Shown: piece by piece, positions 1-58,026 of the stretch
Numbering within the stretch: the stretch's first letter is position 1
How the letters are laid out: each line of letters begins with the position of its first letter
Assembly (NCBI GenBank): GCA_017645905.1
Contig: JAGCNO010000180.1
Span: 1-58,026 of the forward strand
Source of the DNA: Prevotella sp.
GTDB taxonomy: Bacteria > Bacteroidota > Bacteroidia > Bacteroidales > Bacteroidaceae
Direction: 5' to 3'
DNA: 58,026 bases
Notes under the pieces: generated by a model
Databases searched by the model: none
The model's input: only the letters and a program-made list of their open reading frames with translations
Told to the model about the DNA's origin: nothing
Position numbers and translations under genes: made by a program

Positions 1-318
1 AGGATTCTCCTTAAACTGATGGAAGATGATGGCGATGGCCAGGATGATGAGGAAAGAGGGTAGGGCAGTGCCCAGCGCACAGCTGATGGCTCCGGTGGTA
101 CGCCGGAGCTTGTAGCCGATAAACGTGCTGATGTTGATGGCGAACACGCCGGGGCAGCTCTGTGCGATGGCGATGAGGTCGAGAAACTCCTCCTTCGTCA
201 CCCACCGGTGCTTCTCCACCACCTCTGCTTCAATGAGCGGAATCATGGCGTAGCCTCCGCCGAGGGTGAAGAGACCGATTTTGAAGAAAGTAGCAAAACT
301 TTTTGCGTAAATATTCAT
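1..318 (-). CDS. ChrA-family (chromate-type) transporter, N-terminal part, cut by the window edge
   Basis: The first 106 codons of a gene that continues past the left edge. The protein starts MNIYAKSFATFFKIGLFTLGG and carries the ChrA-family pattern: a GGGYAMIP segment, then a charged stretch (EAEVVEKHRWVT), then an AQSCPGVFAINIS segment followed by hydrophobic helices. ChrA-family proteins are inner-membrane anion transporters. Many Bacteroidales carry them as two short adjacent halves, and the true substrate is often not chromate. Its ATG overlaps the TAA stop of purL by one base (TAATG), so it is probably translated by coupling with purL. The call rests on motif recognition in a partial protein; substrate unknown. 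Confidence 0.75.
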   Translation of the reverse strand, partial: MNIYAKSFATFFKIGLFTLGGGYAMIPLIEAEVVEKHRWVTKEEFLDLIAIAQSCPGVFAINISTFIGYKLRRTTGAISCALGTALPSFLIILAIAIIFHQFKENP

Positions 319-3300
319 TACTGCTTATGGGCCTCCACCCACTTCCTTGCATTAACGAAAGCTTCTATCCAGGGCGTCACTTCGTCGCGGCGACGGCCAC
401 GCAGGTACCAACCGCACTGCCAAGGATAGATGGCACGCTCGAGGTGGGGCATCATAGCCAGATGACGGCCGTCGGCAGAGCAGATTCCAGCCACGTCGTA
501 GTCCGAGCCGTTGGGGTTGGCGGGATAGCCGTGGTAGTTGTACTTAGCAACAATGTTGTAGGCCTCCTCACCGCCAGGCAGGGAGAACTTACCCTCTCCG
601 TGGGCCACCCAGATGCCGAGCTTCGAACCGCTCAGAGAGCCAAACATAACGCTGTTGTTCTTAGGAATCTGCAGGGTGAGGAATCCGCTCTCGAACTTGT
701 GGCTGTCGTTGTGGAGCATCTTGGCGCCTTTCGCACCTGTCAAGCCGAGTTCAACCATCAACTGGCAACCGTTGCAGATACCCAGCGAGAGTGTGTCGGG
801 ACGGGCGTAGAAACGGTCGAGGGCCTCCTTGGCCTTGGGGTTGAAGAGGAAAGCACCGGCCCAGCCCTTGGCAGAACCGAGTACGTCGCTGTTGGAGAAG
901 CCTCCGCAGAAGACAATCATCTGAACCTCGTCGAGGGTCTCGCGGCCCGTGATGAGGTCGGTCATCATCACGTCCTTCACGTCGAAACCGGCCAGGTAGA
1001 GGCTCCAAGCCATCTCGCGCTCACCATTAGTGCCTTTCTCGCGAATGATGGCGGCCTTGGGCTTGTCAAGGGTGAGGGATGAGGGGTGAGCGGTGAGGCC
1101 GTACTGCGAGAGCTTGCCCTGGAAGCCGCGTGGGAACTTCATCTGAAGCGGCTGCTCCTTGTAGTTCTCAAAGCGTTCCTTCGCTTTTCCGTTAAAGCTC
1201 TGGCGGCGGTCGAGCAGGTAGCTCGTCTTGTACCATACGTCACGAAGATGGTCGATGTCAAGGGTGATGGTTTCGGTGTCGCCCTTTGCTGCAACACTGT
1301 TGCAGCTTAGAGGACAGACAATCTCCATTGTGCGGCCCTCCTCCACGGGATAACCTATCTTGGCATAGCCTATACCGAGATCCTCCATAAACTCACGGAA
1401 CTCATGCTTGTGCTCGTCGCTTACCTCTATGACCACGCCGGGATTCTCGGCGAAGAGGGCCTTGACGATGTCGGACTGTTCACCTTCCAGCGTGATGTTA
1501 GCCAGTAGGTCGTGGAGGTTAATGTGCAGTCCGCCGTGGGTGTTGGCAAAGGTCATTTCCAGCAGACAGGTGATGAGACCGCCGGCGGAAATATCATGAC
1601 CGGCCAGTACCCAGCCTTTGTGGATGAGTTGCTGAACGGCGCAGAAGGCATCGGCGAAATATTCGGGGTTAACGACCGTAGGCACATCATCGCCCACATG
1701 ACCGAGACTCTGGGCAAAGGCGGAACCGCCGAGGCGCTGTTCGCAGAACGAGAAGTCGATGTGGTAAAGTGAAGCCCGGTGGTCGTTGACCAGCACAGGC
1801 GATACAACCTTCTTGATGTCGCTCACCTCACCTCCGGCAGAGACGATGACCGTTCCCGGAGAGATGATTTTCTCACCGTTGGGATATTGCTGTGAGAGTG
1901 ACAGCGAGTCCTTGCCCGTGGGCACGTTGATGTGCAGAGCGCAGCAGAAATCGCTGAGGGCCTGTACGGCCTGGTATAGGCGGGCATCCTCGCCTTCCTG
2001 CGAGCGACAGGGCCACATCCAGTTGGCCGAAAGACTTACGTAGTCCAGCGGGCTCTCGCCGGCCTTCATTCTCTTCCCAGCTCTACCAAGCGGAGCCCAT
2101 ACCAGGTTCGTCAGAGCCTCAGCCACGGAGAGCACGCTGCCTGCTGCGGGATTGGCAAGTCCGGCCTGGGGTGCATGACCGATAGCAGTTGCAATGCCAG
2201 CCTGTCCTTGATAGTCGAGGGCCACCACGCCGCAGTCGCTTAAGGGCAGTTGCAGCTCACCCTGACACTGCTGACGGGCAATCTTTCCTGTCACAGAGCG
2301 GTCCACCTTGTTAGTCAGCCAGTCCTTGCAGGCCACGGCCTCAAGCTGTAGGACTTTTTCCAGGTATTCTTGAATATCTTGATTCTCCAGACTATACTCT
2401 ACTGGTGCATAATGGCGCTCTACAGTATTGTCGCGCATGATGGTCTTCGGTGAATGACCGAACATCTGTGCAACGTCGAGGTCGAAGGGTTTCACACCGT
2501 CGCCTTGTACGAAGGAGAAATGAGCGTCGCCTGTGGTCTCGCCGACGACGTAGAACGGTGCACGCTCACGCTCGGCAATCTTCTGAACATGGTCGAGGTG
2601 GCGCTCGTCGATGAGCAGCCCCATGCGCTCCTGGCTCTCGTTGGCGATGATTTCCTTAGAGGAGAGGGTCTTGTCGCCGATGGGAAGCTTTGTCATGTCA
2701 ATGCTGCCTCCGCAATCCTCTACCAACTCGGAGAGGCAGTTCAGGTGGCCGGCACTTCCGTGGTCGTGGATGCTGACGACAGGGTTGTTGTCCTCCTCGC
2801 AGAGGGCACGAACGAGGTTATAGGCACGCTTCTGCATTTCGGGATTAGCTCGTTGTACGGCGTTCAGCTCGATGCCGCTGGTGTAACGGCCTGTATCAAC
2901 GCTGGAGACCGAACCGCCACCGAGACCGATGCGGTAGTTGTCGCCACCCACGACGACAACCTTGTTGCCTTTTTGCGGTTCCTTCTTCAGGCAGTCGCGG
3001 CGCGTGCCGTAGCCTACACCACCAGCCAGCATGATGACCTTGTCGTAGGCGTACTTAGTGGGGGCAGCGCTTATGGGAGATTCTTGATGCTCGAAGGTGA
3101 GCACGGAGCCGCAGATGAGGGGCTGGCCGAACTTGTTGCCGAAGTCGGAGGCACCGTTCGAGGCCTTGATGAGGATTTGCTCTGGTGTCTGGTAAAGCCA
3201 CCGGCGCACGGGGAGGATGTTTTCCCATTCCCTTTCTTCCATCCTTGGGTAGGCGGTCATGTAGACAGCCGTTCCGGCGATGGGCCATGAGCCTGTTCCA

Positions 3301-4115
3301 CCGCCCATACGGTCGCGAATCTCGCCGCCAGTGCCTGTAGCAGCACCGTTGAAAGGCTCCACGGTAGTGGGGAAGTTGTGGGTCTCGGCCTTCAGCGATA
3401 TGACGCTGTCAATATCTTTTACACGGAACCAGTCGGCTGTGCTCTGGTCGACGGGTGCGAACTGCTCAACCTTGGGACCCTCGGCGAAGGCCACGTTGTC
3501 CTTGTAGGCAGAGAGAATCTGTCCGGGATTCTCCTTCGTTGTTTTCTTGATGAGGTTGAAGAGCGACGACTCCATTTCCTTGCCGTCAATAATAAAAGTT
3601 CCGCCGAAAATCTTGTGGCGGCAGTGCTCGCTGTTAATCTGCGCGAAACCGAAGATTTCGCTGTCGGTGAGCGGGCGGCCATTCTGTTTCTCCAAACCGT
3701 GCAGGTACTCTATCTCCTCGGGTGAGAGGGCGAGGCCCTCCTGCTCGTTATAAGCCTCCAGGTCTTCGACAAGCTTGATGGGTTCAGGCTTGATGTTGAT
3801 AGTGAAGATGTCCTGGTCGAGTCCGTTGTATTCACGCTGGAGCATGGGATCAAATGACTCCCCTGTGGGGAAGTATTCCTCTATGCGGCTGATGCCCTTC
3901 ATGGCCATATTCTGCGTTATCTCCACAGCGTTGGTCGACCACGGTGTAACCATTTCGCGCCTGGGGCCAATGAACTGTCCTTCGAGCGTGTTGCCCTCTA
4001 AGAGGGTGGCTCCGCCGTAGAGCCAACATAATTTCTGTACTTCTTCTGCTGAGAGCTGATGGTCGGCCTCTGTGGCTATCACGCTCTTCTGTGGGGTTTG
4101 GAAAAAGAATATCAT
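318..4115 (-). CDS. purL: Phosphoribosylformylglycinamidine synthase
   Basis: The large single-chain FGAM synthase (1265 residues, usual length for this type) converts FGAR, glutamine and ATP to FGAM in purine synthesis. The N-terminal and central AIR-synthase-like halves contain the nucleotide and metal-binding stretches (SEHCRH near 165, KAETHNFPTT near 245). The C-terminal class I glutaminase has its nucleophile in GICNGCQ (Cys1114) and the His/Glu pair in PHLE (His1224, Glu1226). The start gives a typical MIFFFQTP N-terminus, and a good promoter lies 40-70 nt upstream. A heptanucleotide repeat (about 1069-1099, coding for the AHPSSLTL stretch) and a 19-bp palindrome (1288-1306) lie inside the gene at places that look like loops. 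It is divergent from the barrel gene at 4285. Confidence 0.97.
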   Translation of the reverse strand: MIFFFQTPQKSVIATEADHQLSAEEVQKLCWLYGGATLLEGNTLEGQFIGPRREMVTPWSTNAVEITQNMAMKGISRIEEYFPTGESFDPMLQREYNGLDQDIFTINIKPEPIKLVEDLEAYNEQEGLALSPEEIEYLHGLEKQNGRPLTDSEIFGFAQINSEHCRHKIFGGTFIIDGKEMESSLFNLIKKTTKENPGQILSAYKDNVAFAEGPKVEQFAPVDQSTADWFRVKDIDSVISLKAETHNFPTTVEPFNGAATGTGGEIRDRMGGGTGSWPIAGTAVYMTAYPRMEEREWENILPVRRWLYQTPEQILIKASNGASDFGNKFGQPLICGSVLTFEHQESPISAAPTKYAYDKVIMLAGGVGYGTRRDCLKKEPQKGNKVVVVGGDNYRIGLGGGSVSSVDTGRYTSGIELNAVQRANPEMQKRAYNLVRALCEEDNNPVVSIHDHGSAGHLNCLSELVEDCGGSIDMTKLPIGDKTLSSKEIIANESQERMGLLIDERHLDHVQKIAERERAPFYVVGETTGDAHFSFVQGDGVKPFDLDVAQMFGHSPKTIMRDNTVERHYAPVEYSLENQDIQEYLEKVLQLEAVACKDWLTNKVDRSVTGKIARQQCQGELQLPLSDCGVVALDYQGQAGIATAIGHAPQAGLANPAAGSVLSVAEALTNLVWAPLGRAGKRMKAGESPLDYVSLSANWMWPCRSQEGEDARLYQAVQALSDFCCALHINVPTGKDSLSLSQQYPNGEKIISPGTVIVSAGGEVSDIKKVVSPVLVNDHRASLYHIDFSFCEQRLGGSAFAQSLGHVGDDVPTVVNPEYFADAFCAVQQLIHKGWVLAGHDISAGGLITCLLEMTFANTHGGLHINLHDLLANITLEGEQSDIVKALFAENPGVVIEVSDEHKHEFREFMEDLGIGYAKIGYPVEEGRTMEIVCPLSCNSVAAKGDTETITLDIDHLRDVWYKTSYLLDRRQSFNGKAKERFENYKEQPLQMKFPRGFQGKLSQYGLTAHPSSLTLDKPKAAIIREKGTNGEREMAWSLYLAGFDVKDVMMTDLITGRETLDEVQMIVFCGGFSNSDVLGSAKGWAGAFLFNPKAKEALDRFYARPDTLSLGICNGCQLMVELGLTGAKGAKMLHNDSHKFESGFLTLQIPKNNSVMFGSLSGSKLGIWVAHGEGKFSLPGGEEAYNIVAKYNYHGYPANPNGSDYDVAGICSADGRHLAMMPHLERAIYPWQCGWYLRGRRRDEVTPWIEAFVNARKWVEAHKQ
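1069..1099. repeat. Degenerate GGTGAGG-type heptanucleotide repeat inside purL
   Basis: On the plus strand the stretch reads as successive gggtgag / ggatgag / gggtgag / cggtgag units. On the coding strand it encodes the TAHPSSLTLDKP region just before the conserved AAIIREKGTNGE block. It matches in sequence the GAGGTGAG arrays inside the oxidoreductase gene at 30015-30099. Confidence 0.6.
1288..1306. repeat. 19-bp palindrome GCTGCAACANNGTTGCAGC, copy 1 (in purL)
   Basis: GCTGCAACACTGTTGCAGC: 7-bp arms with a 5-nt centre. On the coding strand it encodes the SCNSVAA stretch of PurL. Three further copies with the same arms lie at 10662-10680, 11135-11153 and 16092-16110, all inside genes. Confidence 0.7.
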
Positions 4116-4151
4116 ACCTTATTATATATATAGGGTTTTTGAAATTGTCTG

Positions 4152-4183
4152 CAAAGGTACTAAAAACACTGCTAACGGCCAAA
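4152..4183 (-). promoter_or_regulatory. Promoter of purL
   Basis: On the minus strand TACCTTTG (4152-4159) matches the Bacteroidota -7 box TAnnTTTG, and TTTG (4180-4183) lies 20 nt upstream at the -33 position. It is the only such pair ahead of purL. Confidence 0.75.
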
Positions 4184-4219
4184 TTTATTCACATAAGATA
4201 AAGATAATCATAACTTTTT

Positions 4220-4251
4220 TTTGCTCAAATGAAATGAATTGCTTAACTTTG
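4220..4251 (+). promoter_or_regulatory. Promoter of the small outer-membrane barrel gene
   Basis: TAACTTTG (4244-4251) with TTTG (4220-4223) 20 nt upstream fits the Bacteroidota housekeeping promoter and points at the gene starting at 4285. The predicted leader is about 25-30 nt. Confidence 0.75.
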
Positions 4252-4284
4252 CAGCGGTATTAATTGTTAAACTAATATAGAGTT

Positions 4285-4893
4285 ATGAAAAAAATCATTG
4301 TTACCATGCTTATGATGGCATTCTTTGCCACGTTAACAAATGCCCAAGGTGTCTACTTCGGTGTCAAAGGCGGTCTTAACAACACGAAGCTGAATACCGA
4401 CATGGAAGGTGTGATTTTGGACAGCGACTATGGCTGGTTCCTTGGTCCTACGCTGCGAATCGACATCCTGCCGTTCCTGGGTGTACAGGGTTCTGCTTTC
4501 TATAGCCAGAACCAATCGAAGCTTAACGGAGTGAAGATTAAGCAGAAAAGCGTCATCATCCCTCTCGATGCACGACTGAACATCCCCGTTAACGACGAGA
4601 CGGGAATCTTTCTCTCTGCGGGTCCACAGTTCGGTTTCAATACCGGCGAGGATGATTACAACATCTTCGGCAGCAACAGCGGTGAGGCCAGGGACAACAT
4701 CCACAACACTTTCCAGCTGAAGAAATCGATGTTCAGTTGGAACTTTGGCGCTGGCCTCTCGCTTACGAAGAACATCGAGTTTGGGTTTGTCTATAGCGTA
4801 GCCTTGGCAAAAACTGGCGAGATAAAGGACTTGAAAAAGGAGGACAAGGCAAAGGCAAGAGGATGGCAAGCCTCTGCCACTATTTACTTCTAA
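4285..4893 (+). CDS. Small outer-membrane beta-barrel protein (porin-like family)
   Basis: A 202-residue protein with a clear signal peptide (MKKIIVTMLMMAFFATLTNA, cleaved before QG). The mature part alternates short amphipathic strands and turns, opens with YFGVKGGLNNTKL and ends in an aromatic residue (TIYF), as outer-membrane barrels do. Length and pattern fit the eight-stranded OmpX/PorT-like barrels common in Bacteroidota. It stands alone with its own promoter and a shared terminator downstream. No enzymatic motif is visible and the physiological role is unknown. Confidence 0.8.
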   Translation: MKKIIVTMLMMAFFATLTNAQGVYFGVKGGLNNTKLNTDMEGVILDSDYGWFLGPTLRIDILPFLGVQGSAFYSQNQSKLNGVKIKQKSVIIPLDARLNIPVNDETGIFLSAGPQFGFNTGEDDYNIFGSNSGEARDNIHNTFQLKKSMFSWNFGAGLSLTKNIEFGFVYSVALAKTGEIKDLKKEDKAKARGWQASATIYF

Positions 4894-4916
4894 TACAGGA
4901 GGTTTTTTATAAGAAT

Positions 4917-4951
4917 CATCCCCGTACCGCCAATGATGTGGTACGGGGATG
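4917..4951. terminator. Bidirectional terminator between the barrel gene and fabD
   Basis: Perfect 12-bp arms (CATCCCCGTACC at 4917-4928 and its complement at 4940-4951) around an 11-nt loop. A T-rich tail lies on the plus side and, read from the minus strand, a T run lies on the other. It sits between convergent genes. Confidence 0.85.
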
Positions 4952-4977
4952 GTTCGTTTTGGAGGGGTGGGCGCTTC

Positions 4978-5877
4978 TTAGGCCTCTTCGATGCCGTGGG
5001 CGGTCACCTCCTTGCTAATCTTGGCAATCATGCCCTGCAGTGCTTTGCCGGGTCCGCACTCGGTGAAGTCGGTGGCTCCGTCGGCAATCATCGACTGGAC
5101 GCACTGTGTCCAACGTACCGACGAAGTAAGCTGTGCAATGAGGTTCTGCTTAATCTCCTCCGGGTCGGTGTGGGGTTTTCCGTCGACGTTCTGATAGACG
5201 GGGCATTTCGGCGTGGCGAATTCGGTCTTCTCGATAGCTGCCTGCAACTCGTCCTTAGCGGGCTGCATGAGGGGGCTGTGGAAGGCACCGCCCACCTTCA
5301 GCGGCAGGGCACGCTTGGCACCAGCCTCCTTGATGCGGACGCAAGCCTCTTCGATGGCCTCGATGTTTCCGCTGATGACCAGTTGGCCGGGGTTGTTATA
5401 GTTGGCGGGTACGACAACGCCCTTGCCGGCAGTCTCCGTCACCTCACGGCAGATGCGCTCCACGTCCTCGTCGCCTATGCCAATGATGGCAGCCATGGTC
5501 GAGGGTTGTGCCTCGCAGGCTTTCTGCATGGCCATAGCGCGGGCGTAGACAAGGCGCAGACCGTCCTCGAAGGACAATGCACCAGCGGCTACGAGGGCCG
5601 AGAATTCGCCGAGCGAGTGGCCGGCGGTCATGGCGGGCTGGAAAGCGTCGCCCATGCAGATGGCAGAAATGACGCTGTGGAGGAACACGGCGGGTTGCGT
5701 CACCTTTGTCTGGCGAAGATCCTCGTCGGTGCCGTCAAACATGATGTCGGTGATGCGGTAGCCAAGTATGTCGTTGGCTTTTTCAAAGAGTTCACGTGCT
5801 GTTTCGTTGTTGTCGTAGAGGTCTTTACCCATGCCTACGAACTGTGCCCCCTGTCCGGGGAATACGAATGCTTTCAT
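4978..5877 (-). CDS. fabD: Malonyl-CoA:acyl carrier protein transacylase
   Basis: A 299-residue cytosolic enzyme that loads malonate from CoA onto ACP for fatty acid synthesis. The protein opens with FVFPGQGAQ. The nucleophile Ser88 lies in GHSLG and the catalytic His200 in GAFHSPLM. Length is typical of FabD. It lies 54 nt downstream of the M16 peptidase gene on the same strand and may share its transcript. It could also supply malonyl-ACP to the ketosynthase at 20874, which has no dedicated transacylase in its own operon (inference). Confidence 0.95.
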   Translation of the reverse strand: MKAFVFPGQGAQFVGMGKDLYDNNETARELFEKANDILGYRITDIMFDGTDEDLRQTKVTQPAVFLHSVISAICMGDAFQPAMTAGHSLGEFSALVAAGALSFEDGLRLVYARAMAMQKACEAQPSTMAAIIGIGDEDVERICREVTETAGKGVVVPANYNNPGQLVISGNIEAIEEACVRIKEAGAKRALPLKVGGAFHSPLMQPAKDELQAAIEKTEFATPKCPVYQNVDGKPHTDPEEIKQNLIAQLTSSVRWTQCVQSMIADGATDFTECGPGKALQGMIAKISKEVTAHGIEEA

Positions 5878-5931
5878 TGATTGTTATTGTTTTTTGGGGT
5901 TTTGTGGGTATCGTTTGTGGATGGTGGAGAC

Positions 5932-8841
5932 TTAGTAACCGAAGATTTCCTCGGTCGAGACCCGGCGTATGTTGCCGTACTTCAGCAGCCCTGCGAGGTC
6001 GAGCTCTTTCTCGTTGCCGAGGATGACATAGCGGTAGGTCTTGTGGGCCATCTGTTTCTGCTCAAAGTCCACGATGTCCTTGAGCGTGATGGCGGGCAGT
6101 GCCTCATAGATGCGCTGGTTCAGGTCGTAGCCGATGCCGCGGTCCTGAGCGGTGAGCCATGCATTGATGATGCCGAACTTTGTGGTGCGCTGGCTGGCGA
6201 GCTGCTTGGTCAGTCCATCCTTGGCAATCTGGAACGAGGCCTCGCTCTCGGGTATGGTGTCGAGAATCTGGTGGAACTGTCGTACGCAGTCCATCATCTT
6301 GTCGTTCTGGGTGATGATGTGTGTGAAGTAATACTCCGTCTGGTCCTTGTACTGCGGGTTCAGATAGGCGGCGTATGCGTTGTAGGCCAGTCCGCGGGCC
6401 TCACGAAGCTCCTGGAATACGACGGTGTTCATACCGGCGCCGTAGTATTCGTTGAAGAGGGCCTTTACGGCCGACTCTTCCTCGTTCCAGGCACGTCCCT
6501 CGTTGTGAATCATGCGCATGTAGATGTTCTTGGCATCGTAGGGAGCAATGAGGATTTCATTCTCGGGTGTGGGCTGCATGGTGTAGTGCTGGCCCTCGGG
6601 AGCCTTCAGCAGGCCCGAAGCTGATGTTTCGGGTATGGTTGCGGCTATCGCAGCAGTGAGTTCCTCCTCGCTCATCGGTCCATAATATAATATGGTGTGC
6701 TCATACTGCGAGAGGTTCTTCAGCAGGTCGAGCAGGTCCTGCGGGTTGGTCTCTGCCATCTGCTGGTTAGTATAGCCGTTGCGGTAGGGGTTGTACTGCC
6801 CGTAGAGTCCGTAGCTGACGAGGTACTGGAAGTTCACCTGCTGGTTCGCCTTGTTGTCTTCGCGCTGCTTGGCTCGGTTGGCACAATACATCATGTATGC
6901 CTCTTCGTCGACCTTTGCACGCTGGAGCAGGTGCTGCAGCAGGGCGAGTGCCTGCGGCATGTTCTCGCCCAGTCCGTTGAGCGACACGCTGATGTTTCGC
7001 GCACCTACCTGAATGTTGTAGTTGCAGGCCAGCTTGTAGAACTGCTGCTTGAGCTGTTCGGGCGTGAGCGAATCGGTGCCGAGGAAGTCGATGTACTCGG
7101 CAGCATAGTTGTAGCGCACGTCGGTCTCCTCGCCGAAGTCGTAGCGGAAGGCCATCTGGAAGCGGCCGTTTTCGGTGTTCTTGACGTAGATGTAGGGGAT
7201 TTGTGACTCTATCTCGCCGAATGTCAGGTCTTTCTTGAAGTCGACGAAGCGGGGCTCGATGGGTTTCACTTCGGCATTTTGTATCTCCTTGACAAAGTCA
7301 GAGACCAGGTCGCGGTTGGTGGGTATGGGCGTGATGGCGGGTTTTTCAATCTTCTTCAGCGTGGGGTCAACACCCTGTCGCTTGTAAACGACAGCGTAAT
7401 TGTTGCCGAAGTGACGCTTGGCAAAGTCGACAATCTGTTCCTTCGTCATGCCTTCGACGCGCTTCAGCGCCTGCACCTCCTGCTCCCAGGATGAGCCGTT
7501 GATGAACGACTGCACGAACATGTTGGCGCGTGCCTGGTTCGACTCTAAGGAGTTGTAGTACCTCAGTTTGAGGTTGTTGACAACCGAAGGCAGCAGGTCG
7601 TCGCTGAAATCTCCGCTCTTCAGCTTCTCAATCTCGCCGAGCAGCAGGTCGCGCACCTCGTCGAGTGTCTGTCCCTCCTTAGGCGTTCCGGCGAGTAGGA
7701 ACAATGAGTAGTCCTGCATCGCGTCAACTCCACCCCACGATTCCAACATCTTCATCTGCTGGTTGATGTTGAGGTCAATAAGTCCGGCAGTGCCATTGTT
7801 AAGCAGATACTCGATGACTCCGAGGGTGTCGGTCTGCAGCGAGGCGGCCTTGTCGAAGCGCCATCCCATCCAGATGGTTTCGGCCTCCAGGCCCAGCACG
7901 GTGGTGTCTACGGGTTGCGTAATCTCCGGCAGGGAGGGGAAGGTGGGCTGCTCCACATCATCGCCCGGCTGCCAGTCGCCAAAATATTTGTCGATGGTGG
8001 CAATCACCTCATCGGGGTTCAGGTCGCCGGCCATACAGATGGCCACGTTGTTCGGACGATACCACTTGTTGAAGTAGTTCTTGATGTTGGTGATGGAGGG
8101 ATTCTTCAGGTGTTCCTGCGTGCCGATGGTGGTCTGTGTGCCGTAGGGGTGTCCGGGGAAGAGCAGGGCGTTCAGGGCCTCCCAGAGCTTGCGCTGGTCC
8201 TGTGCTATGCCGATGTTATACTCCTCGTAGACGGCCTCCAGTTCGGTGTGGAATCCGCGAATGACCATATTCTTGAAGCGGTCACCCTGAATCTTTGCCC
8301 AGTTCTCCACCTCGTTCGAGGGGATGTCCTCGGTGTAGCAGGTCACGTCGGTGCTGGTGTAGGCGTTGGTGCCCTGTGCTCCGATGGCGGCCATGAGTTT
8401 GTCGTACTCGTTGGGTATGAAGTATTGTGCGGCCAACTGGCTCACGCTGTCAATCTCGTGGTATGCTTGTTTGCGCTCATCGGGGTCGGTCATACGGCGA
8501 TACTGCTCGTAACGCTGCTCGATGTCGGCCAGCAGGGGAGCCTCGGCGGTGCTGTCGGTGACGCCAAACTTACCGGTTCCCTTGAACATGAGGTGCTCCA
8601 GGTAGTGAGCCAGTCCGGTAGTCTCGGCGGGGTCGTTCTTCGAGCCGGTACGCACAGCGATATATGTCTGAATACGAGGCTCTTCAGTGTTGACGCTCAG
8701 ATAGACCTTCAGGCCGTTCTTCAACGTGTAGATGCGGGCTTCGGTGAGGTCGCCCTTTACGGTTTCATACTTGTACTTGCCCTTCGAGCAGGAAACGACT
8801 GCGAGGGCGGCAATGAAAAGAAATAACAGTGACTTTTTCAT
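5932..8841 (-). CDS. M16-family (pitrilysin/insulinase-like) zinc metallopeptidase, lipoprotein
   Basis: A 969-residue envelope protein. The N-terminus is a lipoprotein signal ending in VVSC (Cys18). The inverted zinc motif HxxEH reads HYLEH at residues 79-83. Two M16 halves can be followed, the second starting around residue 520 and lacking an HxxEH, as expected for the inactive partner domain of a full-length M16 enzyme. These enzymes form clam-shell chambers that degrade peptides. The lipid anchor suggests it acts on peptides at the periplasmic or outer-membrane face. It lies directly downstream of rnpB, without an obvious promoter in the short gap. Confidence 0.9.
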   Translation of the reverse strand: MKKSLLFLFIAALAVVSCSKGKYKYETVKGDLTEARIYTLKNGLKVYLSVNTEEPRIQTYIAVRTGSKNDPAETTGLAHYLEHLMFKGTGKFGVTDSTAEAPLLADIEQRYEQYRRMTDPDERKQAYHEIDSVSQLAAQYFIPNEYDKLMAAIGAQGTNAYTSTDVTCYTEDIPSNEVENWAKIQGDRFKNMVIRGFHTELEAVYEEYNIGIAQDQRKLWEALNALLFPGHPYGTQTTIGTQEHLKNPSITNIKNYFNKWYRPNNVAICMAGDLNPDEVIATIDKYFGDWQPGDDVEQPTFPSLPEITQPVDTTVLGLEAETIWMGWRFDKAASLQTDTLGVIEYLLNNGTAGLIDLNINQQMKMLESWGGVDAMQDYSLFLLAGTPKEGQTLDEVRDLLLGEIEKLKSGDFSDDLLPSVVNNLKLRYYNSLESNQARANMFVQSFINGSSWEQEVQALKRVEGMTKEQIVDFAKRHFGNNYAVVYKRQGVDPTLKKIEKPAITPIPTNRDLVSDFVKEIQNAEVKPIEPRFVDFKKDLTFGEIESQIPYIYVKNTENGRFQMAFRYDFGEETDVRYNYAAEYIDFLGTDSLTPEQLKQQFYKLACNYNIQVGARNISVSLNGLGENMPQALALLQHLLQRAKVDEEAYMMYCANRAKQREDNKANQQVNFQYLVSYGLYGQYNPYRNGYTNQQMAETNPQDLLDLLKNLSQYEHTILYYGPMSEEELTAAIAATIPETSASGLLKAPEGQHYTMQPTPENEILIAPYDAKNIYMRMIHNEGRAWNEEESAVKALFNEYYGAGMNTVVFQELREARGLAYNAYAAYLNPQYKDQTEYYFTHIITQNDKMMDCVRQFHQILDTIPESEASFQIAKDGLTKQLASQRTTKFGIINAWLTAQDRGIGYDLNQRIYEALPAITLKDIVDFEQKQMAHKTYRYVILGNEKELDLAGLLKYGNIRRVSTEEIFGY

Positions 8842-8879
8842 ACTTATTTTTGAAGATGAATTATTTCAGTAAAACGAAA

Positions 8880-9313
8880 GCATTGCCCCTGTAAGCCGGG
8901 TTCTGTACTGCCTTTAACCATAACTTGTGAACACATTTGTCGAAAGGCAGTGCCTGCCATTTATCTACTGCCCGCGTCGCCACGAGCCTCCAGCGTTCTA
9001 CCCTCCGTCGCATCGCCTCGTAGACTACTCGGGCGGGCAACCCTCAGTGTCGACGGTTTACATGAACTTGCAGCCTCCAGCGGGAACAGCACGACGGTCG
9101 CCCGTCGCCTGGTGGTCTCTTACACCACCTTCTCACCCTTACCACGTTCTCTTGACAATGATAAAATAAGAATGTGGCGGTCGTTTTCTTCTTCCCTTAC
9201 CAGCCGTCGCCGACTGCTTCTACTTTCAGAAGTGGAGCGCCCTAAGCTGCCCGGACTTTCCTCCCGTCGTGCCTAACCGGCACGGCCAGCGGCAGGCCGG
9301 GGCAGTGCTTTCG
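8880..9313 (-). ncRNA. rnpB: RNase P RNA, bacterial type A
   Basis: Read on the minus strand, the conserved 5' P4 element GAGGAAAGTCCGGGC occurs near 9258-9272, and the 3' end carries ACAGAACCCGGCTTA near 8890-8904, the two signatures of bacterial RNase P RNA. The spacing gives an RNA of about 430 nt. A TACCTTTG box at 9319-9326 places the 5' end near 9313. The 3' end is set from the conserved CCGGCTTACAG end and could be off by about 10 nt. Short open frames across it on the plus strand are spurious. Confidence 0.93.
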
Positions 9314-9318
9314 GCGTG

Positions 9319-9326
9319 CAAAGGTA
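9319..9326 (-). promoter_or_regulatory. -7 box of the rnpB promoter
   Basis: TACCTTTG on the minus strand, 6 nt before the inferred 5' end of RNase P RNA. The -33 element is not clear. Confidence 0.6.
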
Positions 9327-9396
9327 GCGGTTTTTGCGCACACAGCGAACTTTAGCAAGTTAAATGGAGTTAAAGGATGAAAAATGGTTAATTCCT

Positions 9397-9427
9397 TTTG
9401 CCGTGTGGCGATTATTCAGTACCTTTG
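9397..9427 (+). promoter_or_regulatory. Promoter of operon 1 of the lipid/pigment locus
   Basis: TACCTTTG (9420-9427) with TTTG (9397-9400) 19 nt upstream. The next plus-strand gene starts at 9581, so the transcript carries a leader of about 145 nt made largely of the 22-nt repeat array. Confidence 0.75.
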
Positions 9428-9452
9428 CATCTTCATTGAAGACCAGCCCGGA

Positions 9453-9557
9453 GTTTGGACGGCTTATTCAAATCGAAAGAACGGCTTTTTCGATTAGAAA
9501 GAACGGCTTTTTCTGAGGGAAAGAACGGCTTTTTCTGACGGAAAGAACGGCTTATTC
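9453..9557. repeat. 22-nt-pitch array of a 17-nt palindrome, array 1 (5 units)
   Basis: Units GAAAGAACGGCTTTTTC at 9475-9491, 9497-9513, 9519-9535 and 9541-9557 (the last with TTATTC), preceded by a degenerate unit at 9453-9469. Each unit is followed by a 5-nt variable spacer, so the pitch is exactly 22 nt. Each unit can fold into a 6-bp hairpin including one G-T pair. It lies between the promoter and the first codon of operon 1. Confidence 0.9.
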
Positions 9558-9580
9558 TCCGAGGGCTGTCTGAGAGTGGT

Positions 9581-11113
9581 ATGAGTGAACGACGGAAAAA
9601 CGTAGTAATCATCGGCGCTGGCCTCGGCGGGCTATTCACTGGAGCCATCCTGGCCAAGGAGGGTTTCGAGGTGACCGTGCTGGAGAAGAACGCTACCATC
9701 GGTGGCGGCCTGCAGTCGTTCCGTCGTTTTGGTGAGACTTTCGATACGGGCATGCACGTCGTGGGAGGCATGCGTCCAGGCGGGAACATCTGGCGCGTCT
9801 GCCGCTACCTGGGCATTGAGGACAAGGCGCGGTTAATGGACGTCGACGATGACTGCACCGACCGGCTCTTCTTTGCCGAAGACCGACGGAGCTACACTTT
9901 GGCGCAGGGACGCAAGGGATTCGTGGAGTCGCTCGTCAGGCAGTTCCCCCATGAGCGCGAGGGGCTGGAGCGATATGTCGACGCCGTGCTGCGCATAGCC
10001 GACAATACCGACCTCTTCAACCTTCGTCCCTCTGTCAGCGGGCCGTCGCTTTTCGCGTCGTCGCCCGACTTTCTCATGGCCGCCACCGACTTTATCACGC
10101 AGTTCACCGACGACCCCAAACTGCAGGCCGTGCTGGCCTATATGAACCCTCTCTACGGCGGACGGCCCGGACAGACACCGGCCTACGTACATGCCATCAT
10201 CAGCACGCTCTACATCGAGGGTGCCAGCCGGTTCGTGGGTGGAAGCAGCCACTTTGCCGACCTCCTGGCAGAAGTTATTTCCAGCCACGGCGGCAACGTC
10301 TTCACGGGCGACGGCGTGGAATGGATCGAGGTAAAAGACCGTCACGTGGAGCATGTACGTACGGTGAAGGGTCGCGTCTATACCGCCAACCACTATATCT
10401 CCGACATTCACCCCTGCACGCTCCTGCAGCTCATGGACGAAAAGGCCTTCCCCAAGGCCTATCGCGAACGCCTGAACAGCATTCCCAATGCCCACTCGGC
10501 CTTCTCGCTTTTCATCAAGCTGAAGCCTGGAACGTTTCCCTACATCAACCATTCGGAGTACTACATGACGCGATATGCCGACGTCTGGAACTTCTCTCGT
10601 ACCGACCGTCCCTGGCCTCTCGGTTTCCTCTTCATGACTCCGCCAGAGGAGCGTTCCCTATGCTGCAATAGCAATGCAGCCACCAAGGCTCTCGTCACTG
10701 CCCCCATGCCCTTCGAGATGGTCGCTCGCTGGGCCGACACCACGCCTGGTCATCGCGGTCCTGACTACGAGGCCTGGAAGGATAATTGCGCCGCTGCCCT
10801 CCTGCGCCAGCTGGAAGACCTTCACCCCGGCTTCTCCTCCTGCATCGAGGCCGTGAACGCTGCCTCGCCTCTTACTATCCGTGACTACTACGGAGCCAAG
10901 GACGGGACCATCTGCGGCTTCAGCAAGGACTGCCGTAACATTGCCCTGTCTCATCTGCCCGTGGTGACGAAGATTGACAACCTGCTCCTCACCGGCCAGA
11001 ACAATAATCTCCACGGCTTCTGTGGCGTTCCCCTCACGGCTATCACCACCTGTGAGGCCCTGTTAGGTACCAACTACGTCATCAACAAAATCAACGCATG
11101 TCCCACTGTCTAA
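9581..11113 (+). CDS. CrtI-like FAD/NAD(P)-dependent oxidoreductase (phytoene desaturase/retinol saturase family)
   Basis: A 510-residue flavoprotein, first gene of operon 1. The N-terminal dinucleotide-binding motif GAGLGG (12-17) is followed by the family signature VLEKNATIGGGLQSF. The C-terminus has the second FAD contact region with the NLLLTGQNNNLHGFCG stretch. Family members desaturate, isomerize or saturate polyene and fatty chains. A role in changing double bonds of an acyl or polyene product fits the neighbours (inference). Paralogous to the protein at 28904. A 19-bp palindrome (10662-10680) lies in the loop where that paralog carries a longer repeat insert. No carotenoid genes are nearby, so a true phytoene substrate is unlikely. 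Confidence 0.85.
   Translation: MSERRKNVVIIGAGLGGLFTGAILAKEGFEVTVLEKNATIGGGLQSFRRFGETFDTGMHVVGGMRPGGNIWRVCRYLGIEDKARLMDVDDDCTDRLFFAEDRRSYTLAQGRKGFVESLVRQFPHEREGLERYVDAVLRIADNTDLFNLRPSVSGPSLFASSPDFLMAATDFITQFTDDPKLQAVLAYMNPLYGGRPGQTPAYVHAIISTLYIEGASRFVGGSSHFADLLAEVISSHGGNVFTGDGVEWIEVKDRHVEHVRTVKGRVYTANHYISDIHPCTLLQLMDEKAFPKAYRERLNSIPNAHSAFSLFIKLKPGTFPYINHSEYYMTRYADVWNFSRTDRPWPLGFLFMTPPEERSLCCNSNAATKALVTAPMPFEMVARWADTTPGHRGPDYEAWKDNCAAALLRQLEDLHPGFSSCIEAVNAASPLTIRDYYGAKDGTICGFSKDCRNIALSHLPVVTKIDNLLLTGQNNNLHGFCGVPLTAITTCEALLGTNYVINKINACPTV
10662..10680. repeat. 19-bp palindrome, copy 2 (in the CrtI-like gene)
   Basis: GCTGCAATAGCAATGCAGC with 6-bp arms, preceded by CTAT-like bases as in copies 3 and 4. 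It encodes the LCCNSNAA stretch. Confidence 0.65.
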
Positions 11114-11943
11114 TCATATCCCTCTGTCTGCTATGCTGCAACAGCGTTGCAGCTATCGCCCAGGTGAACATCTGGGAGGGTACCGATTGCCATAAGCGCG
11201 TGGAACTGAAACCTTACGTTGTGGATAAGGGGAGTGTCGCGGTAGTAGTCTGCCCCGGCGGCAGCTATTTCTGGCACGATATGGAGGTGGAAGGTCACGC
11301 CGTGGCCCGCTGGCTCAATGCCAATGGCATCTCGGCCTTCGTGCTGCGCTACCGAACGGCCTACGTCCCGGCATACGTGTTGCATCACCGCCTGCTCTTT
11401 CGAGGCAACCGATACCCTGACCCGCAGGACGACCTGCGCCAGGCCCTTCGTCATGTTCGTCAGAACGCTACCCGCTATGGTATCAACCCCGACAGTATCG
11501 GTGTGATGGGCTTTTCGGCCGGTGGACATTTGGCGATGTCGGCGGCAGAGCTGTTCCCTCCTGAGGAGCGCCCTGCTTTCGTTGTCCCAGTCTATCCCGT
11601 GGTCAGCATGACCGAACCGTGTACCCACCATCGCTCCCGTCGTGGCCTGCTAGGCGACTCACGTATTGGCAATGAGGAACTGCGTGACCTGCTCTCTCTG
11701 GAGCGTCATGTGCCCAAGGACTGTCCGCCTGTGTTCCTCGTCAACTGCAAGGACGACCCCGTTGTGGACTATCGTAACTCGGCGCTCCTCGACTCTGCTC
11801 TCACCGCCCAGGGCATTGCCCACAAATATATACAGTATTCCACTGGAGGTCACGGCTTTGGAGCCAGCGACACAAAGGGCACGCCCGAGTGCCGTCAGTG
11901 GCGCCAGGAATTTCTCCACTGGCTCTCCCATAACTCCCATTAA
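11098..11943 (+). CDS. Secreted alpha/beta-hydrolase (acetyl-esterase/BD-FAE-like)
   Basis: A 281-residue protein with a signal peptide (about residues 1-21, AIAQ cut). It has an oxyanion-type CPGGSY near 52-57, the nucleophile Ser140 in GFSAGGH, an Asp in CKDDPV (219/220) and His252 in GGHGFG. This is a complete serine hydrolase triad of the esterase/lipase group that includes acetyl xylan esterases. It overlaps the previous gene by 16 nt, so it is co-translated with operon 1 and probably trims or releases an acyl group from the exported product (inference). The signal peptide itself is partly encoded by a copy of the 19-bp palindrome. Confidence 0.82.
   Translation: MSHCLIISLCLLCCNSVAAIAQVNIWEGTDCHKRVELKPYVVDKGSVAVVVCPGGSYFWHDMEVEGHAVARWLNANGISAFVLRYRTAYVPAYVLHHRLLFRGNRYPDPQDDLRQALRHVRQNATRYGINPDSIGVMGFSAGGHLAMSAAELFPPEERPAFVVPVYPVVSMTEPCTHHRSRRGLLGDSRIGNEELRDLLSLERHVPKDCPPVFLVNCKDDPVVDYRNSALLDSALTAQGIAHKYIQYSTGGHGFGASDTKGTPECRQWRQEFLHWLSHNSH
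11135..11153. repeat. 19-bp palindrome, copy 3 (in the esterase signal peptide)
   Basis: GCTGCAACAGCGTTGCAGC with 7-bp perfect arms. It encodes CCNSVAA inside the signal peptide of the esterase, the same residues as in copy 1 of PurL. Confidence 0.7.
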
Positions 11944-11965
11944 TCCCATCACTCCCATTATTTCC

Positions 11966-13102
11966 ATGACGAAAAACCCTAAGTTCGACGACATCCGCCC
12001 CTATTACGAAGAGGAACTCCCCGCTGCCATGAAGCGCATATCCGCAAGCGACGTGTTCCCCCTCCTCGCCTCATACGTATTTCCCGGCATGGACATCGAC
12101 GCCGTTCGTCAGCGAGTATGCTCGTATCGTACCATTCGTGAGTTCCAGCACGACACCATGGTCGAGGTGAACAAGCAAATCATAGCCCGCAGTATCTCGG
12201 ACTTTACCTGCGGCGGTTTGGAGCGTCTCGACCCTAAGAAGCAGTATCTCTATGTGTCGAACCACCGCGATATCATGCTGGATGCCTGCCTGTTACAGTA
12301 CTTTCTTGTCATCAATGGTTTTGAGACTACCGAGATAACTTTCGGTGCTAATCTCATGACTCATCCTGTAGTCATCGATGTGGGAAAGTCCAACAAGATG
12401 TTCCGTGTGGAGCGTCCCGGCGGTGACCTGCGTGAGTTCTACCGCGCCTCGCTCCACCTCTCGGAATACATCCGCTGGTGCATCAAGGAGAAGGGCGAGT
12501 CGGTTTGGATTGCCCAGCGCAACGGGCGAACGAAGGACGGCATTGATGCCACCGACCAGGGCATCATCAAGATGTTCTGCATGAGTGAGCCGAAGGACAA
12601 GATCAAGGCCTTGGCCGAACTGAATATCGTGCCCGTGGCGGTGAGTTACGAGTGGGAATCATGTGACGTGCTGAAGGCTCTGGAGCTTTACCAGTCGCAG
12701 TATGCCCGCTATGTGAAGAAGCCCGGAGAGGACCTCAACAGCATCCTCACAGGAATCATGCAGTATAAGGGCCGGGTACACTTCGAGCTCTGCCAGCCCA
12801 TCACCGCCGATGATCTTGCCAGCTTCGAAGGACTGACTAACAGCGAGTACCATAAAGCAGTTGCCCGTCTGCTCGACCAGCGCATCAATGCCGCCTATCG
12901 CCTCTATCCCAACAATTACATCGCCCATGATCTGCTCTACGGCAACACCCGCTATCGCGAACACTACACCGACGAGCAGTACGAGACTTTCAACGTCCGC
13001 TTGGCCAAGCTCGACCGCTATGCCGAGACTTGCGACCTGGAGCGGCTGAGGGAAATCTTTATAGGTATCTATGCCAACCCTGTGGAAGCATGCAGGAAAT
13101 AA
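11966..13102 (+). CDS. Lysophospholipid acyltransferase-like (PlsC superfamily) protein
   Basis: 378 residues from the ATG at 11966, chosen because the family-like sequence begins there (MTKNPKFDDIRPYYEEELP) and upstream codons read through repeat sequence (tcccat units). Motif 1 reads SNHRDIMLD (His100, Asp106), an HX5D spacing rather than the textbook HX4D. Other conserved parts are the FRVERPGG and IAQRNGRTKDG segments. Members of this group sit in aryl polyene and flexirubin loci, where an acyltransferase is thought to attach the polyene to a lipid. It is likely membrane-associated. The stop overlaps the start of the exporter gene. Confidence 0.8.
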   Translation: MTKNPKFDDIRPYYEEELPAAMKRISASDVFPLLASYVFPGMDIDAVRQRVCSYRTIREFQHDTMVEVNKQIIARSISDFTCGGLERLDPKKQYLYVSNHRDIMLDACLLQYFLVINGFETTEITFGANLMTHPVVIDVGKSNKMFRVERPGGDLREFYRASLHLSEYIRWCIKEKGESVWIAQRNGRTKDGIDATDQGIIKMFCMSEPKDKIKALAELNIVPVAVSYEWESCDVLKALELYQSQYARYVKKPGEDLNSILTGIMQYKGRVHFELCQPITADDLASFEGLTNSEYHKAVARLLDQRINAAYRLYPNNYIAHDLLYGNTRYREHYTDEQYETFNVRLAKLDRYAETCDLERLREIFIGIYANPVEACRK

Positions 13103-15714
13103 TCACAAGGATATATGATGGTTTGCGGGCGCAACGTGGTTTGTGCCTGACGACGCTGCTCATTGTGACGGCAGTACTTGCCTTGTTGCTGTCACGCCAG
13201 CGATACAAAGAGGATATCTCCGATTTCCTGCCGCTTGACAGCAAGTATGGCCAGGCACTAAAGGTTTATCAGGAAGTCTCCGGGGCCAGCCGTATCGTCG
13301 CTCTCGTCTCCTGTACCGACTCAAAGGAATCGTCACCAGACCTTCTGGTGGAGGCTGTTGATGCTTTCTCCACTATTGTCTTGGAACGTGACACGATGGG
13401 CGTCGCCGAGACGATTATGACTCAGATAGATATGGAGCAGATGGAGGAAACAGTGGAATTCCTATACGCGAACATGCCCTATTTCCTTACCGACCGTGAC
13501 TATGCCCGCTTGGACAGCCTTCTTGCCGATGACAGCTACATCTCCCGTCAGCTTGCAGCCGACAAGCAGACACTTATGCTCCCCATGGCGGGCATGATGG
13601 CACAGAACGTTCAGCGCGACCCTCTGAACCTTTTTACACCCTTGTTGACAACACTCCAGCAACGTCAGGCCTCTGTGAGTTACGAGAACTACGACGGGTA
13701 TATCTTCACGCCTGATATGAGTCGTGCTATCGTGCTCATGCAGTCGCCCTACGGCAGTAGCGAGACCAGTAAGAACACCCACCTTCTACGCTTTCTGGAA
13801 GACTGCGCCGCCCAGGCCAGTACCATGTGTCCTGGCGTGGACATCCATTTCACTGGCGGGCCTGTTATCGCCGTGGGCAATGCTAATCAGATTAAGAAAG
13901 ACAGTCTGTTGGCAGTATCGCTCGCCTTGTTGCTCATCGTGGGGCTGCTCTTCTTCGTGTTCCGCAGCATGAGAAACCTTGTGCTCATCGTCTTGTCGAT
14001 AGGGTGGGGATGGCTCTTCGCCATGGGTGTGCTGGCTGTTGTTCACGACAGTGTCTCGGTTATCGTCATCGGCATATCGTCGGTCATCGTGGGCATAGCC
14101 GTCAACTATCCTTTGCACCTCATTGCTCATCTCCGCCATACGCCTGTCGTTCGTCAGGCCCTACGGGAGATTGTTGTGCCGCTTGTCGTGGGAAATATAA
14201 CCACCGTGGGTGCCTTTCTCGCTCTTGTACCGCTGGAGTCGGTGGCCCTTCGTGACCTTGGGCTCTTCAGTTCCTTTCTGTTAGTGGGTACCATCCTCTT
14301 TGTTCTCATATTCTTACCGCAGCTTGTTGTAAGAAGTGAAGGAGGTAAAGAAGTTGAAGAAGTTGAAGGAGGTAGAGGAGTACCTGGTTACCCACGTTGG
14401 ATTCCTGCAGTTATCGCTATGCTGACCCTTGTCTTCGGTTACTTCAGCCTTGATACGACCTTCGATTCGAACATCGCGAACATCAATTATATAAGTGACC
14501 AGCAGCGGCAGGACATGGAGTATCTTGCCAGTCTGACTGCCCAGGGCGAGGCGACGGACGTTACCGATTACCAGCAGTTCCTCTGTTCGCAGGAGGAACA
14601 GCAACACCGCTTGCAGCTATGGAACAATTTCGCCGATCGTTATGGCCAGTCGTTGGAAGACGGTATCCGACAGGCCGCCGCTGCCGAAGGTTTTGCCGAC
14701 GGTACCTTCGACGATTTCATATTCCTACTGCATGAGCGTTTTGAGCCCCAACCATTGGAGTATTTTGCTCCTCTTGTTAGTACCGTTTTTGCACAAGACC
14801 AGATTGTTATTGTGGATGGAGAGACAATTGATATCAAGAATATTAATTCAATGATAGTCAGCAGACTATCCGACGACTTTAACTATATCGGATGGGCTTG
14901 CGGACTCATCGTTTTCCTGTTCCTTTGGTTCTCATTGGGCAGCCTTGAACTGGCTATACTCTCGTTCCTTCCTATGGCTGTCAGTTGGGTATGGATATTG
15001 GGGCTGATGTCTCTGTTTGACATTCATTTCAACTTGGTGAACATCATTCTTGCCACGTTCATCTTCGGTCAGGGCGACGACTACACCATCTTTATGACTG
15101 AGGGCTGCCAGTATGAGTATGCCTACCGTCGGCCGATGCTTGCCAGCTACAAGCAGAGCATCATTATTTCCGCCCTCATCATGTTCATAGGTATTGGCGC
15201 GCTTATCTTCGCCAAACACCCGGCCCTGCGTTCTCTGGCCCAGGTCACCATCGTGGGCATGTTCTCTGTGGTGCTGATGGCGTGGCTGTTGCCGCCGATT
15301 ATCTTCCGTTGGCTGGTGTCCGACCGTAACGGCTACCGACGCCGTCCCCTTTCCTTTTCCCTGTTTTGGCAAAGGCTTCGTGGCGAGCAGCCCGGTAGTG
15401 AGGCCTACCTGCGCCATTTGGTCTACGACCGTTACCGCTACAAGGGCATGGCCATCACTACCGCCGTAGGTCGCAGTCTGCGCAAGGGTTCGCCCCCTAT
15501 ACCACAGGAAGAGTTTCCCTCCGATGACTCGCCCATCACCATCGCCAACAGCGGCTGGGGCGAACAAGCTCTGCTCTTAGCCCTGCAACAGCCCTCGCGC
15601 ACCATCATCGCCATAGAATCTGACCCTGAGCGACTGCTTGTGGCCCGTCATAGTGCCGAAGGCATCGCCCCCAACCTCACCTTTCAAGAGAGGGGAGCGG
15701 CTACGCACCAATAA
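13090..15714 (+). CDS. MMPL/RND-family exporter with a C-terminal Rossmann-like extension
   Basis: 874 residues from the ATG at 13090, which overlaps the previous stop by 13 nt. It has the RND plan: TM1 near 20-38, a periplasmic domain, a bundle of five helices around 275-415, a second periplasmic domain, and a second bundle around 605-760. The second half carries the proton-relay motif GQGDDYT. The first half has GIAVNYPLH, with Asn in the equivalent site. It probably exports the lipid or polyene product. Residues about 780-874 add a soluble domain (ANSGWGEQALLLAL, then AIESDPERLLVARH) resembling the first strands of a class I methyltransferase fold, too short to be complete. A glu/gly-rich repeat insert lies near residue 420. 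Confidence 0.85.
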   Translation: MQEIITRIYDGLRAQRGLCLTTLLIVTAVLALLLSRQRYKEDISDFLPLDSKYGQALKVYQEVSGASRIVALVSCTDSKESSPDLLVEAVDAFSTIVLERDTMGVAETIMTQIDMEQMEETVEFLYANMPYFLTDRDYARLDSLLADDSYISRQLAADKQTLMLPMAGMMAQNVQRDPLNLFTPLLTTLQQRQASVSYENYDGYIFTPDMSRAIVLMQSPYGSSETSKNTHLLRFLEDCAAQASTMCPGVDIHFTGGPVIAVGNANQIKKDSLLAVSLALLLIVGLLFFVFRSMRNLVLIVLSIGWGWLFAMGVLAVVHDSVSVIVIGISSVIVGIAVNYPLHLIAHLRHTPVVRQALREIVVPLVVGNITTVGAFLALVPLESVALRDLGLFSSFLLVGTILFVLIFLPQLVVRSEGGKEVEEVEGGRGVPGYPRWIPAVIAMLTLVFGYFSLDTTFDSNIANINYISDQQRQDMEYLASLTAQGEATDVTDYQQFLCSQEEQQHRLQLWNNFADRYGQSLEDGIRQAAAAEGFADGTFDDFIFLLHERFEPQPLEYFAPLVSTVFAQDQIVIVDGETIDIKNINSMIVSRLSDDFNYIGWACGLIVFLFLWFSLGSLELAILSFLPMAVSWVWILGLMSLFDIHFNLVNIILATFIFGQGDDYTIFMTEGCQYEYAYRRPMLASYKQSIIISALIMFIGIGALIFAKHPALRSLAQVTIVGMFSVVLMAWLLPPIIFRWLVSDRNGYRRRPLSFSLFWQRLRGEQPGSEAYLRHLVYDRYRYKGMAITTAVGRSLRKGSPPIPQEEFPSDDSPITIANSGWGEQALLLALQQPSRTIIAIESDPERLLVARHSAEGIAPNLTFQERGAATHQ
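14335..14383. repeat. GAAGTTGAAG-type short tandem repeat within the exporter gene
   Basis: Degenerate gaagt/gaagga/gaggta units encode the RSEGGKEVEEVEGGRG loop between two membrane segments, a place where an extra hydrophilic loop is tolerated. Confidence 0.6.
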
Positions 15715-15736
15715 ATAAAAGTAACCTTGAAGAATA

Positions 15737-15958
15737 ATGAAAGAAAAAATCCGTCAACTGCTTGAAGAAGCCCTTCCCTTAGTGGACTTCGACTCCGACT
15801 TCCTTTTCAGTGAGCTCGACTCACTGGGCGTGACCACCATTCTCATGCTTCTCTCCGACGAGTTCGGCATCCACCTTGATGCCACCGATGCCACTCCCCG
15901 CAACCTCCGTTCGTTGGACAGCATCGTTGCTATGGTAGAGCAAAAGCTACAGTCATGA
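15737..15958 (+). CDS. Acyl carrier protein
   Basis: A 73-residue acidic protein with the phosphopantetheine attachment motif DSLG (Ser29) placed as in ACPs and three predicted helices. It lies 22 nt after the exporter gene, and its stop overlaps the ligase start (ATGA). It is probably the dedicated carrier for the acyl chain started by the adjacent AMP ligase and extended by the ketosynthase at 20874. Confidence 0.88.
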   Translation: MKEKIRQLLEEALPLVDFDSDFLFSELDSLGVTTILMLLSDEFGIHLDATDATPRNLRSLDSIVAMVEQKLQS

Positions 15959-17319
15959 ATACCCTCGAAGCCTATATTGCCCACCACGCTCAGAAGCAGC
16001 CCGACAAGCTGGCTGTCATCTGTGGCACAGAGCGTTGCACCTATGCCGATCTCCAAGCCCGAATAGAGACCCGCATGGTCTGTCCTTCTATGCTGCAAGA
16101 GTGTTGCAGTTCAGGCACTATCGTTCCTCTCCGAGCCGAGTCCACCATCGACTTCCTCGTCACTTATTTTGCCCTCCACCGCCTGGGTCTCGTTGCTGCC
16201 CCTTTGGAGCGCGACATGCCCGAGGAAGCCTTCCAGCGTGTGACCGCCGAGCTGACCGCTCACACCTGTCCGGAAGGAACTGCCGACGTGCTTTACACCA
16301 CGGGCACCACGGGCCGTTCGAAGGGTGTGATGGTGAGCCACAAGGTCATTCTTGCCGATGCTGAGAACCTCATTGCCGGGCAGGGCTTTACGCCCGACAC
16401 CATCTTCGTGGTGAACGGTCCTCTGAACCACATCGGCTCGCTCTCAAAGGTCTACCCCGTCATGCTTCTTGGCGCCACGCTCATCATTGTCGACGGGCTG
16501 AAAGACCTCAACGCCTTCTTCAATGCCTTTGAACTCGAAAGTCTAAGGTCTGAAGTCAAAGGTCTGAAGTCCTTCGCCACCTTCCTCGTCCCCGCCAGCG
16601 TCCGCATTCTTCTTCAGCTGGCCTCTGACCGTCTGGCTGCTCTTGCCGACCGCCTGGACTTCATCGAGACGGGAGCCGCCGCGATGGCCCAGTCCGACAT
16701 GGAGGCCCTCTGCCGCCTGCTGCCCGACACGCGCCTCTACAACACCTACGCCAGCACCGAGACCGGCATCATCTGCACCCACGATTTCCATTCGGGGCCA
16801 TGCACGCCCGGCTGTCTTGGCCGTCCGATGCCCCATTCCGGCGTACACATCACCGAGGCAGGACTCATCGCCTGTACCGGCGACACACTGATGACCGGCT
16901 ATGTGGGCGAGCCTGAGCGCACGGCTCAGGTGCTCCGCGACGGAGTGCTCTATACCGCCGACCTGGGCACCATCGATGCCGACGGCCGTCTGCACCTGCA
17001 GGGCCGCGAGGACGATGTCATCAACGTTGGGGGCTTCAAGGTGGCCCCGACTGAGGTGGAGGATGCCGCCATGAGCCATCCTTCGGTGGCCGACTGTCTC
17101 TGCATCTCTGTTGACCACAAGATTACGGGCAGGGCCCTGAAACTCCTTGTAGTCCTGACCGAGGGTGCCACACTTGACAAGCGGGCGCTGGCACGCTATC
17201 TTAGCACCCGTCTGGAACCTTACAAGGTGCCTATGCTCTATGAACAAGTAGGCCACATCCGTCGAACTTTCAACGGGAAACCCGACCGCAAGTCATACGC
17301 CGTCGGTCACACTAAATGA
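15955..17319 (+). CDS. AMP-dependent acyl/aryl ligase (ANL superfamily)
   Basis: A 454-residue adenylating enzyme. The phosphate-binding loop YTTGTTGRSKG lies at 114-124, the adenine-binding NTYASTETG near 262-270, the YTADLG motif near 336 and the hinge GREDDVINVGGFKV near 350. A C-terminal Lys is in GKPDRKS. It is short for the superfamily (usually 500-550), mainly in the N-terminal part, a length also seen for ligases in aryl polyene loci. The likely reaction is activation of an acyl or aryl acid onto the ACP encoded just upstream (ATGA overlap). The N-terminus contains a 19-bp palindrome (16092-16110), and a heptanucleotide repeat lies near 16538-16570. Confidence 0.83.
   Translation: MNTLEAYIAHHAQKQPDKLAVICGTERCTYADLQARIETRMVCPSMLQECCSSGTIVPLRAESTIDFLVTYFALHRLGLVAAPLERDMPEEAFQRVTAELTAHTCPEGTADVLYTTGTTGRSKGVMVSHKVILADAENLIAGQGFTPDTIFVVNGPLNHIGSLSKVYPVMLLGATLIIVDGLKDLNAFFNAFELESLRSEVKGLKSFATFLVPASVRILLQLASDRLAALADRLDFIETGAAAMAQSDMEALCRLLPDTRLYNTYASTETGIICTHDFHSGPCTPGCLGRPMPHSGVHITEAGLIACTGDTLMTGYVGEPERTAQVLRDGVLYTADLGTIDADGRLHLQGREDDVINVGGFKVAPTEVEDAAMSHPSVADCLCISVDHKITGRALKLLVVLTEGATLDKRALARYLSTRLEPYKVPMLYEQVGHIRRTFNGKPDRKSYAVGHTK
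16092..16110. repeat. 19-bp palindrome, copy 4 (in the AMP ligase gene)
   Basis: GCTGCAAGAGTGTTGCAGT with a CTAT-like flank as in copies 2 and 3. It encodes LQECCS in a poorly conserved part of the ligase N-terminus. Confidence 0.65.
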
Positions 17320-17323
17320 ATTC

Positions 17324-19309
17324 TCACTGATGAGGGATTAATAAGTCTATGGCAGCAACGACGCCACTAATATTGGAGGGCCACGGGGCTTTTCCTGGTA
17401 CAAGCTGTCCCGTGGTATCTACAAGGCGGTAAGTGGGATAGCCACTTACTTCCAGATAACGCTCGATAGCGTTCTCCTGTTCTCGGGGCAGGTTGTAGTG
17501 GACAGCATTGTCGGTGTCGAGGTGTTTCTGAGTAATGAAGGTGCGCCATGCGTCTTCGGGGCTGTTGTTGCAGAAATAGAGATAGACGACGGGCTTGTCT
17601 TTCAGCGCCTTTTTCAGGTCGGGTACATTTTCCATCTGGGCACGGCAGGGACCGCACCATGTTCCCCATACATCCACATAGATGACATACCCCTTGAATG
17701 GCTTAATGATGTACTCGAAGAGCTGCTGCCCGTCTGTGATACCCTTCAGGTCCTCATCCGGCACACGCAATGAGGCAGGTGTACCTTCCTTTGGTGCTAT
17801 CACAATCTGTTTCTGACTCTCTTCCAGGAAATCCTTGATACGCTGATTGGCATTGTCGATGGCTTGGATAAGGCAGGGATGATGAACTTCCTGATGTGCC
17901 AATTCCAATATGCGTGGCGAGGCTACGTGGCTTTTGCCATCGATATCTCTCATGAAAGCCTGTGTCTTGAGGATTTCACAAGTGGCATCGTCCAAATCGA
18001 GGGAATTAAGGACACTGATAGTAAGTGGGACGTTCTTTTCGCTTAGTTCCCAATCCCAGTACTGCTCAACGAGAGGTTTGCCTAAAATGGGAATGATGTC
18101 CGACCTGAAGGCATTGTTCACGTCAACATCCCCGCTATAATTGGCAAGCAACGCCTGGAAACTCTTTATTTTCTGCAGTTCGTCATCGTTCAGTTGTACC
18201 TTGCCGTCTTGGTAAAGCTGCATAATGAAGTCCGAGGGATCGGTCAGGCGTGTTTGGCGGATGTCTGTCAGTGCAGAGACGTAGTAGCTGATATACGTCC
18301 TAAAACCAAAGCGGCACATCAGCGGCAGTTCCGATTGCATCCATTGCAACGGGTTCAGTTCAGCTTCCGTTTTCTTCAAGAGTTCACTTTGGTTCTCGCT
18401 ATCCGATGGCCAGCAGCATTTCAGGAGCATAGGATAAGCAAACTGACTCTGTATGTCATCTTGATAATAGGTACGGAAACGACGGGAAAGATTTGGACGG
18501 GCAGCGTACAGAGAATCCATCCTCTCCTGACACACCATCATATAATGCCGCTGTTGTACTATTGTGCTGTCAATGTTCAGTTCATTCGTCCGAATGAAAT
18601 CAGGGTCAAAGTCGCAACCTATCAGCTCATTGTTGAAGCGGGCATACTTACCTCCCATCAAGTAGGTGCGGTCATTGATGTCATCAACGTAAAGCAACAA
18701 CGTGTCGCCGCCCTCCACGGCCAACAGTCTCCTGAAAGTATGCTCCAACGGATGCTGGGAGTCATTAAAGATGCCCATCACTCCAGAACCGATTACCGGC
18801 ATCCTGACCTCAAAACGGCCTTGAGCGTCGGCCTTCGTCAGTTCCTTCGCTTGCTTGTCGTTCAACAGATTGTTAATGAAGGAAACATATTCTGTTCCCG
18901 TTCTGGTGGTACGCACACAGACACGCAGTGTTATATTGTCCTCTTCAGCGTGTATACCGCTCGGCCATACCGTCTCGTCCTTGGATGGGTAATCAGGCAG
19001 ATAGTCAGAGGCCAGCACCGATGTCTGATGCTTCACGTTGTCAATGGAGACACTCGTCACCGCTTGCCCTTTCCGCTTCAACTGCACGTCCATACGTCTG
19101 TCGCCGCACGTCAGTACCAGCTTGTCTTTTCGTATTTCTGCGTACTCCCAATACTCGCAGTCGTAGATGGCATACTCATCGAACAGTCCTATAAGCCATT
19201 CACCCGAAGCCTCATCTCTCAGGCAGAGGTCAAGACCAGATTTCACTTGCCCCAGCCCCGCCACCCAGACGATGGCGAGCAGTGCGGTGATGATAGATTT
19301 CTTGCTCAT
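17324..19309 (-). CDS. Secreted TlpA-like thiol-disulfide oxidoreductase with a long N-terminal domain
   Basis: A 661-residue protein with a signal peptide (MSKKSIITALLAIVWVAGLG). Residues about 520-655 form a thioredoxin/TlpA domain with the active site WGTWCGPCR. The preceding 500 residues contain charged helices and a beta-rich N-terminal part of the kind fused to TlpA domains in many Bacteroidota; their function is unknown. It reduces or isomerizes disulfides in the periplasm. It ends 4 nt from the end of the AMP ligase gene on the other strand, so it splits the two halves of the lipid locus. No promoter box was recognised upstream. Confidence 0.85.
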   Translation of the reverse strand: MSKKSIITALLAIVWVAGLGQVKSGLDLCLRDEASGEWLIGLFDEYAIYDCEYWEYAEIRKDKLVLTCGDRRMDVQLKRKGQAVTSVSIDNVKHQTSVLASDYLPDYPSKDETVWPSGIHAEEDNITLRVCVRTTRTGTEYVSFINNLLNDKQAKELTKADAQGRFEVRMPVIGSGVMGIFNDSQHPLEHTFRRLLAVEGGDTLLLYVDDINDRTYLMGGKYARFNNELIGCDFDPDFIRTNELNIDSTIVQQRHYMMVCQERMDSLYAARPNLSRRFRTYYQDDIQSQFAYPMLLKCCWPSDSENQSELLKKTEAELNPLQWMQSELPLMCRFGFRTYISYYVSALTDIRQTRLTDPSDFIMQLYQDGKVQLNDDELQKIKSFQALLANYSGDVDVNNAFRSDIIPILGKPLVEQYWDWELSEKNVPLTISVLNSLDLDDATCEILKTQAFMRDIDGKSHVASPRILELAHQEVHHPCLIQAIDNANQRIKDFLEESQKQIVIAPKEGTPASLRVPDEDLKGITDGQQLFEYIIKPFKGYVIYVDVWGTWCGPCRAQMENVPDLKKALKDKPVVYLYFCNNSPEDAWRTFITQKHLDTDNAVHYNLPREQENAIERYLEVSGYPTYRLVDTTGQLVPGKAPWPSNISGVVAAIDLLIPHQ

Positions 19310-20014
19310 TATTCTTTTGGTTATTATTGATCTTTATTGTTTATACGCTATTTGCACAGAAATATTACGGTTGATGGAGTTAATTCTTCTTAATCGGACA
19401 AAGAAAAGGTATCGACGGCCCGTTTTCCGAGTTCTTAGCCGACTGTGAATTGTCAGTTGCCAATGAAAAAGTTTTACAACGACCTCTCTGAGGCTGCGTT
19501 ATTATCCATCCTATCCGTCCCGATTTCAATGGGGCGCATGATGGGGCAGGTAAAGCCTGTGTCGCACAAAGAACGGCTTTTTCTATGGGAAAGAATAGTT
19601 CATTCTCATAGAAAAAGCCGTTCATTCACCCACTTTGCTCCGTTGCGTCGCTGGCCTTTTTCGTATGTAAAGAAATCGGAGAACGCCCTGTTTATGGGCA
19701 TTTTGGGAGGCCGCTATGTGGACTTCACCTGTTTTTGACGATTATAAAAACGGAGCGTTTCCCTCATTCTGGAGGTGACTTGTCGCTCTCAGACCGTCGT
19801 TTTTGCGCATTTTTGCGTTTTTGTGCATGTTTATAGAGCTAAAAAAGCTGCACAAAACGATACTTTTGTGCAACTTTTTGCTCTGGAATGTAGTTTTTGT
19901 AACCCCCTTTTTTCTGTCATTTCTTTTTACATTATTGAGTCAACTATGCTCTGCCTTACTTGCTGCTCCATTTATTCGTTAATAGAAGTTACCTAATATA
20001 ATAAGTTGAAAACT
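19310..20014. other. Long intergenic region between divergent genes
   Basis: About 700 nt without a convincing gene. It contains a three-unit 22-nt-pitch repeat array (19567-19627) and an AT-rich part with repeated tttttgc words near 19795-19900. A 97-codon open frame (19445-19738) crosses the repeats and looks like no protein family, so it is not called. Confidence 0.6.
19567..19627. repeat. 22-nt-pitch array of a 17-nt palindrome, array 2 (3 units)
   Basis: Units at 19567-19583 (forward), 19589-19605 (degenerate, GAAAGAATAGTTCATTC) and 19611-19627 (inverted, GAAAAAGCCGTTCATTC). The pitch stays exactly 22 nt although the third unit is flipped. Confidence 0.85.
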
Positions 20015-20046
20015 TTTGCGTGTTTAACAGAAAATGCTTACCTTTG
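20015..20046 (+). promoter_or_regulatory. Promoter of operon 2 of the lipid/pigment locus
   Basis: TACCTTTG (20039-20046) with TTTG (20015-20018) 20 nt upstream, a near-ideal Bacteroidota promoter. The leader to the start codon at 20146 is about 90 nt and consists largely of heptanucleotide repeats. Confidence 0.8.
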
Positions 20047-20068
20047 CACGCAAAATTAATGCCCAAAG

Positions 20069-20129
20069 CCTAAGGTCTAAGGTCTATAGTCTAAAGTCTA
20101 TGAGTCTAAGGTCAAGGGACTGAGGTCAA
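20069..20129. repeat. Heptanucleotide (CTAAGGT-type) repeat in the operon 2 leader
   Basis: About eight degenerate 7-nt units (ctaaggt, ctaaggt, ctatagt, ctaaagt, then broken units). The same word recurs at 22103-22135 between two genes of the operon and inside the AMP ligase gene near 16538-16570. Confidence 0.8.
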
Positions 20130-20145
20130 ATAAAGAAGACTGAAA

Positions 20146-20877
20146 ATGAAATACGCATTAGTGACGGGCGGCTCCCGAGGTATCGGTAAGGCCGTCGCCC
20201 TGAGGCTGGCCAAGGATGGCTGGCCCGTAGTCATCAACTACCGTAGCAACGAGGAGGCTGCACTGGCCACGAAGGCCGAGATAGAGGCCGCCGGCGGACA
20301 GTGTGAGCTGCTGCCTTTCGACACGTCGAATGGGCGGGAGATAGAGGCCGCCATCGACCGCTGGGAAGAACAGCACCCCGACGACTGGTTTGGTGTCCTG
20401 GTGAACAACGCCGGCGTGCGCCGCGACAACGTGCTCTTCATGATGGGCGAGGACGAGTGGCACCAGGTGCTCGACACGTCGCTCAACGGATTCTTCTACA
20501 TCACCCGCCGGCTGCTGAAGCACATGATGCCCCGCAAACGTGGAGGCCGCATCGTGAACATGGCATCGCTCTCGGGCATAAAGGGAATGCCCGGACAGGC
20601 CAACTACAGTGCCGCCAAGGCTGCCCTCATCGGTGCCACGAAGGCACTGGCACAGGAGGTGGCGCCGCGTAACATCACCGTCAACGCCATCGCCCCGGGA
20701 TTCATCGAGACCGACATGACGCAGGGCCTGCCGCAGGGCGAGCTCATCAAGCTCATCCCTACCGGCCGCTTTGGCCGGCCCGAGGAGGTCGCCGCACTCA
20801 CCGCCTTCCTCGTCAGCGACGAGGCTGCCTACATCACCGGCGAGGTCATCAGCATCAACGGAGGACTGTACACGTGA
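20146..20877 (+). CDS. 3-oxoacyl-ACP reductase (short-chain dehydrogenase)
   Basis: 243 residues. NADP-binding TGGSRGIG at 7-14, NNAG at 87-90, catalytic Ser141, Tyr154 and Lys158 (YSAAK). It reduces the 3-keto group formed by the adjacent ketosynthase. First gene of operon 2. It overlaps the next start as GTGA, a tight coupling that argues for a dedicated role in this pathway rather than the housekeeping FabG. Confidence 0.9.
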   Translation: MKYALVTGGSRGIGKAVALRLAKDGWPVVINYRSNEEAALATKAEIEAAGGQCELLPFDTSNGREIEAAIDRWEEQHPDDWFGVLVNNAGVRRDNVLFMMGEDEWHQVLDTSLNGFFYITRRLLKHMMPRKRGGRIVNMASLSGIKGMPGQANYSAAKAALIGATKALAQEVAPRNITVNAIAPGFIETDMTQGLPQGELIKLIPTGRFGRPEEVAALTAFLVSDEAAYITGEVISINGGLYT

Positions 20878-22103
20878 GGAGGGTAGTAATAACCGGCATG
20901 GGCATCTGGTCGTGCTTAGGCACTGACCTTGAGACGGTGCGCCAGTCGCTCTATGAAGGGCGGTCGGGCATCGTGCTCGACCAGGACCGCCTCGTCTACG
21001 GCTACCGCTCGGGTCTCATGGGCAAGGTGGAGATGCCTGTCATCACGAAGCAGATGCTTGATCGCCATACCCGTCAGGGCATGTCGGAGGAGGCTCAGTA
21101 TGCCTATATGGCCTCTCGTCAGGCCTTTGCCCAGGCAAATATCGATGACGATTACCTGAGGCAAAACGAGGTGGGCTGTATCTTCGGCAACGACTCTTCG
21201 GCAAAGCCCGTCATAGAGTCGGCAAACATCATGGACGAGAAGCACGACTCGGCAATGCTGGGCTACGGCCTGGTGTTCCAGTCGATGAACTCTACCGTGA
21301 ATATGAACCTGAGTACCATCTTCCACCTGCGCGGCGTAAACTTCACTATAAGTGCGGCATGTGCCAGCGGCAGCCATAGCATTGGACTGGGCATGATGCT
21401 CATCCGTCAGGGGCTGCAGGACATGGTGCTCTGTGGCGGCGCTCAGGAGACGAACTACTACAGCATGGCTTCCTTCGACGCGCTTAATGCCTTCTCTGTC
21501 CGCATGGACGAGCCGGCAAAGGCCAGCCGACCCTTCGACCGCGACCGCGATGGGCTTATTCCAAGTGGCGGCGCTGCGGCCTTAGTGCTCGAGGACTACG
21601 ACCATGCTGTGGCGCGTGGGGCAACTATCCTTGCTGAGGTCATAGGCTATGGTTTCTCCAGCAACGGCGCCGGCATCTCAGAACCGAGTGACGAGGGCAG
21701 CGTCATCGCTATGGGACGGGCCTTGAAGGACGCCGACATGACCCCAGCCGACATTGATTACATCAACGCCCATGCCACCTCTACCCGACAGGGCGACATG
21801 TACGAGGCCATTGCCCTCGACCGCCTCTTCCACGGACAGCACGCGCTCGTCAGTTCCACAAAGTCGATGACTGGCCACGAGTGCTGGATGGCCGGCGCCA
21901 GCGAGGTAGTTTATTCCGTGCTGATGATGCAGCACTCGTTTGTCGCCCCGAATATCAACTTTGAGAACTGCGACGAGCACTCCGAAAAACTCAACCTCAC
22001 GCCCGTCACCGTGGACACGGAAGTCCGCACCGTGCTCTCCAATTCCTTCGGTTTTGGCGGCACGAACTCTGCCCTCGTCCTTCAATTAATGTCAAATGTC
22101 TAA
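20874..22103 (+). CDS. Beta-ketoacyl-ACP synthase (FabF/KAS II type)
   Basis: 409 residues with a GTG start overlapping the fabG-like stop. Active site Cys163 in SAACASG, His300 in NAHATST, Lys330 and His335 in TKSMTGHE: a complete decarboxylating-condensing set, so it is not a chain-length-factor homologue. It would extend acyl chains on the ACP of operon 1 with malonyl units. Only one ketosynthase is present in the locus, whereas aryl polyene loci usually carry at least two. The next gene follows after 52 nt containing heptanucleotide repeats. Confidence 0.9.
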   Translation: MRRVVITGMGIWSCLGTDLETVRQSLYEGRSGIVLDQDRLVYGYRSGLMGKVEMPVITKQMLDRHTRQGMSEEAQYAYMASRQAFAQANIDDDYLRQNEVGCIFGNDSSAKPVIESANIMDEKHDSAMLGYGLVFQSMNSTVNMNLSTIFHLRGVNFTISAACASGSHSIGLGMMLIRQGLQDMVLCGGAQETNYYSMASFDALNAFSVRMDEPAKASRPFDRDRDGLIPSGGAAALVLEDYDHAVARGATILAEVIGYGFSSNGAGISEPSDEGSVIAMGRALKDADMTPADIDYINAHATSTRQGDMYEAIALDRLFHGQHALVSSTKSMTGHECWMAGASEVVYSVLMMQHSFVAPNINFENCDEHSEKLNLTPVTVDTEVRTVLSNSFGFGGTNSALVLQLMSNV

Positions 22104-22135
22104 AGTCTAAGGTCTAAGGTCAAAAGAACTAAGGT
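22103..22135. repeat. Heptanucleotide repeat between ketosynthase and cytidylyltransferase genes
   Basis: Units ctaaagt, ctaaggt, ctaaggt and aactaaggt follow the ketosynthase stop directly, the same word as in the operon 2 leader. Confidence 0.75.
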
Positions 22136-22155
22136 CAATAATATTTTTAAAGTTT

Positions 22156-22590
22156 ATGACAATAGGATATACCACTGGGGTCTACGACCTCTTTCACATC
22201 GGTCACCTGAACCTCCTGAAGAATGCCAAGGGAATGTGCGACAAGCTCATTGTCGGTGTCACCGTCGACGAGCTCGTGGCCTACAAGGGCAAGCACGCCA
22301 TGATACCTTTCGAAGACCGCATCGAGATTGTGCGCAGTATAAAATATGTGGACGCTGCCGTGCCTCAGTACGACATGGACAAGCTCACGGCGTGCAAGAA
22401 GCTCGGCGCTACGTTCCTCTTCGTCGGCGACGACTGGTACGCCACAGAGAAATGGCAGGAATACGAGAAACAGTTTGCCGCCGAGGGCATCAAGATTGTC
22501 TATTTCCCTTACACCAAAGGCGTATCGTCGACAAAGATTAACGAGGCACTCAGCACCGTACGTAAACACGACCTCACAGATCTAAAATAG
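22156..22590 (+). CDS. TagD/GCT-like cytidylyltransferase
   Basis: 144 residues, nearly all one nucleotidyltransferase domain. GYTTGVYDLFHIGH has the HxGH motif (His14, Gly16, His17), and the C-terminal motif VSSTKIN corresponds to the RTxGISTT/S-type signature. Family members transfer CMP from CTP to glycerol 3-phosphate, ethanolamine phosphate or similar alcohols. Together with the LicD gene two positions downstream it predicts a CDP-alcohol donor for a phosphodiester substituent. The substrate cannot be read from the sequence. Confidence 0.87.
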   Translation: MTIGYTTGVYDLFHIGHLNLLKNAKGMCDKLIVGVTVDELVAYKGKHAMIPFEDRIEIVRSIKYVDAAVPQYDMDKLTACKKLGATFLFVGDDWYATEKWQEYEKQFAAEGIKIVYFPYTKGVSSTKINEALSTVRKHDLTDLK

Positions 22591-22596
22591 ATTATT

Positions 22597-23640
22597 ATGA
22601 CAGACAAAGATTTTTGCTTAAGCTCGTATATAGCCTTCCGCTATATATGGAAAGACGGTATGGACTTCTGCGAAGGGTTCCAACATAACAATTACCGTCC
22701 CATTGACGATGACCAGCGCATCGCCGTTCGCACATCGGAGGACATCGACCGCGAGATTCAGAAGCAGTTCGACGAACTCTATGCCAAGTACGACAACATC
22801 GGTATCCTGCTTTCTGGAGGCATGGACAGTGCCAACCTTTCGTCCTATTTGCGTCCGGGCAGCCATGCCTACACGTTCTGCTCCGCTTCGGGCGAATGTA
22901 ATCCCGATGTAGAGCGAGCTAAGGTGTACTGCAAGAAATGGCAGCTGAACCATCATCTCATAGACATCACGATGGAGGACTATGAGCGTTACACGCCAAT
23001 TGTGATGCGCCATAAGTTCGCCCCCGTACACTCCATCGAACCGCAGATATACAAGGCTGCCGAGATGGCCCGCCAGGACGGTGTGCAGCTGATGATTGTG
23101 GGCGAGAGTGCCGACCTTATCTTCGGTGGCATGGACAAGCTCATCTCACCCATTTGGACCTTCGACGGCTTTGTCAAGCGCTACACTTTCCTCGACCCTC
23201 AACTGGTGCTCACCAATCCTGTAGACCAGTCGGAAGTCTTTGAGCGTTACCGTCAGGGCGAGAATGGTATCGACGTGATGCGATTCATGGACGATGTGTT
23301 TGCCGTGGAGAGCAGCGGTTCCTATCTTAATGCCTTCGGAGCTGCCTGGATGCCTTACTATGACCCCTACGCCAAGCTCGTCATGGCCGATCCGCTTGAC
23401 ATGGAGCGTGTGCGTAATGGCGAGCCGAAATACCTGGTGCGCGGACTCTATGCTTTGAAATATCCTGAGCTGGAGATTCCGTTCAAGATTCCCATGCCTC
23501 GTCCCGTTGATGCTGTTTTCCGCGACTGGAAGGGTCCGCAGCGTCCGGAGTTCCGCAAGGATATTCCTATGGACCAGCTTACCGGCAACCAGAAGTGGCA
23601 ACTGTGGTGTGCCGAGCAGTTCCTGAATATGCTCCATTAG
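22597..23640 (+). CDS. Asparagine-synthase-like ATP pyrophosphatase without a glutaminase domain
   Basis: 347 residues. The PP-loop SGGMDS lies at 73-78, preceded by a short N-terminal segment that lacks the Cys-initiated glutaminase domain of AsnB, and followed by GESADLIFGG, the second conserved asparagine-synthase motif. Such proteins adenylate a carboxylate and form an amide or a related bond, with ammonia or an amine as acceptor. Its position between a CDP-alcohol synthase and a LicD protein suggests it modifies the alcohol or the acceptor (inference). The gap to the cytidylyltransferase gene is 6 nt. Confidence 0.8.
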   Translation: MTDKDFCLSSYIAFRYIWKDGMDFCEGFQHNNYRPIDDDQRIAVRTSEDIDREIQKQFDELYAKYDNIGILLSGGMDSANLSSYLRPGSHAYTFCSASGECNPDVERAKVYCKKWQLNHHLIDITMEDYERYTPIVMRHKFAPVHSIEPQIYKAAEMARQDGVQLMIVGESADLIFGGMDKLISPIWTFDGFVKRYTFLDPQLVLTNPVDQSEVFERYRQGENGIDVMRFMDDVFAVESSGSYLNAFGAAWMPYYDPYAKLVMADPLDMERVRNGEPKYLVRGLYALKYPELEIPFKIPMPRPVDAVFRDWKGPQRPEFRKDIPMDQLTGNQKWQLWCAEQFLNMLH

Positions 23641-23644
23641 CCCC

Positions 23645-24502
23645 ATGCAAAACCAGGACAGGATATTCAAGGACCACATCCTCCACGTGTTCAAGTTCAC
23701 GGTGGACTTTCTCCGCCGTCATAACCTGCGCTATGTGGCCTGTGGCGGCACGGTGCTAGGAGCCGTACGCCACAAGGACTTCATTCCCTGGGACGACGAC
23801 ATTGATATCTACCTGCCCCGCAAGGACTACGAGCGTCTCCTCGACCTGAAGGAGGAGGCCCGCCGGGAGGGCTTCGACGTGCTGTCGCTGCGTGATGAGG
23901 GCTACTATCTGCCCTTTGCCAAGGTCTCCGACATGAACACCACGCTCTGGGAGGAAGAGCAGTTCCCCTTCCTCATGGGCATCTATGTGGACCTCTTTGC
24001 CCTGGACAATTTCTCATGTAGCGACGAGGAGCTGACGGCCATTCAACGACGCAGTCTGAAGAAGTTCTACCACTACCTGAAGTCGGTGAGCAATATGCCT
24101 ACCCGTGGCCTGCTCTTAGACTTGCTGCATGGCGATACCCACATGGCACAGTATAAGTTGGAGGTGCTGGTTTCACGTCCCTTCCGACGCTGGCTCCTAA
24201 AACAGTTTATGGACTATCAGACCTGGTACTCCTCCTTTGACGGCGACAAGACGGTCTGCGTCACCCAGTGGGCTGGCCGTATCTTCAAGCGTGAATGGTT
24301 TGAGGACACCGTCGAGGTACCCTTTGCCGATACTACCGTCGTCATTCCCCGTGACTACGACGGCTACCTCACCTGTCTCTATGGCGACTACATGACCCTG
24401 CCGCCTGTTGAAAGGCGCGTCTCGGAGCATCAGCATCATTACCTGAACTTCGACGAGGGAGTCATCCCGCCGGGGTTCCCCCAAAGAAGTGATAAGCGAT
24501 AA
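23645..24502 (+). CDS. LicD-family phosphotransferase
   Basis: 285 residues. The hallmark CGGTVLGAVRHKDFIPWDDD (residues 33-52) with a further Asp54 is the LicD/fukutin nucleotidyltransferase-fold active site. LicD proteins move phosphocholine or another phospho-alcohol from a CDP donor to a glycan. It lies 4 nt after the asparagine-synthase-like gene. It is the predicted user of the CDP-alcohol made by the enzyme at 22156. Confidence 0.9.
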   Translation: MQNQDRIFKDHILHVFKFTVDFLRRHNLRYVACGGTVLGAVRHKDFIPWDDDIDIYLPRKDYERLLDLKEEARREGFDVLSLRDEGYYLPFAKVSDMNTTLWEEEQFPFLMGIYVDLFALDNFSCSDEELTAIQRRSLKKFYHYLKSVSNMPTRGLLLDLLHGDTHMAQYKLEVLVSRPFRRWLLKQFMDYQTWYSSFDGDKTVCVTQWAGRIFKREWFEDTVEVPFADTTVVIPRDYDGYLTCLYGDYMTLPPVERRVSEHQHHYLNFDEGVIPPGFPQRSDKR

Positions 24503-24513
24503 GTGATTATGGA

Positions 24514-24618
24514 GAAAGAACGGCTTTTTCCCATGGAAAGAACGGCTCTTTCAAATGGAAAGAACGGCTTATTCGCATGGAAAGAACGGCTTATTCGAAG
24601 AGGAAGAACGGCTTAATG
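24514..24618. repeat. 22-nt-pitch array of a 17-nt palindrome, array 3 (5 units)
   Basis: Units at 24514-24530, 24536-24552, 24558-24574, 24580-24596 and 24602-24618, all in forward orientation, the last degenerate. Spacers are CCATG, AAATG, GCATG and GAAGA. It fills the gap between the LicD and DMT genes inside operon 2, so it is transcribed. Confidence 0.9.
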
Positions 24619-24657
24619 TTTTCAAAGACCGTTTTGGATAAAGATAAGTGACTGATT

Positions 24658-25011
24658 ATGTGGAAGATAATTCTTTATAGTCTTGTTCAGTCTGCGCTGC
24701 TCGTGGGTGGTCAGGTGTTCCTGAAGTTTGCGCTGATGCGTATGCCAGCCTTCGCCTGGACACGTGAGTTCTGGCTGTCGTTGCTAAGCAACTGGCAGTT
24801 TGCCGCCTGTGGACTTTTCTTCGGAGCGGCATCGTTGCTGTGGATGTACATCGTCAAGACGTTCCCCTTCAGCATGGCCTATCCCATGGTGAGCCTCAGC
24901 TACGTGATGGGCATGGTGGCTGCTATCATGTTCTTCCACGAGGAGGTGTCGATGACCCGCTGGATAGGCGTGGCTTTTATCGTTTTAGGATGTTTTTTGA
25001 TTGCCAAATGA
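24658..25011 (+). CDS. Small four-helix DMT/EamA-type membrane protein (ArnE/SMR-like)
   Basis: 117 residues with four predicted membrane helices (about 3-22, 37-56, 62-82, 92-115) and the pattern seen in half-size EamA proteins (PMVSLSYVMGMV, then FFHEEVSMTRWIGVAFIVLGCFLI). Relatives flip polyprenyl-phosphate-linked sugars (ArnE/F) or export small cations. Next to a glycosyltransferase and LicD, a lipid-linked-sugar flippase role is attractive (inference). The stop overlaps the LolA-like start (ATGA). Confidence 0.75.
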   Translation: MWKIILYSLVQSALLVGGQVFLKFALMRMPAFAWTREFWLSLLSNWQFAACGLFFGAASLLWMYIVKTFPFSMAYPMVSLSYVMGMVAAIMFFHEEVSMTRWIGVAFIVLGCFLIAK

Positions 25012-25631
25012 AAAGAATCACTCTATCATTATTATTTCTTTTTTCGCTATTCTTTAGCGTAGCGCAAGCTCAGGACAGCGAGGTGCAGATAAGGCAGAAG
25101 ATTGCTGCTGCGGCACAGGCTATGACCTCCCTGCAGTGCGATTTTGTGCAGACGAAGCAGCTGAAGATGCTCAATGACAAGATGGTCTCCGAGGGCCGCA
25201 TGTACTACAGTCAGAAGGACAAGTTGCGGTGGGAGTATGTGAAGCCTTACCAGTACATCTTTATTATGAATGGCGACCGTGTACTGCTGAAGAACAAGGA
25301 ACGCAGCGATGTCATCGACGTGCGCCAGAACAAGATTTTCCGTGAGATTGCCCGTATTATGATGAGTAGTGTGGTGGGCGACTGCCTCAGTGACGACCGA
25401 ACGTTCAAGACTTCTATCTCAACTACTGGTGGTGATTGGGTCGCCACACTTCTCCCCCAACGCAAGGACATGAAGCAGATGTTCCAGAAAATCATCCTTC
25501 ACTTCGACCAGCGCCAGGCCACGGTTAGCCGTGTGGAACTGGTGGAGAAGAACGGCGACCAGACGACCATCGACCTGAAGAACATACGCAAGAATGAGAC
25601 GATTGCTCCTCGTACTTTTGCTGTTGAGTAG
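25008..25631 (+). CDS. LolA-like outer-membrane lipoprotein carrier protein
   Basis: 207 residues from the ATG overlapping the previous stop, chosen because the signal peptide MKRITLSLLFLFSLFFSVAQA starts there. The mature part follows the LolA plan: an N-terminal helix (IAAAAQAMTSLQCDFVQTKQL), then strands with RMYYSQKDKLRWEYVKPY, then MKQMFQKIILHF. LolA-like proteins are constant parts of aryl polyene loci, where they probably ferry the lipid product across the periplasm after export. It works with the exporter at 13090. Confidence 0.85.
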   Translation: MKRITLSLLFLFSLFFSVAQAQDSEVQIRQKIAAAAQAMTSLQCDFVQTKQLKMLNDKMVSEGRMYYSQKDKLRWEYVKPYQYIFIMNGDRVLLKNKERSDVIDVRQNKIFREIARIMMSSVVGDCLSDDRTFKTSISTTGGDWVATLLPQRKDMKQMFQKIILHFDQRQATVSRVELVEKNGDQTTIDLKNIRKNETIAPRTFAVE

Positions 25632-25959
25632 CCTCCAGGCATTCTCCCAACGCTATTCCGCCTACATAGAAATGCCCCGAGGCTACGTCAGCGGTATGCT
25701 GGTGTTGCTCTACGAGGACGAGGCGGTGAAGGGGAGCCTCTTCAACGAGTTTGGCATTACCGCCCTTGACTTCACCTACGACCGAAGGAAGGACAAGGTG
25801 AAGCTCCACTCGGTGGTGAAGATGATGGACCGCTGGTACATCCGCCGTGTGCTTCGTCGTGACCTTCGTGAAGTCTTGAAGGGGCTGGAGCAGGGCGACA
25901 GCATCTACGAGAATAAGCGCTACCATATAAATTATAAGTTCACGCCGCTGCATGAGTGA
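25594..25959 (+). CDS. Small secreted protein of unknown function, LolA partner
   Basis: 121 residues with a signal peptide (MRRLLLVLLLLSSLQAFS, cleaved before QRYS). The mature part is small and basic, about half predicted strand, with two clusters of basic residues (DRRKDKVKL, YIRRVLRRDLREVLK). No family was recognised. It overlaps the LolA-like gene by 38 nt and the next gene by 8 nt. In aryl polyene loci a short envelope lipoprotein of a DUF family occupies a similar place, but here I see no lipobox. Confidence 0.7.
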   Translation: MRRLLLVLLLLSSLQAFSQRYSAYIEMPRGYVSGMLVLLYEDEAVKGSLFNEFGITALDFTYDRRKDKVKLHSVVKMMDRWYIRRVLRRDLREVLKGLEQGDSIYENKRYHINYKFTPLHE

Positions 25960-27514
25960 CAAGACGAAACAGAAACGGCTGCTTCACGACAGAGGCATTT
26001 GCGTGATTATCCCGACGTACAACAATGGCGGGACGGTGGTCAATGTTACCCGGCGAGCCCTTGCGGAGTGTGACGACGTGATAGTGGTAGACGACGGCTC
26101 TACCGACGACACCGCTGATCTTTTGGCCCCCACCAACCTCCCCCCGAGGGGGAGGCTCTCCACTGCAGAAGACCCCTCTTCGGGAGGGGGTAGGGGGAGG
26201 CTTTTTATTGTCCGTCACAACCGCAACCGAGGCAAGGGCCGTGCTCTCTGTACAGGCTTTCAGAAGGCCTTGGAGCTGGGCTTCTCCTACGCTATCACCC
26301 TCGACGCCGACGGTCAGCACTACCCTGAGGACATCCCCAAGTTCTTAGAGGCCAGCCGCCAGCATCCTCATGCCCTTATCATTGGCAGCCGCCGTATGGA
26401 GGGTAAGGAGCAGAGCCGTGGCAGTGCCTTTGCCAATAAGTTCTCCAACTTCTGGTTCTATGTCCAGACGGGTCGCCGCCTGCCCGACACCCAGACGGGC
26501 TATCGCCTTTATCCATTGAAGAATTTACACCCCTCTCCTTCGGGCTGGGGGTGGGGTGCCCGTTATGAGGCCGAGCTCGAGCTCCTGGTCTTCTCCTCCT
26601 GGCACGGTGTGGAGCTTGTTCCCATCGACATCGACGTCTATTACCCTCCTGCCGAAGAGCGCATCAGCCATTTCCGTCCGGGGAAGGACTTTACTCGTAT
26701 CAGCCTTCTGAACACCGTGCTCTGTTTCCTTGCCGTGGTCTACGGGCTGCCTCTGCGCCTGTGGCGGTGGCTGATGAAATATGTTCGTACAATTGGCTCG
26801 CTGCTCTTCTTCATCTTCTTTTCCGTCTTTGTGATTACCCCCGGCGTGTGGCTCTACGTGAAACTGAGTCCTATGACGGAGAAGAAACGAATGAACATCC
26901 ACCGTCTGCTGCAATGGGTCTCCCGTGTCGTGATGATACGCCTTGGCATTCCCGGAGCACCGTTCTCCAGCAAAGTAATCGACGAGAAGGCCTTCGACAC
27001 TCCCAACGTCATCATCTGCAACCACCAGTCGCACCTCGACCTGATGTGCCTCATGCTGCTTACGCCGAAGATAGTGTTCCTCACCAACGACTGGGTATGG
27101 CACAACCCCTTCTATGGTTTCATCATCCGCCAGGCCGAGTACTATCCTGTCAGCGAGGGCATCGACACGCTCATGCCCCGTCTGCGTTCCCTTGTGGAGC
27201 GTGGCTACAGCATCGCCGTCTATCCCGAGGGCACCCGCTCGCCCGACTGCCGCATAGGCCGTTTCCATCAGGGAGCCTTCTACATCGCCCAGCAGCTGGG
27301 TGTCGGTATCCTCCCCGCCTGTCTTTATGGTCCCGGCAAGGTGTTGCCCAAGAAGAGCTATACCCTGCACAAGAGTCCCATATATATAGAGGTAGACAAC
27401 CCCATTACCCGCGACGAGCTGGACGCCATGGGCGACACCATGCAGCAGGCAAAGACCCTGCGTCGTCGCTATCTGCAATGGTATGACGACCTGTGCAACA
27501 GAATGGAAAGGTAA
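25952..27514 (+). CDS. Family 2 glycosyltransferase fused to a lysophospholipid acyltransferase domain
   Basis: 520 residues. Residues about 15-255 are a GT2 domain of the polyprenol-phosphate-sugar type: PTYNNGGTV, VVDDGSTDDT, TLDADGQHYPEDI, then SRRMEG and QTGYRLYP. Membrane segments follow near 255-275 and 280-310. Residues about 345-500 are a PlsC-type acyltransferase with NHQSHLD (His358, Asp363) and YPEGTRS (Glu426). The same two-domain fusion is a known part of aryl polyene loci. Two GC-rich palindromic inserts interrupt the GT2 domain in frame (26126-26202 and 26527-26558), the first right after DDTADLL in a surface loop. Last gene of operon 2. Confidence 0.87.
   Translation: MSDKTKQKRLLHDRGICVIIPTYNNGGTVVNVTRRALAECDDVIVVDDGSTDDTADLLAPTNLPPRGRLSTAEDPSSGGGRGRLFIVRHNRNRGKGRALCTGFQKALELGFSYAITLDADGQHYPEDIPKFLEASRQHPHALIIGSRRMEGKEQSRGSAFANKFSNFWFYVQTGRRLPDTQTGYRLYPLKNLHPSPSGWGWGARYEAELELLVFSSWHGVELVPIDIDVYYPPAEERISHFRPGKDFTRISLLNTVLCFLAVVYGLPLRLWRWLMKYVRTIGSLLFFIFFSVFVITPGVWLYVKLSPMTEKKRMNIHRLLQWVSRVVMIRLGIPGAPFSSKVIDEKAFDTPNVIICNHQSHLDLMCLMLLTPKIVFLTNDWVWHNPFYGFIIRQAEYYPVSEGIDTLMPRLRSLVERGYSIAVYPEGTRSPDCRIGRFHQGAFYIAQQLGVGILPACLYGPGKVLPKKSYTLHKSPIYIEVDNPITRDELDAMGDTMQQAKTLRRRYLQWYDDLCNRMER
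26126..26202. repeat. GC-rich palindromic element in the GT2 domain (two arms)
   Basis: Left arm CCAACCTCCCCCCGAGGGGG and right arm with CTTCGGGAGGGGGTAGGGGG are inverted relative to each other, and each arm also has a small internal hairpin. It is translated as about 25 extra residues (PTNLPPRGR to SSGGGRGR) between the GT2 motifs DDGSTDDT and RHNRNRGKG. Confidence 0.8.
26527..26558. repeat. Single-arm GC-rich palindrome in the GT2 domain
   Basis: CACCCCTCTCC, then TTCG, then GGCTGGGGGTGGGGTG: one arm of the same element family, translated as LHPSPSGWGWGA. Confidence 0.65.
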
Positions 27515-28132
27515 TTATTTCCCCAAAATCACTTTTTTGTGTTTACTTTTTGGGGGAGTTGTCCATACAATATCAACCCTGTCACATCCTAAGATGCCAA
27601 AGAGATTGTCAAAAAGCTTTTTGGCGTTTGCCTTGGCCACTTCAATATTTGCAGGAGACATTGCCCGTCTCTTGAGTTTGATTTCTGCCTCCTTTTGCAT
27701 GGCAATCTTCTCGGCATCGTCAGCATCTCCATAGACATTGTTGACCTTAGTAGCATCGATTCCGTTCGGATTGAGAATCTTTATGGCAGGCAGCTTCAGA
27801 AATGCCGTCTTGCTGCTGTCCACTTCCTCTATCACGAACCATTTCAGGCTGTCGTCCACCTCAATTCCCAGTTCGTAGACCGACGGATAAATCTTGGCCA
27901 CATTACCAAAAGTGTGTTCTTTGATCACCACCTCTTCATCTTCAACGGTCAGGAAAACCCATTTGTTCGTATTCTCAATACTCCGTAAGACCGTTGCCGT
28001 CTTCTCCATTTTGTATTCGTGATGGAACAGGCTTATCAGGGGAACACCCGTAATCCATCTGTAGATCCAAAGACCTACCATCAGGATGACGGCTATCACT
28101 ATTGCTCTCTTTATAAGTCTTATCTTATTCAT
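27515..28132 (-). CDS. DUF4230 family protein, membrane-anchored
   Basis: 205 residues from the ATG at 28132, chosen because a ribosome-binding GGAGAAAGGAAT precedes it and one membrane helix begins at residue 7. After the helix comes the DUF4230-like region (TVLRSIENTNKWVFLTVEDEEVV). The C-terminus contains the helical AKANAKKLFDNLFGILG segment typical of the family. Function unknown. It lies 4 nt downstream of a second DUF4230 gene and forms a two-gene unit divergent from the oxidoreductase at 28904. Confidence 0.7.
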   Translation of the reverse strand: MNKIRLIKRAIVIAVILMVGLWIYRWITGVPLISLFHHEYKMEKTATVLRSIENTNKWVFLTVEDEEVVIKEHTFGNVAKIYPSVYELGIEVDDSLKWFVIEEVDSSKTAFLKLPAIKILNPNGIDATKVNNVYGDADDAEKIAMQKEAEIKLKRRAMSPANIEVAKANAKKLFDNLFGILGCDRVDIVWTTPPKSKHKKVILGK

Positions 28133-28136
28133 AGCC

Positions 28137-28787
28137 CTATTCCTTTCTCCTGAAGATAATATTCCCATCATGTCGTGTCGCTCCAGCGGCGTTTAAGTCA
28201 GAGCGGAACTGAATGGTCACCTTTTCCATCGCCATTCCTGTTACCGACGATACCAAGGGAATCAAGATGGAAGCGGCATTGTCACGAGTGCGGTCGGCCA
28301 TCATCTGCAGCGTACGTTCCGTCATGATAGAATCGCAAGCCTGCTCTGCAAACCTTCTGATTTCCTCGTCACTGAATCGACCGCCCCGATACCATTGTTC
28401 TCTTGAGGCCTTGCCGCGCATCATGTAGTCAGGCCGGACAGAAAGGACTTGAAACGTTGGGTCGGGTAGCACAAAGGTAACCTCGTCCTTGCTAAGGATT
28501 AGATTGTCGTTCGTAACATCAGAGAAGTCAATCTTGCCCACGACACTCACATCGACAGGCAGGATAAGTGTCTTTTCCGGCAGGCTCGCAATACCTCTAC
28601 CTCGTATTCCCAAGGCGCTGACCTTGCTCCTCTCCACGATAATCTTGTGAAAAGAGAACTCGGCCACTTCCAGTTCCGCACAATCCCTGATGCTTTTCAG
28701 ATCAACATTCTCAGCGTTGTCACTACCACATGAGCAGAGAAGCAACAAGCAAAAAAATAGGACAATATGACGATAATGGAGTCGCAT
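28137..28787 (-). CDS. DUF4230 family lipoprotein
   Basis: 216 residues from the ATG at 28787. The signal ends in the lipobox LLCSC. The mature part has ELEVAEFSFHKIIV and long strands, as in DUF4230, and an end segment VSSVTGMAMEKVTIQF. Function unknown; probably a periplasm-facing partner of the membrane-anchored paralog downstream. Confidence 0.72.
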   Translation of the reverse strand: MRLHYRHIVLFFCLLLLCSCGSDNAENVDLKSIRDCAELEVAEFSFHKIIVERSKVSALGIRGRGIASLPEKTLILPVDVSVVGKIDFSDVTNDNLILSKDEVTFVLPDPTFQVLSVRPDYMMRGKASREQWYRGGRFSDEEIRRFAEQACDSIMTERTLQMMADRTRDNAASILIPLVSSVTGMAMEKVTIQFRSDLNAAGATRHDGNIIFRRKE

Positions 28788-28816
28788 CACTATTGGAGTG
28801 TTTAGAAATCTGTCTG

Positions 28817-28848
28817 CAAAATTAAGGAGTTTTTCCGAAAGTACCAAA
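28817..28848 (-). promoter_or_regulatory. Promoter of the DUF4230 pair
   Basis: On the minus strand TAATTTTG (28817-28824) with TTTG (28845-28848) 20 nt upstream. It nearly abuts the divergent promoter of the oxidoreductase. Confidence 0.65.
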
Positions 28849-28863
28849 TAAAACAACCGTTTA

Positions 28864-28895
28864 TTTGGCTGTGTCGGGAATATTCATTATCTTTG
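28864..28895 (+). promoter_or_regulatory. Promoter of the second CrtI-like gene, giving a leaderless transcript
   Basis: TATCTTTG (28888-28895) with TTTG (28864-28867) exactly 20 nt upstream. The start codon is at 28904, 8 nt after the box, so the transcript would begin at or within a few nt of the ATG. Confidence 0.7.
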
Positions 28896-28903
28896 CCGCC
28901 ATT

Positions 28904-30517
28904 ATGAGAGTTTGCATCATAGGCAGTGGCCTCGGTGGCCTCACGTGTGGCGTCATCCTGGCGAAGAACGGCTTTGAGGTGACGGTGCTGGAGCAGGGCG
29001 CACAGGTAGGCGGCTGTCTGCAATGCTTCACCCGTCGCGGTGTCCGCTTCGAGACGGGCATGCACTTCATCGGCAGTGCCGCCGAGGGTCAGACCATGCA
29101 CCGCATCATGAGCTACTTAGAGCTGACCGGCGACGTACGCCTCTCGCAGCTCGACATCACGGGCTACGAGGTCATCGGCCTCTGTGGGCAGCAGTTCCGC
29201 TTTGCCAATGGCCGAGAGGCGTTCATCGACCAGATGGCCAGCTATTTCCCCAGTCAGCGCGACAACCTCGAACGTTACTTCGATGTCATGGAGGGCGTGG
29301 CCAGTGCCTCGTCACTCCTTAGTCCCCCAACTTCCCAACTCCCCAATTCCCCAACTCCCCAAACCACCAATCCCCCAAACCCCCAAACCACCAATCCCTC
29401 AAACCACCAGCTCCTCGAAGCTGAGTACCAGCTGCGCAGCATCAACAGCGTCATCGACACCCTCATCACCGACCCTCTTCTGGCCAAGGTGCTTGTGGGC
29501 AACCTGCCGCTCTACGCCGCCGTGCGCGACAAGACCCCCTTCGCCACCCATGCCTTCGTGATGGACTTCTACAACCAGGGCGCTTTCCGCATCGTCGGCG
29601 GCAGCGACATGATAGCCCGTTCGCTCGTCCGTACCATAGAGCGCTATGGCGGCAGGGTGCTCACCCGTCAGCGCGCCGTGAAGATAGTCTGTGACGACAC
29701 CCATGCCACGGGCGTGGAGACTGCCACGGGCAGCTACTTTGCCGCCGACTACGTCATCAGCGATGCTCACCCCATGCGCACCCTCGAGCTGACCGACTCC
29801 CGCCTCATCCGTCCTGCCTTCCGCCGTCGTGTCAACGCCATGGAGCAGACCGTTGGCGTGTTTGCCGTCTACCTCCATTTCCGCGAGGGCAGCGTGCCCT
29901 ACATGAACCACAACTACTACGGCTACAACACCGACACCCCTTGGGGTTGCGAGCACTACAACGAGCAGACGTGGCCCAAGGGATTCCTCTACATGCACTT
30001 CTGTGACGATAATCGAGGTGAGGACGGAGAGGTGAGGGGTGAGAGGTTACTTAACCCCCAAAACTATCCTCTCACCTCTCACTTCTCACCCCTCACCCCA
30101 AGATTTGCCCGCACCGGTGTCCTCCTCACTTACATGCAGTGGGACGATGTGGAGCGGTGGGCAGGCACCACCGTTGGCCACCGTGGTCAGGACTATGAGG
30201 ACTTCAAGCAGCGCAAGGCCCAGAAGCTACTGGAATCTTTGGAGAAACATTTTCCCGGAATCACCTCTAAGATAGAGCATTACTACACCTCCACGCCGCT
30301 CACCTACCGCGACTATACAGGCACGGAGCGTGGCGGCATGTACGGCATTGCCAAGGACATTGCCCTTGGTCCCGCCGGCCGCGTGCCCCACCGCACGAAG
30401 ATTCCCAACCTGCTGCAGACTGGCCAGAACATCAACTCCCACGGCATGCAGGGTGTCCTCGTCGGCACCATGGTCACGTGTAGCGAACTGGTTCCCAACG
30501 GCTTAGAAGGGCTGTAA
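28904..30517 (+). CDS. CrtI-like FAD/NAD(P)-dependent oxidoreductase, paralog 2
   Basis: 537 residues from the ATG at 28904, where the flavin motif GSGLGG begins six residues later (MRVCIIGSGLGG). It has the same family signature as the protein at 9581 (VLEQGAQVGGCLQCF, and NLLQTGQNINSHGMQG at the end). Two low-complexity inserts are encoded by repeats: a Pro/Thr/Asn-rich stretch near 140-165 (DNA 29322-29405) and a stretch near 370-400 (DNA 30015-30099). Probable role: desaturating, reducing or isomerizing the same lipid or polyene. It has its own promoter. Confidence 0.85.
   Translation: MRVCIIGSGLGGLTCGVILAKNGFEVTVLEQGAQVGGCLQCFTRRGVRFETGMHFIGSAAEGQTMHRIMSYLELTGDVRLSQLDITGYEVIGLCGQQFRFANGREAFIDQMASYFPSQRDNLERYFDVMEGVASASSLLSPPTSQLPNSPTPQTTNPPNPQTTNPSNHQLLEAEYQLRSINSVIDTLITDPLLAKVLVGNLPLYAAVRDKTPFATHAFVMDFYNQGAFRIVGGSDMIARSLVRTIERYGGRVLTRQRAVKIVCDDTHATGVETATGSYFAADYVISDAHPMRTLELTDSRLIRPAFRRRVNAMEQTVGVFAVYLHFREGSVPYMNHNYYGYNTDTPWGCEHYNEQTWPKGFLYMHFCDDNRGEDGEVRGERLLNPQNYPLTSHFSPLTPRFARTGVLLTYMQWDDVERWAGTTVGHRGQDYEDFKQRKAQKLLESLEKHFPGITSKIEHYYTSTPLTYRDYTGTERGGMYGIAKDIALGPAGRVPHRTKIPNLLQTGQNINSHGMQGVLVGTMVTCSELVPNGLEGL
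29322..29405. repeat. CCCCAA/ACCACCAA repeat inside oxidoreductase paralog 2
   Basis: About ten degenerate 7-8 nt units (cccccaa, cttcccaa, ctccccaa, accaccaa). It is translated as SPTPQTTNPPNPQTTNPS. The same DNA words in the opposite sense are found in the regulator gene at 43023-43072, translated as PPTPQTTN. Confidence 0.85.
30015..30099. repeat. Inverted pair of GGTGAGG heptamer arrays inside oxidoreductase paralog 2
   Basis: Left array 30015-30046 (gaggtgag/gaggtgag/gggtgaga) and right array 30068-30099 (its approximate reverse complement) flank about 21 nt. The pair can fold into a long hairpin within the coding region. Confidence 0.8.
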
Positions 30518-30543
30518 GGGATGTGCCACTCCAAGCACTAAAA

Positions 30544-30648
30544 GAATAAGCCGTTCTTTCTGTTTGAAAGAACGGCTTTTTCTGTTTGGAAGAACGGCTT
30601 TTTCTGTTTGAAAGAACGGCTTATTCTCTTAGAGAGAACGGCTCAAAG
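30544..30648. repeat. 22-nt-pitch array of a 17-nt palindrome, array 4 (5 units)
   Basis: Units at 30544-30560 (inverted), 30566-30582, 30588-30604, 30610-30626 and 30632-30648 (degenerate). Spacers are TGTTT three times and TCTTA. It lies between convergent genes and is followed at once by a second repeat type (30646-30725) also found next to array 5. Confidence 0.9.
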
Positions 30649-30725
30649 TTGCGATTAAGCGAGAGGAAAGGAAGGCGGTGCTTTCTTCCTTTCCCGAGCG
30701 TGAGCAACTTGCGTGAAGCGAAAGT
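30646..30725. repeat. Second intergenic repeat (AAGTTGCGATTAAGCGAGAGG type)
   Basis: 30646-30670 matches 44468-44492 at 23 of 25 positions. A CCTTTCCC(G/A)AGCGTGAG block and a GAGCAACTTG block follow in both places. Each copy adjoins a 22-nt-pitch array and lies between converging genes. Confidence 0.75.
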
Positions 30726-30730
30726 CTGAG

Positions 30731-33064
30731 TCAGTTAAGCGTGAACTTCATATGGCTTAGGATTTGTGCTGAAGAGGTTCCTACCAAGGCTTCAAACTCT
30801 CCGGGCTCTGCACGCCATTCACCTTTCTGCTCATCGTAGAAGGAAAGGGCCGACTGGTCGATGGTGAAGGTTACCTGCTTTGTCTCTCCTGGATAGAGGA
30901 ACAGCTTTTGAAAAGCCTTCAGTTCCTTGACAGGCCGCTCTACCGACGCTTTCTTGTCAGAGATGTAGAGCTGCACCGTTTCTGCTCCTGCCCTGTTGCC
31001 AGTGTTGGTGACTTGACATTGAAGACTGAAGATTGAAGATTGAAGATTATTGCTGTGCGTAGTGGGATTTTCATTTTTCAGTTTTACATCTTCTATCTTA
31101 AAGGTGGTGTAGCTCAGGCCGTGGCCGAAGGGGAAGAGAACGGGGGAAACGGCGGAGACTGAGGACACGGAACCATTGGCACGTATTTTTTCCTTCTTCA
31201 CTTTTGCGGGCAGGTCTGCCCAACGGTAACCTACGAAGATGTCCTCCTTGTACTCCTCGTCTATCACATCGTGGGCAGGACGCCATGTGCCAGGGTAGGC
31301 GTTCAGGGCGTGGGCACCACACTGGTCGAGCGTAGCGAACCAGGTAAACGGCAGCTTGCCGGAGGGGTTGACATCGCCAAAGAGGACAGAGGCGATGGCT
31401 GTACCCGTCTCGGAGCCGAGGAACCAGGCCTGGAGGATGGCGGGCACTTTTTGGGCCCAGGGCATGGCGACGGCATTGCCGCTGATGTTGACATAGACCA
31501 GTCGTGGGTTTACGGCCACAAGGGCCTCGATGAGCTCGTCCTGAGCGTAGGGCAGCTCGTACTGCTTGCGGTCGTGACCCTCACAGTCCTGATAGTCGCT
31601 CTTGTTCAGTCCTCCGAAGAAGATGACGACATCGGCCTGCTTGGCCTTCTCCACGGCCTCGGCAGTAAGCTCGGCCTGTGAGCGGGTCTCGCGGAGGCTG
31701 CGGCCTACGGTGACGCCGTCGAAGCTCTGGATGGTGTCGCCGACGTAGCCACGGGCGTAATCTAATTTACAATTTACGGATTTACAATTTACAATTTGTT
31801 GCAACCCGTCGAGGGGAAGGATTTCGTGCTGGACCTTGAGGGAAGAGGAACCTCCGCCGACGGTCATCATCTTGATGGCATTCTCGCCCACGACGAGGAT
31901 GCGCTGTGACTTTGTTTTGTCTAACGGCAAGAGGCTTTCATTTTTTAATTCTTTCATTTTTTCATTCTTCAGCAGCACGATTCCCTCCTGGGCAATCTTT
32001 CGGGCAGCATCGTAGTGGGCATCGGAACAGAGGAAACCGTAGGGTTTCTTTTGGCTCATTGTTGTGCGGAAGAACAGACGCAGCACGCGGCGCACCTTTT
32101 CGTCAAGTCCCTTGGTGGTGTATTTGCCTTCTTTGATGAGTTGCTTGTAGGCCTCGGCCATGTGATAGCTGTCGTAAGCATTCGTACGCCCCATCGTCAG
32201 GCCGTCGGTCCATGTGCCAAACTCGAGGTCGAGACCGTTGGTGATGGCTTCCTCGGTGTTGTGGCATCCGCCCCAGTCGCTGATAACTACGCCGTCGAAA
32301 TCCCAGTCGTGCTTGAGGATCTTGTTCAGGAGGATGTCGTTATGGCAGTTGTGCTGGTTCTTGTAGAGGTTGTAGGCACCCATGATGGCCCAGGCACCAC
32401 CCTCCTGAACGGCAGCACGGAAGGCTGGCAGGTAGATTTCATGGAGGGCACGGTCGGAGACGATGACATTCACCTGGTGGCGGTACTCCTCGTCGTTGTT
32501 CAGGGCATAGTGCTTCACACAGGCTGCCACGCCCTTCGACTGAAGTCCTTGCACATAGGGCACCACCATTCGGGAAGCCAGATAGGGGTCTTCGCCCATG
32601 TACTCGAAGTTTCGGCCTCCGAAAGGTGTGCGGTTGATGTTCACGCCAGGGCCAAGGATGACACTCTTCTTGCGGTAGAGCGCCTCTTCGCCTAATGAAG
32701 TGCCGTAGAGGCGTGCCATCTCAGGATTCCATGTGGCGGCCAGGCAGGTGAGGGCAGGGAAGGCCACACACGAGTCGTTGCTCTGTCCGGCCTGTACCCA
32801 CTCGTCCCAGAGCACGTCAGGGCGCACGCCGTGAGGGCCGTCGTCTGTCCAGAGGTCGGGGAAGCCGAGACGCTTCACACCAGGACTGGAGAATTTTGAC
32901 TGTGCGTGTATCACAGCAATCTTCTCGTCGAGCGTCATACGGGAGAGGGCATCGTCGATGCGCTGCTCCACAGGCTTTGTCTCGTCAAGATATACGGGTA
33001 CTATCTGGGCTTGTAGCGGACTCAGGTAGAGCAAGCCCGCTACTAATATAATATTATGTTTCAT
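30731..33064 (-). CDS. Family 3 glycoside hydrolase (beta-glucosidase)
   Basis: 777 residues with a signal peptide (cut at LQAQ). Catalytic nucleophile Asp in VVISDWGG, substrate-site motifs KHYALNNDE and RNFEYMGEDPYLA, a C-terminal alpha/beta domain and a fibronectin-III-like end. Last gene of the beta-glucan locus; it would release glucose from oligosaccharides in the periplasm. Three repeat-derived inserts can be seen, encoding KNEKMKELKNES (31935-31980), QQIVNCKSVNCKL (31760-31800) and NNLQSSIFSLQC (31020-31050). The last two are heptanucleotide arrays (aatttac, tgaagat). Confidence 0.93.
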   Translation of the reverse strand: MKHNIILVAGLLYLSPLQAQIVPVYLDETKPVEQRIDDALSRMTLDEKIAVIHAQSKFSSPGVKRLGFPDLWTDDGPHGVRPDVLWDEWVQAGQSNDSCVAFPALTCLAATWNPEMARLYGTSLGEEALYRKKSVILGPGVNINRTPFGGRNFEYMGEDPYLASRMVVPYVQGLQSKGVAACVKHYALNNDEEYRHQVNVIVSDRALHEIYLPAFRAAVQEGGAWAIMGAYNLYKNQHNCHNDILLNKILKHDWDFDGVVISDWGGCHNTEEAITNGLDLEFGTWTDGLTMGRTNAYDSYHMAEAYKQLIKEGKYTTKGLDEKVRRVLRLFFRTTMSQKKPYGFLCSDAHYDAARKIAQEGIVLLKNEKMKELKNESLLPLDKTKSQRILVVGENAIKMMTVGGGSSSLKVQHEILPLDGLQQIVNCKSVNCKLDYARGYVGDTIQSFDGVTVGRSLRETRSQAELTAEAVEKAKQADVVIFFGGLNKSDYQDCEGHDRKQYELPYAQDELIEALVAVNPRLVYVNISGNAVAMPWAQKVPAILQAWFLGSETGTAIASVLFGDVNPSGKLPFTWFATLDQCGAHALNAYPGTWRPAHDVIDEEYKEDIFVGYRWADLPAKVKKEKIRANGSVSSVSAVSPVLFPFGHGLSYTTFKIEDVKLKNENPTTHSNNLQSSIFSLQCQVTNTGNRAGAETVQLYISDKKASVERPVKELKAFQKLFLYPGETKQVTFTIDQSALSFYDEQKGEWRAEPGEFEALVGTSSAQILSHMKFTLN

Positions 33065-33067
33065 GAT

Positions 33068-34174
33068 TTACTTCTTTTGGAAAACGCGAATGTAGTCTAC
33101 TTCCATCGTAACAGGGAGGACACTCTCGTCAACGCCCTGGGCACCACCCCAGTCACCGCCCCAGGCGAGGTTAAAGATGACGTAGAAGGGGTCGTCGTAG
33201 GGCCAGTCGTCCCGACCCTTGCCCTTGTTGTCGTAAGAGAGCTGTACCTTGCCGTCGACGTAGGTGGTGATGTTCTTTGCCGTCCAGAGGATGGCGTAGG
33301 TGTGGAACTCACCTTCGGCACCCTCACACTTCATCTCATGGGTCACCTGGGTGTTGTTTGTGTGAACATGTGCGTTGGCGTGCAGGCTTGAAGATACAAA
33401 GTCGGGATGGTAGCCCACCTCCTCCATGATGTCAATCTCGCCATCGGCAGGCCACGAACGGAAGTTCACAGGCATCATCCAGAAGGCAGGCCAGGTGCCC
33501 TTGCCCTTCGGCAGCTTGATGCTGGCCTCGATGTAGCCGTACGTCCAGCCCTCCTTGACCTTTGCATAGACACGGCCGGAATAGACCTTGCCGTTCTCCT
33601 TCAGGGCAGTGATGCGCAGCTTGCCGCCACGAATCTCCGTGACGAGGTTGCCATCGGGCGTCTTGTGGTTCACGTAGTTCTGTAGCTCGTGGTTCACCCA
33701 GCCGGAGTTCTTCACCTCGTGGGTCCAGTCGTCAGGGTTCAGCTCCGAACCCTTGTCGAACTCGTCCTGCCAGACGAGGGAATAGCCCTCAGGAGCGTTG
33801 TAGAGCGACTGTGCGGCAGCGTTCTGGGAAACGGTAATGGTCTTGCGGGCAGCCCCTGACATGAGGGTGATGTTGCCTGTGCGGGGTTCCGTGACGGGAT
33901 TCTCCTTGACAGTGACTGTCACTGTGCCTGTCTGTGATGTCGTGTTGTTTGCATCAACGCCGATGAAATCAGCATCGGAGTATGCTCCCCATTCCTTGCC
34001 TGTGGTGGTGACGTTAACCGTGTAGCTGCCGCCCTGAGCAGGAACGTTGATGTTCTCCTGCGAAACTGTGATGGTCACTGTTGTAGGCTGCGGGTCGTCG
34101 TTGTCGCTCCCACTGCAGCCCCAGAGGGCCGCAGCGAGAGAGAGCAGAAATGTATTTAACATGAATCGTTTCAT
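33068..34174 (-). CDS. Family 16 endo-beta-glucanase lipoprotein with an N-terminal BACON domain
   Basis: 368 residues. The lipoprotein signal ends in LWGC. Residues about 35-120 are a BACON domain (QGGSYTVNVTTTGKEW, ending in ITVSQ). Residues about 125-368 are the GH16 catalytic domain with the ExDxxE motif in DGEIDIMEEVG. GH16 enzymes of this type cut beta-1,3 or mixed beta-1,3-1,4 glucans (laminarin, lichenan, cereal beta-glucan). It lies 3 nt upstream of the GH3 gene and next to the SusCD pair. Confidence 0.93.
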   Translation of the reverse strand: MKRFMLNTFLLSLAAALWGCSGSDNDDPQPTTVTITVSQENINVPAQGGSYTVNVTTTGKEWGAYSDADFIGVDANNTTSQTGTVTVTVKENPVTEPRTGNITLMSGAARKTITVSQNAAAQSLYNAPEGYSLVWQDEFDKGSELNPDDWTHEVKNSGWVNHELQNYVNHKTPDGNLVTEIRGGKLRITALKENGKVYSGRVYAKVKEGWTYGYIEASIKLPKGKGTWPAFWMMPVNFRSWPADGEIDIMEEVGYHPDFVSSSLHANAHVHTNNTQVTHEMKCEGAEGEFHTYAILWTAKNITTYVDGKVQLSYDNKGKGRDDWPYDDPFYVIFNLAWGGDWGGAQGVDESVLPVTMEVDYIRVFQKK

Positions 34175-36658
34175 TTACTGTGCTTTTTCAAAGATAATGT
34201 TGCTGATGACGATGTTCGTGCCGATTGGGGTGCCGCCGAAGTCGAAGAAGAGCGACAGGGCATGTGCATCGTTCTGGCTCAAAGTAACGCCGGTCATCTT
34301 GTAGACGAAGGGCTCGTCGGCCTTGACGTCGTGGCGGTCGGCGAAGTAGAAATTGCCGTCGTGCTTGGTGCCGTCAGCATCATCGGTCTCGGTGAGCTTG
34401 ATGGTTACTCCCGAGCAGTCGTTGTCGGCCAGTATGGTACACTGGAAGTTGTAGGCGTCGTTCTGAGCTGTGGCCAGCTTGGTGTTGATGGGGAACTGTC
34501 CCTGCCACTGGCTGCCGCCCATGCCTTCGGGAATGGTGAGGCTCCACTTGTTGCCCTCATGCTTCCACACAGGGTCGCCGATCTGGCTCCAACCGTCGTT
34601 GGCAAACCACGGAGTAACACTGATGAAGTCGGTACCCTCGTCGACACTGCGCCAAAGGTTGTTGGCATCGTCATAGCTCATCGACACATTCTCCTCGAAG
34701 AAGATATTGCTAATCTTGATGTTTGTGCCAATAGGCGAGCCTCCGAAGTCGAAGACGAGCGACAGCGCATGGGCATCGTTTTGTATCAGCGATACACCTT
34801 CAGCCTTGTAGATGAACGGCACGTCGGCCTTGACATCGTGACGGTCGGCAAAGAAGAAGTTTCCGTCGTGCTTGGTGCCATCGGCATCGTCGGTCTCAGT
34901 GAGTTTGATGGTCACGCCATTGCAATCCTGGTCGGCTTCGAGAACGACGTAGAAGTTGTACTTCTTGCTCAAGCTGGCCGTCAGTGAGGTGTTGATGGGG
35001 AACTGTCCCTGCCACTGGCTGCCGCCCATACCCTCGGGGATGGTCAGCGTCCAAGAGCCGTTCTCGTGCTTCCACTTGGGGTCGCCGATCTGGCTCCAAC
35101 CGTCGTCGGCAAACCAAGGAGTGACACCGATGAAGGCGTCACCGCTCTCAACGGGAGCCCAGAGGTTAGCTGGAGAGTTGACATCCCAATCCATCGTGGG
35201 GCCGACGGGGTTGTCGGGTGTGTCAGGATTGTCTGTCGGCGGCACGGTGCCGTCGTTGTCGGCATGATTCTTCAGCACGATGTTGCTCACGTTAATGGTG
35301 GTCTTACCTGTTGAACGTCCGAAGTCAAAGACCAGCTTCACTGGCGAGAGGTCCTTGCCCTCTATGTCGCTCTTCCAGAAAATGTACTCTTGTCCTGCCT
35401 TCAGACTGACATTGTCTACGTCGATGATGGCATCGGCATCGGTTTCATTGGTCAGCTTGACGGTAACGCCATCTATGTCGGCATCGGCCACGAAGATGCA
35501 GGAGAAATCATAGTGGTTTGCTGCTGAGATGCTCAGGTCGGTGTGCAGGTGCATCTGTGCCTGCCATCTGTCGGCGCAGGCATCGGGCACGGTGACGGTG
35601 TAGTCGTTGCCGCCGTCGCTATAGGTTGCTGCCATCTCGTCGGTGCGCACTTCTCCCCATCCGGGTTGGAAGTGGAAAGTGGCCGTAGGAGTAATGCCTT
35701 TCCACATATTGAAGTCGCTGTTGGCATCGAAGCCTTCCCATTCTTTCTCACCTTCCTTGCTGGTAAAGATGAAGCGCCAGGCAATCGAGCGGTCGGGCTT
35801 GTCATAAACAAGCACCATCTTATTGGCTGTCAACTGCTCCACACGGAACAGGGGCTCCTCGTACTGGGCATTGGAACTGAGATAGGGGAAGAGCGTATTG
35901 GCCGACAGACGTATGTAGCGCTGCTTGCTGACATTGCCCTCCTTGTCAGTCCAGTCGAGCTCCTCGAAATTCCATGAAGCGGTCTGGTTACCAAGAGCCA
36001 CGTCGACATCCTCTGCTGCGCCGTTGGCCCATGTGGTTTCCTTGTTCACGTAGGTCAGGCCGTCTTCACCGGCATAGTAGGTGTATGAACCGCCCTTGCG
36101 GGTGTCGGCCGTGAAGGTGAGGCGGTCGTCGTAGACACCGAAAGCTTTCTTGTCGTCGGCAGCTGCAGACCACCAGCCGGAACCGTCGGTACCAGCCTCA
36201 CCACAACCCATGTGGCCAGGCTCTTTGTTGTCGATGCGCCATTCCTTGCCGGTGATGCGGCGGAAGTCGGCAGAGTAGTCAATCTTCGTCTCGTTGAAGG
36301 TGTACTGTTTCTTCACACCAGCCTGGCTGATGCCGTTGCGGTTGCCGAGCTTTAACTCAATAGTGTGACTGCCGGCCTCGTCGTTCTTGTAACCTACCTC
36401 GGAGAGGGTTGAGTATGACGTGCCGTCGAGAATCCAGATGGGGTAGGTGCCGGCAGGAGGTGTACAGTTGGCCACCATCTGATTGGTCTCCTGGTCAACG
36501 TTTATCTGGAAATCCAAGCCCTCCATTGTGGGAAGTCCACTGGCATTGGCACCCTCGAACTCATCGGGCGAGCAGGAGGATAGCGCTACGCTAAATGATA
36601 AATGACAAATGATAAATGATATACCTATCAGTAGTCTCTTATATATCTTGGTTTTCAT
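34175..36658 (-). CDS. Surface glycan-binding lipoprotein with three repeated carbohydrate-binding modules
   Basis: 827 residues. The signal ends in LSSC, and its hydrophobic core (FIICHLSF) is encoded by an ATTTATC-type heptamer repeat. The N-terminal third is a PKD-like and unassigned region. Three homologous modules follow, each with the order NxW...TPWF, GWSQIGDP, WKHE, LTIPEGMGGSQWQGQ, VTIKL and DFG. The last two are almost identical; the first is diverged. The layout matches the SusE/SGBP-B proteins of beta-glucan loci, which hold the polysaccharide at the cell surface. It ends where the GH16 gene starts (no gap). Confidence 0.85.
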   Translation of the reverse strand: MKTKIYKRLLIGISFIICHLSFSVALSSCSPDEFEGANASGLPTMEGLDFQINVDQETNQMVANCTPPAGTYPIWILDGTSYSTLSEVGYKNDEAGSHTIELKLGNRNGISQAGVKKQYTFNETKIDYSADFRRITGKEWRIDNKEPGHMGCGEAGTDGSGWWSAAADDKKAFGVYDDRLTFTADTRKGGSYTYYAGEDGLTYVNKETTWANGAAEDVDVALGNQTASWNFEELDWTDKEGNVSKQRYIRLSANTLFPYLSSNAQYEEPLFRVEQLTANKMVLVYDKPDRSIAWRFIFTSKEGEKEWEGFDANSDFNMWKGITPTATFHFQPGWGEVRTDEMAATYSDGGNDYTVTVPDACADRWQAQMHLHTDLSISAANHYDFSCIFVADADIDGVTVKLTNETDADAIIDVDNVSLKAGQEYIFWKSDIEGKDLSPVKLVFDFGRSTGKTTINVSNIVLKNHADNDGTVPPTDNPDTPDNPVGPTMDWDVNSPANLWAPVESGDAFIGVTPWFADDGWSQIGDPKWKHENGSWTLTIPEGMGGSQWQGQFPINTSLTASLSKKYNFYVVLEADQDCNGVTIKLTETDDADGTKHDGNFFFADRHDVKADVPFIYKAEGVSLIQNDAHALSLVFDFGGSPIGTNIKISNIFFEENVSMSYDDANNLWRSVDEGTDFISVTPWFANDGWSQIGDPVWKHEGNKWSLTIPEGMGGSQWQGQFPINTKLATAQNDAYNFQCTILADNDCSGVTIKLTETDDADGTKHDGNFYFADRHDVKADEPFVYKMTGVTLSQNDAHALSLFFDFGGTPIGTNIVISNIIFEKAQ
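36602..36630. repeat. AAATGAT-type heptanucleotide repeat encoding a signal-peptide core
   Basis: Four to five units (aaatgat, aaatgac, aaatgat, aaatgat) on the plus strand. On the coding strand they encode the hydrophobic SFIICHLSF core of the binding-protein signal peptide. Confidence 0.75.
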
Positions 36659-36659
36659 A

Positions 36660-36692
36660 ATTCGTGTAATTCGTGTAATTCGTGTAATTCGT
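36660..36692. repeat. ATTCGTGTA 9-nt tandem repeat between susD and the binding-protein gene
   Basis: Three perfect 9-nt units plus a partial unit ending in ttcgtgg. It lies immediately upstream of the binding-protein ATG, in the ribosome-binding region. Confidence 0.8.
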
Positions 36693-36704
36693 GGTTGAGA
36701 AAAC

Positions 36705-38258
36705 TTAATAGCTGTTCTGCTTCAGAGTGGGGTCGGCATCAAGCTCGCTCTGAGCCAGAGGAATGTATTTCTTGCTGGCCGTCCACGAGTTGGTGCGGTA
36801 GCCATAGGTGTCGGGCACGAGGATGGTGGATGCCTTCTGAGTGGCACCGCTGATGCCCTCGGCACGGACGAGGTCGAAGTAACGCTTGCCCTCGCCGCAG
36901 AACTCCAGGTGACGCTCGGTGAAGATGTCGTCGATGGTCACGCCGTTGAGAGCGGGCAGGCCGGCACGGGCACGAACCTCGTTCACATAGCCAGCAGCCT
37001 CAGATAAGCTACCATTCGTCTGCAACAACAGTTCGGCAGCGTTGAGCAGGGTCTCGGCGTAACGGTAGATGCGCTTGTTGTTATTGTAGTTCAGGTTCTT
37101 CGAGGTCGGGCAGTCCTTGTTGTTCTCCGACTGCGGACGATACTTCCCGTGCCAGATGTGGGTGTCCTGATAACGCTCGGTATAAGTGTAGCCACGCACA
37201 TCCCAGCAGGTGGCTTCACGACGAAGGTCGTTCTCAGTATACATATTGTAGGCTTCAAGACGCATGGGCAGGAATCCCCAGCCGTCATTGCCGCCGTCCC
37301 AGCCATCACCGCCGCCCCAGCCGTTGGGTGAGCAGAGCGTGGGGAACACCGAGCCACCGGCATTCAGGGCTGCATCGCCCCAGTCGCGCTGGGCCTGGTC
37401 GTCGTTGTAGTTAATCTCGAAGATACTCTCAGAGCACCACTCGCCGCTCTCCTTCCACAGGTCTGTGAAGCTGGGATTGAGAGAGTAGCTGTTGTCTGCG
37501 ATAATCTGCTTCATGAAGGCAAGAGCCTGCAGATAGCGAGCATTGTCGTTCTGGTACATCACCATCTCAGCATAGAGCATCATGGCAAAGGCCTGGCTCA
37601 CGCGACCACTCTCAGCATTTTCCCAACGCATGGGCAGAACGTTCGAGGCGATGATCTCCTCAAGCTCGGGAAGGAGCTTGCCGTAAATCTCGTCGGCAGT
37701 AATCTGCTGAGCCGTGTAGGGCAACGAGAGGTTCTCTAAATAGAAAGGCACATTGCCATAGTAGTGCCACAATATATTATAATAGTACACACGAAGCAGA
37801 CGGGCCTGCATCTCCATCGACTTACGGAAGCTGGCGCTGGCATTACCTTCCCAGCCGGAATACTTAATGGCATCGTTGCAACGCTTGATGCCGCTGTAAA
37901 AGTCACCCCAGAGGGTAGCGAGCGTATTGTTGCCGTCGGCAGCAAAGTTGAACAGACGGTGCCAGTGCTGGTTGTCGGTATTGTCGGAGCCGCCCACCCA
38001 GAAGTCGTCGCCCATGATTTCGGCATCGACGGTAAGGTCGTTATAAGCTTTATTGTCCCAGTCGGGCCAGTGCAGGGGAGCATAGGCCGACGTGAGGGCT
38101 TCGTTCAGGGTTGCCTCGGTGGTGTAGTATTCCTCCAGAGGCTCGCCGTCGGGCTTGTTCACCTCGAGGAAGTCTTTGCTGCATGCCGTAAAGGCTGCTG
38201 CAATGCCGCTGCATATAAGACAGCTGGCGGCGAAGGTCTTTATATTTTTGGTAATCAT
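36705..38258 (-). CDS. SusD/RagB-family glycan-binding lipoprotein
   Basis: 517 residues. Lipoprotein signal (TACSKDF), then the SusD pattern DFLEVNKP, TEATLNEALTSAY, GIKRCNDAI and a C-terminal FCGEGKRYFDLVR. It forms the lid of the SusC transporter and binds the glucan at the outer surface. It lies 48 nt after susC and 46 nt before the binding protein. Confidence 0.95.
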   Translation of the reverse strand: MITKNIKTFAASCLICSGIAAAFTACSKDFLEVNKPDGEPLEEYYTTEATLNEALTSAYAPLHWPDWDNKAYNDLTVDAEIMGDDFWVGGSDNTDNQHWHRLFNFAADGNNTLATLWGDFYSGIKRCNDAIKYSGWEGNASASFRKSMEMQARLLRVYYYNILWHYYGNVPFYLENLSLPYTAQQITADEIYGKLLPELEEIIASNVLPMRWENAESGRVSQAFAMMLYAEMVMYQNDNARYLQALAFMKQIIADNSYSLNPSFTDLWKESGEWCSESIFEINYNDDQAQRDWGDAALNAGGSVFPTLCSPNGWGGGDGWDGGNDGWGFLPMRLEAYNMYTENDLRREATCWDVRGYTYTERYQDTHIWHGKYRPQSENNKDCPTSKNLNYNNNKRIYRYAETLLNAAELLLQTNGSLSEAAGYVNEVRARAGLPALNGVTIDDIFTERHLEFCGEGKRYFDLVRAEGISGATQKASTILVPDTYGYRTNSWTASKKYIPLAQSELDADPTLKQNSY

Positions 38259-38306
38259 AATATTTACGATTTACTAATTTACTATTTACGATTTTCGGTT
38301 TTCAAT

Positions 38307-41300
38307 TTAGAACGAAAGATTGAGTCCGATAGTATAGGTGCGAGCCTGCGGGTATACACCGTAGTCAACGCCCGTGTACTGGGTGTTGTGTTTCTGGGTG
38401 TCGTTATCCCATCCGGCACCGATCTCTGGGTCGAAGCCCCAATACTTAGTCCAGGTGATGAGGTTCTCGGCACGACCATAGACACGCAGACGGTTGATAC
38501 CGATGCGGTTGGTAAGGTTGCGAGGCAAGGTGTAGCCTAAGGTGATGTTCTTCAGGCGGAGGTAGCTGCCGTCCTGGATATACATGTCGCTGCACACCCA
38601 GTTCTTTGAATCTCCCAGTGTGGGCACGGTGTTGCTTGTACCTTCACCCGTCCAGCGCTGGAGTACCCAAGTGGGATAGTTACCCGAGGCAATGTCCTGA
38701 CGGTAGGTAGCATCGAAAACATCTACACCTGTAACACCCTGGAAGAAAACACCCAGGTCGAAGTCCTTCCACTCGGCATTGAAATTGAAGCCGAAGGTCC
38801 AGTCAGGGATACCGTTACCAATGTTGGTACGGTCGTCGGAAGTAATCTTTTTGTCGCCATTGGTATCCACGAAACGGAAGTCACCAGGTTTCGATGAGGT
38901 ACCGAATTCGGCATTGTAAGCATCGGCCTCTGCCTGGTTCTGCAAGATGCCGTTGGTCTTATATCCATAGAAGAAGGGGAAGGGCTGCCCGTTCTCGGCA
39001 CGGGTTCCGCCATCGGCAAACTGGCTGATGCCATAGTTCAGGAAGCCAGTGTCGTTACCCAGGTTCTTCAGTTTGTTCTTCAGATAGGAGGCGTTAGCCT
39101 TCACGGCAAAGCGGGCATCGGCAATGTTCCACTTGTAGCCCAGTTCAAATTCCCAACCGCTGTTCTCCATATCACCGACGTTGGCTAGCGGTTTCTTCTC
39201 ACCAACATACGAAGGAATAGGCATGTCGATAATCATGCCGTTGGTCTTCTTCATGAAGTAGTCAACGCTGAAGGTCAGCTGGTTGTTCCAGAAACCGAAG
39301 TCAATACCGATGTCGGTCTGCTCGCTCTCTTCCCACTTCAGGTCTTCATTTGCCAGACGGTCTGCCTTCGAGCCATAGACCATCGAAGCGTTCTGTCCGA
39401 AGTAGTAGTTGCTCGAACCTCCCATAGCCGTCAATGTGGTATAGGCGAAGTCACCGATATTGTCATTACCGTTCTTACCCCAGCTGGCACGTAGCTTCAG
39501 GTTGGTGAGCCAGTCGCGGGTCTGCTCCATGAACTGCTCGTTCATGATGTTCCAGCCTACTGAGAACGAAGGGAATGTTCCGTACTTGTTATTCGAGCCG
39601 AAGCGGCTGGAACCGTCACGGCGGATAGTTGCCTGAATCATGTAACGCTCATCGTAGTTGTAGCTCAGACGACCGAAAAGCGACGAAAGCCTATGCTCGG
39701 TGTAAGGACCTCCCCAAACACCCACGAGGCTCTTAGCACCTGTCACCTTACCGTCGGCATCGGTTGTGAGTTCCAGGTTGCCACCAGTGGTATAGTTGAT
39801 ACTGGGTTTGTCGGGGTTCACCAGGTTCCAGTGTGAGCCGCCCAGTTCGTCACCCTTAGTCTTCAGGGCACTCTGGCCGAGGACCACGCCGATGGTATGC
39901 TTGCCAAAGGTCTTGTCGTAGGTCAGCGTGTTCTCAATCTGCCATGTGGAGTTGTTGCCTTTGTAGGCTGTGGCTTGTGTATGGTCGCTGTTGTTGTTAC
40001 CAGAGAAATAATATTTCTGCAAGGTTGCACCTTCGTAACCCCAGAAGGAAAGCTCGGTGCTATAGGTGAAGTGGTACTTCAATTCATCAAACAGCTGCAG
40101 GTCGATTGAGAACTTTGGCATGAACTTATGGCTCCAGTTCTTGTTAGGGTTGCCCTGCATCATGGCAATGGGGTTGTTCTGCTCTTGATAGCTGCCCACA
40201 TAGCCGGGAATGGTATAGGGATTGCCGTTGGCATCGTAGTAGAGGTCGTAAGCTGAGTAGCGGTCAATCATAGCCTGACCGTAGCGGGGTTCGTCCTTCT
40301 CGTCATAGCCAAGCTGTGTCAGCGTTACGGGAAGTGTAGGAGCCAGGTAGAGAGCCGAGCCAAGGGGAGAACCCCAGGTGGAGTTGGCCTCAACACCCGT
40401 ATTGTGCACACGCATATAAGAGAGGTTCGCACTCACGTCTAAACGGTTCAGGAAGTTGCGCTCCTTGGAGTTGTCAAAGAGGTTGAACTGGTTGTTCGAG
40501 CGGATGGTCAGACGGTCGTAGTTCGACTGTCCGTAGTTACCGCCCACGATACCTTCCTGGTCGAAGTAGCCCAGGGATAGGTAGTAGTTGATTTTCTCCG
40601 AGGCGCCGCTGATGCTCACGTCGTGCTGAGTGATGGGGGCATTGTCGTTGAACAGCAAGTCCTGCCAGTCGGTGCCGAAACCTTTGATGGCATCGCCGTT
40701 GGCATCCACAAGGTTGTAGGGGTCGTTGTAGAGTGGGGAGAGACCGTTCTGTATACGACGCTCGTTCTGCAGGATGGCATAGTCGGTGGCACCCGTCACG
40801 TCGCGCTTCTTCCAGGCACTCTGCCAACCGGTAGAGAAATTGTAGTTGATTTGTGCCTTGCCAATCTTACCCTTCTTCGTGGTGACAAGGATGACACCAT
40901 TGGCTGCACGGGCACCGTAGATGGCTCCTGAGGCAGCATCCTTCAGCACCTCAATCGATTCGATGTCGTTAGGGTTAACACTCTCCATACCGTTCTGGTC
41001 GGTGGGCATACCATCAATGATGTAAAGGGGTTCGGAACTGTTGATGGTTCCGATACCACGAATGCGAATCATCGACTTCGAACCGGGCTGACCAGAGGAA
41101 GAGGTGACATTCACACCTGCGGCCATACCCTTCAGGGCATCCTCGGCACGCAGACGAGTCTTGCCGTCGAGGTCGTCGGCACTCACCTTTGCGATGGAGG
41201 CGGTGACCACGCTCTTCTTCTGAACACCATAGCCGATGACGACAACGTCCTGAAGCGTCTGGGCGTCTTCCTTCATCGTAACGGTCATGCCCCTGCTGGC

Positions 41301-41546
41301 CCTTATCTCTTGAGAGAGGAAGCCAATATAACTAATAATAATAGGTGTACCCTCGCTGACATTCAGCGTGAACTGTCCATCGATGTTGGTGATGGTTCCG
41401 TTCTGAGGGTTGCTTTTCTCGACGACGGAAGCTCCGATGACGGGCTCCCCAAGATCGTCTGTCACAGTTCCCCGGATTCCCTGGGCGTTCGTTGCCATCG
41501 ACACTATCAGCGCCAATAACAACAATAGATACCTGCTTTTTTTCAT
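38307..41546 (-). CDS. SusC/RagA-family TonB-linked outer-membrane transporter
   Basis: 1079 residues from the ATG at 41546, where the signal peptide MKKSRYLLLLLALIV begins (an upstream in-frame ATG adds 15 residues without a signal character). A carboxypeptidase-regulatory-like domain comes first (GIRGTVTDDLGEPVIGASVV), then the plug (DVVVIGYG) and a 22-strand barrel that ends in LNLSF. It imports glucan oligosaccharides, powered by TonB. A TAATTTTG box precedes it. Confidence 0.96.
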   Translation of the reverse strand: MKKSRYLLLLLALIVSMATNAQGIRGTVTDDLGEPVIGASVVEKSNPQNGTITNIDGQFTLNVSEGTPIIISYIGFLSQEIRASRGMTVTMKEDAQTLQDVVVIGYGVQKKSVVTASIAKVSADDLDGKTRLRAEDALKGMAAGVNVTSSSGQPGSKSMIRIRGIGTINSSEPLYIIDGMPTDQNGMESVNPNDIESIEVLKDAASGAIYGARAANGVILVTTKKGKIGKAQINYNFSTGWQSAWKKRDVTGATDYAILQNERRIQNGLSPLYNDPYNLVDANGDAIKGFGTDWQDLLFNDNAPITQHDVSISGASEKINYYLSLGYFDQEGIVGGNYGQSNYDRLTIRSNNQFNLFDNSKERNFLNRLDVSANLSYMRVHNTGVEANSTWGSPLGSALYLAPTLPVTLTQLGYDEKDEPRYGQAMIDRYSAYDLYYDANGNPYTIPGYVGSYQEQNNPIAMMQGNPNKNWSHKFMPKFSIDLQLFDELKYHFTYSTELSFWGYEGATLQKYYFSGNNNSDHTQATAYKGNNSTWQIENTLTYDKTFGKHTIGVVLGQSALKTKGDELGGSHWNLVNPDKPSINYTTGGNLELTTDADGKVTGAKSLVGVWGGPYTEHRLSSLFGRLSYNYDERYMIQATIRRDGSSRFGSNNKYGTFPSFSVGWNIMNEQFMEQTRDWLTNLKLRASWGKNGNDNIGDFAYTTLTAMGGSSNYYFGQNASMVYGSKADRLANEDLKWEESEQTDIGIDFGFWNNQLTFSVDYFMKKTNGMIIDMPIPSYVGEKKPLANVGDMENSGWEFELGYKWNIADARFAVKANASYLKNKLKNLGNDTGFLNYGISQFADGGTRAENGQPFPFFYGYKTNGILQNQAEADAYNAEFGTSSKPGDFRFVDTNGDKKITSDDRTNIGNGIPDWTFGFNFNAEWKDFDLGVFFQGVTGVDVFDATYRQDIASGNYPTWVLQRWTGEGTSNTVPTLGDSKNWVCSDMYIQDGSYLRLKNITLGYTLPRNLTNRIGINRLRVYGRAENLITWTKYWGFDPEIGAGWDNDTQKHNTQYTGVDYGVYPQARTYTIGLNLSF

Positions 41547-41595
41547 AATCTTTTGGTTAATTGTTAATATTTGATTTAGGTTTTGAATCACGCTG

Positions 41596-41603
41596 CAAAA
41601 TTA
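41596..41603 (-). promoter_or_regulatory. -7 box of the glucan-uptake operon promoter
   Basis: TAATTTTG on the minus strand, about 50 nt before the susC ATG. No TTTG is seen at the -33 position, as expected for a promoter that needs an activator. Confidence 0.5.
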
Positions 41604-41697
41604 AGAAAAAAAAGAATGTCTCACGCCTCCATAAATGGAAAAAGTGGATTCTTATATGGGTTTCCGATGACTATATGTATGATTCTCAGTAAAATAC

Positions 41698-41729
41698 AAA
41701 AAGGTATCCAGACGAAAAGAGTGGATACC
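41698..41729 (-). terminator. Terminator of the DUF6377 regulator gene
   Basis: On the minus strand GGTATCCA (8-bp arm, 41722-41729) pairs with TGGATACC (41703-41710) around an 11-nt loop and is followed by TTTTTG. It separates the regulator gene from susC. Confidence 0.8.
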
Positions 41730-41755
41730 ATATAGACTATATGAGACAGTGCCCG

Positions 41756-43453
41756 TTAACTTCCCAGGGCTTTTACCTGTGTCTCAAACTGCTCTCGGTT
41801 GCACAAGGCTCCGTTTTTGATGCGTGCACGGTAGTTGTAGATGGTGTTCACGGAATAGTGCAGGAACTCGGCAATCTTCGACGAGTCCTCGAAACCCAGA
41901 CGGATGAGGGCGAAGATACGTATGTCGGTCGTCAGCCTGTTCTCCTCTTTGGGGTGAATCTGCATCTCGGGTTGAAGCAGGGCGTTGAAGTCGTCGATAA
42001 AGTTGGGGAACAGGTGGAGGAACACGGTGTCGAAGTTCTCGTACAGCTCCTCCAGTTCCTTCTCTTTCAGTTCCGTCGATTTCGATATCTGGAACAGTTC
42101 GTCCAGCTCCTTATTCTTCATCTTCTTGTTCACCATCTTGCGGTAGTTGTCAAGCTTGTCGATATACTGCGAGCAGAGACTCATAAAGCGTCCGATGTAT
42201 TCCTCCTTGACGCGGTTGCTCTCAGTTAATTGACCATTGACCGTTGACAATTGGCCATTCAATGCAGCGAGTTCGTCTTTCTGGATGGAGAGTTGAGAGA
42301 TGAGCGTTGAGAGTTGAGAGTTGAGAGCGGAGAGCTGGGCGTTTGAGGTTCTCAGGTCGTTACGGGCAGCATGCAGCTGCTGGTTACGTCGGTGTACGAG
42401 GAAGAGAACCACGAGCAGCAGCATGGCCAGCACGCTGATGGCTGCTACGGCTATCCACAACTGTGAAGTGGTGCGCTCACTCTGCGACTTGTAGTTATTG
42501 GCAATGTGCGACAGCAGCGGGGCTATCTGCCAGTTACGTTGGCGTGAGCCATAGCGGTTAGCACAGTCGCAGGTGTAGCTGATGTAGCTCGAGGCACGTT
42601 CTATGTCGCCCTGAAGCATCAGCTCGTTGGCCAGTTCCCACATCGACCCCTGGTCCATCACGGCGTTGCGGATATCGGCCAGGACGGACTCCGTCAGCCA
42701 ATGCATCATCTGCAAGGTGTCGCGATGCAGCTTGAACTCGATGTAGCGGTAGAGGGCAACAAGGGCATAGGGATGGGAACCAGGCTCCACTGTCTTGAGC
42801 CACTCGTCGTTGATGCGCATGGATTCTTCGAGGTCGCCATTGTTCTGCGCTTTCTGCTCACGGCGCAGGAAGCAGGACTCACTCGTAGCAGGTAAGTATT
42901 TGAACATCAGCTGTTCATAGTACTGTTCCTTTTGCTGATACATCTTCCGTATGTCATCCAGACGGGTGTAGTAGCTCAGCTCACTATATACATTATTGTA
43001 TGCCTCGTAGTAGGTCCCGAGAGCGGTGTTGGTGGTTTGGGGTGTTGGTGGTTTGGTGGTTTGGGGGATGAGGATGGAGTCAAGGATGTTCAGCGCTTCG
43101 TCGTAAAGTCCGATATTGGTGCTGCGGATGGCCAGCTGAGCCTGGCATTGTACAGCGGCCGACATGTCGCCCATCTGCTCTGCCAGGTCGATACACTGGC
43201 GGAGGAAATAGATGGCAGAGTCGCTGACGAATGGGCGGTAGAGTTCAAACAGTCGGTAGCTCTCGTCGTACTTCTGCCTCCCGCTGGCCTGTTCAAAAGC
43301 CCTACGGGCAACTGCTATCTTTGCTTCACGCTGAGCCACAAAGCGCGGCGACTCGGCTATGGCATTGTCGATTTCCCTGTAACGGCTCTCCAAGTCTTGT
43401 CCCCATGTCATTAAAGGCATGAGCATCAGGAGTATAGCAAGTGTCTTTTTCAT
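41756..43453 (-). CDS. Membrane-bound DUF6377-type regulator with TPR sensor, coiled coil and HTH
   Basis: 565 residues. Signal peptide (MKKTLAILLMLMPLMTWG), a helical TPR-like periplasmic part to about 320, one membrane helix (IAVAAISVLAMLLLVVLFLV, about 330-350), a coiled coil of heptads (about 360-405), and a C-terminal DUF6377 region ending in a LuxR/winged-type HTH (KIAEFLHYSVNTIYNYRARIKN). Such proteins sit beside SusCD genes in Bacteroidota and probably switch them on when glucan fragments bind. It is the only regulator next to this locus; no hybrid two-component gene is present. The coiled coil and a Pro/Thr-rich loop near 130 are encoded by repeats. Confidence 0.82.
   Translation of the reverse strand: MKKTLAILLMLMPLMTWGQDLESRYREIDNAIAESPRFVAQREAKIAVARRAFEQASGRQKYDESYRLFELYRPFVSDSAIYFLRQCIDLAEQMGDMSAAVQCQAQLAIRSTNIGLYDEALNILDSILIPQTTKPPTPQTTNTALGTYYEAYNNVYSELSYYTRLDDIRKMYQQKEQYYEQLMFKYLPATSESCFLRREQKAQNNGDLEESMRINDEWLKTVEPGSHPYALVALYRYIEFKLHRDTLQMMHWLTESVLADIRNAVMDQGSMWELANELMLQGDIERASSYISYTCDCANRYGSRQRNWQIAPLLSHIANNYKSQSERTTSQLWIAVAAISVLAMLLLVVLFLVHRRNQQLHAARNDLRTSNAQLSALNSQLSTLISQLSIQKDELAALNGQLSTVNGQLTESNRVKEEYIGRFMSLCSQYIDKLDNYRKMVNKKMKNKELDELFQISKSTELKEKELEELYENFDTVFLHLFPNFIDDFNALLQPEMQIHPKEENRLTTDIRIFALIRLGFEDSSKIAEFLHYSVNTIYNYRARIKNGALCNREQFETQVKALGS
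42223..42350. repeat. GTTGAGA-type heptanucleotide repeats encoding the regulator coiled coil
   Basis: On the coding strand, units like ctcaact and tcaacgg repeat about every 7 nt. Since 21 nt give seven codons, the translation has exact heptads: LSALNSQ, LSTLISQ, then LSIQKDE, LAALNGQ, LSTVNGQ. Confidence 0.85.
43023..43072. repeat. GGTGTTTGG/GGTGGTTTGG repeat in the regulator gene
   Basis: Reverse complement of the CCCCAAACCACCAA words at 29322-29405. It encodes the PQTTKPPTPQTTN loop between two TPR-like helices. Confidence 0.75.
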
Positions 43454-43474
43454 CTTGAGTCAAGTTGTGCGCTG

Positions 43475-43482
43475 CAAAGATA
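43475..43482 (-). promoter_or_regulatory. -7 box of the DUF6377 regulator promoter
   Basis: TATCTTTG on the minus strand, 22 nt before the ATG at 43453. Confidence 0.55.
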
Positions 43483-43590
43483 TAAATAAAAAAGTAAACT
43501 GCCAGTGCAGATTGTTACTTCCATAGGTTAAAAAAGATTAAACTTTTGAGCTGTGGAAAGCCCTAAGGGGGCTATTTCACGGAAAATAGC

Positions 43591-43598
43591 TACCTTTG
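43591..43598 (+). promoter_or_regulatory. -7 box of the rplU-rpmA promoter
   Basis: TACCTTTG, about 105 nt before rplU. The leader contains an inverted GGCGGTGCACGTCC-like region (43625-43675) with no known motif. Confidence 0.6.
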
Positions 43599-43702
43599 CA
43601 GCCCGAAATTGACAGAATGAGAGTCCGTGGAGGCAGGGTGAAGTGTGTACGGACGTGCACCGCCTCGCGGAAAAACCCCTAAAAATACAATAACAAAAAG
43701 CA

Positions 43703-44020
43703 ATGTACGCAATTGTAGACATCCAGGGTCAGCAGTTCAAGGTCGAGGAGGGCAAGAAGCTCTTCGTTCACCACATGAAGGACGTGGAAGCAGGCAAGAC
43801 TGTTGAATTTGACAAGGTGCTGCTCGTTGATGCAGACGGCACGGTCACGGTAGGCTCACCCACCGTAGAGGGAGCAAAAGTAGTAGTAGAAGTGTTGAAC
43901 CCGCTGGTGAAGGGCGACAAGGTCATCGTCTTCAAGATGAAGCGCCGCAAGGACTCGCGTAAGCGCAACGGTCACCGTGAGCAGTTCACACAGGTTGAAG
44001 TTAAACAAGTAATCGCTTAA
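43703..44020 (+). CDS. rplU: Ribosomal protein L21
   Basis: 105 residues, [20 protein letters not shown] and [19 protein letters not shown], the classic bL21 sequence. Cotranscribed with rpmA after an 18-nt gap with a GGTAAGGAGG ribosome-binding site. Confidence 0.98.
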
Positions 44021-44038
44021 GGTAAGGAGGACTGAATT

Positions 44039-44299
44039 ATGGCACATAAAAAAGGTGTAGGTAGTTCTAAGAACGGACGCGAGAGCGCAGCCCAGCGACT
44101 TGGAGTGAAGATTTGGGGCGGACAGAAGTGTCTGGCCGGTAACATCATCGTCCGCCAGCGCGGTACGAAGCACAATCCCGGTACGGGCGTTGCCATCGGC
44201 AAGGACGACACGCTCTATGCACTCATCGACGGTACGGTGAACTTCCACAAGGGAAAGCGCGACAAGAGCGTTGTCTCCGTAATACCCGCTGAGGCATAA
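44039..44299 (+). CDS. rpmA: Ribosomal protein L27
   Basis: 86 residues, [22 protein letters not shown] and [15 protein letters not shown], the typical bL27 sequence. No N-terminal extension for protease processing is present, as in most Gram-negatives. Confidence 0.98.
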
Positions 44300-44338
44300 C
44301 AATTAATTAAAAAACAACTTACTTCCAAACAAACACAG

Positions 44339-44367
44339 AGCCCTGCTTCCAAACCGGAGGCAGGGCT
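44339..44367 (+). terminator. Terminator of rplU-rpmA
   Basis: AGCCCTGCTTCC pairs with GGAGGCAGGGCT (12 bp including one G-T pair) around a 5-nt loop, 40 nt after the stop, followed by a short T-rich tail. Confidence 0.75.
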
Positions 44368-44780
44368 TCTGCTTATGGACGAATAGGAAAAGATGTCGAA
44401 TCAAAATGGTTAATCCCAAAAGGGTCATTAGGATGGACTCTGAGTTTTAATGACTTACTCTGGGAGAAAGTTGTGATTAAGTGAGAGGAAAGAAAAGGTA
44501 ATTTCCTTTCCCAAGCGTGAGTCCCGAGCGTGAGCAACTTGACCGCATAGCGGCAAAGCGCTCGGCGACGAAGGAGACGCTTGCGTAATGAAATGGAGCA
44601 AGAACGGCTTTTTCTCATAGAAAGAACGGCTTATTCGTTTTGAAAGAACGGCTTTTTCTCATAGAAAGAACGGTTTTTTCTGTGAGAGAGCGCTCGGCAT
44701 CCCGAAAGGTGACACTTGCGTAATGGAATGGAGCAAGAACGGCTCAAAGTCTTGGTACTGTTTCTAAAAACCGATTTGGG
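44368..44780. other. Repeat-filled intergenic region between rpmA and the AraC-type gene
   Basis: No gene. It holds the second repeat type (44468-44545), array 5 of the 22-nt repeat (44598-44702) and a lone unit (44733-44749). A GCGCTCGGC ... CTTGCGTAATGRAATGGAGCAAGAACGGCT block is present twice (44569-44609 and 44690-44743). Confidence 0.7.
44598..44702. repeat. 22-nt-pitch array of a 17-nt palindrome, array 5 (5 units, plus one lone unit)
   Basis: Units at 44598-44614, 44620-44636, 44642-44658, 44664-44680 and a degenerate 44686-44702, with spacers TCATA, GTTTT, TCATA, TGTGA. A single unit GCAAGAACGGCTCAAAG lies at 44733-44749. Confidence 0.9.
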
Positions 44781-45692
44781 TTAATATCTGTTTGATTGTC
44801 TGTATTCCAAAGGTGTCTGACCTGTAAGGCGCTTGAAGTATTTGCTGAAGAACGATGGATTGGGGAAGTCCATCTCTTCGGAAATTTGGACAAGAGGCTT
44901 GTCCGTATGCTTCAGTTCTATCTTGATGTGCTCTACAAGGGCTCGGTCTATCCACTCCTTAGCGGTGGTGCCGCTGGCTTGTCGGATGACGGTGCCAAGA
45001 TAGCGCTCGGTGAGGCACATGCGACCTGCATAGAAACTGATTTGGTGCTCGTGTGTGGCATGCTGGTTGACAAGGAAGATAAATCGGTCAAAGATGGTCT
45101 GTTCGCGACTCTGCGATGCCTTCATTAGGTCGATGTGCTGACGATAGATACCATCGTAATGATACATCATGGCAGCAACAAGGCTGCTGACTGTCTGACG
45201 GTTATAGTCAGGCTGGTGTACCACGTGCCAGATGGTGTCGATGATGTTGCGTGTGGTGGCTATGTCGCTCTCGCTCGCTTTGATTTGGAAGTCGCGCACC
45301 TGCCCGTTAAAGGCCGACGGCATCTGTCCTACAGCAAAAGGCATTGGGAAGTCGGCAAAGAGTCCGATGCCGTAAATCTCAAGGTCGGAGGTGAACGAGA
45401 GGGGATGAATAATGGATCCTGGCCCGACGAAAAGTAAGGAGCCAGACTCTAACTTCTTTTCTACAAGATTCACTCTCACTAAAGCCTGCCCCTTTGAGAT
45501 AACCCCCATACGGAAGTCGTTGATGGTGAAAGGTGGTTTGTGTTGTTGAATAATCAGTTTAAACACACTCGGATCACCGTAAAGCATCCCCAGTTCGCTG
45601 TTTATAAATGCATGCTCGAACATCTGCTCCATGTGGGCATCGAAAACGCCCTTCATGCGCGAGTAATTCATCAGTTTTGGCTGGTTGTCCAT
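44781..45692 (-). CDS. AraC-family transcriptional regulator
   Basis: 303 residues with a cupin-like N-terminal half and a C-terminal double HTH (about 205-303): FYAGRMCLTERYLGTVIRQ, then VQISEEMDFPNPSFFSKYFKR and GQTPLEYR. It is divergent from the efflux operon at 45851 with 158 nt between, so it most likely controls that operon in response to an exported compound (inference). A TATCTTTG box precedes it on the minus strand (45718-45725). Confidence 0.9.
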   Translation of the reverse strand: MDNQPKLMNYSRMKGVFDAHMEQMFEHAFINSELGMLYGDPSVFKLIIQQHKPPFTINDFRMGVISKGQALVRVNLVEKKLESGSLLFVGPGSIIHPLSFTSDLEIYGIGLFADFPMPFAVGQMPSAFNGQVRDFQIKASESDIATTRNIIDTIWHVVHQPDYNRQTVSSLVAAMMYHYDGIYRQHIDLMKASQSREQTIFDRFIFLVNQHATHEHQISFYAGRMCLTERYLGTVIRQASGTTAKEWIDRALVEHIKIELKHTDKPLVQISEEMDFPNPSFFSKYFKRLTGQTPLEYRQSNRY

Positions 45693-45823
45693 AGGCTATT
45701 TGTTGCTAAATATGCTGCAAAGATAATAATAATTCTTGAATTATCGTTCTTTTTTCTACTCAAATCAAACAAAAAGAACATTTCTAACTGATGATGGATA
45801 ACGAATATTTGGTAAAATCGTCG

Positions 45824-45831
45824 TAACTTTG
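45824..45831 (+). promoter_or_regulatory. -7 box of the efflux operon promoter
   Basis: TAACTTTG, 20 nt before the tolC-like start. No TTTG at -33, consistent with activation by the divergent AraC-family protein. Confidence 0.55.
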
Positions 45832-45850
45832 CACCCAGAATATCAAAATA

Positions 45851-47176
45851 ATGATTATGCGAAGTATTATTTTTGGACTCATGATGCTGCCGATGATGGC
45901 TTTAGGGCAGACACTTGAAGAGTGCCGGCAGGCTGCGGAACGTAACTATCCGCTGATACGGCAGTATGGGCTGATAGAGAAAACGACGGACTTGACGGTT
46001 AGCAACATCCAGAAAGGATGGCTGCCGCAGGTGTCGGCATCGGCTCAGGCTACGCTTCAGAGTGATGTGACGGCTTTTCCTGACCAGATGCAGCAGATGT
46101 ACCGGTCAATGGGCATAGAGATGGAGGGCCTGAGGAAAGACCAGTACCGTGTGGGCATCGATGTGCAGCAGATGGTGTTCGACGGTGGAAATATCAAGAG
46201 CCAGAAAGCCATCGCCCGACAACAGGGGGAAGTGCGGGCGGCTGAAAATGAAGTAAATATGTATAATGTACGCAAACGCGTAAACGAGATGTACTTCGGG
46301 TTGCTGCTGCTCGACGAACAGATTGTACTGAATAAGGACCTACAGGAACAGCTCTTGCAGAATGAAAAGAAGCTGGCATCAATGCTGAAGAGCGGAACGG
46401 CAGCCGAGAGCGACTACCAGAACGTGAAGGCGGAACGGCTTAACGTGGTGCAGCAGGCAACAGGGCTGCAGGCGCAAAGAAAGGCGCTGGCGAGGATGCT
46501 GTCGGTGTTCTGCGGCCTCACCCCAGACCCCTCTCTGAATGGAGGGGAGATTATACCTGTGAAGCCAGCTGTTCAGGAAGCCTTGCAGTATCTACGCCCC
46601 TCCATTCAGGGAGGGGATGGGGGTGGGTCTCGCCCGGAATTGAAGGCAATCGATGCGCAGCTGCGTTTGGCCGATGCACAGGAGAAGGCGCTCGATGCGG
46701 CCCTGATGCCGAAGTTGGGCGTGTTTGCACAAGGATTCTATGGCTATCCTGGTTACAATCTGTTTGAGGACATGATGAGTCGTAAGTTCTCATGGAACGG
46801 GATGATTGGTGCACGATTCATCTGGAACATCGGTGCCCTTTACACCCGCAAGAATGACAAGGCTTCTCTCAACGCTCAACGCTCAACGCTCAACATTCAA
46901 AAAGAGACATTCCTCTTCAATAACAATCTGGAGCAGATACAGCAAAACGAGGACATCGAACGTTATCGTAAGCTGATGTCTGAAGACGAGGAGATTATCA
47001 GTCTGCGAAGCAATATACGAAAGGCGGCAGAGTCGAAGCTGTCGCATGGTATCATCGACGTGAACGACCTCTTGAAGGAAATCACCAACGAGAATGTTGC
47101 CAAGGTACAGCTGCGGGTACACGAAATCGAGATGCTGAAAGAGATATATGACCTGAAATATACCACCAATAATTAA
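45851..47176 (+). CDS. TolC-family outer-membrane efflux protein
   Basis: 441 residues with a signal peptide (cut at ALGQ). Two repeats of long helices and strands as in TolC (SQKAIARQQGEVRAAENEVN, then LKNEKKLASMLKSGTAAESDYQNVKAERLN-like helices). First gene of the efflux operon. A GC-rich two-arm palindromic element (46517-46630) is inserted in frame near residue 220-260, and a TCAACGC heptamer array (46865-46900) lies in a helical part. Confidence 0.9.
   Translation: MIMRSIIFGLMMLPMMALGQTLEECRQAAERNYPLIRQYGLIEKTTDLTVSNIQKGWLPQVSASAQATLQSDVTAFPDQMQQMYRSMGIEMEGLRKDQYRVGIDVQQMVFDGGNIKSQKAIARQQGEVRAAENEVNMYNVRKRVNEMYFGLLLLDEQIVLNKDLQEQLLQNEKKLASMLKSGTAAESDYQNVKAERLNVVQQATGLQAQRKALARMLSVFCGLTPDPSLNGGEIIPVKPAVQEALQYLRPSIQGGDGGGSRPELKAIDAQLRLADAQEKALDAALMPKLGVFAQGFYGYPGYNLFEDMMSRKFSWNGMIGARFIWNIGALYTRKNDKASLNAQRSTLNIQKETFLFNNNLEQIQQNEDIERYRKLMSEDEEIISLRSNIRKAAESKLSHGIIDVNDLLKEITNENVAKVQLRVHEIEMLKEIYDLKYTTNN
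46517..46630. repeat. GC-rich palindromic element in the tolC-like gene (two arms)
   Basis: Left arm 46517-46549 (ends CTCTGAATGGAGGGGAG) and right arm 46595-46630 (CGCCCCTCCATTCAGGGAGG) are near-complements, with about 45 nt between. It is translated as TPDPSLNGGE to RPSIQGGDGGG. Confidence 0.85.
46865..46900. repeat. CTCAACG heptanucleotide repeat in the tolC-like gene
   Basis: Four tandem 7-nt units (ctcaacg three times, then ctcaaca), translated as SLNAQRSTLNIQ in a helix. Confidence 0.8.
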
Positions 47177-47210
47177 TATCCGACCACGAATTTAACGAAT
47201 TTACAGGAAT

Positions 47211-48137
47211 ATGAGACAGAAAGCTTTTTTATTCTTTCATTTTTTCATTTTTTCATTTTTGTTTTCCAGCTGCGGAAGCAATGAAAAGGAGTACGACGCC
47301 ACAGGAACGTTTGAGGCTACCGAGGTGACAGTTGCTGCTGAGCAAAGCGGTGTGCTGGTGAGGTTCGATGTCAATGAGGGCGACGAGATGGCTCTTGGAC
47401 AGGAAGTAGGACTGGTAGACACCACTCAGATTTGGCTGAAGATACAGCAGATGGTCGCCACCAAGGAGGTCTATAAGAGCCAGAAGCCTGATATGGAAAA
47501 GCAGATTGCGGCCACGCGCCAGCAGCTGGCGAAGGCCAGGCAAGACCAGCAACGCTACAAGGAATTGGTGGCAGACGGGGCGGCTCCCAGCAAGATGCTC
47601 GACGATGCAACCAGTCAGGTGAAGGTACTGCAGAAACAGTTAGATGCGCAGATATCAACGCTCAGCTCTCAACTCTCAACACTCAATTCTCAAATCTCAA
47701 CGACCGATGTGCAGGTGAGACAGTTGCAAGACCAGTTGCAGAAATGCCACATCGTGACTCCTATTGCTGGAACGGTATTGGAGAAATACGTTGAGAGAGG
47801 CGAGTTCGTAGCCCTTGGCAAGCCTCTGTTCAAGATGGCCGATACGGAGAAAATGTTTATCCGTGCCTACGTCACTTCGGCACAACTGAAGGACATCAAG
47901 GTGGGGCAGAAGGCGAAGGTCTTTGCTGACTATGGCGATGGACAGAAGACGACGGTGAGCGCCAGTCGTCAGGAGTATGACGGAACGGTCTGTTGGATTT
48001 CGAGCCGCTCAGAGTTTACGCCCAAGACCATCCTCACCGATGACGAACGGGCCGACTTGGTGTATGCGCTGAAGGTAGCCATCAAGAATGACGGATATGT
48101 AAAGATTGGTATGTACGGGGAAGTCTCCTTTAAGTGA
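47211..48137 (+). CDS. HlyD/YbhG-type membrane fusion lipoprotein
   Basis: 308 residues. A lipoprotein signal ending in FSSC, whose Phe-rich core is encoded by a TTTTTCAT-type repeat. A biotinyl-lipoyl half (TVAAEQSGVLVRFDVNEGDEM), a helical hairpin (about 95-170), the second lipoyl half (CHIVTPIAGTVLEKYVERGEFV) and a beta-barrel. It bridges the inner-membrane ABC transporter and the TolC-like channel. The hairpin carries the heptads STLSSQL, STLNSQI from a CTCAACT repeat (47653-47700). Confidence 0.9.
   Translation: MRQKAFLFFHFFIFSFLFSSCGSNEKEYDATGTFEATEVTVAAEQSGVLVRFDVNEGDEMALGQEVGLVDTTQIWLKIQQMVATKEVYKSQKPDMEKQIAATRQQLAKARQDQQRYKELVADGAAPSKMLDDATSQVKVLQKQLDAQISTLSSQLSTLNSQISTTDVQVRQLQDQLQKCHIVTPIAGTVLEKYVERGEFVALGKPLFKMADTEKMFIRAYVTSAQLKDIKVGQKAKVFADYGDGQKTTVSASRQEYDGTVCWISSRSEFTPKTILTDDERADLVYALKVAIKNDGYVKIGMYGEVSFK
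47653..47700. repeat. CTCAACT heptanucleotide repeat encoding a coiled-coil hairpin
   Basis: About seven 7-nt units, translated as ISTLSSQLSTLNSQIST, exact heptads that match the LSTLNSQ-type heptads of the regulator coiled coil. Confidence 0.85.
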
Positions 48138-48205
48138 AGAGTGAAGAGTTAAGAGTGAAGAATGAAGAATGAAGAGTGAAGAGTGAAAAATTTGCTACCG
48201 CATAG
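48138..48205. repeat. GTGAAGA heptanucleotide array plus a TTTGCTACCGC core, before the ATPase gene
   Basis: Eight or so units (gtgaaga, gtgaaga, gttaaga, gtgaaga, atgaaga ...) end in AAATTTGCTACCGCATAGC directly before the ATG at 48208. The core recurs in inverse sense as AGCGGTAGCAAA with heptamers inside both permease genes (50142-50188 and 51262-51308). Confidence 0.85.
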
Positions 48206-48207
48206 CT

Positions 48208-49731
48208 ATGGATAGTATCATTGTAAGCGGCATATCAAAAAGCTACGGCAAGGTGAAGGCTTTGCAGGACGTGTCGTTTGTTGTCGAGAAGGGTGAGGTG
48301 TTCGGACTTATCGGCCCTGACGGAGCAGGCAAGACGTCAATGTTCCGTATCCTTTGCACGCTGTTACTGCCAGAAGCTGGTACGGCTACAGTGGAGGGCT
48401 TCGATGTGGTGAAGCAGATGACGGACATCAGAAAGCGGGTGGGGTACATGCCCGGACGGTTCTCCCTCTATCAGGACCTGACGGTCGAGGAGAACCTGAA
48501 GTTCTTTGCCACGCTGTTCGGTACCACCGTGGATGAAGGCTATGACAGCATCAAGGCCATCTATTCCCAGATAGAGCGGTTTAAGGACCGTAATGCCGGA
48601 GCATTGTCGGGCGGTATGAAACAGAAGCTGGCACTAAGCTGTGCGCTGGTGCATCAGCCTTCAGTGCTCTTCCTCGACGAGCCTACAACGGGTGTTGACC
48701 CTGTGAGCCGCAAGGAGTTCTGGGACATGCTCTCGATGCTAAAAGAACGAGAGATCACCATCGTAGCAGCTACTCCTTATCTTGACGAGGTGCGCAGGTG
48801 TGAGCGCGTGGCTTTCCTGAGCGAAGGGAAGATGATGGGGATTGGAAAGCCGGAGGTGATTCTGGAGAGGTTCAAGGACATCTTTGTACCCACCCCTTTC
48901 CCCTCCCGAGGGGAGAGGAGTTTAAATACTCTACACACAGATGACGCATCCATGAGTAATCAGTCGCCCCTCCCCTCAGGAGGGGAAGGGGGTGGGTTCG
49001 CCATTGAAGTCTCTCACTTGGTCAAGGCTTATGGTGACTTCCATGCTGTGGATGATATTTCCTTCACCGTTAAGAAAGGCGAGATTTTCGGATTCCTTGG
49101 GGCAAACGGTGCTGGCAAGACTACGGCTATGCACATGCTGGCGGGCCTGAACCAGCCGACGAGTGGTACGGGTAAGGTCTGCGGTTTCGACATCCGCACG
49201 GAGCATGAGCAGATTAAGAAGCATATCGGCTATATGTCGCAGAAGTTCTCGCTGTATGAGGACATGACGGTGGCCGAGAACATACGTCTCTTTGCAGGCA
49301 TTTACGGCATGAGCAACCAGGAGATAGCCCGCAAGACCGACGAGGTGCTCGAACGGCTGAAGTTCACATCGCATAAGAACGACCTCGTGGGCTCGCTGCC
49401 CCTTGGGTGGAAACAGAAGCTGGCCTTCTCTGTCAGCATCTTCCACGAGCCTGGCGTGGTGTTTCTCGATGAACCGACAGGAGGCGTTGATCCCGCTACA
49501 CGTCGTCAGTTCTGGGAATTGATTTACGAAGCGGCCAGTCACGGAATCACCGTCTTTGTGACGACTCACTATATGGACGAGGCTGAATACTGCGACCGCA
49601 TCTCCATTATGGTCGATGGCAAGATTAGCGCAATGGGAACGCCTGAAGAGCTGAAACAGCAATACGGGCAGAAAGATATGGACGGTGTATTCACGTATTT
49701 GGCAAGACAAGCCAAAAGGAGTGAAAAGTGA
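48208..49731 (+). CDS. ABC transporter with two fused ATPase domains (YbhF-like)
   Basis: 507 residues. Domain 1 has Walker A GPDGAGKTS (about 36), signature LSGGM and Walker B FLDEPTTGVD. Domain 2 has Walker A GANGAGKTT (about 298), Walker B FLDEPTGGVD, and a deviant signature SLPLGWKQKLA in place of LSGGQ. The two domains are joined by a linker encoded by a GC-rich palindromic element (48888-48997). It powers the two permeases encoded downstream. The last codon overlaps the GTG of the next gene. Confidence 0.93.
   Translation: MDSIIVSGISKSYGKVKALQDVSFVVEKGEVFGLIGPDGAGKTSMFRILCTLLLPEAGTATVEGFDVVKQMTDIRKRVGYMPGRFSLYQDLTVEENLKFFATLFGTTVDEGYDSIKAIYSQIERFKDRNAGALSGGMKQKLALSCALVHQPSVLFLDEPTTGVDPVSRKEFWDMLSMLKEREITIVAATPYLDEVRRCERVAFLSEGKMMGIGKPEVILERFKDIFVPTPFPSRGERSLNTLHTDDASMSNQSPLPSGGEGGGFAIEVSHLVKAYGDFHAVDDISFTVKKGEIFGFLGANGAGKTTAMHMLAGLNQPTSGTGKVCGFDIRTEHEQIKKHIGYMSQKFSLYEDMTVAENIRLFAGIYGMSNQEIARKTDEVLERLKFTSHKNDLVGSLPLGWKQKLAFSVSIFHEPGVVFLDEPTGGVDPATRRQFWELIYEAASHGITVFVTTHYMDEAEYCDRISIMVDGKISAMGTPEELKQQYGQKDMDGVFTYLARQAKRSEK
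48888..48997. repeat. GC-rich palindromic element in the ATPase linker (two arms)
   Basis: Left arm 48888-48918 (ACCCACCCCTTTCCCCTCCC) and right arm 48965-48997 are inverted near-complements. It is translated as PTPFPSRGE to SPLPSGGEGGG, the same residue pattern as the element in the GT2 gene. Confidence 0.88.
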
Positions 49732-50804
49732 ATAGTGAAATGAAACAATTCATCAGTTTTGTCATCAAGGAAGCCAAGCACATCCTTCGCGACAAGCGTA
49801 CGATGCTGATACTCTTCGGCATGCCTGTTGTGCTGATGCTGCTCTTCGGTTTCGCCATCACCAACGATGTGAGGAATGTGCGGACTATAGTGGTGACCTC
49901 GCAGATGGACCATCAGACGCAGCAGGCTGTGGAGCGACTGTCGGCGTCGGAATACTTCATCATTACGCAGACGGTGGGGACACCCAAGGAAGCCGAAGGA
50001 CTGATAAGAAGCCAGAAGGCCGACCTTGCCGTTGTCTTTGCAAAAGATTTTGCGTCGAAACATTCTGGTATCCAGTTCATCGTCGATGGCTCTGACCCCA
50101 ATATGGCACAGCAGTGGACGCTCTACGCGCAGCAGACAATAGCGGTAGCAAACTCCTCACTTCTCACTCCTAACTCCTCACTTCTCTACAACCCTCAGAT
50201 GAGGTCTGCCTACAACTTCGTACCCGCCATCATGGGTATGCTGCTGTTGTTGATTTGCGCCATGATGACCTCCGTCAGCATTGTCCGTGAGAAAGAGCGT
50301 GGCACGATGGAGGTACTGCTGGTGTCGCCCGTGAAGCCGCTGATGATCATCGTGGCTAAGATGGTGCCTTATCTGTTGCTGGCCCTGCTCATCCTTGCTG
50401 TCATTCTGCTGATGTCGGCCACGGTGCTCGGCGTGCCGCTTCAGGGTTCGCTTGGGTGGATACTCGTAGTCTCGTTCATCTACATCCTGCTGGCCCTTTC
50501 GCTGGGCTTGCTCATCTCGAATATTGCACAGACGCAGTTTGTGGCTCTGCTCGTCTCGGCGATGGTGTTGTTGCTGCCCACCGTGATGCTCTCAGGTATG
50601 CTGTTCCCCATAGAGTCGATGCCCACTGTGCTCCAATGGGTATCGGCAGTTATTCCTCCGCGCTACTACATCCAAGCCATGCGCAAACTGATGATTATGG
50701 GTGTGGGCATTGGCGAGGTATGGAACGAGGTGGTGATCCTCATCGGCATGACTGCCTTGCTACTCACCTTCTCGCTAAAGAACTTTAAGACACGGCTGTC
50801 GTAA
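49728..50804 (+). CDS. ABC-2 type permease 1 (YbhS/YbhR-like)
   Basis: 358 residues. The GTG at 49728 is chosen because AGGAG lies 6 nt upstream and GTGA overlaps the ATPase stop; the ATG at 49740 is an alternative. One helix near residue 25, a periplasmic domain (about 50-160) and five helices (about 165-350) with VREKERGTMEVLLVSPV, the hallmark of ABC-2 permeases. A heptamer array encodes NSSLLTPNSSLLYNP before the helices. Confidence 0.9.
   Translation: MNSEMKQFISFVIKEAKHILRDKRTMLILFGMPVVLMLLFGFAITNDVRNVRTIVVTSQMDHQTQQAVERLSASEYFIITQTVGTPKEAEGLIRSQKADLAVVFAKDFASKHSGIQFIVDGSDPNMAQQWTLYAQQTIAVANSSLLTPNSSLLYNPQMRSAYNFVPAIMGMLLLLICAMMTSVSIVREKERGTMEVLLVSPVKPLMIIVAKMVPYLLLALLILAVILLMSATVLGVPLQGSLGWILVVSFIYILLALSLGLLISNIAQTQFVALLVSAMVLLLPTVMLSGMLFPIESMPTVLQWVSAVIPPRYYIQAMRKLMIMGVGIGEVWNEVVILIGMTALLLTFSLKNFKTRLS
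50142..50188. repeat. AGCGGTAGCAAA plus ACTCCTC heptamer element inside permease 1
   Basis: Core AGCGGTAGCAAACTCCTCAC, then 7-nt units (ttctcac, tcctaac, tcctcac). Encodes AVANSSLLTPNSSLLYN. Confidence 0.82.
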
Positions 50805-50835
50805 TATCGTAATAACGTTTATCGTCATATTGCCT

Positions 50836-51921
50836 ATGATCAGGTATTTGATTCAAAAGGAGTTCCTGCAGATTCGGCGCAACTCGTTCATGCCGAAGAT
50901 TATCTTCATCTTCCCCATCATGGTGATGTGTGTCATGCCGTGGGTGATGAACCAGGAGGTAAAGAATATCCGTGTGGACGTGGTGGATAATGACCGTTCG
51001 ACGCTATCCCAGCAGCTCGTCCACCGCATCGAGGCTTCCAACTATTTCATCTTCAACGGCCAGAAAGCCACTTATAAGGATGCTTTGAAGGATATCGAGA
51101 CTTCGAAGGCTGACATCATCCTCGAAATACGCGATGGCAAATACCTTATTGCTGCTAATGCCGTCAATGGCACGAAGGGTTCGATAGGCTCAGCCTATCT
51201 CTCGCAGATTGTAAGTGAAGAGTTAAGATTGAAGAGTGAAGGATCGACTGCCGGACTCTCTACAGCGGTAGCAAATTCTTCATTCTTCACTTTTCACTCT
51301 TCACTTTTGTACAACAAGGGTCAGAACTACAAGGTCTTCATGATTCCCGCCCTGATGGGTATTCTGATGATGATGCTCTGCGGTTTCCTGCCTGCACTGA
51401 ATATCGTGGGTGAGAAGGAGAAAGGCACCATCGAACAGATTAACGTGACGCCCGTCTCGAAGTGGTCGTTCATTCTGGCCAAGCTGATTCCATATTGGAT
51501 TATCGGCCTGCTGGTGCTCAGCCTCTGTCTGCTGCTCTCGTGGCTTGTCTATGGCATTACCTGCCAGGGGCCGCTCTTGTTGGTCTATCTGTTGGCAATT
51601 CTTCTGGCACTGTTCTTCTCGTCGTTCGGACTCATCGTCTCCAATTACAGCGACACCATGCAGCAGGCCATGCTCGTCATGTGGTTCTTCGTGGTGTGTC
51701 TGATGCTGCTCTCAGGCCTCTTCACCCCTACGCGCTCTATGCCCGACTGGGCCTATCTGACCACCTATGTCAATCCCATGCACTACTTCGTCGATGCCAT
51801 CCGCACCGTCTTTGTCCGTGGCGGCACATTCCAGCATATCGCCCATCAGGTGCTGGCCTTGCTCCTCCTCTCCTCTATCATGGGTGTGTGGGCAGTGAAG
51901 AGTTACAAGAAAAACAGCTAA
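50836..51921 (+). CDS. ABC-2 type permease 2 (YbhS/YbhR-like)
   Basis: 361 residues from the ATG at 50836; a TTG two codons earlier is less likely. Same plan as permease 1: one N-terminal helix, a periplasmic domain, five helices with GEKEKGTIEQINVTPV. The pair forms the inner-membrane channel. An inverted heptamer pair (51215-51241 and 51276-51308) lies in the periplasmic domain and encodes VANSSFFTFHSSLLYN. Confidence 0.9.
   Translation: MIRYLIQKEFLQIRRNSFMPKIIFIFPIMVMCVMPWVMNQEVKNIRVDVVDNDRSTLSQQLVHRIEASNYFIFNGQKATYKDALKDIETSKADIILEIRDGKYLIAANAVNGTKGSIGSAYLSQIVSEELRLKSEGSTAGLSTAVANSSFFTFHSSLLYNKGQNYKVFMIPALMGILMMMLCGFLPALNIVGEKEKGTIEQINVTPVSKWSFILAKLIPYWIIGLLVLSLCLLLSWLVYGITCQGPLLLVYLLAILLALFFSSFGLIVSNYSDTMQQAMLVMWFFVVCLMLLSGLFTPTRSMPDWAYLTTYVNPMHYFVDAIRTVFVRGGTFQHIAHQVLALLLLSSIMGVWAVKSYKKNS
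51215..51308. repeat. Inverted pair of GTGAAGA heptamer arrays with AGCGGTAGCAAA core inside permease 2
   Basis: Left array GTGAAGAGTTAAGATTGAAG; right array with AGCGGTAGCAAATTCTTCAT followed by tcttcac units. The arms are reverse complements and can pair into a hairpin. Confidence 0.85.
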
Positions 51922-51924
51922 CAG

Positions 51925-51967
51925 TTAGAGCTTGGAATTAAGAATTGCTCTCAATTCCAAGCTCTAA
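51925..51967. terminator. Bidirectional terminator between the efflux operon and thrS
   Basis: TTAGAGCTTGGAATT (51925-51939) pairs perfectly with AATTCCAAGCTCTAA (51953-51967) around 13 nt, between convergent genes. Confidence 0.8.
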
Positions 51968-51985
51968 ACTCTTCGTTCTAAGACG

Positions 51986-53929
51986 TTAGAAGTTCTTCGT
52001 CTGCTCGGCCACCTCGGCGTTAATCTTGTCGATGAACTCCTGGATGGGCATGGTGCGCTGCTCGCCGCCGCCCTGCTGACGCATGGAGACGAGACCCTCG
52101 GCCTCTTCCTTCTCACCTACGATGACCATGTAGGGGATGCGCTTCAGCTCGTTGTCGCGAATCTTGCGGCCCAGCTTCTCGTTGCGCAGGTCGATGGTGC
52201 CACGTACACCCTGCAGGTCGAACTGCTTCAGGACCTTCTGGGCATAGTCGTTGTACTTCTCCGAGAGCGGCAGGATGGCCACCTGGTCGGGCGTGAGCCA
52301 CAGGGGGAAGTGTCCGCTGGTATGCTCGATGAGCACGGCGCAGAAACGCTCCATACTTCCGAAGGGAGCACGGTGAATCATCACGGGCGTCTTCTTCGTG
52401 TTGTCCTCGTCGGTATACTCCAGCTGGAAGCGCTTGGGCAGGTTGTAGTCCACCTGAATGGTGCCCAGCTGCCAGCGGCGGCCGATAGCGTCCTTAATCA
52501 TGAAGTCGAGCTTAGGGCCGTAGAAAGCAGCCTCGCCATATTCTACCTTAGCGTTCAGACCCTTCTCGGCACAAGCCTCCTGAATGGCTTTCTCGGCCAG
52601 TGCCCAGTCCTCGTCGGTACCCACGTACTTGTCGTGGTCGTTGGGGTCGCGCAGGCTTATCTGAGCCTCGAAGTTGAAACCGAAGGCCGAAAGCACGATG
52701 CCGATGATGTCCATCACGTTGAGGAACTCCTGCTTCACCTGGTCGGGACGGCAGAAGAGGTGGGCATCGTCCTGAGTAAAGCTACGTACGCGGGTCAGGC
52801 CGTGCAGCTCGCCACTCTGCTCATAGCGGTAGACGGTGCCGAACTCTGCGATGCGCAGGGGCAGGTCCTTGTACGAGCGGGGCTTCCAGGCGAAAATCTC
52901 ACAGTGGTGAGGGCAGTTCATCGGCTTGAGCAGATACTCCTCGTCCTCCTCGGGCGTGTGAATGGGCTGGAATGAGTCCTTGCCGTAGTGGTCCCAGTGA
53001 CCAGAGGTGATATAGAGGTTCTTCGAGCCGATGTGCGGGGTGATAACCTCCTGATAGCCAAAGCGCTTCTGTACCTTACGCAAGTGGTCCTGAAGGCGCA
53101 GACGCAACTCCGTGCCCTTCGGAAGCCAGATGGGAAGGCCCTTGCCCACCTTGTCGGAGAACATGAAGAGCTCCATCTCCTTGCCAATCTTGCGGTGGTC
53201 GCGCTTCTTGGCCTCCTCGAGCATGACGAGGTATTCGTCGAGCATTTTCTTCTTGGGGAACGAGATGCCATAGAGGCGCTGGAGCTGCTGCTTTGAAGCA
53301 TCGCCGCGCCAGAATGCACCGGCCACAGCGGTAAGTTTCACAGCCTTAATCTCGCCTGTATCGACAAGGTGCGGGCCGCGGCAGAGGTCTGTAAAGTTGC
53401 CCTGCGTATAAGTGGTGATGGAGCCGTCCTCAAGGTCCTGCTCGATGTGCTCGCACTTGTAGGTCTGACCGTCGGCAGCAAACTCCTTCAGAGCCACAGC
53501 CTTGGGCACCTCACGACGAACCACCGGCTCTTTCTTGCCAGCCAGCTCCTTCATCTTCTGTTCAATCTTGGGGAAGTCGCTCTCCTTGATCATCTCGCCG
53601 TTGGGCAGGAGCACATCGTAGAAGAAACCGTTCTCCACAGCAGGGCCAAAGCCGAACTGAACGCCAGGATACAACTCCTGGAGCGCCTCAGCCAGCAGGT
53701 GGGCACTAGTGTGCCAGAAAGTGTGCTTGCCCTGCTCATCGTCAAACTTGTAGAGCTCGATGGTTGCATCCCCGTTGATGGGGCGGTTCAGCTCTACGGT
53801 CTCGCCATTCACGCCGCAGGCTACAACGCTGCGTGCCAGAGCCGGCGAAATGCTCTCGGCAATCTGAAGCCCGGTGACGCCCTGCTCATACGAGCGAACA
53901 GAACCGTCCGGGAAAGTAATGTTAATCAT
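51986..53929 (-). CDS. thrS: Threonyl-tRNA synthetase
   Basis: 647 residues from the ATG at 53929, where the TGS domain ([17 protein letters not shown]) starts; an upstream in-frame start adds 12 residues without homology. Editing domain with FWHTSAHLL (HxxxH), class II catalytic core with MNCPHHC for zinc and threonine binding, and the C-terminal anticodon-binding domain. Essential cytosolic enzyme charging tRNA-Thr. Confidence 0.97.
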
Positions 53930-53960
53930 ATCTACAATATATGTTTGGTTTAAAAACGGG

Positions 53961-54022
53961 TGCAAAGGTAAACAATTTCCACAAACTGAACAATAAAAGC
54001 GTGGAAAATGTTTACCTTTGCA
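53961..54022. promoter_or_regulatory. 22-bp inverted repeat carrying a TACCTTTG box in each arm, upstream of thrS
   Basis: TGCAAAGGTAAACAATTTCC (53961 on) and its complement ending at 54022 match at 21 of 22 positions around an 18-nt centre. The left arm, read on the minus strand, is the thrS promoter box (53963-53970). The right arm carries the same box on the plus strand (54013-54020), which has no gene to drive. On the minus strand the hairpin is followed by CCCGTTTTT, so it could also end the upstream gene. Confidence 0.7.
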
Positions 54023-54069
54023 GCGATTTTCTCTATGGTGCGAGCTGCACCACAGTCAATTCTTGGCTC

Positions 54070-56226
54070 TTATCTGGTTCGGGCACCTGCCGTGTTGTAG
54101 GTCTTTCCGTCAGGCGTGACGATGATCAGCTTGCCATCCTTTATCATCACATAGGCACCAGCGTTGGAGGGAATTTGCAATCCCTGACTTGCCATCTTCC
54201 TGATGTTGATTTCGCGTATGCCAACGGGCACATCCTTCATGTCCTTGTAGAATATATCCGGGCAGAAGAATGTCTTGCACTCCAGATATACCTCACCCTT
54301 CGGGATAACCTCGCCTTCAGGAATCAGCTTGAAGTAATAATTTTCGGCCATGCCTTCAAACTTGTAGCGCAGCGGCTGCTTGGCCACAGCGGGCAAGCCC
54401 ACCTGAGTGCCGTCTGAGACATAGAGTATGCTGAGGTCTGCAAAGGCATCGTCGGCACGTGTCAGAGGCAGGTTATAGATGGCGCCAGGCTGGTCAGTGT
54501 TAATCAGAATGATTGACGACTGGCGGCCTTCCTCCAGCGGATACATATTGATGATCTGCTCTACCTCGTCGACACCGTTCACGGCATAAGCGTGCAGACC
54601 CACCTGCTTCTCAAGGTCAAGGGCGCCCTTAGTCACGTAGGCTGCCCAGGTCTTACCCTCGCCACAGGTCACCGTCTCGCAAATCACACCGGCGATGGTG
54701 ATGGCATTGCCAAACGCAAACTTGGCATCGGCACCGTAGGCGAATATCTTCATCGTCACGTTGCCCTTGAGATAGATGCTCGGGTCGGTTGTAGCAGTTC
54801 TCTGTGGAGCCGTTACGGTGAGTTGGCTCAGCGAGTCGGTCTTCACGGCGCTGAAGATGGTGTCCAGCTTGTTGCCGAACTCATCCTCTATGAGCACCTC
54901 AATCTTACCCGTAGTACCCGCACCGATAGGAGCTACCGGCACGGTTATCGTACCCACGTTGAACGTGAAGTCCTCGGCCATCTTGAAGCCCACCTGGATG
55001 TACTTCGTCTCGTCCTTTGCGGCCAGCATCTGTATGTGTGATGTCAGGGAGTCGCACAACACCGGGGTCACCGTGAGGCTGCCCACGTTCTGTATGTCGG
55101 TCATGCCGGTAAGCACTTCGCCTGCCTCACCAGTCTTCGATACCGTGCTGATGGAGCTTTCGGCAGTCTTGATGCTGGTGGTCCAGGTCAGCGTAGTGTT
55201 ACCTCCAGGATACGACGCACTGATATACTTGATGTACTGGTCCTCGCCAATCACAATGTCGATGGAGTCCTTGCGGGGGTCGGACACAGAGAGAAACGCC
55301 GTATGATAGTCGCCCTCCATACCCTTCTCAGGTGTACGGTCATTGATAGTGGTGGCAGCAAACTCGTTGGTGCCTGCAATCTTGAACACGGTACCATAGA
55401 CAGTAGGCAGGCGGAACATCGTGCCGGCCTTCACGTAGGTGTTTCCCATGCCAGCGCGCTGGGCATTGTCAAGCATACCCTTAGTGGCATCGCACTTCAT
55501 GCACACATCGGTGTAAGTGGCATTGAAGTTTGCCGGCTGGACATAGTGGCACACACCAGTGAACTTGGTAAACGTGGGTACGCTGTCGGGAGCAGAGAAG
55601 TTCCACACCGCCAAGGCCGTAGCATCGCCCAGGTCATTGCCGTTGTCCACGTAGGTCGGCTTGAGCACCACATTAGCCTCCAGCGTGTCCTTGGTGAACG
55701 TGGTGTCGTTAGGCACGTTGTCAACGTTGTAGGTTACGTTCACCGTCTTTCCCTTCTTCACAGCAGAACCGGTCCACGAAGAAACACTCGTACCATAGGC
55801 TCCGTTCTGGGGGCCTTTATAGTGGTAGAAGTTTCCTCCTACGTAGATGTGTCCTTGCCTGTTGGCATACTTCACGAACGGGGTGCCCTCGAAGATAAAC
55901 TTGAAGCACTCCACGTAGCGTGCCTCCACCGTAGCGTCGCCAGACACCGTCAGCGTGTAGGTGAAGTCCAAGGCACTCTCGTCCTTGACATTGTTGACGT
56001 ACCAGTCGACATAGTAGCCCACACCCTTTGGAGCGGTGAGCACCACCTTCGTGCCGTCGGCAACAGCCTGACCATTCACAACAGCCTCGCCACCTTCTGT
56101 CTTGGCGGTGAGCGTTCCTTCCCATAACTCAGGCATACCCTTAGCCGAGAAAGAAATGTTACCAGCCCATGCGCCCTGCACCATGCAGAGCAGCATAAGC
56201 ATCAAAAATGTAAATTTTGCTTTCAT
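54070..56226 (-). CDS. Large secreted protein with bacterial repeat-like domain, function unknown
   Basis: 718 residues from the ATG at 56226, where the signal peptide (MKAKFTFLMLMLLCMVQGAWA) begins. Residues about 25-105 look like the 'bacterial repeat' beta-fold (KGVGYYVDWYVNN, then TYTLTVSGDATVEARYVE). The rest is strand-rich without a recognised catalytic motif. The last 35 residues (AGAYVMIKDGKLIIVTPDGK, then YNTAGARTR) recall the pieces of a type IX secretion C-terminal signal, in an unusual order. Likely cell-surface or secreted. Alone with its own promoter. Confidence 0.6.
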   Translation of the reverse strand: MKAKFTFLMLMLLCMVQGAWAGNISFSAKGMPELWEGTLTAKTEGGEAVVNGQAVADGTKVVLTAPKGVGYYVDWYVNNVKDESALDFTYTLTVSGDATVEARYVECFKFIFEGTPFVKYANRQGHIYVGGNFYHYKGPQNGAYGTSVSSWTGSAVKKGKTVNVTYNVDNVPNDTTFTKDTLEANVVLKPTYVDNGNDLGDATALAVWNFSAPDSVPTFTKFTGVCHYVQPANFNATYTDVCMKCDATKGMLDNAQRAGMGNTYVKAGTMFRLPTVYGTVFKIAGTNEFAATTINDRTPEKGMEGDYHTAFLSVSDPRKDSIDIVIGEDQYIKYISASYPGGNTTLTWTTSIKTAESSISTVSKTGEAGEVLTGMTDIQNVGSLTVTPVLCDSLTSHIQMLAAKDETKYIQVGFKMAEDFTFNVGTITVPVAPIGAGTTGKIEVLIEDEFGNKLDTIFSAVKTDSLSQLTVTAPQRTATTDPSIYLKGNVTMKIFAYGADAKFAFGNAITIAGVICETVTCGEGKTWAAYVTKGALDLEKQVGLHAYAVNGVDEVEQIINMYPLEEGRQSSIILINTDQPGAIYNLPLTRADDAFADLSILYVSDGTQVGLPAVAKQPLRYKFEGMAENYYFKLIPEGEVIPKGEVYLECKTFFCPDIFYKDMKDVPVGIREINIRKMASQGLQIPSNAGAYVMIKDGKLIIVTPDGKTYNTAGARTR

Positions 56227-56254
56227 TATAACTTGGTTTATAGTTAAGTCGGTG

Positions 56255-56284
56255 CAAAGGTACGGAATAATTATGGAATTCAAA
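56255..56284 (-). promoter_or_regulatory. Promoter of the secreted-protein gene
   Basis: TACCTTTG (56255-56262) on the minus strand with TTTG (56281-56284) 18 nt upstream. It lies about 30 nt before the ATG at 56226. Confidence 0.65.
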
Positions 56285-56321
56285 ACATTATTAATGTTTT
56301 TTATAAATACATGCTGAGATT

Positions 56322-57194
56322 TCACTCCCCGATGCTAATGATGTACTCGCTCATGAACGAGGCGCCGGGCATGAGATGGTTGATGAGGGGCTTGTCCTTG
56401 AACTCGCCTTTGTAGCCGCGCGGGTCGCCGACGCCGTACCATGGCTCGAGGCAGACGAAGGGAGCATTCTTCTGATAGGGACTCCAGAAGGCGATGATGG
56501 GACACTTGTAGCTGAGGCTCACGGCCACCGATCCGTCGGGGTTGAGCAGCTCCACACAGCTGGTCTGGCTCTTGTGCAGCTTCACCGAGTCGTGGGCGAA
56601 GAACTCGTCGTCAAAGTGGATAAGACCGTCCTGAGAAGCAACGTCCACCTCGTCCATCTCCACCGAACCGTCGATGTGGCTCTTCAGACCCTGCAGCTTG
56701 CCGGGATTGTCAACTCTTAAAACGCCCTTCAACGGCTTGCCGGCCTCGCAGCCGGGAGCAAAGAAAGCAGGGTGACCGCCAATCTGGAAATGCATCTCGC
56801 GCTTGCCGGTATTCTCCACGTGCCACACGACGTGAATCTTGTTACCGTCCAGGCGGTAGCTCACGCCCAGGTTGAAGTGGAAGGGGTAGACCTTCAGCGT
56901 CTCCTCGCTCTCGTGGAGCGCAAATACCGCCTTCTCTTCCGTCTGCTTCACCAGCGTGAACGCCGTGTCGCGGGCAAAGCCGTGTCGCGGCAGGTGATAC
57001 TCCTCTCCGTCCACATAGTACGTGTCGTTCTCCACGCTGCACACAATGGGGAAGAGTATAGGCGAGCGCCTCGGCCAGTACTCCGGGTCGGCCTGCCACA
57101 GGTACTCCCGTCCCTCGTTGTCAATAATACTCTGGAGCTCAGCTCCCATCTCTGCGACCTTAACGGTCAGCTTCTCATTTTTCAGTTCAATCAT
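56322..57194 (-). CDS. Aldose 1-epimerase family protein (galactose mutarotase-like)
   Basis: 290 residues of the LacX/YeaD-like group: EYLWQADPEYWPRRSPILFP at the start, ARDTAF, HFQIGGHPAF with the catalytic His, and CLEPWYGVGDPRG with the Glu-containing end of the site. It interconverts sugar anomers or hexose-6-phosphate anomers in the cytosol. It lies 29 nt downstream of the antitoxin gene, probably on the same transcript. Confidence 0.88.
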   Translation of the reverse strand: MIELKNEKLTVKVAEMGAELQSIIDNEGREYLWQADPEYWPRRSPILFPIVCSVENDTYYVDGEEYHLPRHGFARDTAFTLVKQTEEKAVFALHESEETLKVYPFHFNLGVSYRLDGNKIHVVWHVENTGKREMHFQIGGHPAFFAPGCEAGKPLKGVLRVDNPGKLQGLKSHIDGSVEMDEVDVASQDGLIHFDDEFFAHDSVKLHKSQTSCVELLNPDGSVAVSLSYKCPIIAFWSPYQKNAPFVCLEPWYGVGDPRGYKGEFKDKPLINHLMPGASFMSEYIISIGE

Positions 57195-57223
57195 AATGTT
57201 ATATTCTTTCTTGATTATGAGTT

Positions 57224-57535
57224 TCAGAAAACAGCAGCAACCTTCCTAATGTCTTTGAGCATATTCAATATGGAAGAATCCTTGCGTGCTGTCTGCATAT
57301 TGTACTTGGTCTGAAGATACATCAAAGAATCTGCCGGTACGTCGAGGGCTGCCTCAAACATCAATGCTGTCTTTGCGGTCAGAGGCCGACGGGCATTTAG
57401 TATTTCGTTCACCACAGAATATGTCAGCCCCATACTTTCGGCCAACTGACGCTGGCTAATGCCGCGCTCCTCAATCTCGTCTTTGAGCACCTCGCCTGGA
57501 TGTGTGGGAAATGCCCCATAACCTAAGTTTCCCAT
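57224..57535 (-). CDS. higA: HigA-type antitoxin (XRE family), orphaned
   Basis: 103 residues. HPGEVLKDEIEERGISQRQLAE followed by the recognition helix TYSVVNEILNARRPLTAKTALMFEAALDV is the HigA/VapI antitoxin signature. A GGAG site precedes the ATG. In intact loci the toxin gene comes first. Here only 30 toxin codons remain (57553-57645), so the antitoxin has no partner in the window. It is likely to bind the palindrome at 57677-57693. Confidence 0.88.
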   Translation of the reverse strand: MGNLGYGAFPTHPGEVLKDEIEERGISQRQLAESMGLTYSVVNEILNARRPLTAKTALMFEAALDVPADSLMYLQTKYNMQTARKDSSILNMLKDIRKVAAVF

Positions 57536-57552
57536 AATAAGTTTCTCCTATT

Positions 57553-57645
57553 TCATTTGTAATGGTTTGATAATTCTATGAGGTTGCAAATGGTGATATC
57601 ATTATCTGCTGAGGATTTAAATTCTATGCGGTATTGGTCGTTCAC
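57553..57645 (-). pseudogene. Remnant of a HigB/RelE-like toxin (last 30 codons)
   Basis: Reading from GTG 57645, the frame gives VNDQYRIEFK, then ITICNLIELSNHYK and TGA, which matches the end of HigB-like toxins (a VNxQYRI strand and a final E-HY segment). The first two thirds, including most of the RNase fold, are missing; the sequence upstream is promoter and not coding. It lies 17 nt before higA, the normal gap. Non-functional as a toxin. Confidence 0.75.
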
Positions 57646-57652
57646 ATGGGTG

Positions 57653-57684
57653 CAAAGGTAATATATTTCTTTTATATTCGCAAA
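57653..57684 (-). promoter_or_regulatory. Promoter of the higB-remnant/higA unit
   Basis: TACCTTTG (57653-57660) and TTTG (57681-57684) at 20 nt, a near-ideal pair, right in front of the toxin remnant. Confidence 0.8.
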
Positions 57685-57693
57685 TTTTGCGAA
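57677..57693. promoter_or_regulatory. Probable HigA operator
   Basis: TTCGCAAATTTTGCGAA, perfect 8-bp arms around a single T, overlapping the -33 element. Position and symmetry fit autorepression by a dimeric XRE antitoxin. Confidence 0.65.
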
Positions 57694-57760
57694 CCTTTTT
57701 CTTGCAATTTCCCCTCAACTATCTTGTTTTTTTCCCTGCTCTCTCATTCTCATAGACACT

Positions 57761-57785
57761 AAAAAACTCCCACTGAGGCGGGAGT
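57761..57785 (-). terminator. Intrinsic terminator for a gene to the right of the window
   Basis: On the minus strand ACTCCC pairs with GGGAGT around 8 nt and is followed by TTTTTT. It would end transcripts that enter from the right edge, ahead of the higA unit. Confidence 0.75.
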
Positions 57786-57828
57786 GTACGCAAGTTCCCC
57801 CGTCATATATGAATTGTTATCTGCTGAA

Positions 57829-57949
57829 GTGTAGGGGCAGGCCCTGTGCCAGCCCGATTGTCCGTAAGGGCAAATTTCAGCTGCAAATGGTCTGCGTAAC
57901 ACACTGACCCTTATGGGTCATCGGGCGGGCACAGGGCCTGCCCCTACAC
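57829..57949. mobile_element. MITE-like element with 30-bp inverted repeats
   Basis: GTGTAGGGGCAGGCCCTGTG (57829 on) and its complement ending at 57949 match over 30 bp with one difference, around a 61-nt centre that has a smaller CCGTAAGGG/ACCCTTATGGG symmetry. No transposase frame is present. Similar GTAGGGGC palindromes are scattered in many gut genomes (recollection, not searched). Confidence 0.7.
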
Positions 57950-58026
57950 CGGTAGACAGCCTTAACAATCAGCAGTTTTGGAGCTTGAGTGAGTTGAATT
58001 CAGAAATCAACTTTAATCCTTGTTTC

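Follow-up and report, generated by a model that had tools for sequence, protein, structure and literature searches.

The stretch of Prevotella sp. DNA analysed here (58,026 nt, called the window below) raises the question of why 17-nt imperfect palindromes stand between its genes in rows with an exact 22-nt pitch, and what such rows might do. A preliminary description had reported five arrays with 23 units and a lone additional unit at 44733. When the window was searched at ≤3 mismatches, the unit was found at 18 places against 0.16 expected, a number reached by none of 100 shuffles. The features are as follows:

9453..9557, plus strand: array 1 with five units, pitch 22 nt, 5 mismatches in the first unit
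19567..19627, no strand assigned: array 2 with three units, of which the third is inverted and the middle one a variant, GAAAGAATAGTTCATTC, with 5 mismatches
24514..24618, plus strand: array 3 with five units, of which the last is degenerate in its right half (4 mismatches)
30544..30648, no strand assigned: array 4 with five units, of which the first is inverted; located between convergent genes
44554..44597, plus strand: 44-nt module (2 x 22), GCGCTCGGCGACG...GACGCTTGCGTAATG, in phase with array 5
44598..44680, plus strand: array 5, four good units
44681..44749, plus strand: 69-nt variant of the 44-nt module, ending in a half-unit (44733-44749), its pitch off by 3

All five arrays were recovered, and the inverted units at 19611 and 30544 are correct, inversions being tolerated. 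The total has to be lowered to 22 units, because the segment at 44686-44702 carries 9 mismatches and belongs to another repeat module; the supposed lone unit at 44733 is a half-unit only (6 mismatches), located 69 and not 66 nt past the last good unit. The last unit of array 4 (30632) is likewise conserved in its left half only, with 6 mismatches. An open reading frame starts at 9581, 23 nt beyond array 1, and the RNase P RNA (8876-9308, minus strand) lies 144 nt away from that array. The 44-nt module also flanks or splits other arrays of the same genome.

The periodicity is not a local accident, for which a variable pitch and units at random distances would have been expected. The unit, with the consensus GAAAGAACGGCTTWTTC, occurs in 858 copies in the 3.40 Mb genome (counted at ≤1 mismatch), and in 627,578 bases of it 166 of the 177 short inter-unit steps were exactly 22 nt at ≤3 mismatches; at ≤4 mismatches this was true of 177 of 189. 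Arrays contain from one to seven units at ≤3 mismatches, most often four. Conservation of the 17-nt core and the non-coding character of the arrays, both proposed previously, were supported. The 5-nt spacers do vary, as had been stated, but not freely, most of them being drawn from a few reverse-complement-related words (TCATA/TATGA, CCATC/GATGG, AAATC/GATTT). Such short, recurring spacers agree with the earlier view that the arrays are not CRISPR-like, as CRISPR spacers are unique and of repeat-like length.

The pitch is shared by several related species that do not share the sequence. A two-unit pattern was found in only 2 of 398 genomes of the genus, our own included, so the sequence is nearly private; viral_contigs contained no exact match to this pattern, and carriage by phages was rejected. 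Nevertheless, when unrelated 17-nt dyads of 16 other species were pooled, 42 matches fell at pitch 22 and 15 at pitch 21, as compared with 0-8 at the remaining pitches from 14 to 43 and 20 at pitch 44, which is twice 22; the thresholds of the pitch detector were picked after first results had been seen. E. coli gave no match at pitch 22 and one at 44. At threshold 28 an earlier pool yielded 48 matches at 22, 26 at 21, 16 at 23, 12 at 20 and 5-11 elsewhere, and the peak was sharper at threshold 30, which underlies the counts given above. An earlier detector of palindromes only had produced a peak at 22 in our genome and none in G439, G003, G009 and G052. G439 was left out of the pool, since its stretches had been selected for matches and some of its contigs are possibly contaminants; its composite elements combine different units at the same pitch, and arrays of different units also have a common pitch inside one genome.

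A pitch of whole helical turns, as would characterize phased operators, was therefore observed across unrelated sequences, and the two-turn phasing suggested at the outset gained independent support from the peaks at 22 and 21. The exceptions were G385, with no peak (4, 4, 3 and 1 matches at pitches 20-23), and G225, G378 and G207, without a match at pitch 22 in 40 kb of each; in G424 pitch 21 (four matches) exceeded pitch 22 (one match). An apparent one-strand bias of the arrays was judged an artefact of the matches listed, among which a known minus-strand array of G124 is missing. The sites of the arrays differ between relatives as well, an array being present in one and absent from the other in two comparisons (window position 45782 with L079, and C70 with L059). 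In a small sample of 16 syntenic intergenic pairs, three had an array in our genome (two own arrays) and none of these three had one in the other species, while the remaining 13 had an array in neither. Phase and spacing persist, and the unit sequence and its site turn over.

The arrays are placed with considerable regularity. In the sample of our genome 69 of 73 were intergenic, and the gaps between neighbouring arrays had a mean of 8.6 kb and a coefficient of variation (CV) of 0.30 (n=48 gaps), against 0.70-0.77 for random intergenic placement and 0.47 as the lowest value in 3000 placements. Only one gap was shorter than 4 kb, where 14.5-15.3 were expected. For this count, seven arrays in which a single unit passed at ≤3 mismatches were sorted beforehand; two (C17:13413 and C70:8024, which have dyads of a different sequence at 22 pitch) were kept and five were dropped, of which C6:235 (decayed) and C30:23866 (cut by the sequence end) are probably real. 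The gene-pair contexts, 29 tandem, 16 divergent and 8 convergent, match the prediction from intergenic length, and the sample showed neither a preference for gene orientation nor enrichment upstream of genes. A special tie to the lipid locus, in or at the edge of which four of the five arrays had been noted, was not supported, as arrays recur about once per 8.6 kb in the sample and track intergenic length. A minimum distance was also observed in G390, where the smallest distance among the sites listed was 7,725, whereas the largest null minimum in 20,000 trials was 4,755; all 36 in-array steps among the matches listed were multiples of 22. In G157 the same was true of 31 of 31 steps among the matches listed, up to 220 bp, but one gap of 2.7 kb separates arrays there, and G350 has 8 detector matches within 40 kb, so the distance is not universal.

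Evenly spaced arrays of this kind, in a rumen Prevotella-like bacterium, suggest protein-bound landmarks that organise the chromosome. We tentatively prefer to regard them as phased operator arrays of a putative dimeric protein, a reading which seems to us quite possible, if somewhat short of probable. Each array would be a row of 17-bp dyad operators, modally four, two helical turns apart on the same face of DNA; a putative homodimeric DNA-binding protein would occupy them in a cooperative manner, perhaps oligomerising or wrapping the array. Each row would then act as a whole, with about one row per 8-9 kb of our genome, and serve as a landmark for chromosome folding or supercoil domains. Because only phase, dyad symmetry and spacing would matter, the unit sequence and the specificity of the protein could drift together, and lost arrays would be replaced by new ones with the architecture preserved. 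A bolder version, which we hold with more reserve, is that of a genus-wide architecture system conserving helical phase and kilobase spacing but not sequence, in which dyad rows with a putative fast-evolving partner protein would mark domains of ~8-10 kb, and new unit families would sweep genomes while the lattice persists. If the arrays are landmarks, they would offer a directly testable handle on how the bacterial chromosome is divided in a genus abundant in gut and rumen.

On the other hand, the spacing could stem from the process of insertion rather than from function. The main alternative, which we consider doubtful though serious, is a mobile tandem palindrome without chromosomal function, spread by a putative trans-acting enzyme that recognises the dyad, with target immunity setting the distances. 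Mu and Tn7 exhibit target immunity, and their ends carry rows of ~22-bp transposase sites. The exclusion zone around arrays in our genome and in G390, that is, a minimum distance between copies, is what a target-immune transposon would leave, and a unit almost private to the species, yet present in hundreds of copies, implies that its dispersal was recent. The presence or absence of arrays between relatives also speaks for such an element. End spacers tend to TCRGA and TCYGA, symmetrically in some of 55 arrays. Against mobility, no fixed termini were seen, nor was a target-site duplication visible in three site comparisons, although flanks were diverged or incomplete, and the number of units per array is variable. 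The search for a Y1-type transposase in our genome returned a single match below the cut-off, whose 2.9 kb locus is devoid of the unit, as are the three Y1 loci of G439. Moreover, a transposase family would not require a single pitch for unrelated dyads unless it were very diverse. Should this alternative be true, the genome-wide spacing would be a record of target immunity.

It is improbable that the repeats work as stem-loops of single-stranded DNA or RNA (cruciforms, mRNA stabilisers or terminators). The families are palindromic, and long complementary arms can be seen by eye in G124 arrays, but position 14 is A in one third of A units, which breaks the stem, and no gene-pair context is preferred by the arrays. 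Linkers between hairpins could be of any length, whereas the pitch is exact and peaks at 21-22 only. Rfam gave no match over the window arrays, its sole gathering-level match in the window being the RNase P RNA.

Quite improbable, too, is that the arrays are ordinary operators in the regulon of one transcription factor. Dyad operators would suit it, some arrays of our genome lie 19-60 nt ahead of start codons, and the L079 array adjoins what we take to be a promoter-like sequence; yet convergent regions are used as their length predicts, upstream regions of genes are not enriched, and regulons are not evenly spaced. Intrinsic bending by phased A/T tracts is highly improbable and was rejected as a general cause, since high predicted curvature occurs in some species only: the model, which uses wedge angles, gave our arrays 0.063 against 0.035 for their shuffles, a mean z of 1.69 for 42 arrays of other species and strong curvature in G124 (z 6.6-10.7), G390 (z 3.9 and 4.4) and some others, but our arrays were at the 59th percentile of own intergenic DNA, only 11 of the 42 exceeded the 95th, and the optimum fell at pitch 20-21, not 22.

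Rows of 17-22 bp sites at about two helical turns are familiar from ArgR boxes, plasmid iterons and the ends of Mu and Tn7. These occupy one or few loci per replicon, in contrast to the hundreds of arrays evenly spread here. REP/BIME elements and REPINs are, like our arrays, short intergenic palindromes in hundreds of copies, with lineage-specific sequence and mosaic clusters, but the exact pitch and the exclusion distance set our arrays apart. REP/BIME palindromes are described as tagged GTAG or CGTC (PMC3733652), and neither tag is present in our consensus. Identity with REP, whose cognate RAYT gene has the repeat on its flanks, was rejected, as no RAYT linked to the unit was found: the sub-threshold match to Y1_Tnp is the only one in our genome, and G003 has none although 22-pitch arrays are present. 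The BrickBuilt MITE of Porphyromonas gingivalis, as far as its description goes, is also an intergenic tandem repeat of Bacteroidota, but consists of 23-nt repeats without spacers at 19 loci, with a leader and a tail bearing small inverted-repeat ends (PMC4596501).

The nearest described repeat is, by its description, PINSR of P. intermedia, a 188-bp sequence of one clade, of which two strains carry 177 and 184 copies. It is likewise intergenic, abundant, from the Prevotella lineage, and judged non-coding; in the section of the 2015 paper that describes it, its authors reported no terminal inverted repeats and left its function open, and this section mentions neither a 22-bp phase nor the spacing. 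The landmark reading might explain PINSR. G124 (two contigs, ~42.6% GC in 40 kb, 151+141 matches) may belong to the PINSR group; its repeats show dyads at 22 pitch, with a unit that differs from that of the window.

The preliminary description of the window had placed 23 copies of a 17-nt imperfect palindrome (GAAAGAACGGCTTTTTC, here the A unit) in five arrays at an exact 22-nt pitch. The five arrays stood, with 22 units when diverged members are included (18 places at up to three mismatches, against 0.16 expected); the sequence at 44686, taken for a fifth unit in the last array, has nine mismatches to the unit, and the lone unit at 44733 is a half-unit. Across the source genome (3,401,236 bases, 181 contigs, of which the window is contig C56), 858 copies were found at up to one mismatch. 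We read 627,578 bases of this genome, the window included; many sampled stretches were picked for holding matches and ended just past one, so that densities are biased and gaps perhaps too, and the least biased piece is contig C23 (118.5 kb, continuous).

The pitch itself was confirmed in this sample. Steps below 100 nt among 249 units (up to three mismatches) were 22 (166), 43 (4), 44 (5), 66 (1) and 69 nt (1), no unit-to-unit step fell between 69 and 4,092 nt, and at up to four mismatches 177 of 189 steps were of 22 nt. All four 43-nt steps enclose a dyad of the AATTCTCTAGAGAATT type. Neighbouring units share orientation in 161 of 166 pairs, and arrays most often hold four units (32 of 72, up to three mismatches). 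The core consensus is an imperfect dyad, G-A-A-A-G-A-A-C-G-G-C-T-T-(T/A)-T-T-C. In 55 arrays, spacers form a small vocabulary which includes reverse-complement pairs (TCATA 29, CCATC 13, AAATC 9, CCATA 9, TCATG 9, TATGA 7, GATGG 7, GATTT 6), and the outermost spacers tend to TCRGA at the left end of an array and to TCYGA at the right end. Other elements were found near or among the arrays, or elsewhere in the genome.

Other features of the source genome
Window 8876-9308, minus strand: RNase P RNA, bacterial class A (188.7 bits), 144 nt from the first array
Window 44554-44597, also contigs C23, C16, C20, C27 and C100: second repeat module GCGCTCGGCGACGAAGGAGACGCTTGCGTAATG, 44 nt, in phase within or beside several arrays
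Contig C9, near 12.97 kb: array of AAACNACGTCGNCGTTT-like dyads at 21-nt pitch
Contig C40 (stretch L098, 987-1724), minus strand: RAYT-like Y1 protein, sub-threshold Pfam match

Sequence similar to the AAACNACGTCGNCGTTT-like dyads directly abuts A arrays in contigs C30 and C80. Six non-A arrays occur in the sample, three of them (C16:40956, C45:4767, C30:17475) flanked on both sides by A units of the same contig and three lying ahead of the first A array in the stretch read. Near the RAYT-like gene stand palindromes unlike the A unit, such as CCCAGGGCGTTGCCCAGGG; gene and palindromes may together form a separate REP system.

Of 73 array centres, 69 fall within predicted intergenic regions at least 120 nt long (genes called by our hexamer-based caller), such regions making up 10.5% of the sequence. 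Gene pairs around the 53 arrays with both neighbours known are tandem (29), divergent (16) or convergent (8), which tracks the respective intergenic lengths (22,190, 12,696 and 4,631 nt); thus nothing suggests that promoters or terminators are preferred, and the proposed link to the lipid locus finds no support in array placement across the sample.

Along the chromosome the arrays are evenly spaced. When A and non-A arrays are taken together, 48 within-contig gaps average 8.64 kb (3.54 to 14.05 kb) with a CV of 0.30. Random placement in the identical intergenic regions gave 0.70 (length-weighted) or 0.77 (uniform), never below 0.47 or 0.51 in 3000 trials, and 14.5 or 15.3 gaps shorter than 4 kb, against one observed. 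Contig C23 by itself (13 gaps) has a CV of 0.25. Without the six non-A arrays the CV would be 0.36 instead of 0.30, and the longest gap 22.7 instead of 14.1 kb; this interleaving is only suggestive, because one of them also creates the shortest gap.

A detector blind to sequence (three intergenic, palindromic 17-mers at pitch p, similar directly or inverted) was applied to 1,367,139 bases from 16 further congeneric species. Pooled matches numbered 42 at pitch 22, 15 at 21 and 20 at 44, with 0-8 at other pitches from 14 to 43. At least one match at 22 was found in 13 of the 16 species, unevenly: eight in G157 and in G350 (the denser G350 within 40 kb), six in G003, four in G016 and in G124, and one to three each in G385, G390, G024, G010, G306, G424, G009 and G052. 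Pitch 21 (four matches) exceeds 22 in G424, G385 gave no pitch peak, and G225, G378 and G207 had no match at 22. The same detector found none at 22 and one at 44 in 200 kb of E. coli K-12, and none at 22 and one at 21 in two other Bacteroidales families, where 40 kb is too small to judge.

Examples of unit families in other species
G157: ATTCTAGGGGCTAGAAT and GTAAAGTGGCACTTTTC
G390: TAAAAGTGGCACTTTTG, core resembling the second G157 family
G424: GTTCCCAAGCTGGGAAT
G003: TTATCACGCTTAGATAA, pitch 21

Two single-contig genomes allowed whole-genome analysis. G390 (2.73 Mb) holds 121 forward and 110 reverse unit matches (up to two mismatches); among the 100 matches listed, all forward and forming 64 sites over 2.27 Mb, in-array steps were 22 (23), 44 (7) and 66 (6), and sites were at least 7,725 nt apart. 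Uniform placement predicts 12 gaps below 7.5 kb, its minimum never exceeding 4,755 in 20,000 trials. For G157 (3.45 Mb) a looser 15-nt pattern gave 57+59 matches (reversed control, 9). Among the 100 listed, forming 59 sites, 31 of 31 in-array steps were multiples of 22 (including 132, 176, 198 and 220), and one gap (2,683) was below 6.5 kb, against 6.1 expected (P 0.01).

Retention of the pitch over ten units and its recurrence with unrelated dyads point to double-stranded DNA, one face of which would be read, hence by a protein. Even spacing regardless of transcription points to either a chromosome-scale role, the arrays being protein-bound landmarks, or a mobile tandem palindrome with target immunity. 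ArgR, Mu, Tn7 and iterons offer comparisons. We prefer the chromosome-scale role by a small margin, because dyads of unrelated sequence keep to a single pitch, both inside one genome and from genome to genome, and because neither array terminus nor duplication was found at the array sites compared. Hairpins or static bending predicted free linkers or universal curvature, neither of which was observed.

Arrays differ between relatives. Stretch L079 (G438 contig C46; 94.5% identity to the window over 6.2 kb) has an array beside a promoter-like region, an array that the window lacks at the corresponding site near 45782; an array in contig C70 faces a short intergenic region in the relative's stretch L059; and where stretch L080 has four units, contig C6 retains a single unit and a fragment of its neighbour, then unrelated sequence. 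Of three syntenic regions that bear an array in the source genome, none bears one in the other species. The exact two-unit pattern was present in 2 of 398 genus genomes (an even draw from the larger genus), the source included, and in genome contigs at large in at least eight stretches from at least three named records, among them MAGs from a rumen, from a sheep abomasum (Prevotella) and from a yak reticulum (Bacteroidaceae); further occurrences exist. Array-bearing contigs are few in G438 and G440, which may be contaminated. G439 bears four-unit composites at exact 22-nt pitch, the palindrome AAAACAASTTGTTTT standing on either side of two A-like units.

PINSR of P. intermedia is described as a 188-bp intergenic repeat of unknown function with 177 and 184 copies (PMC4755523); judging from two contigs, GC and match number, G124 may belong to its group. 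Related work covers BrickBuilt (PMC4596501), RepRanger (PMC12306157), GTAG/CGTC repeats (PMC3733652) and PMC5771137. Among the records listed by searches of the open-access literature, no description of a 22-bp phase or of array spacing appeared.

In stretch L091 (G009) and the G439 stretches, the commonest 11-mers include another repeat class, heptanucleotide tandem repeats such as (TCAACTG)n or (TCAATGG)n. Several contigs of the source genome (C16, C18, C5, C6, C80) have an array less than about 500 bases from their end, so arrays may be a cause of fragmented short-read assemblies of this species.
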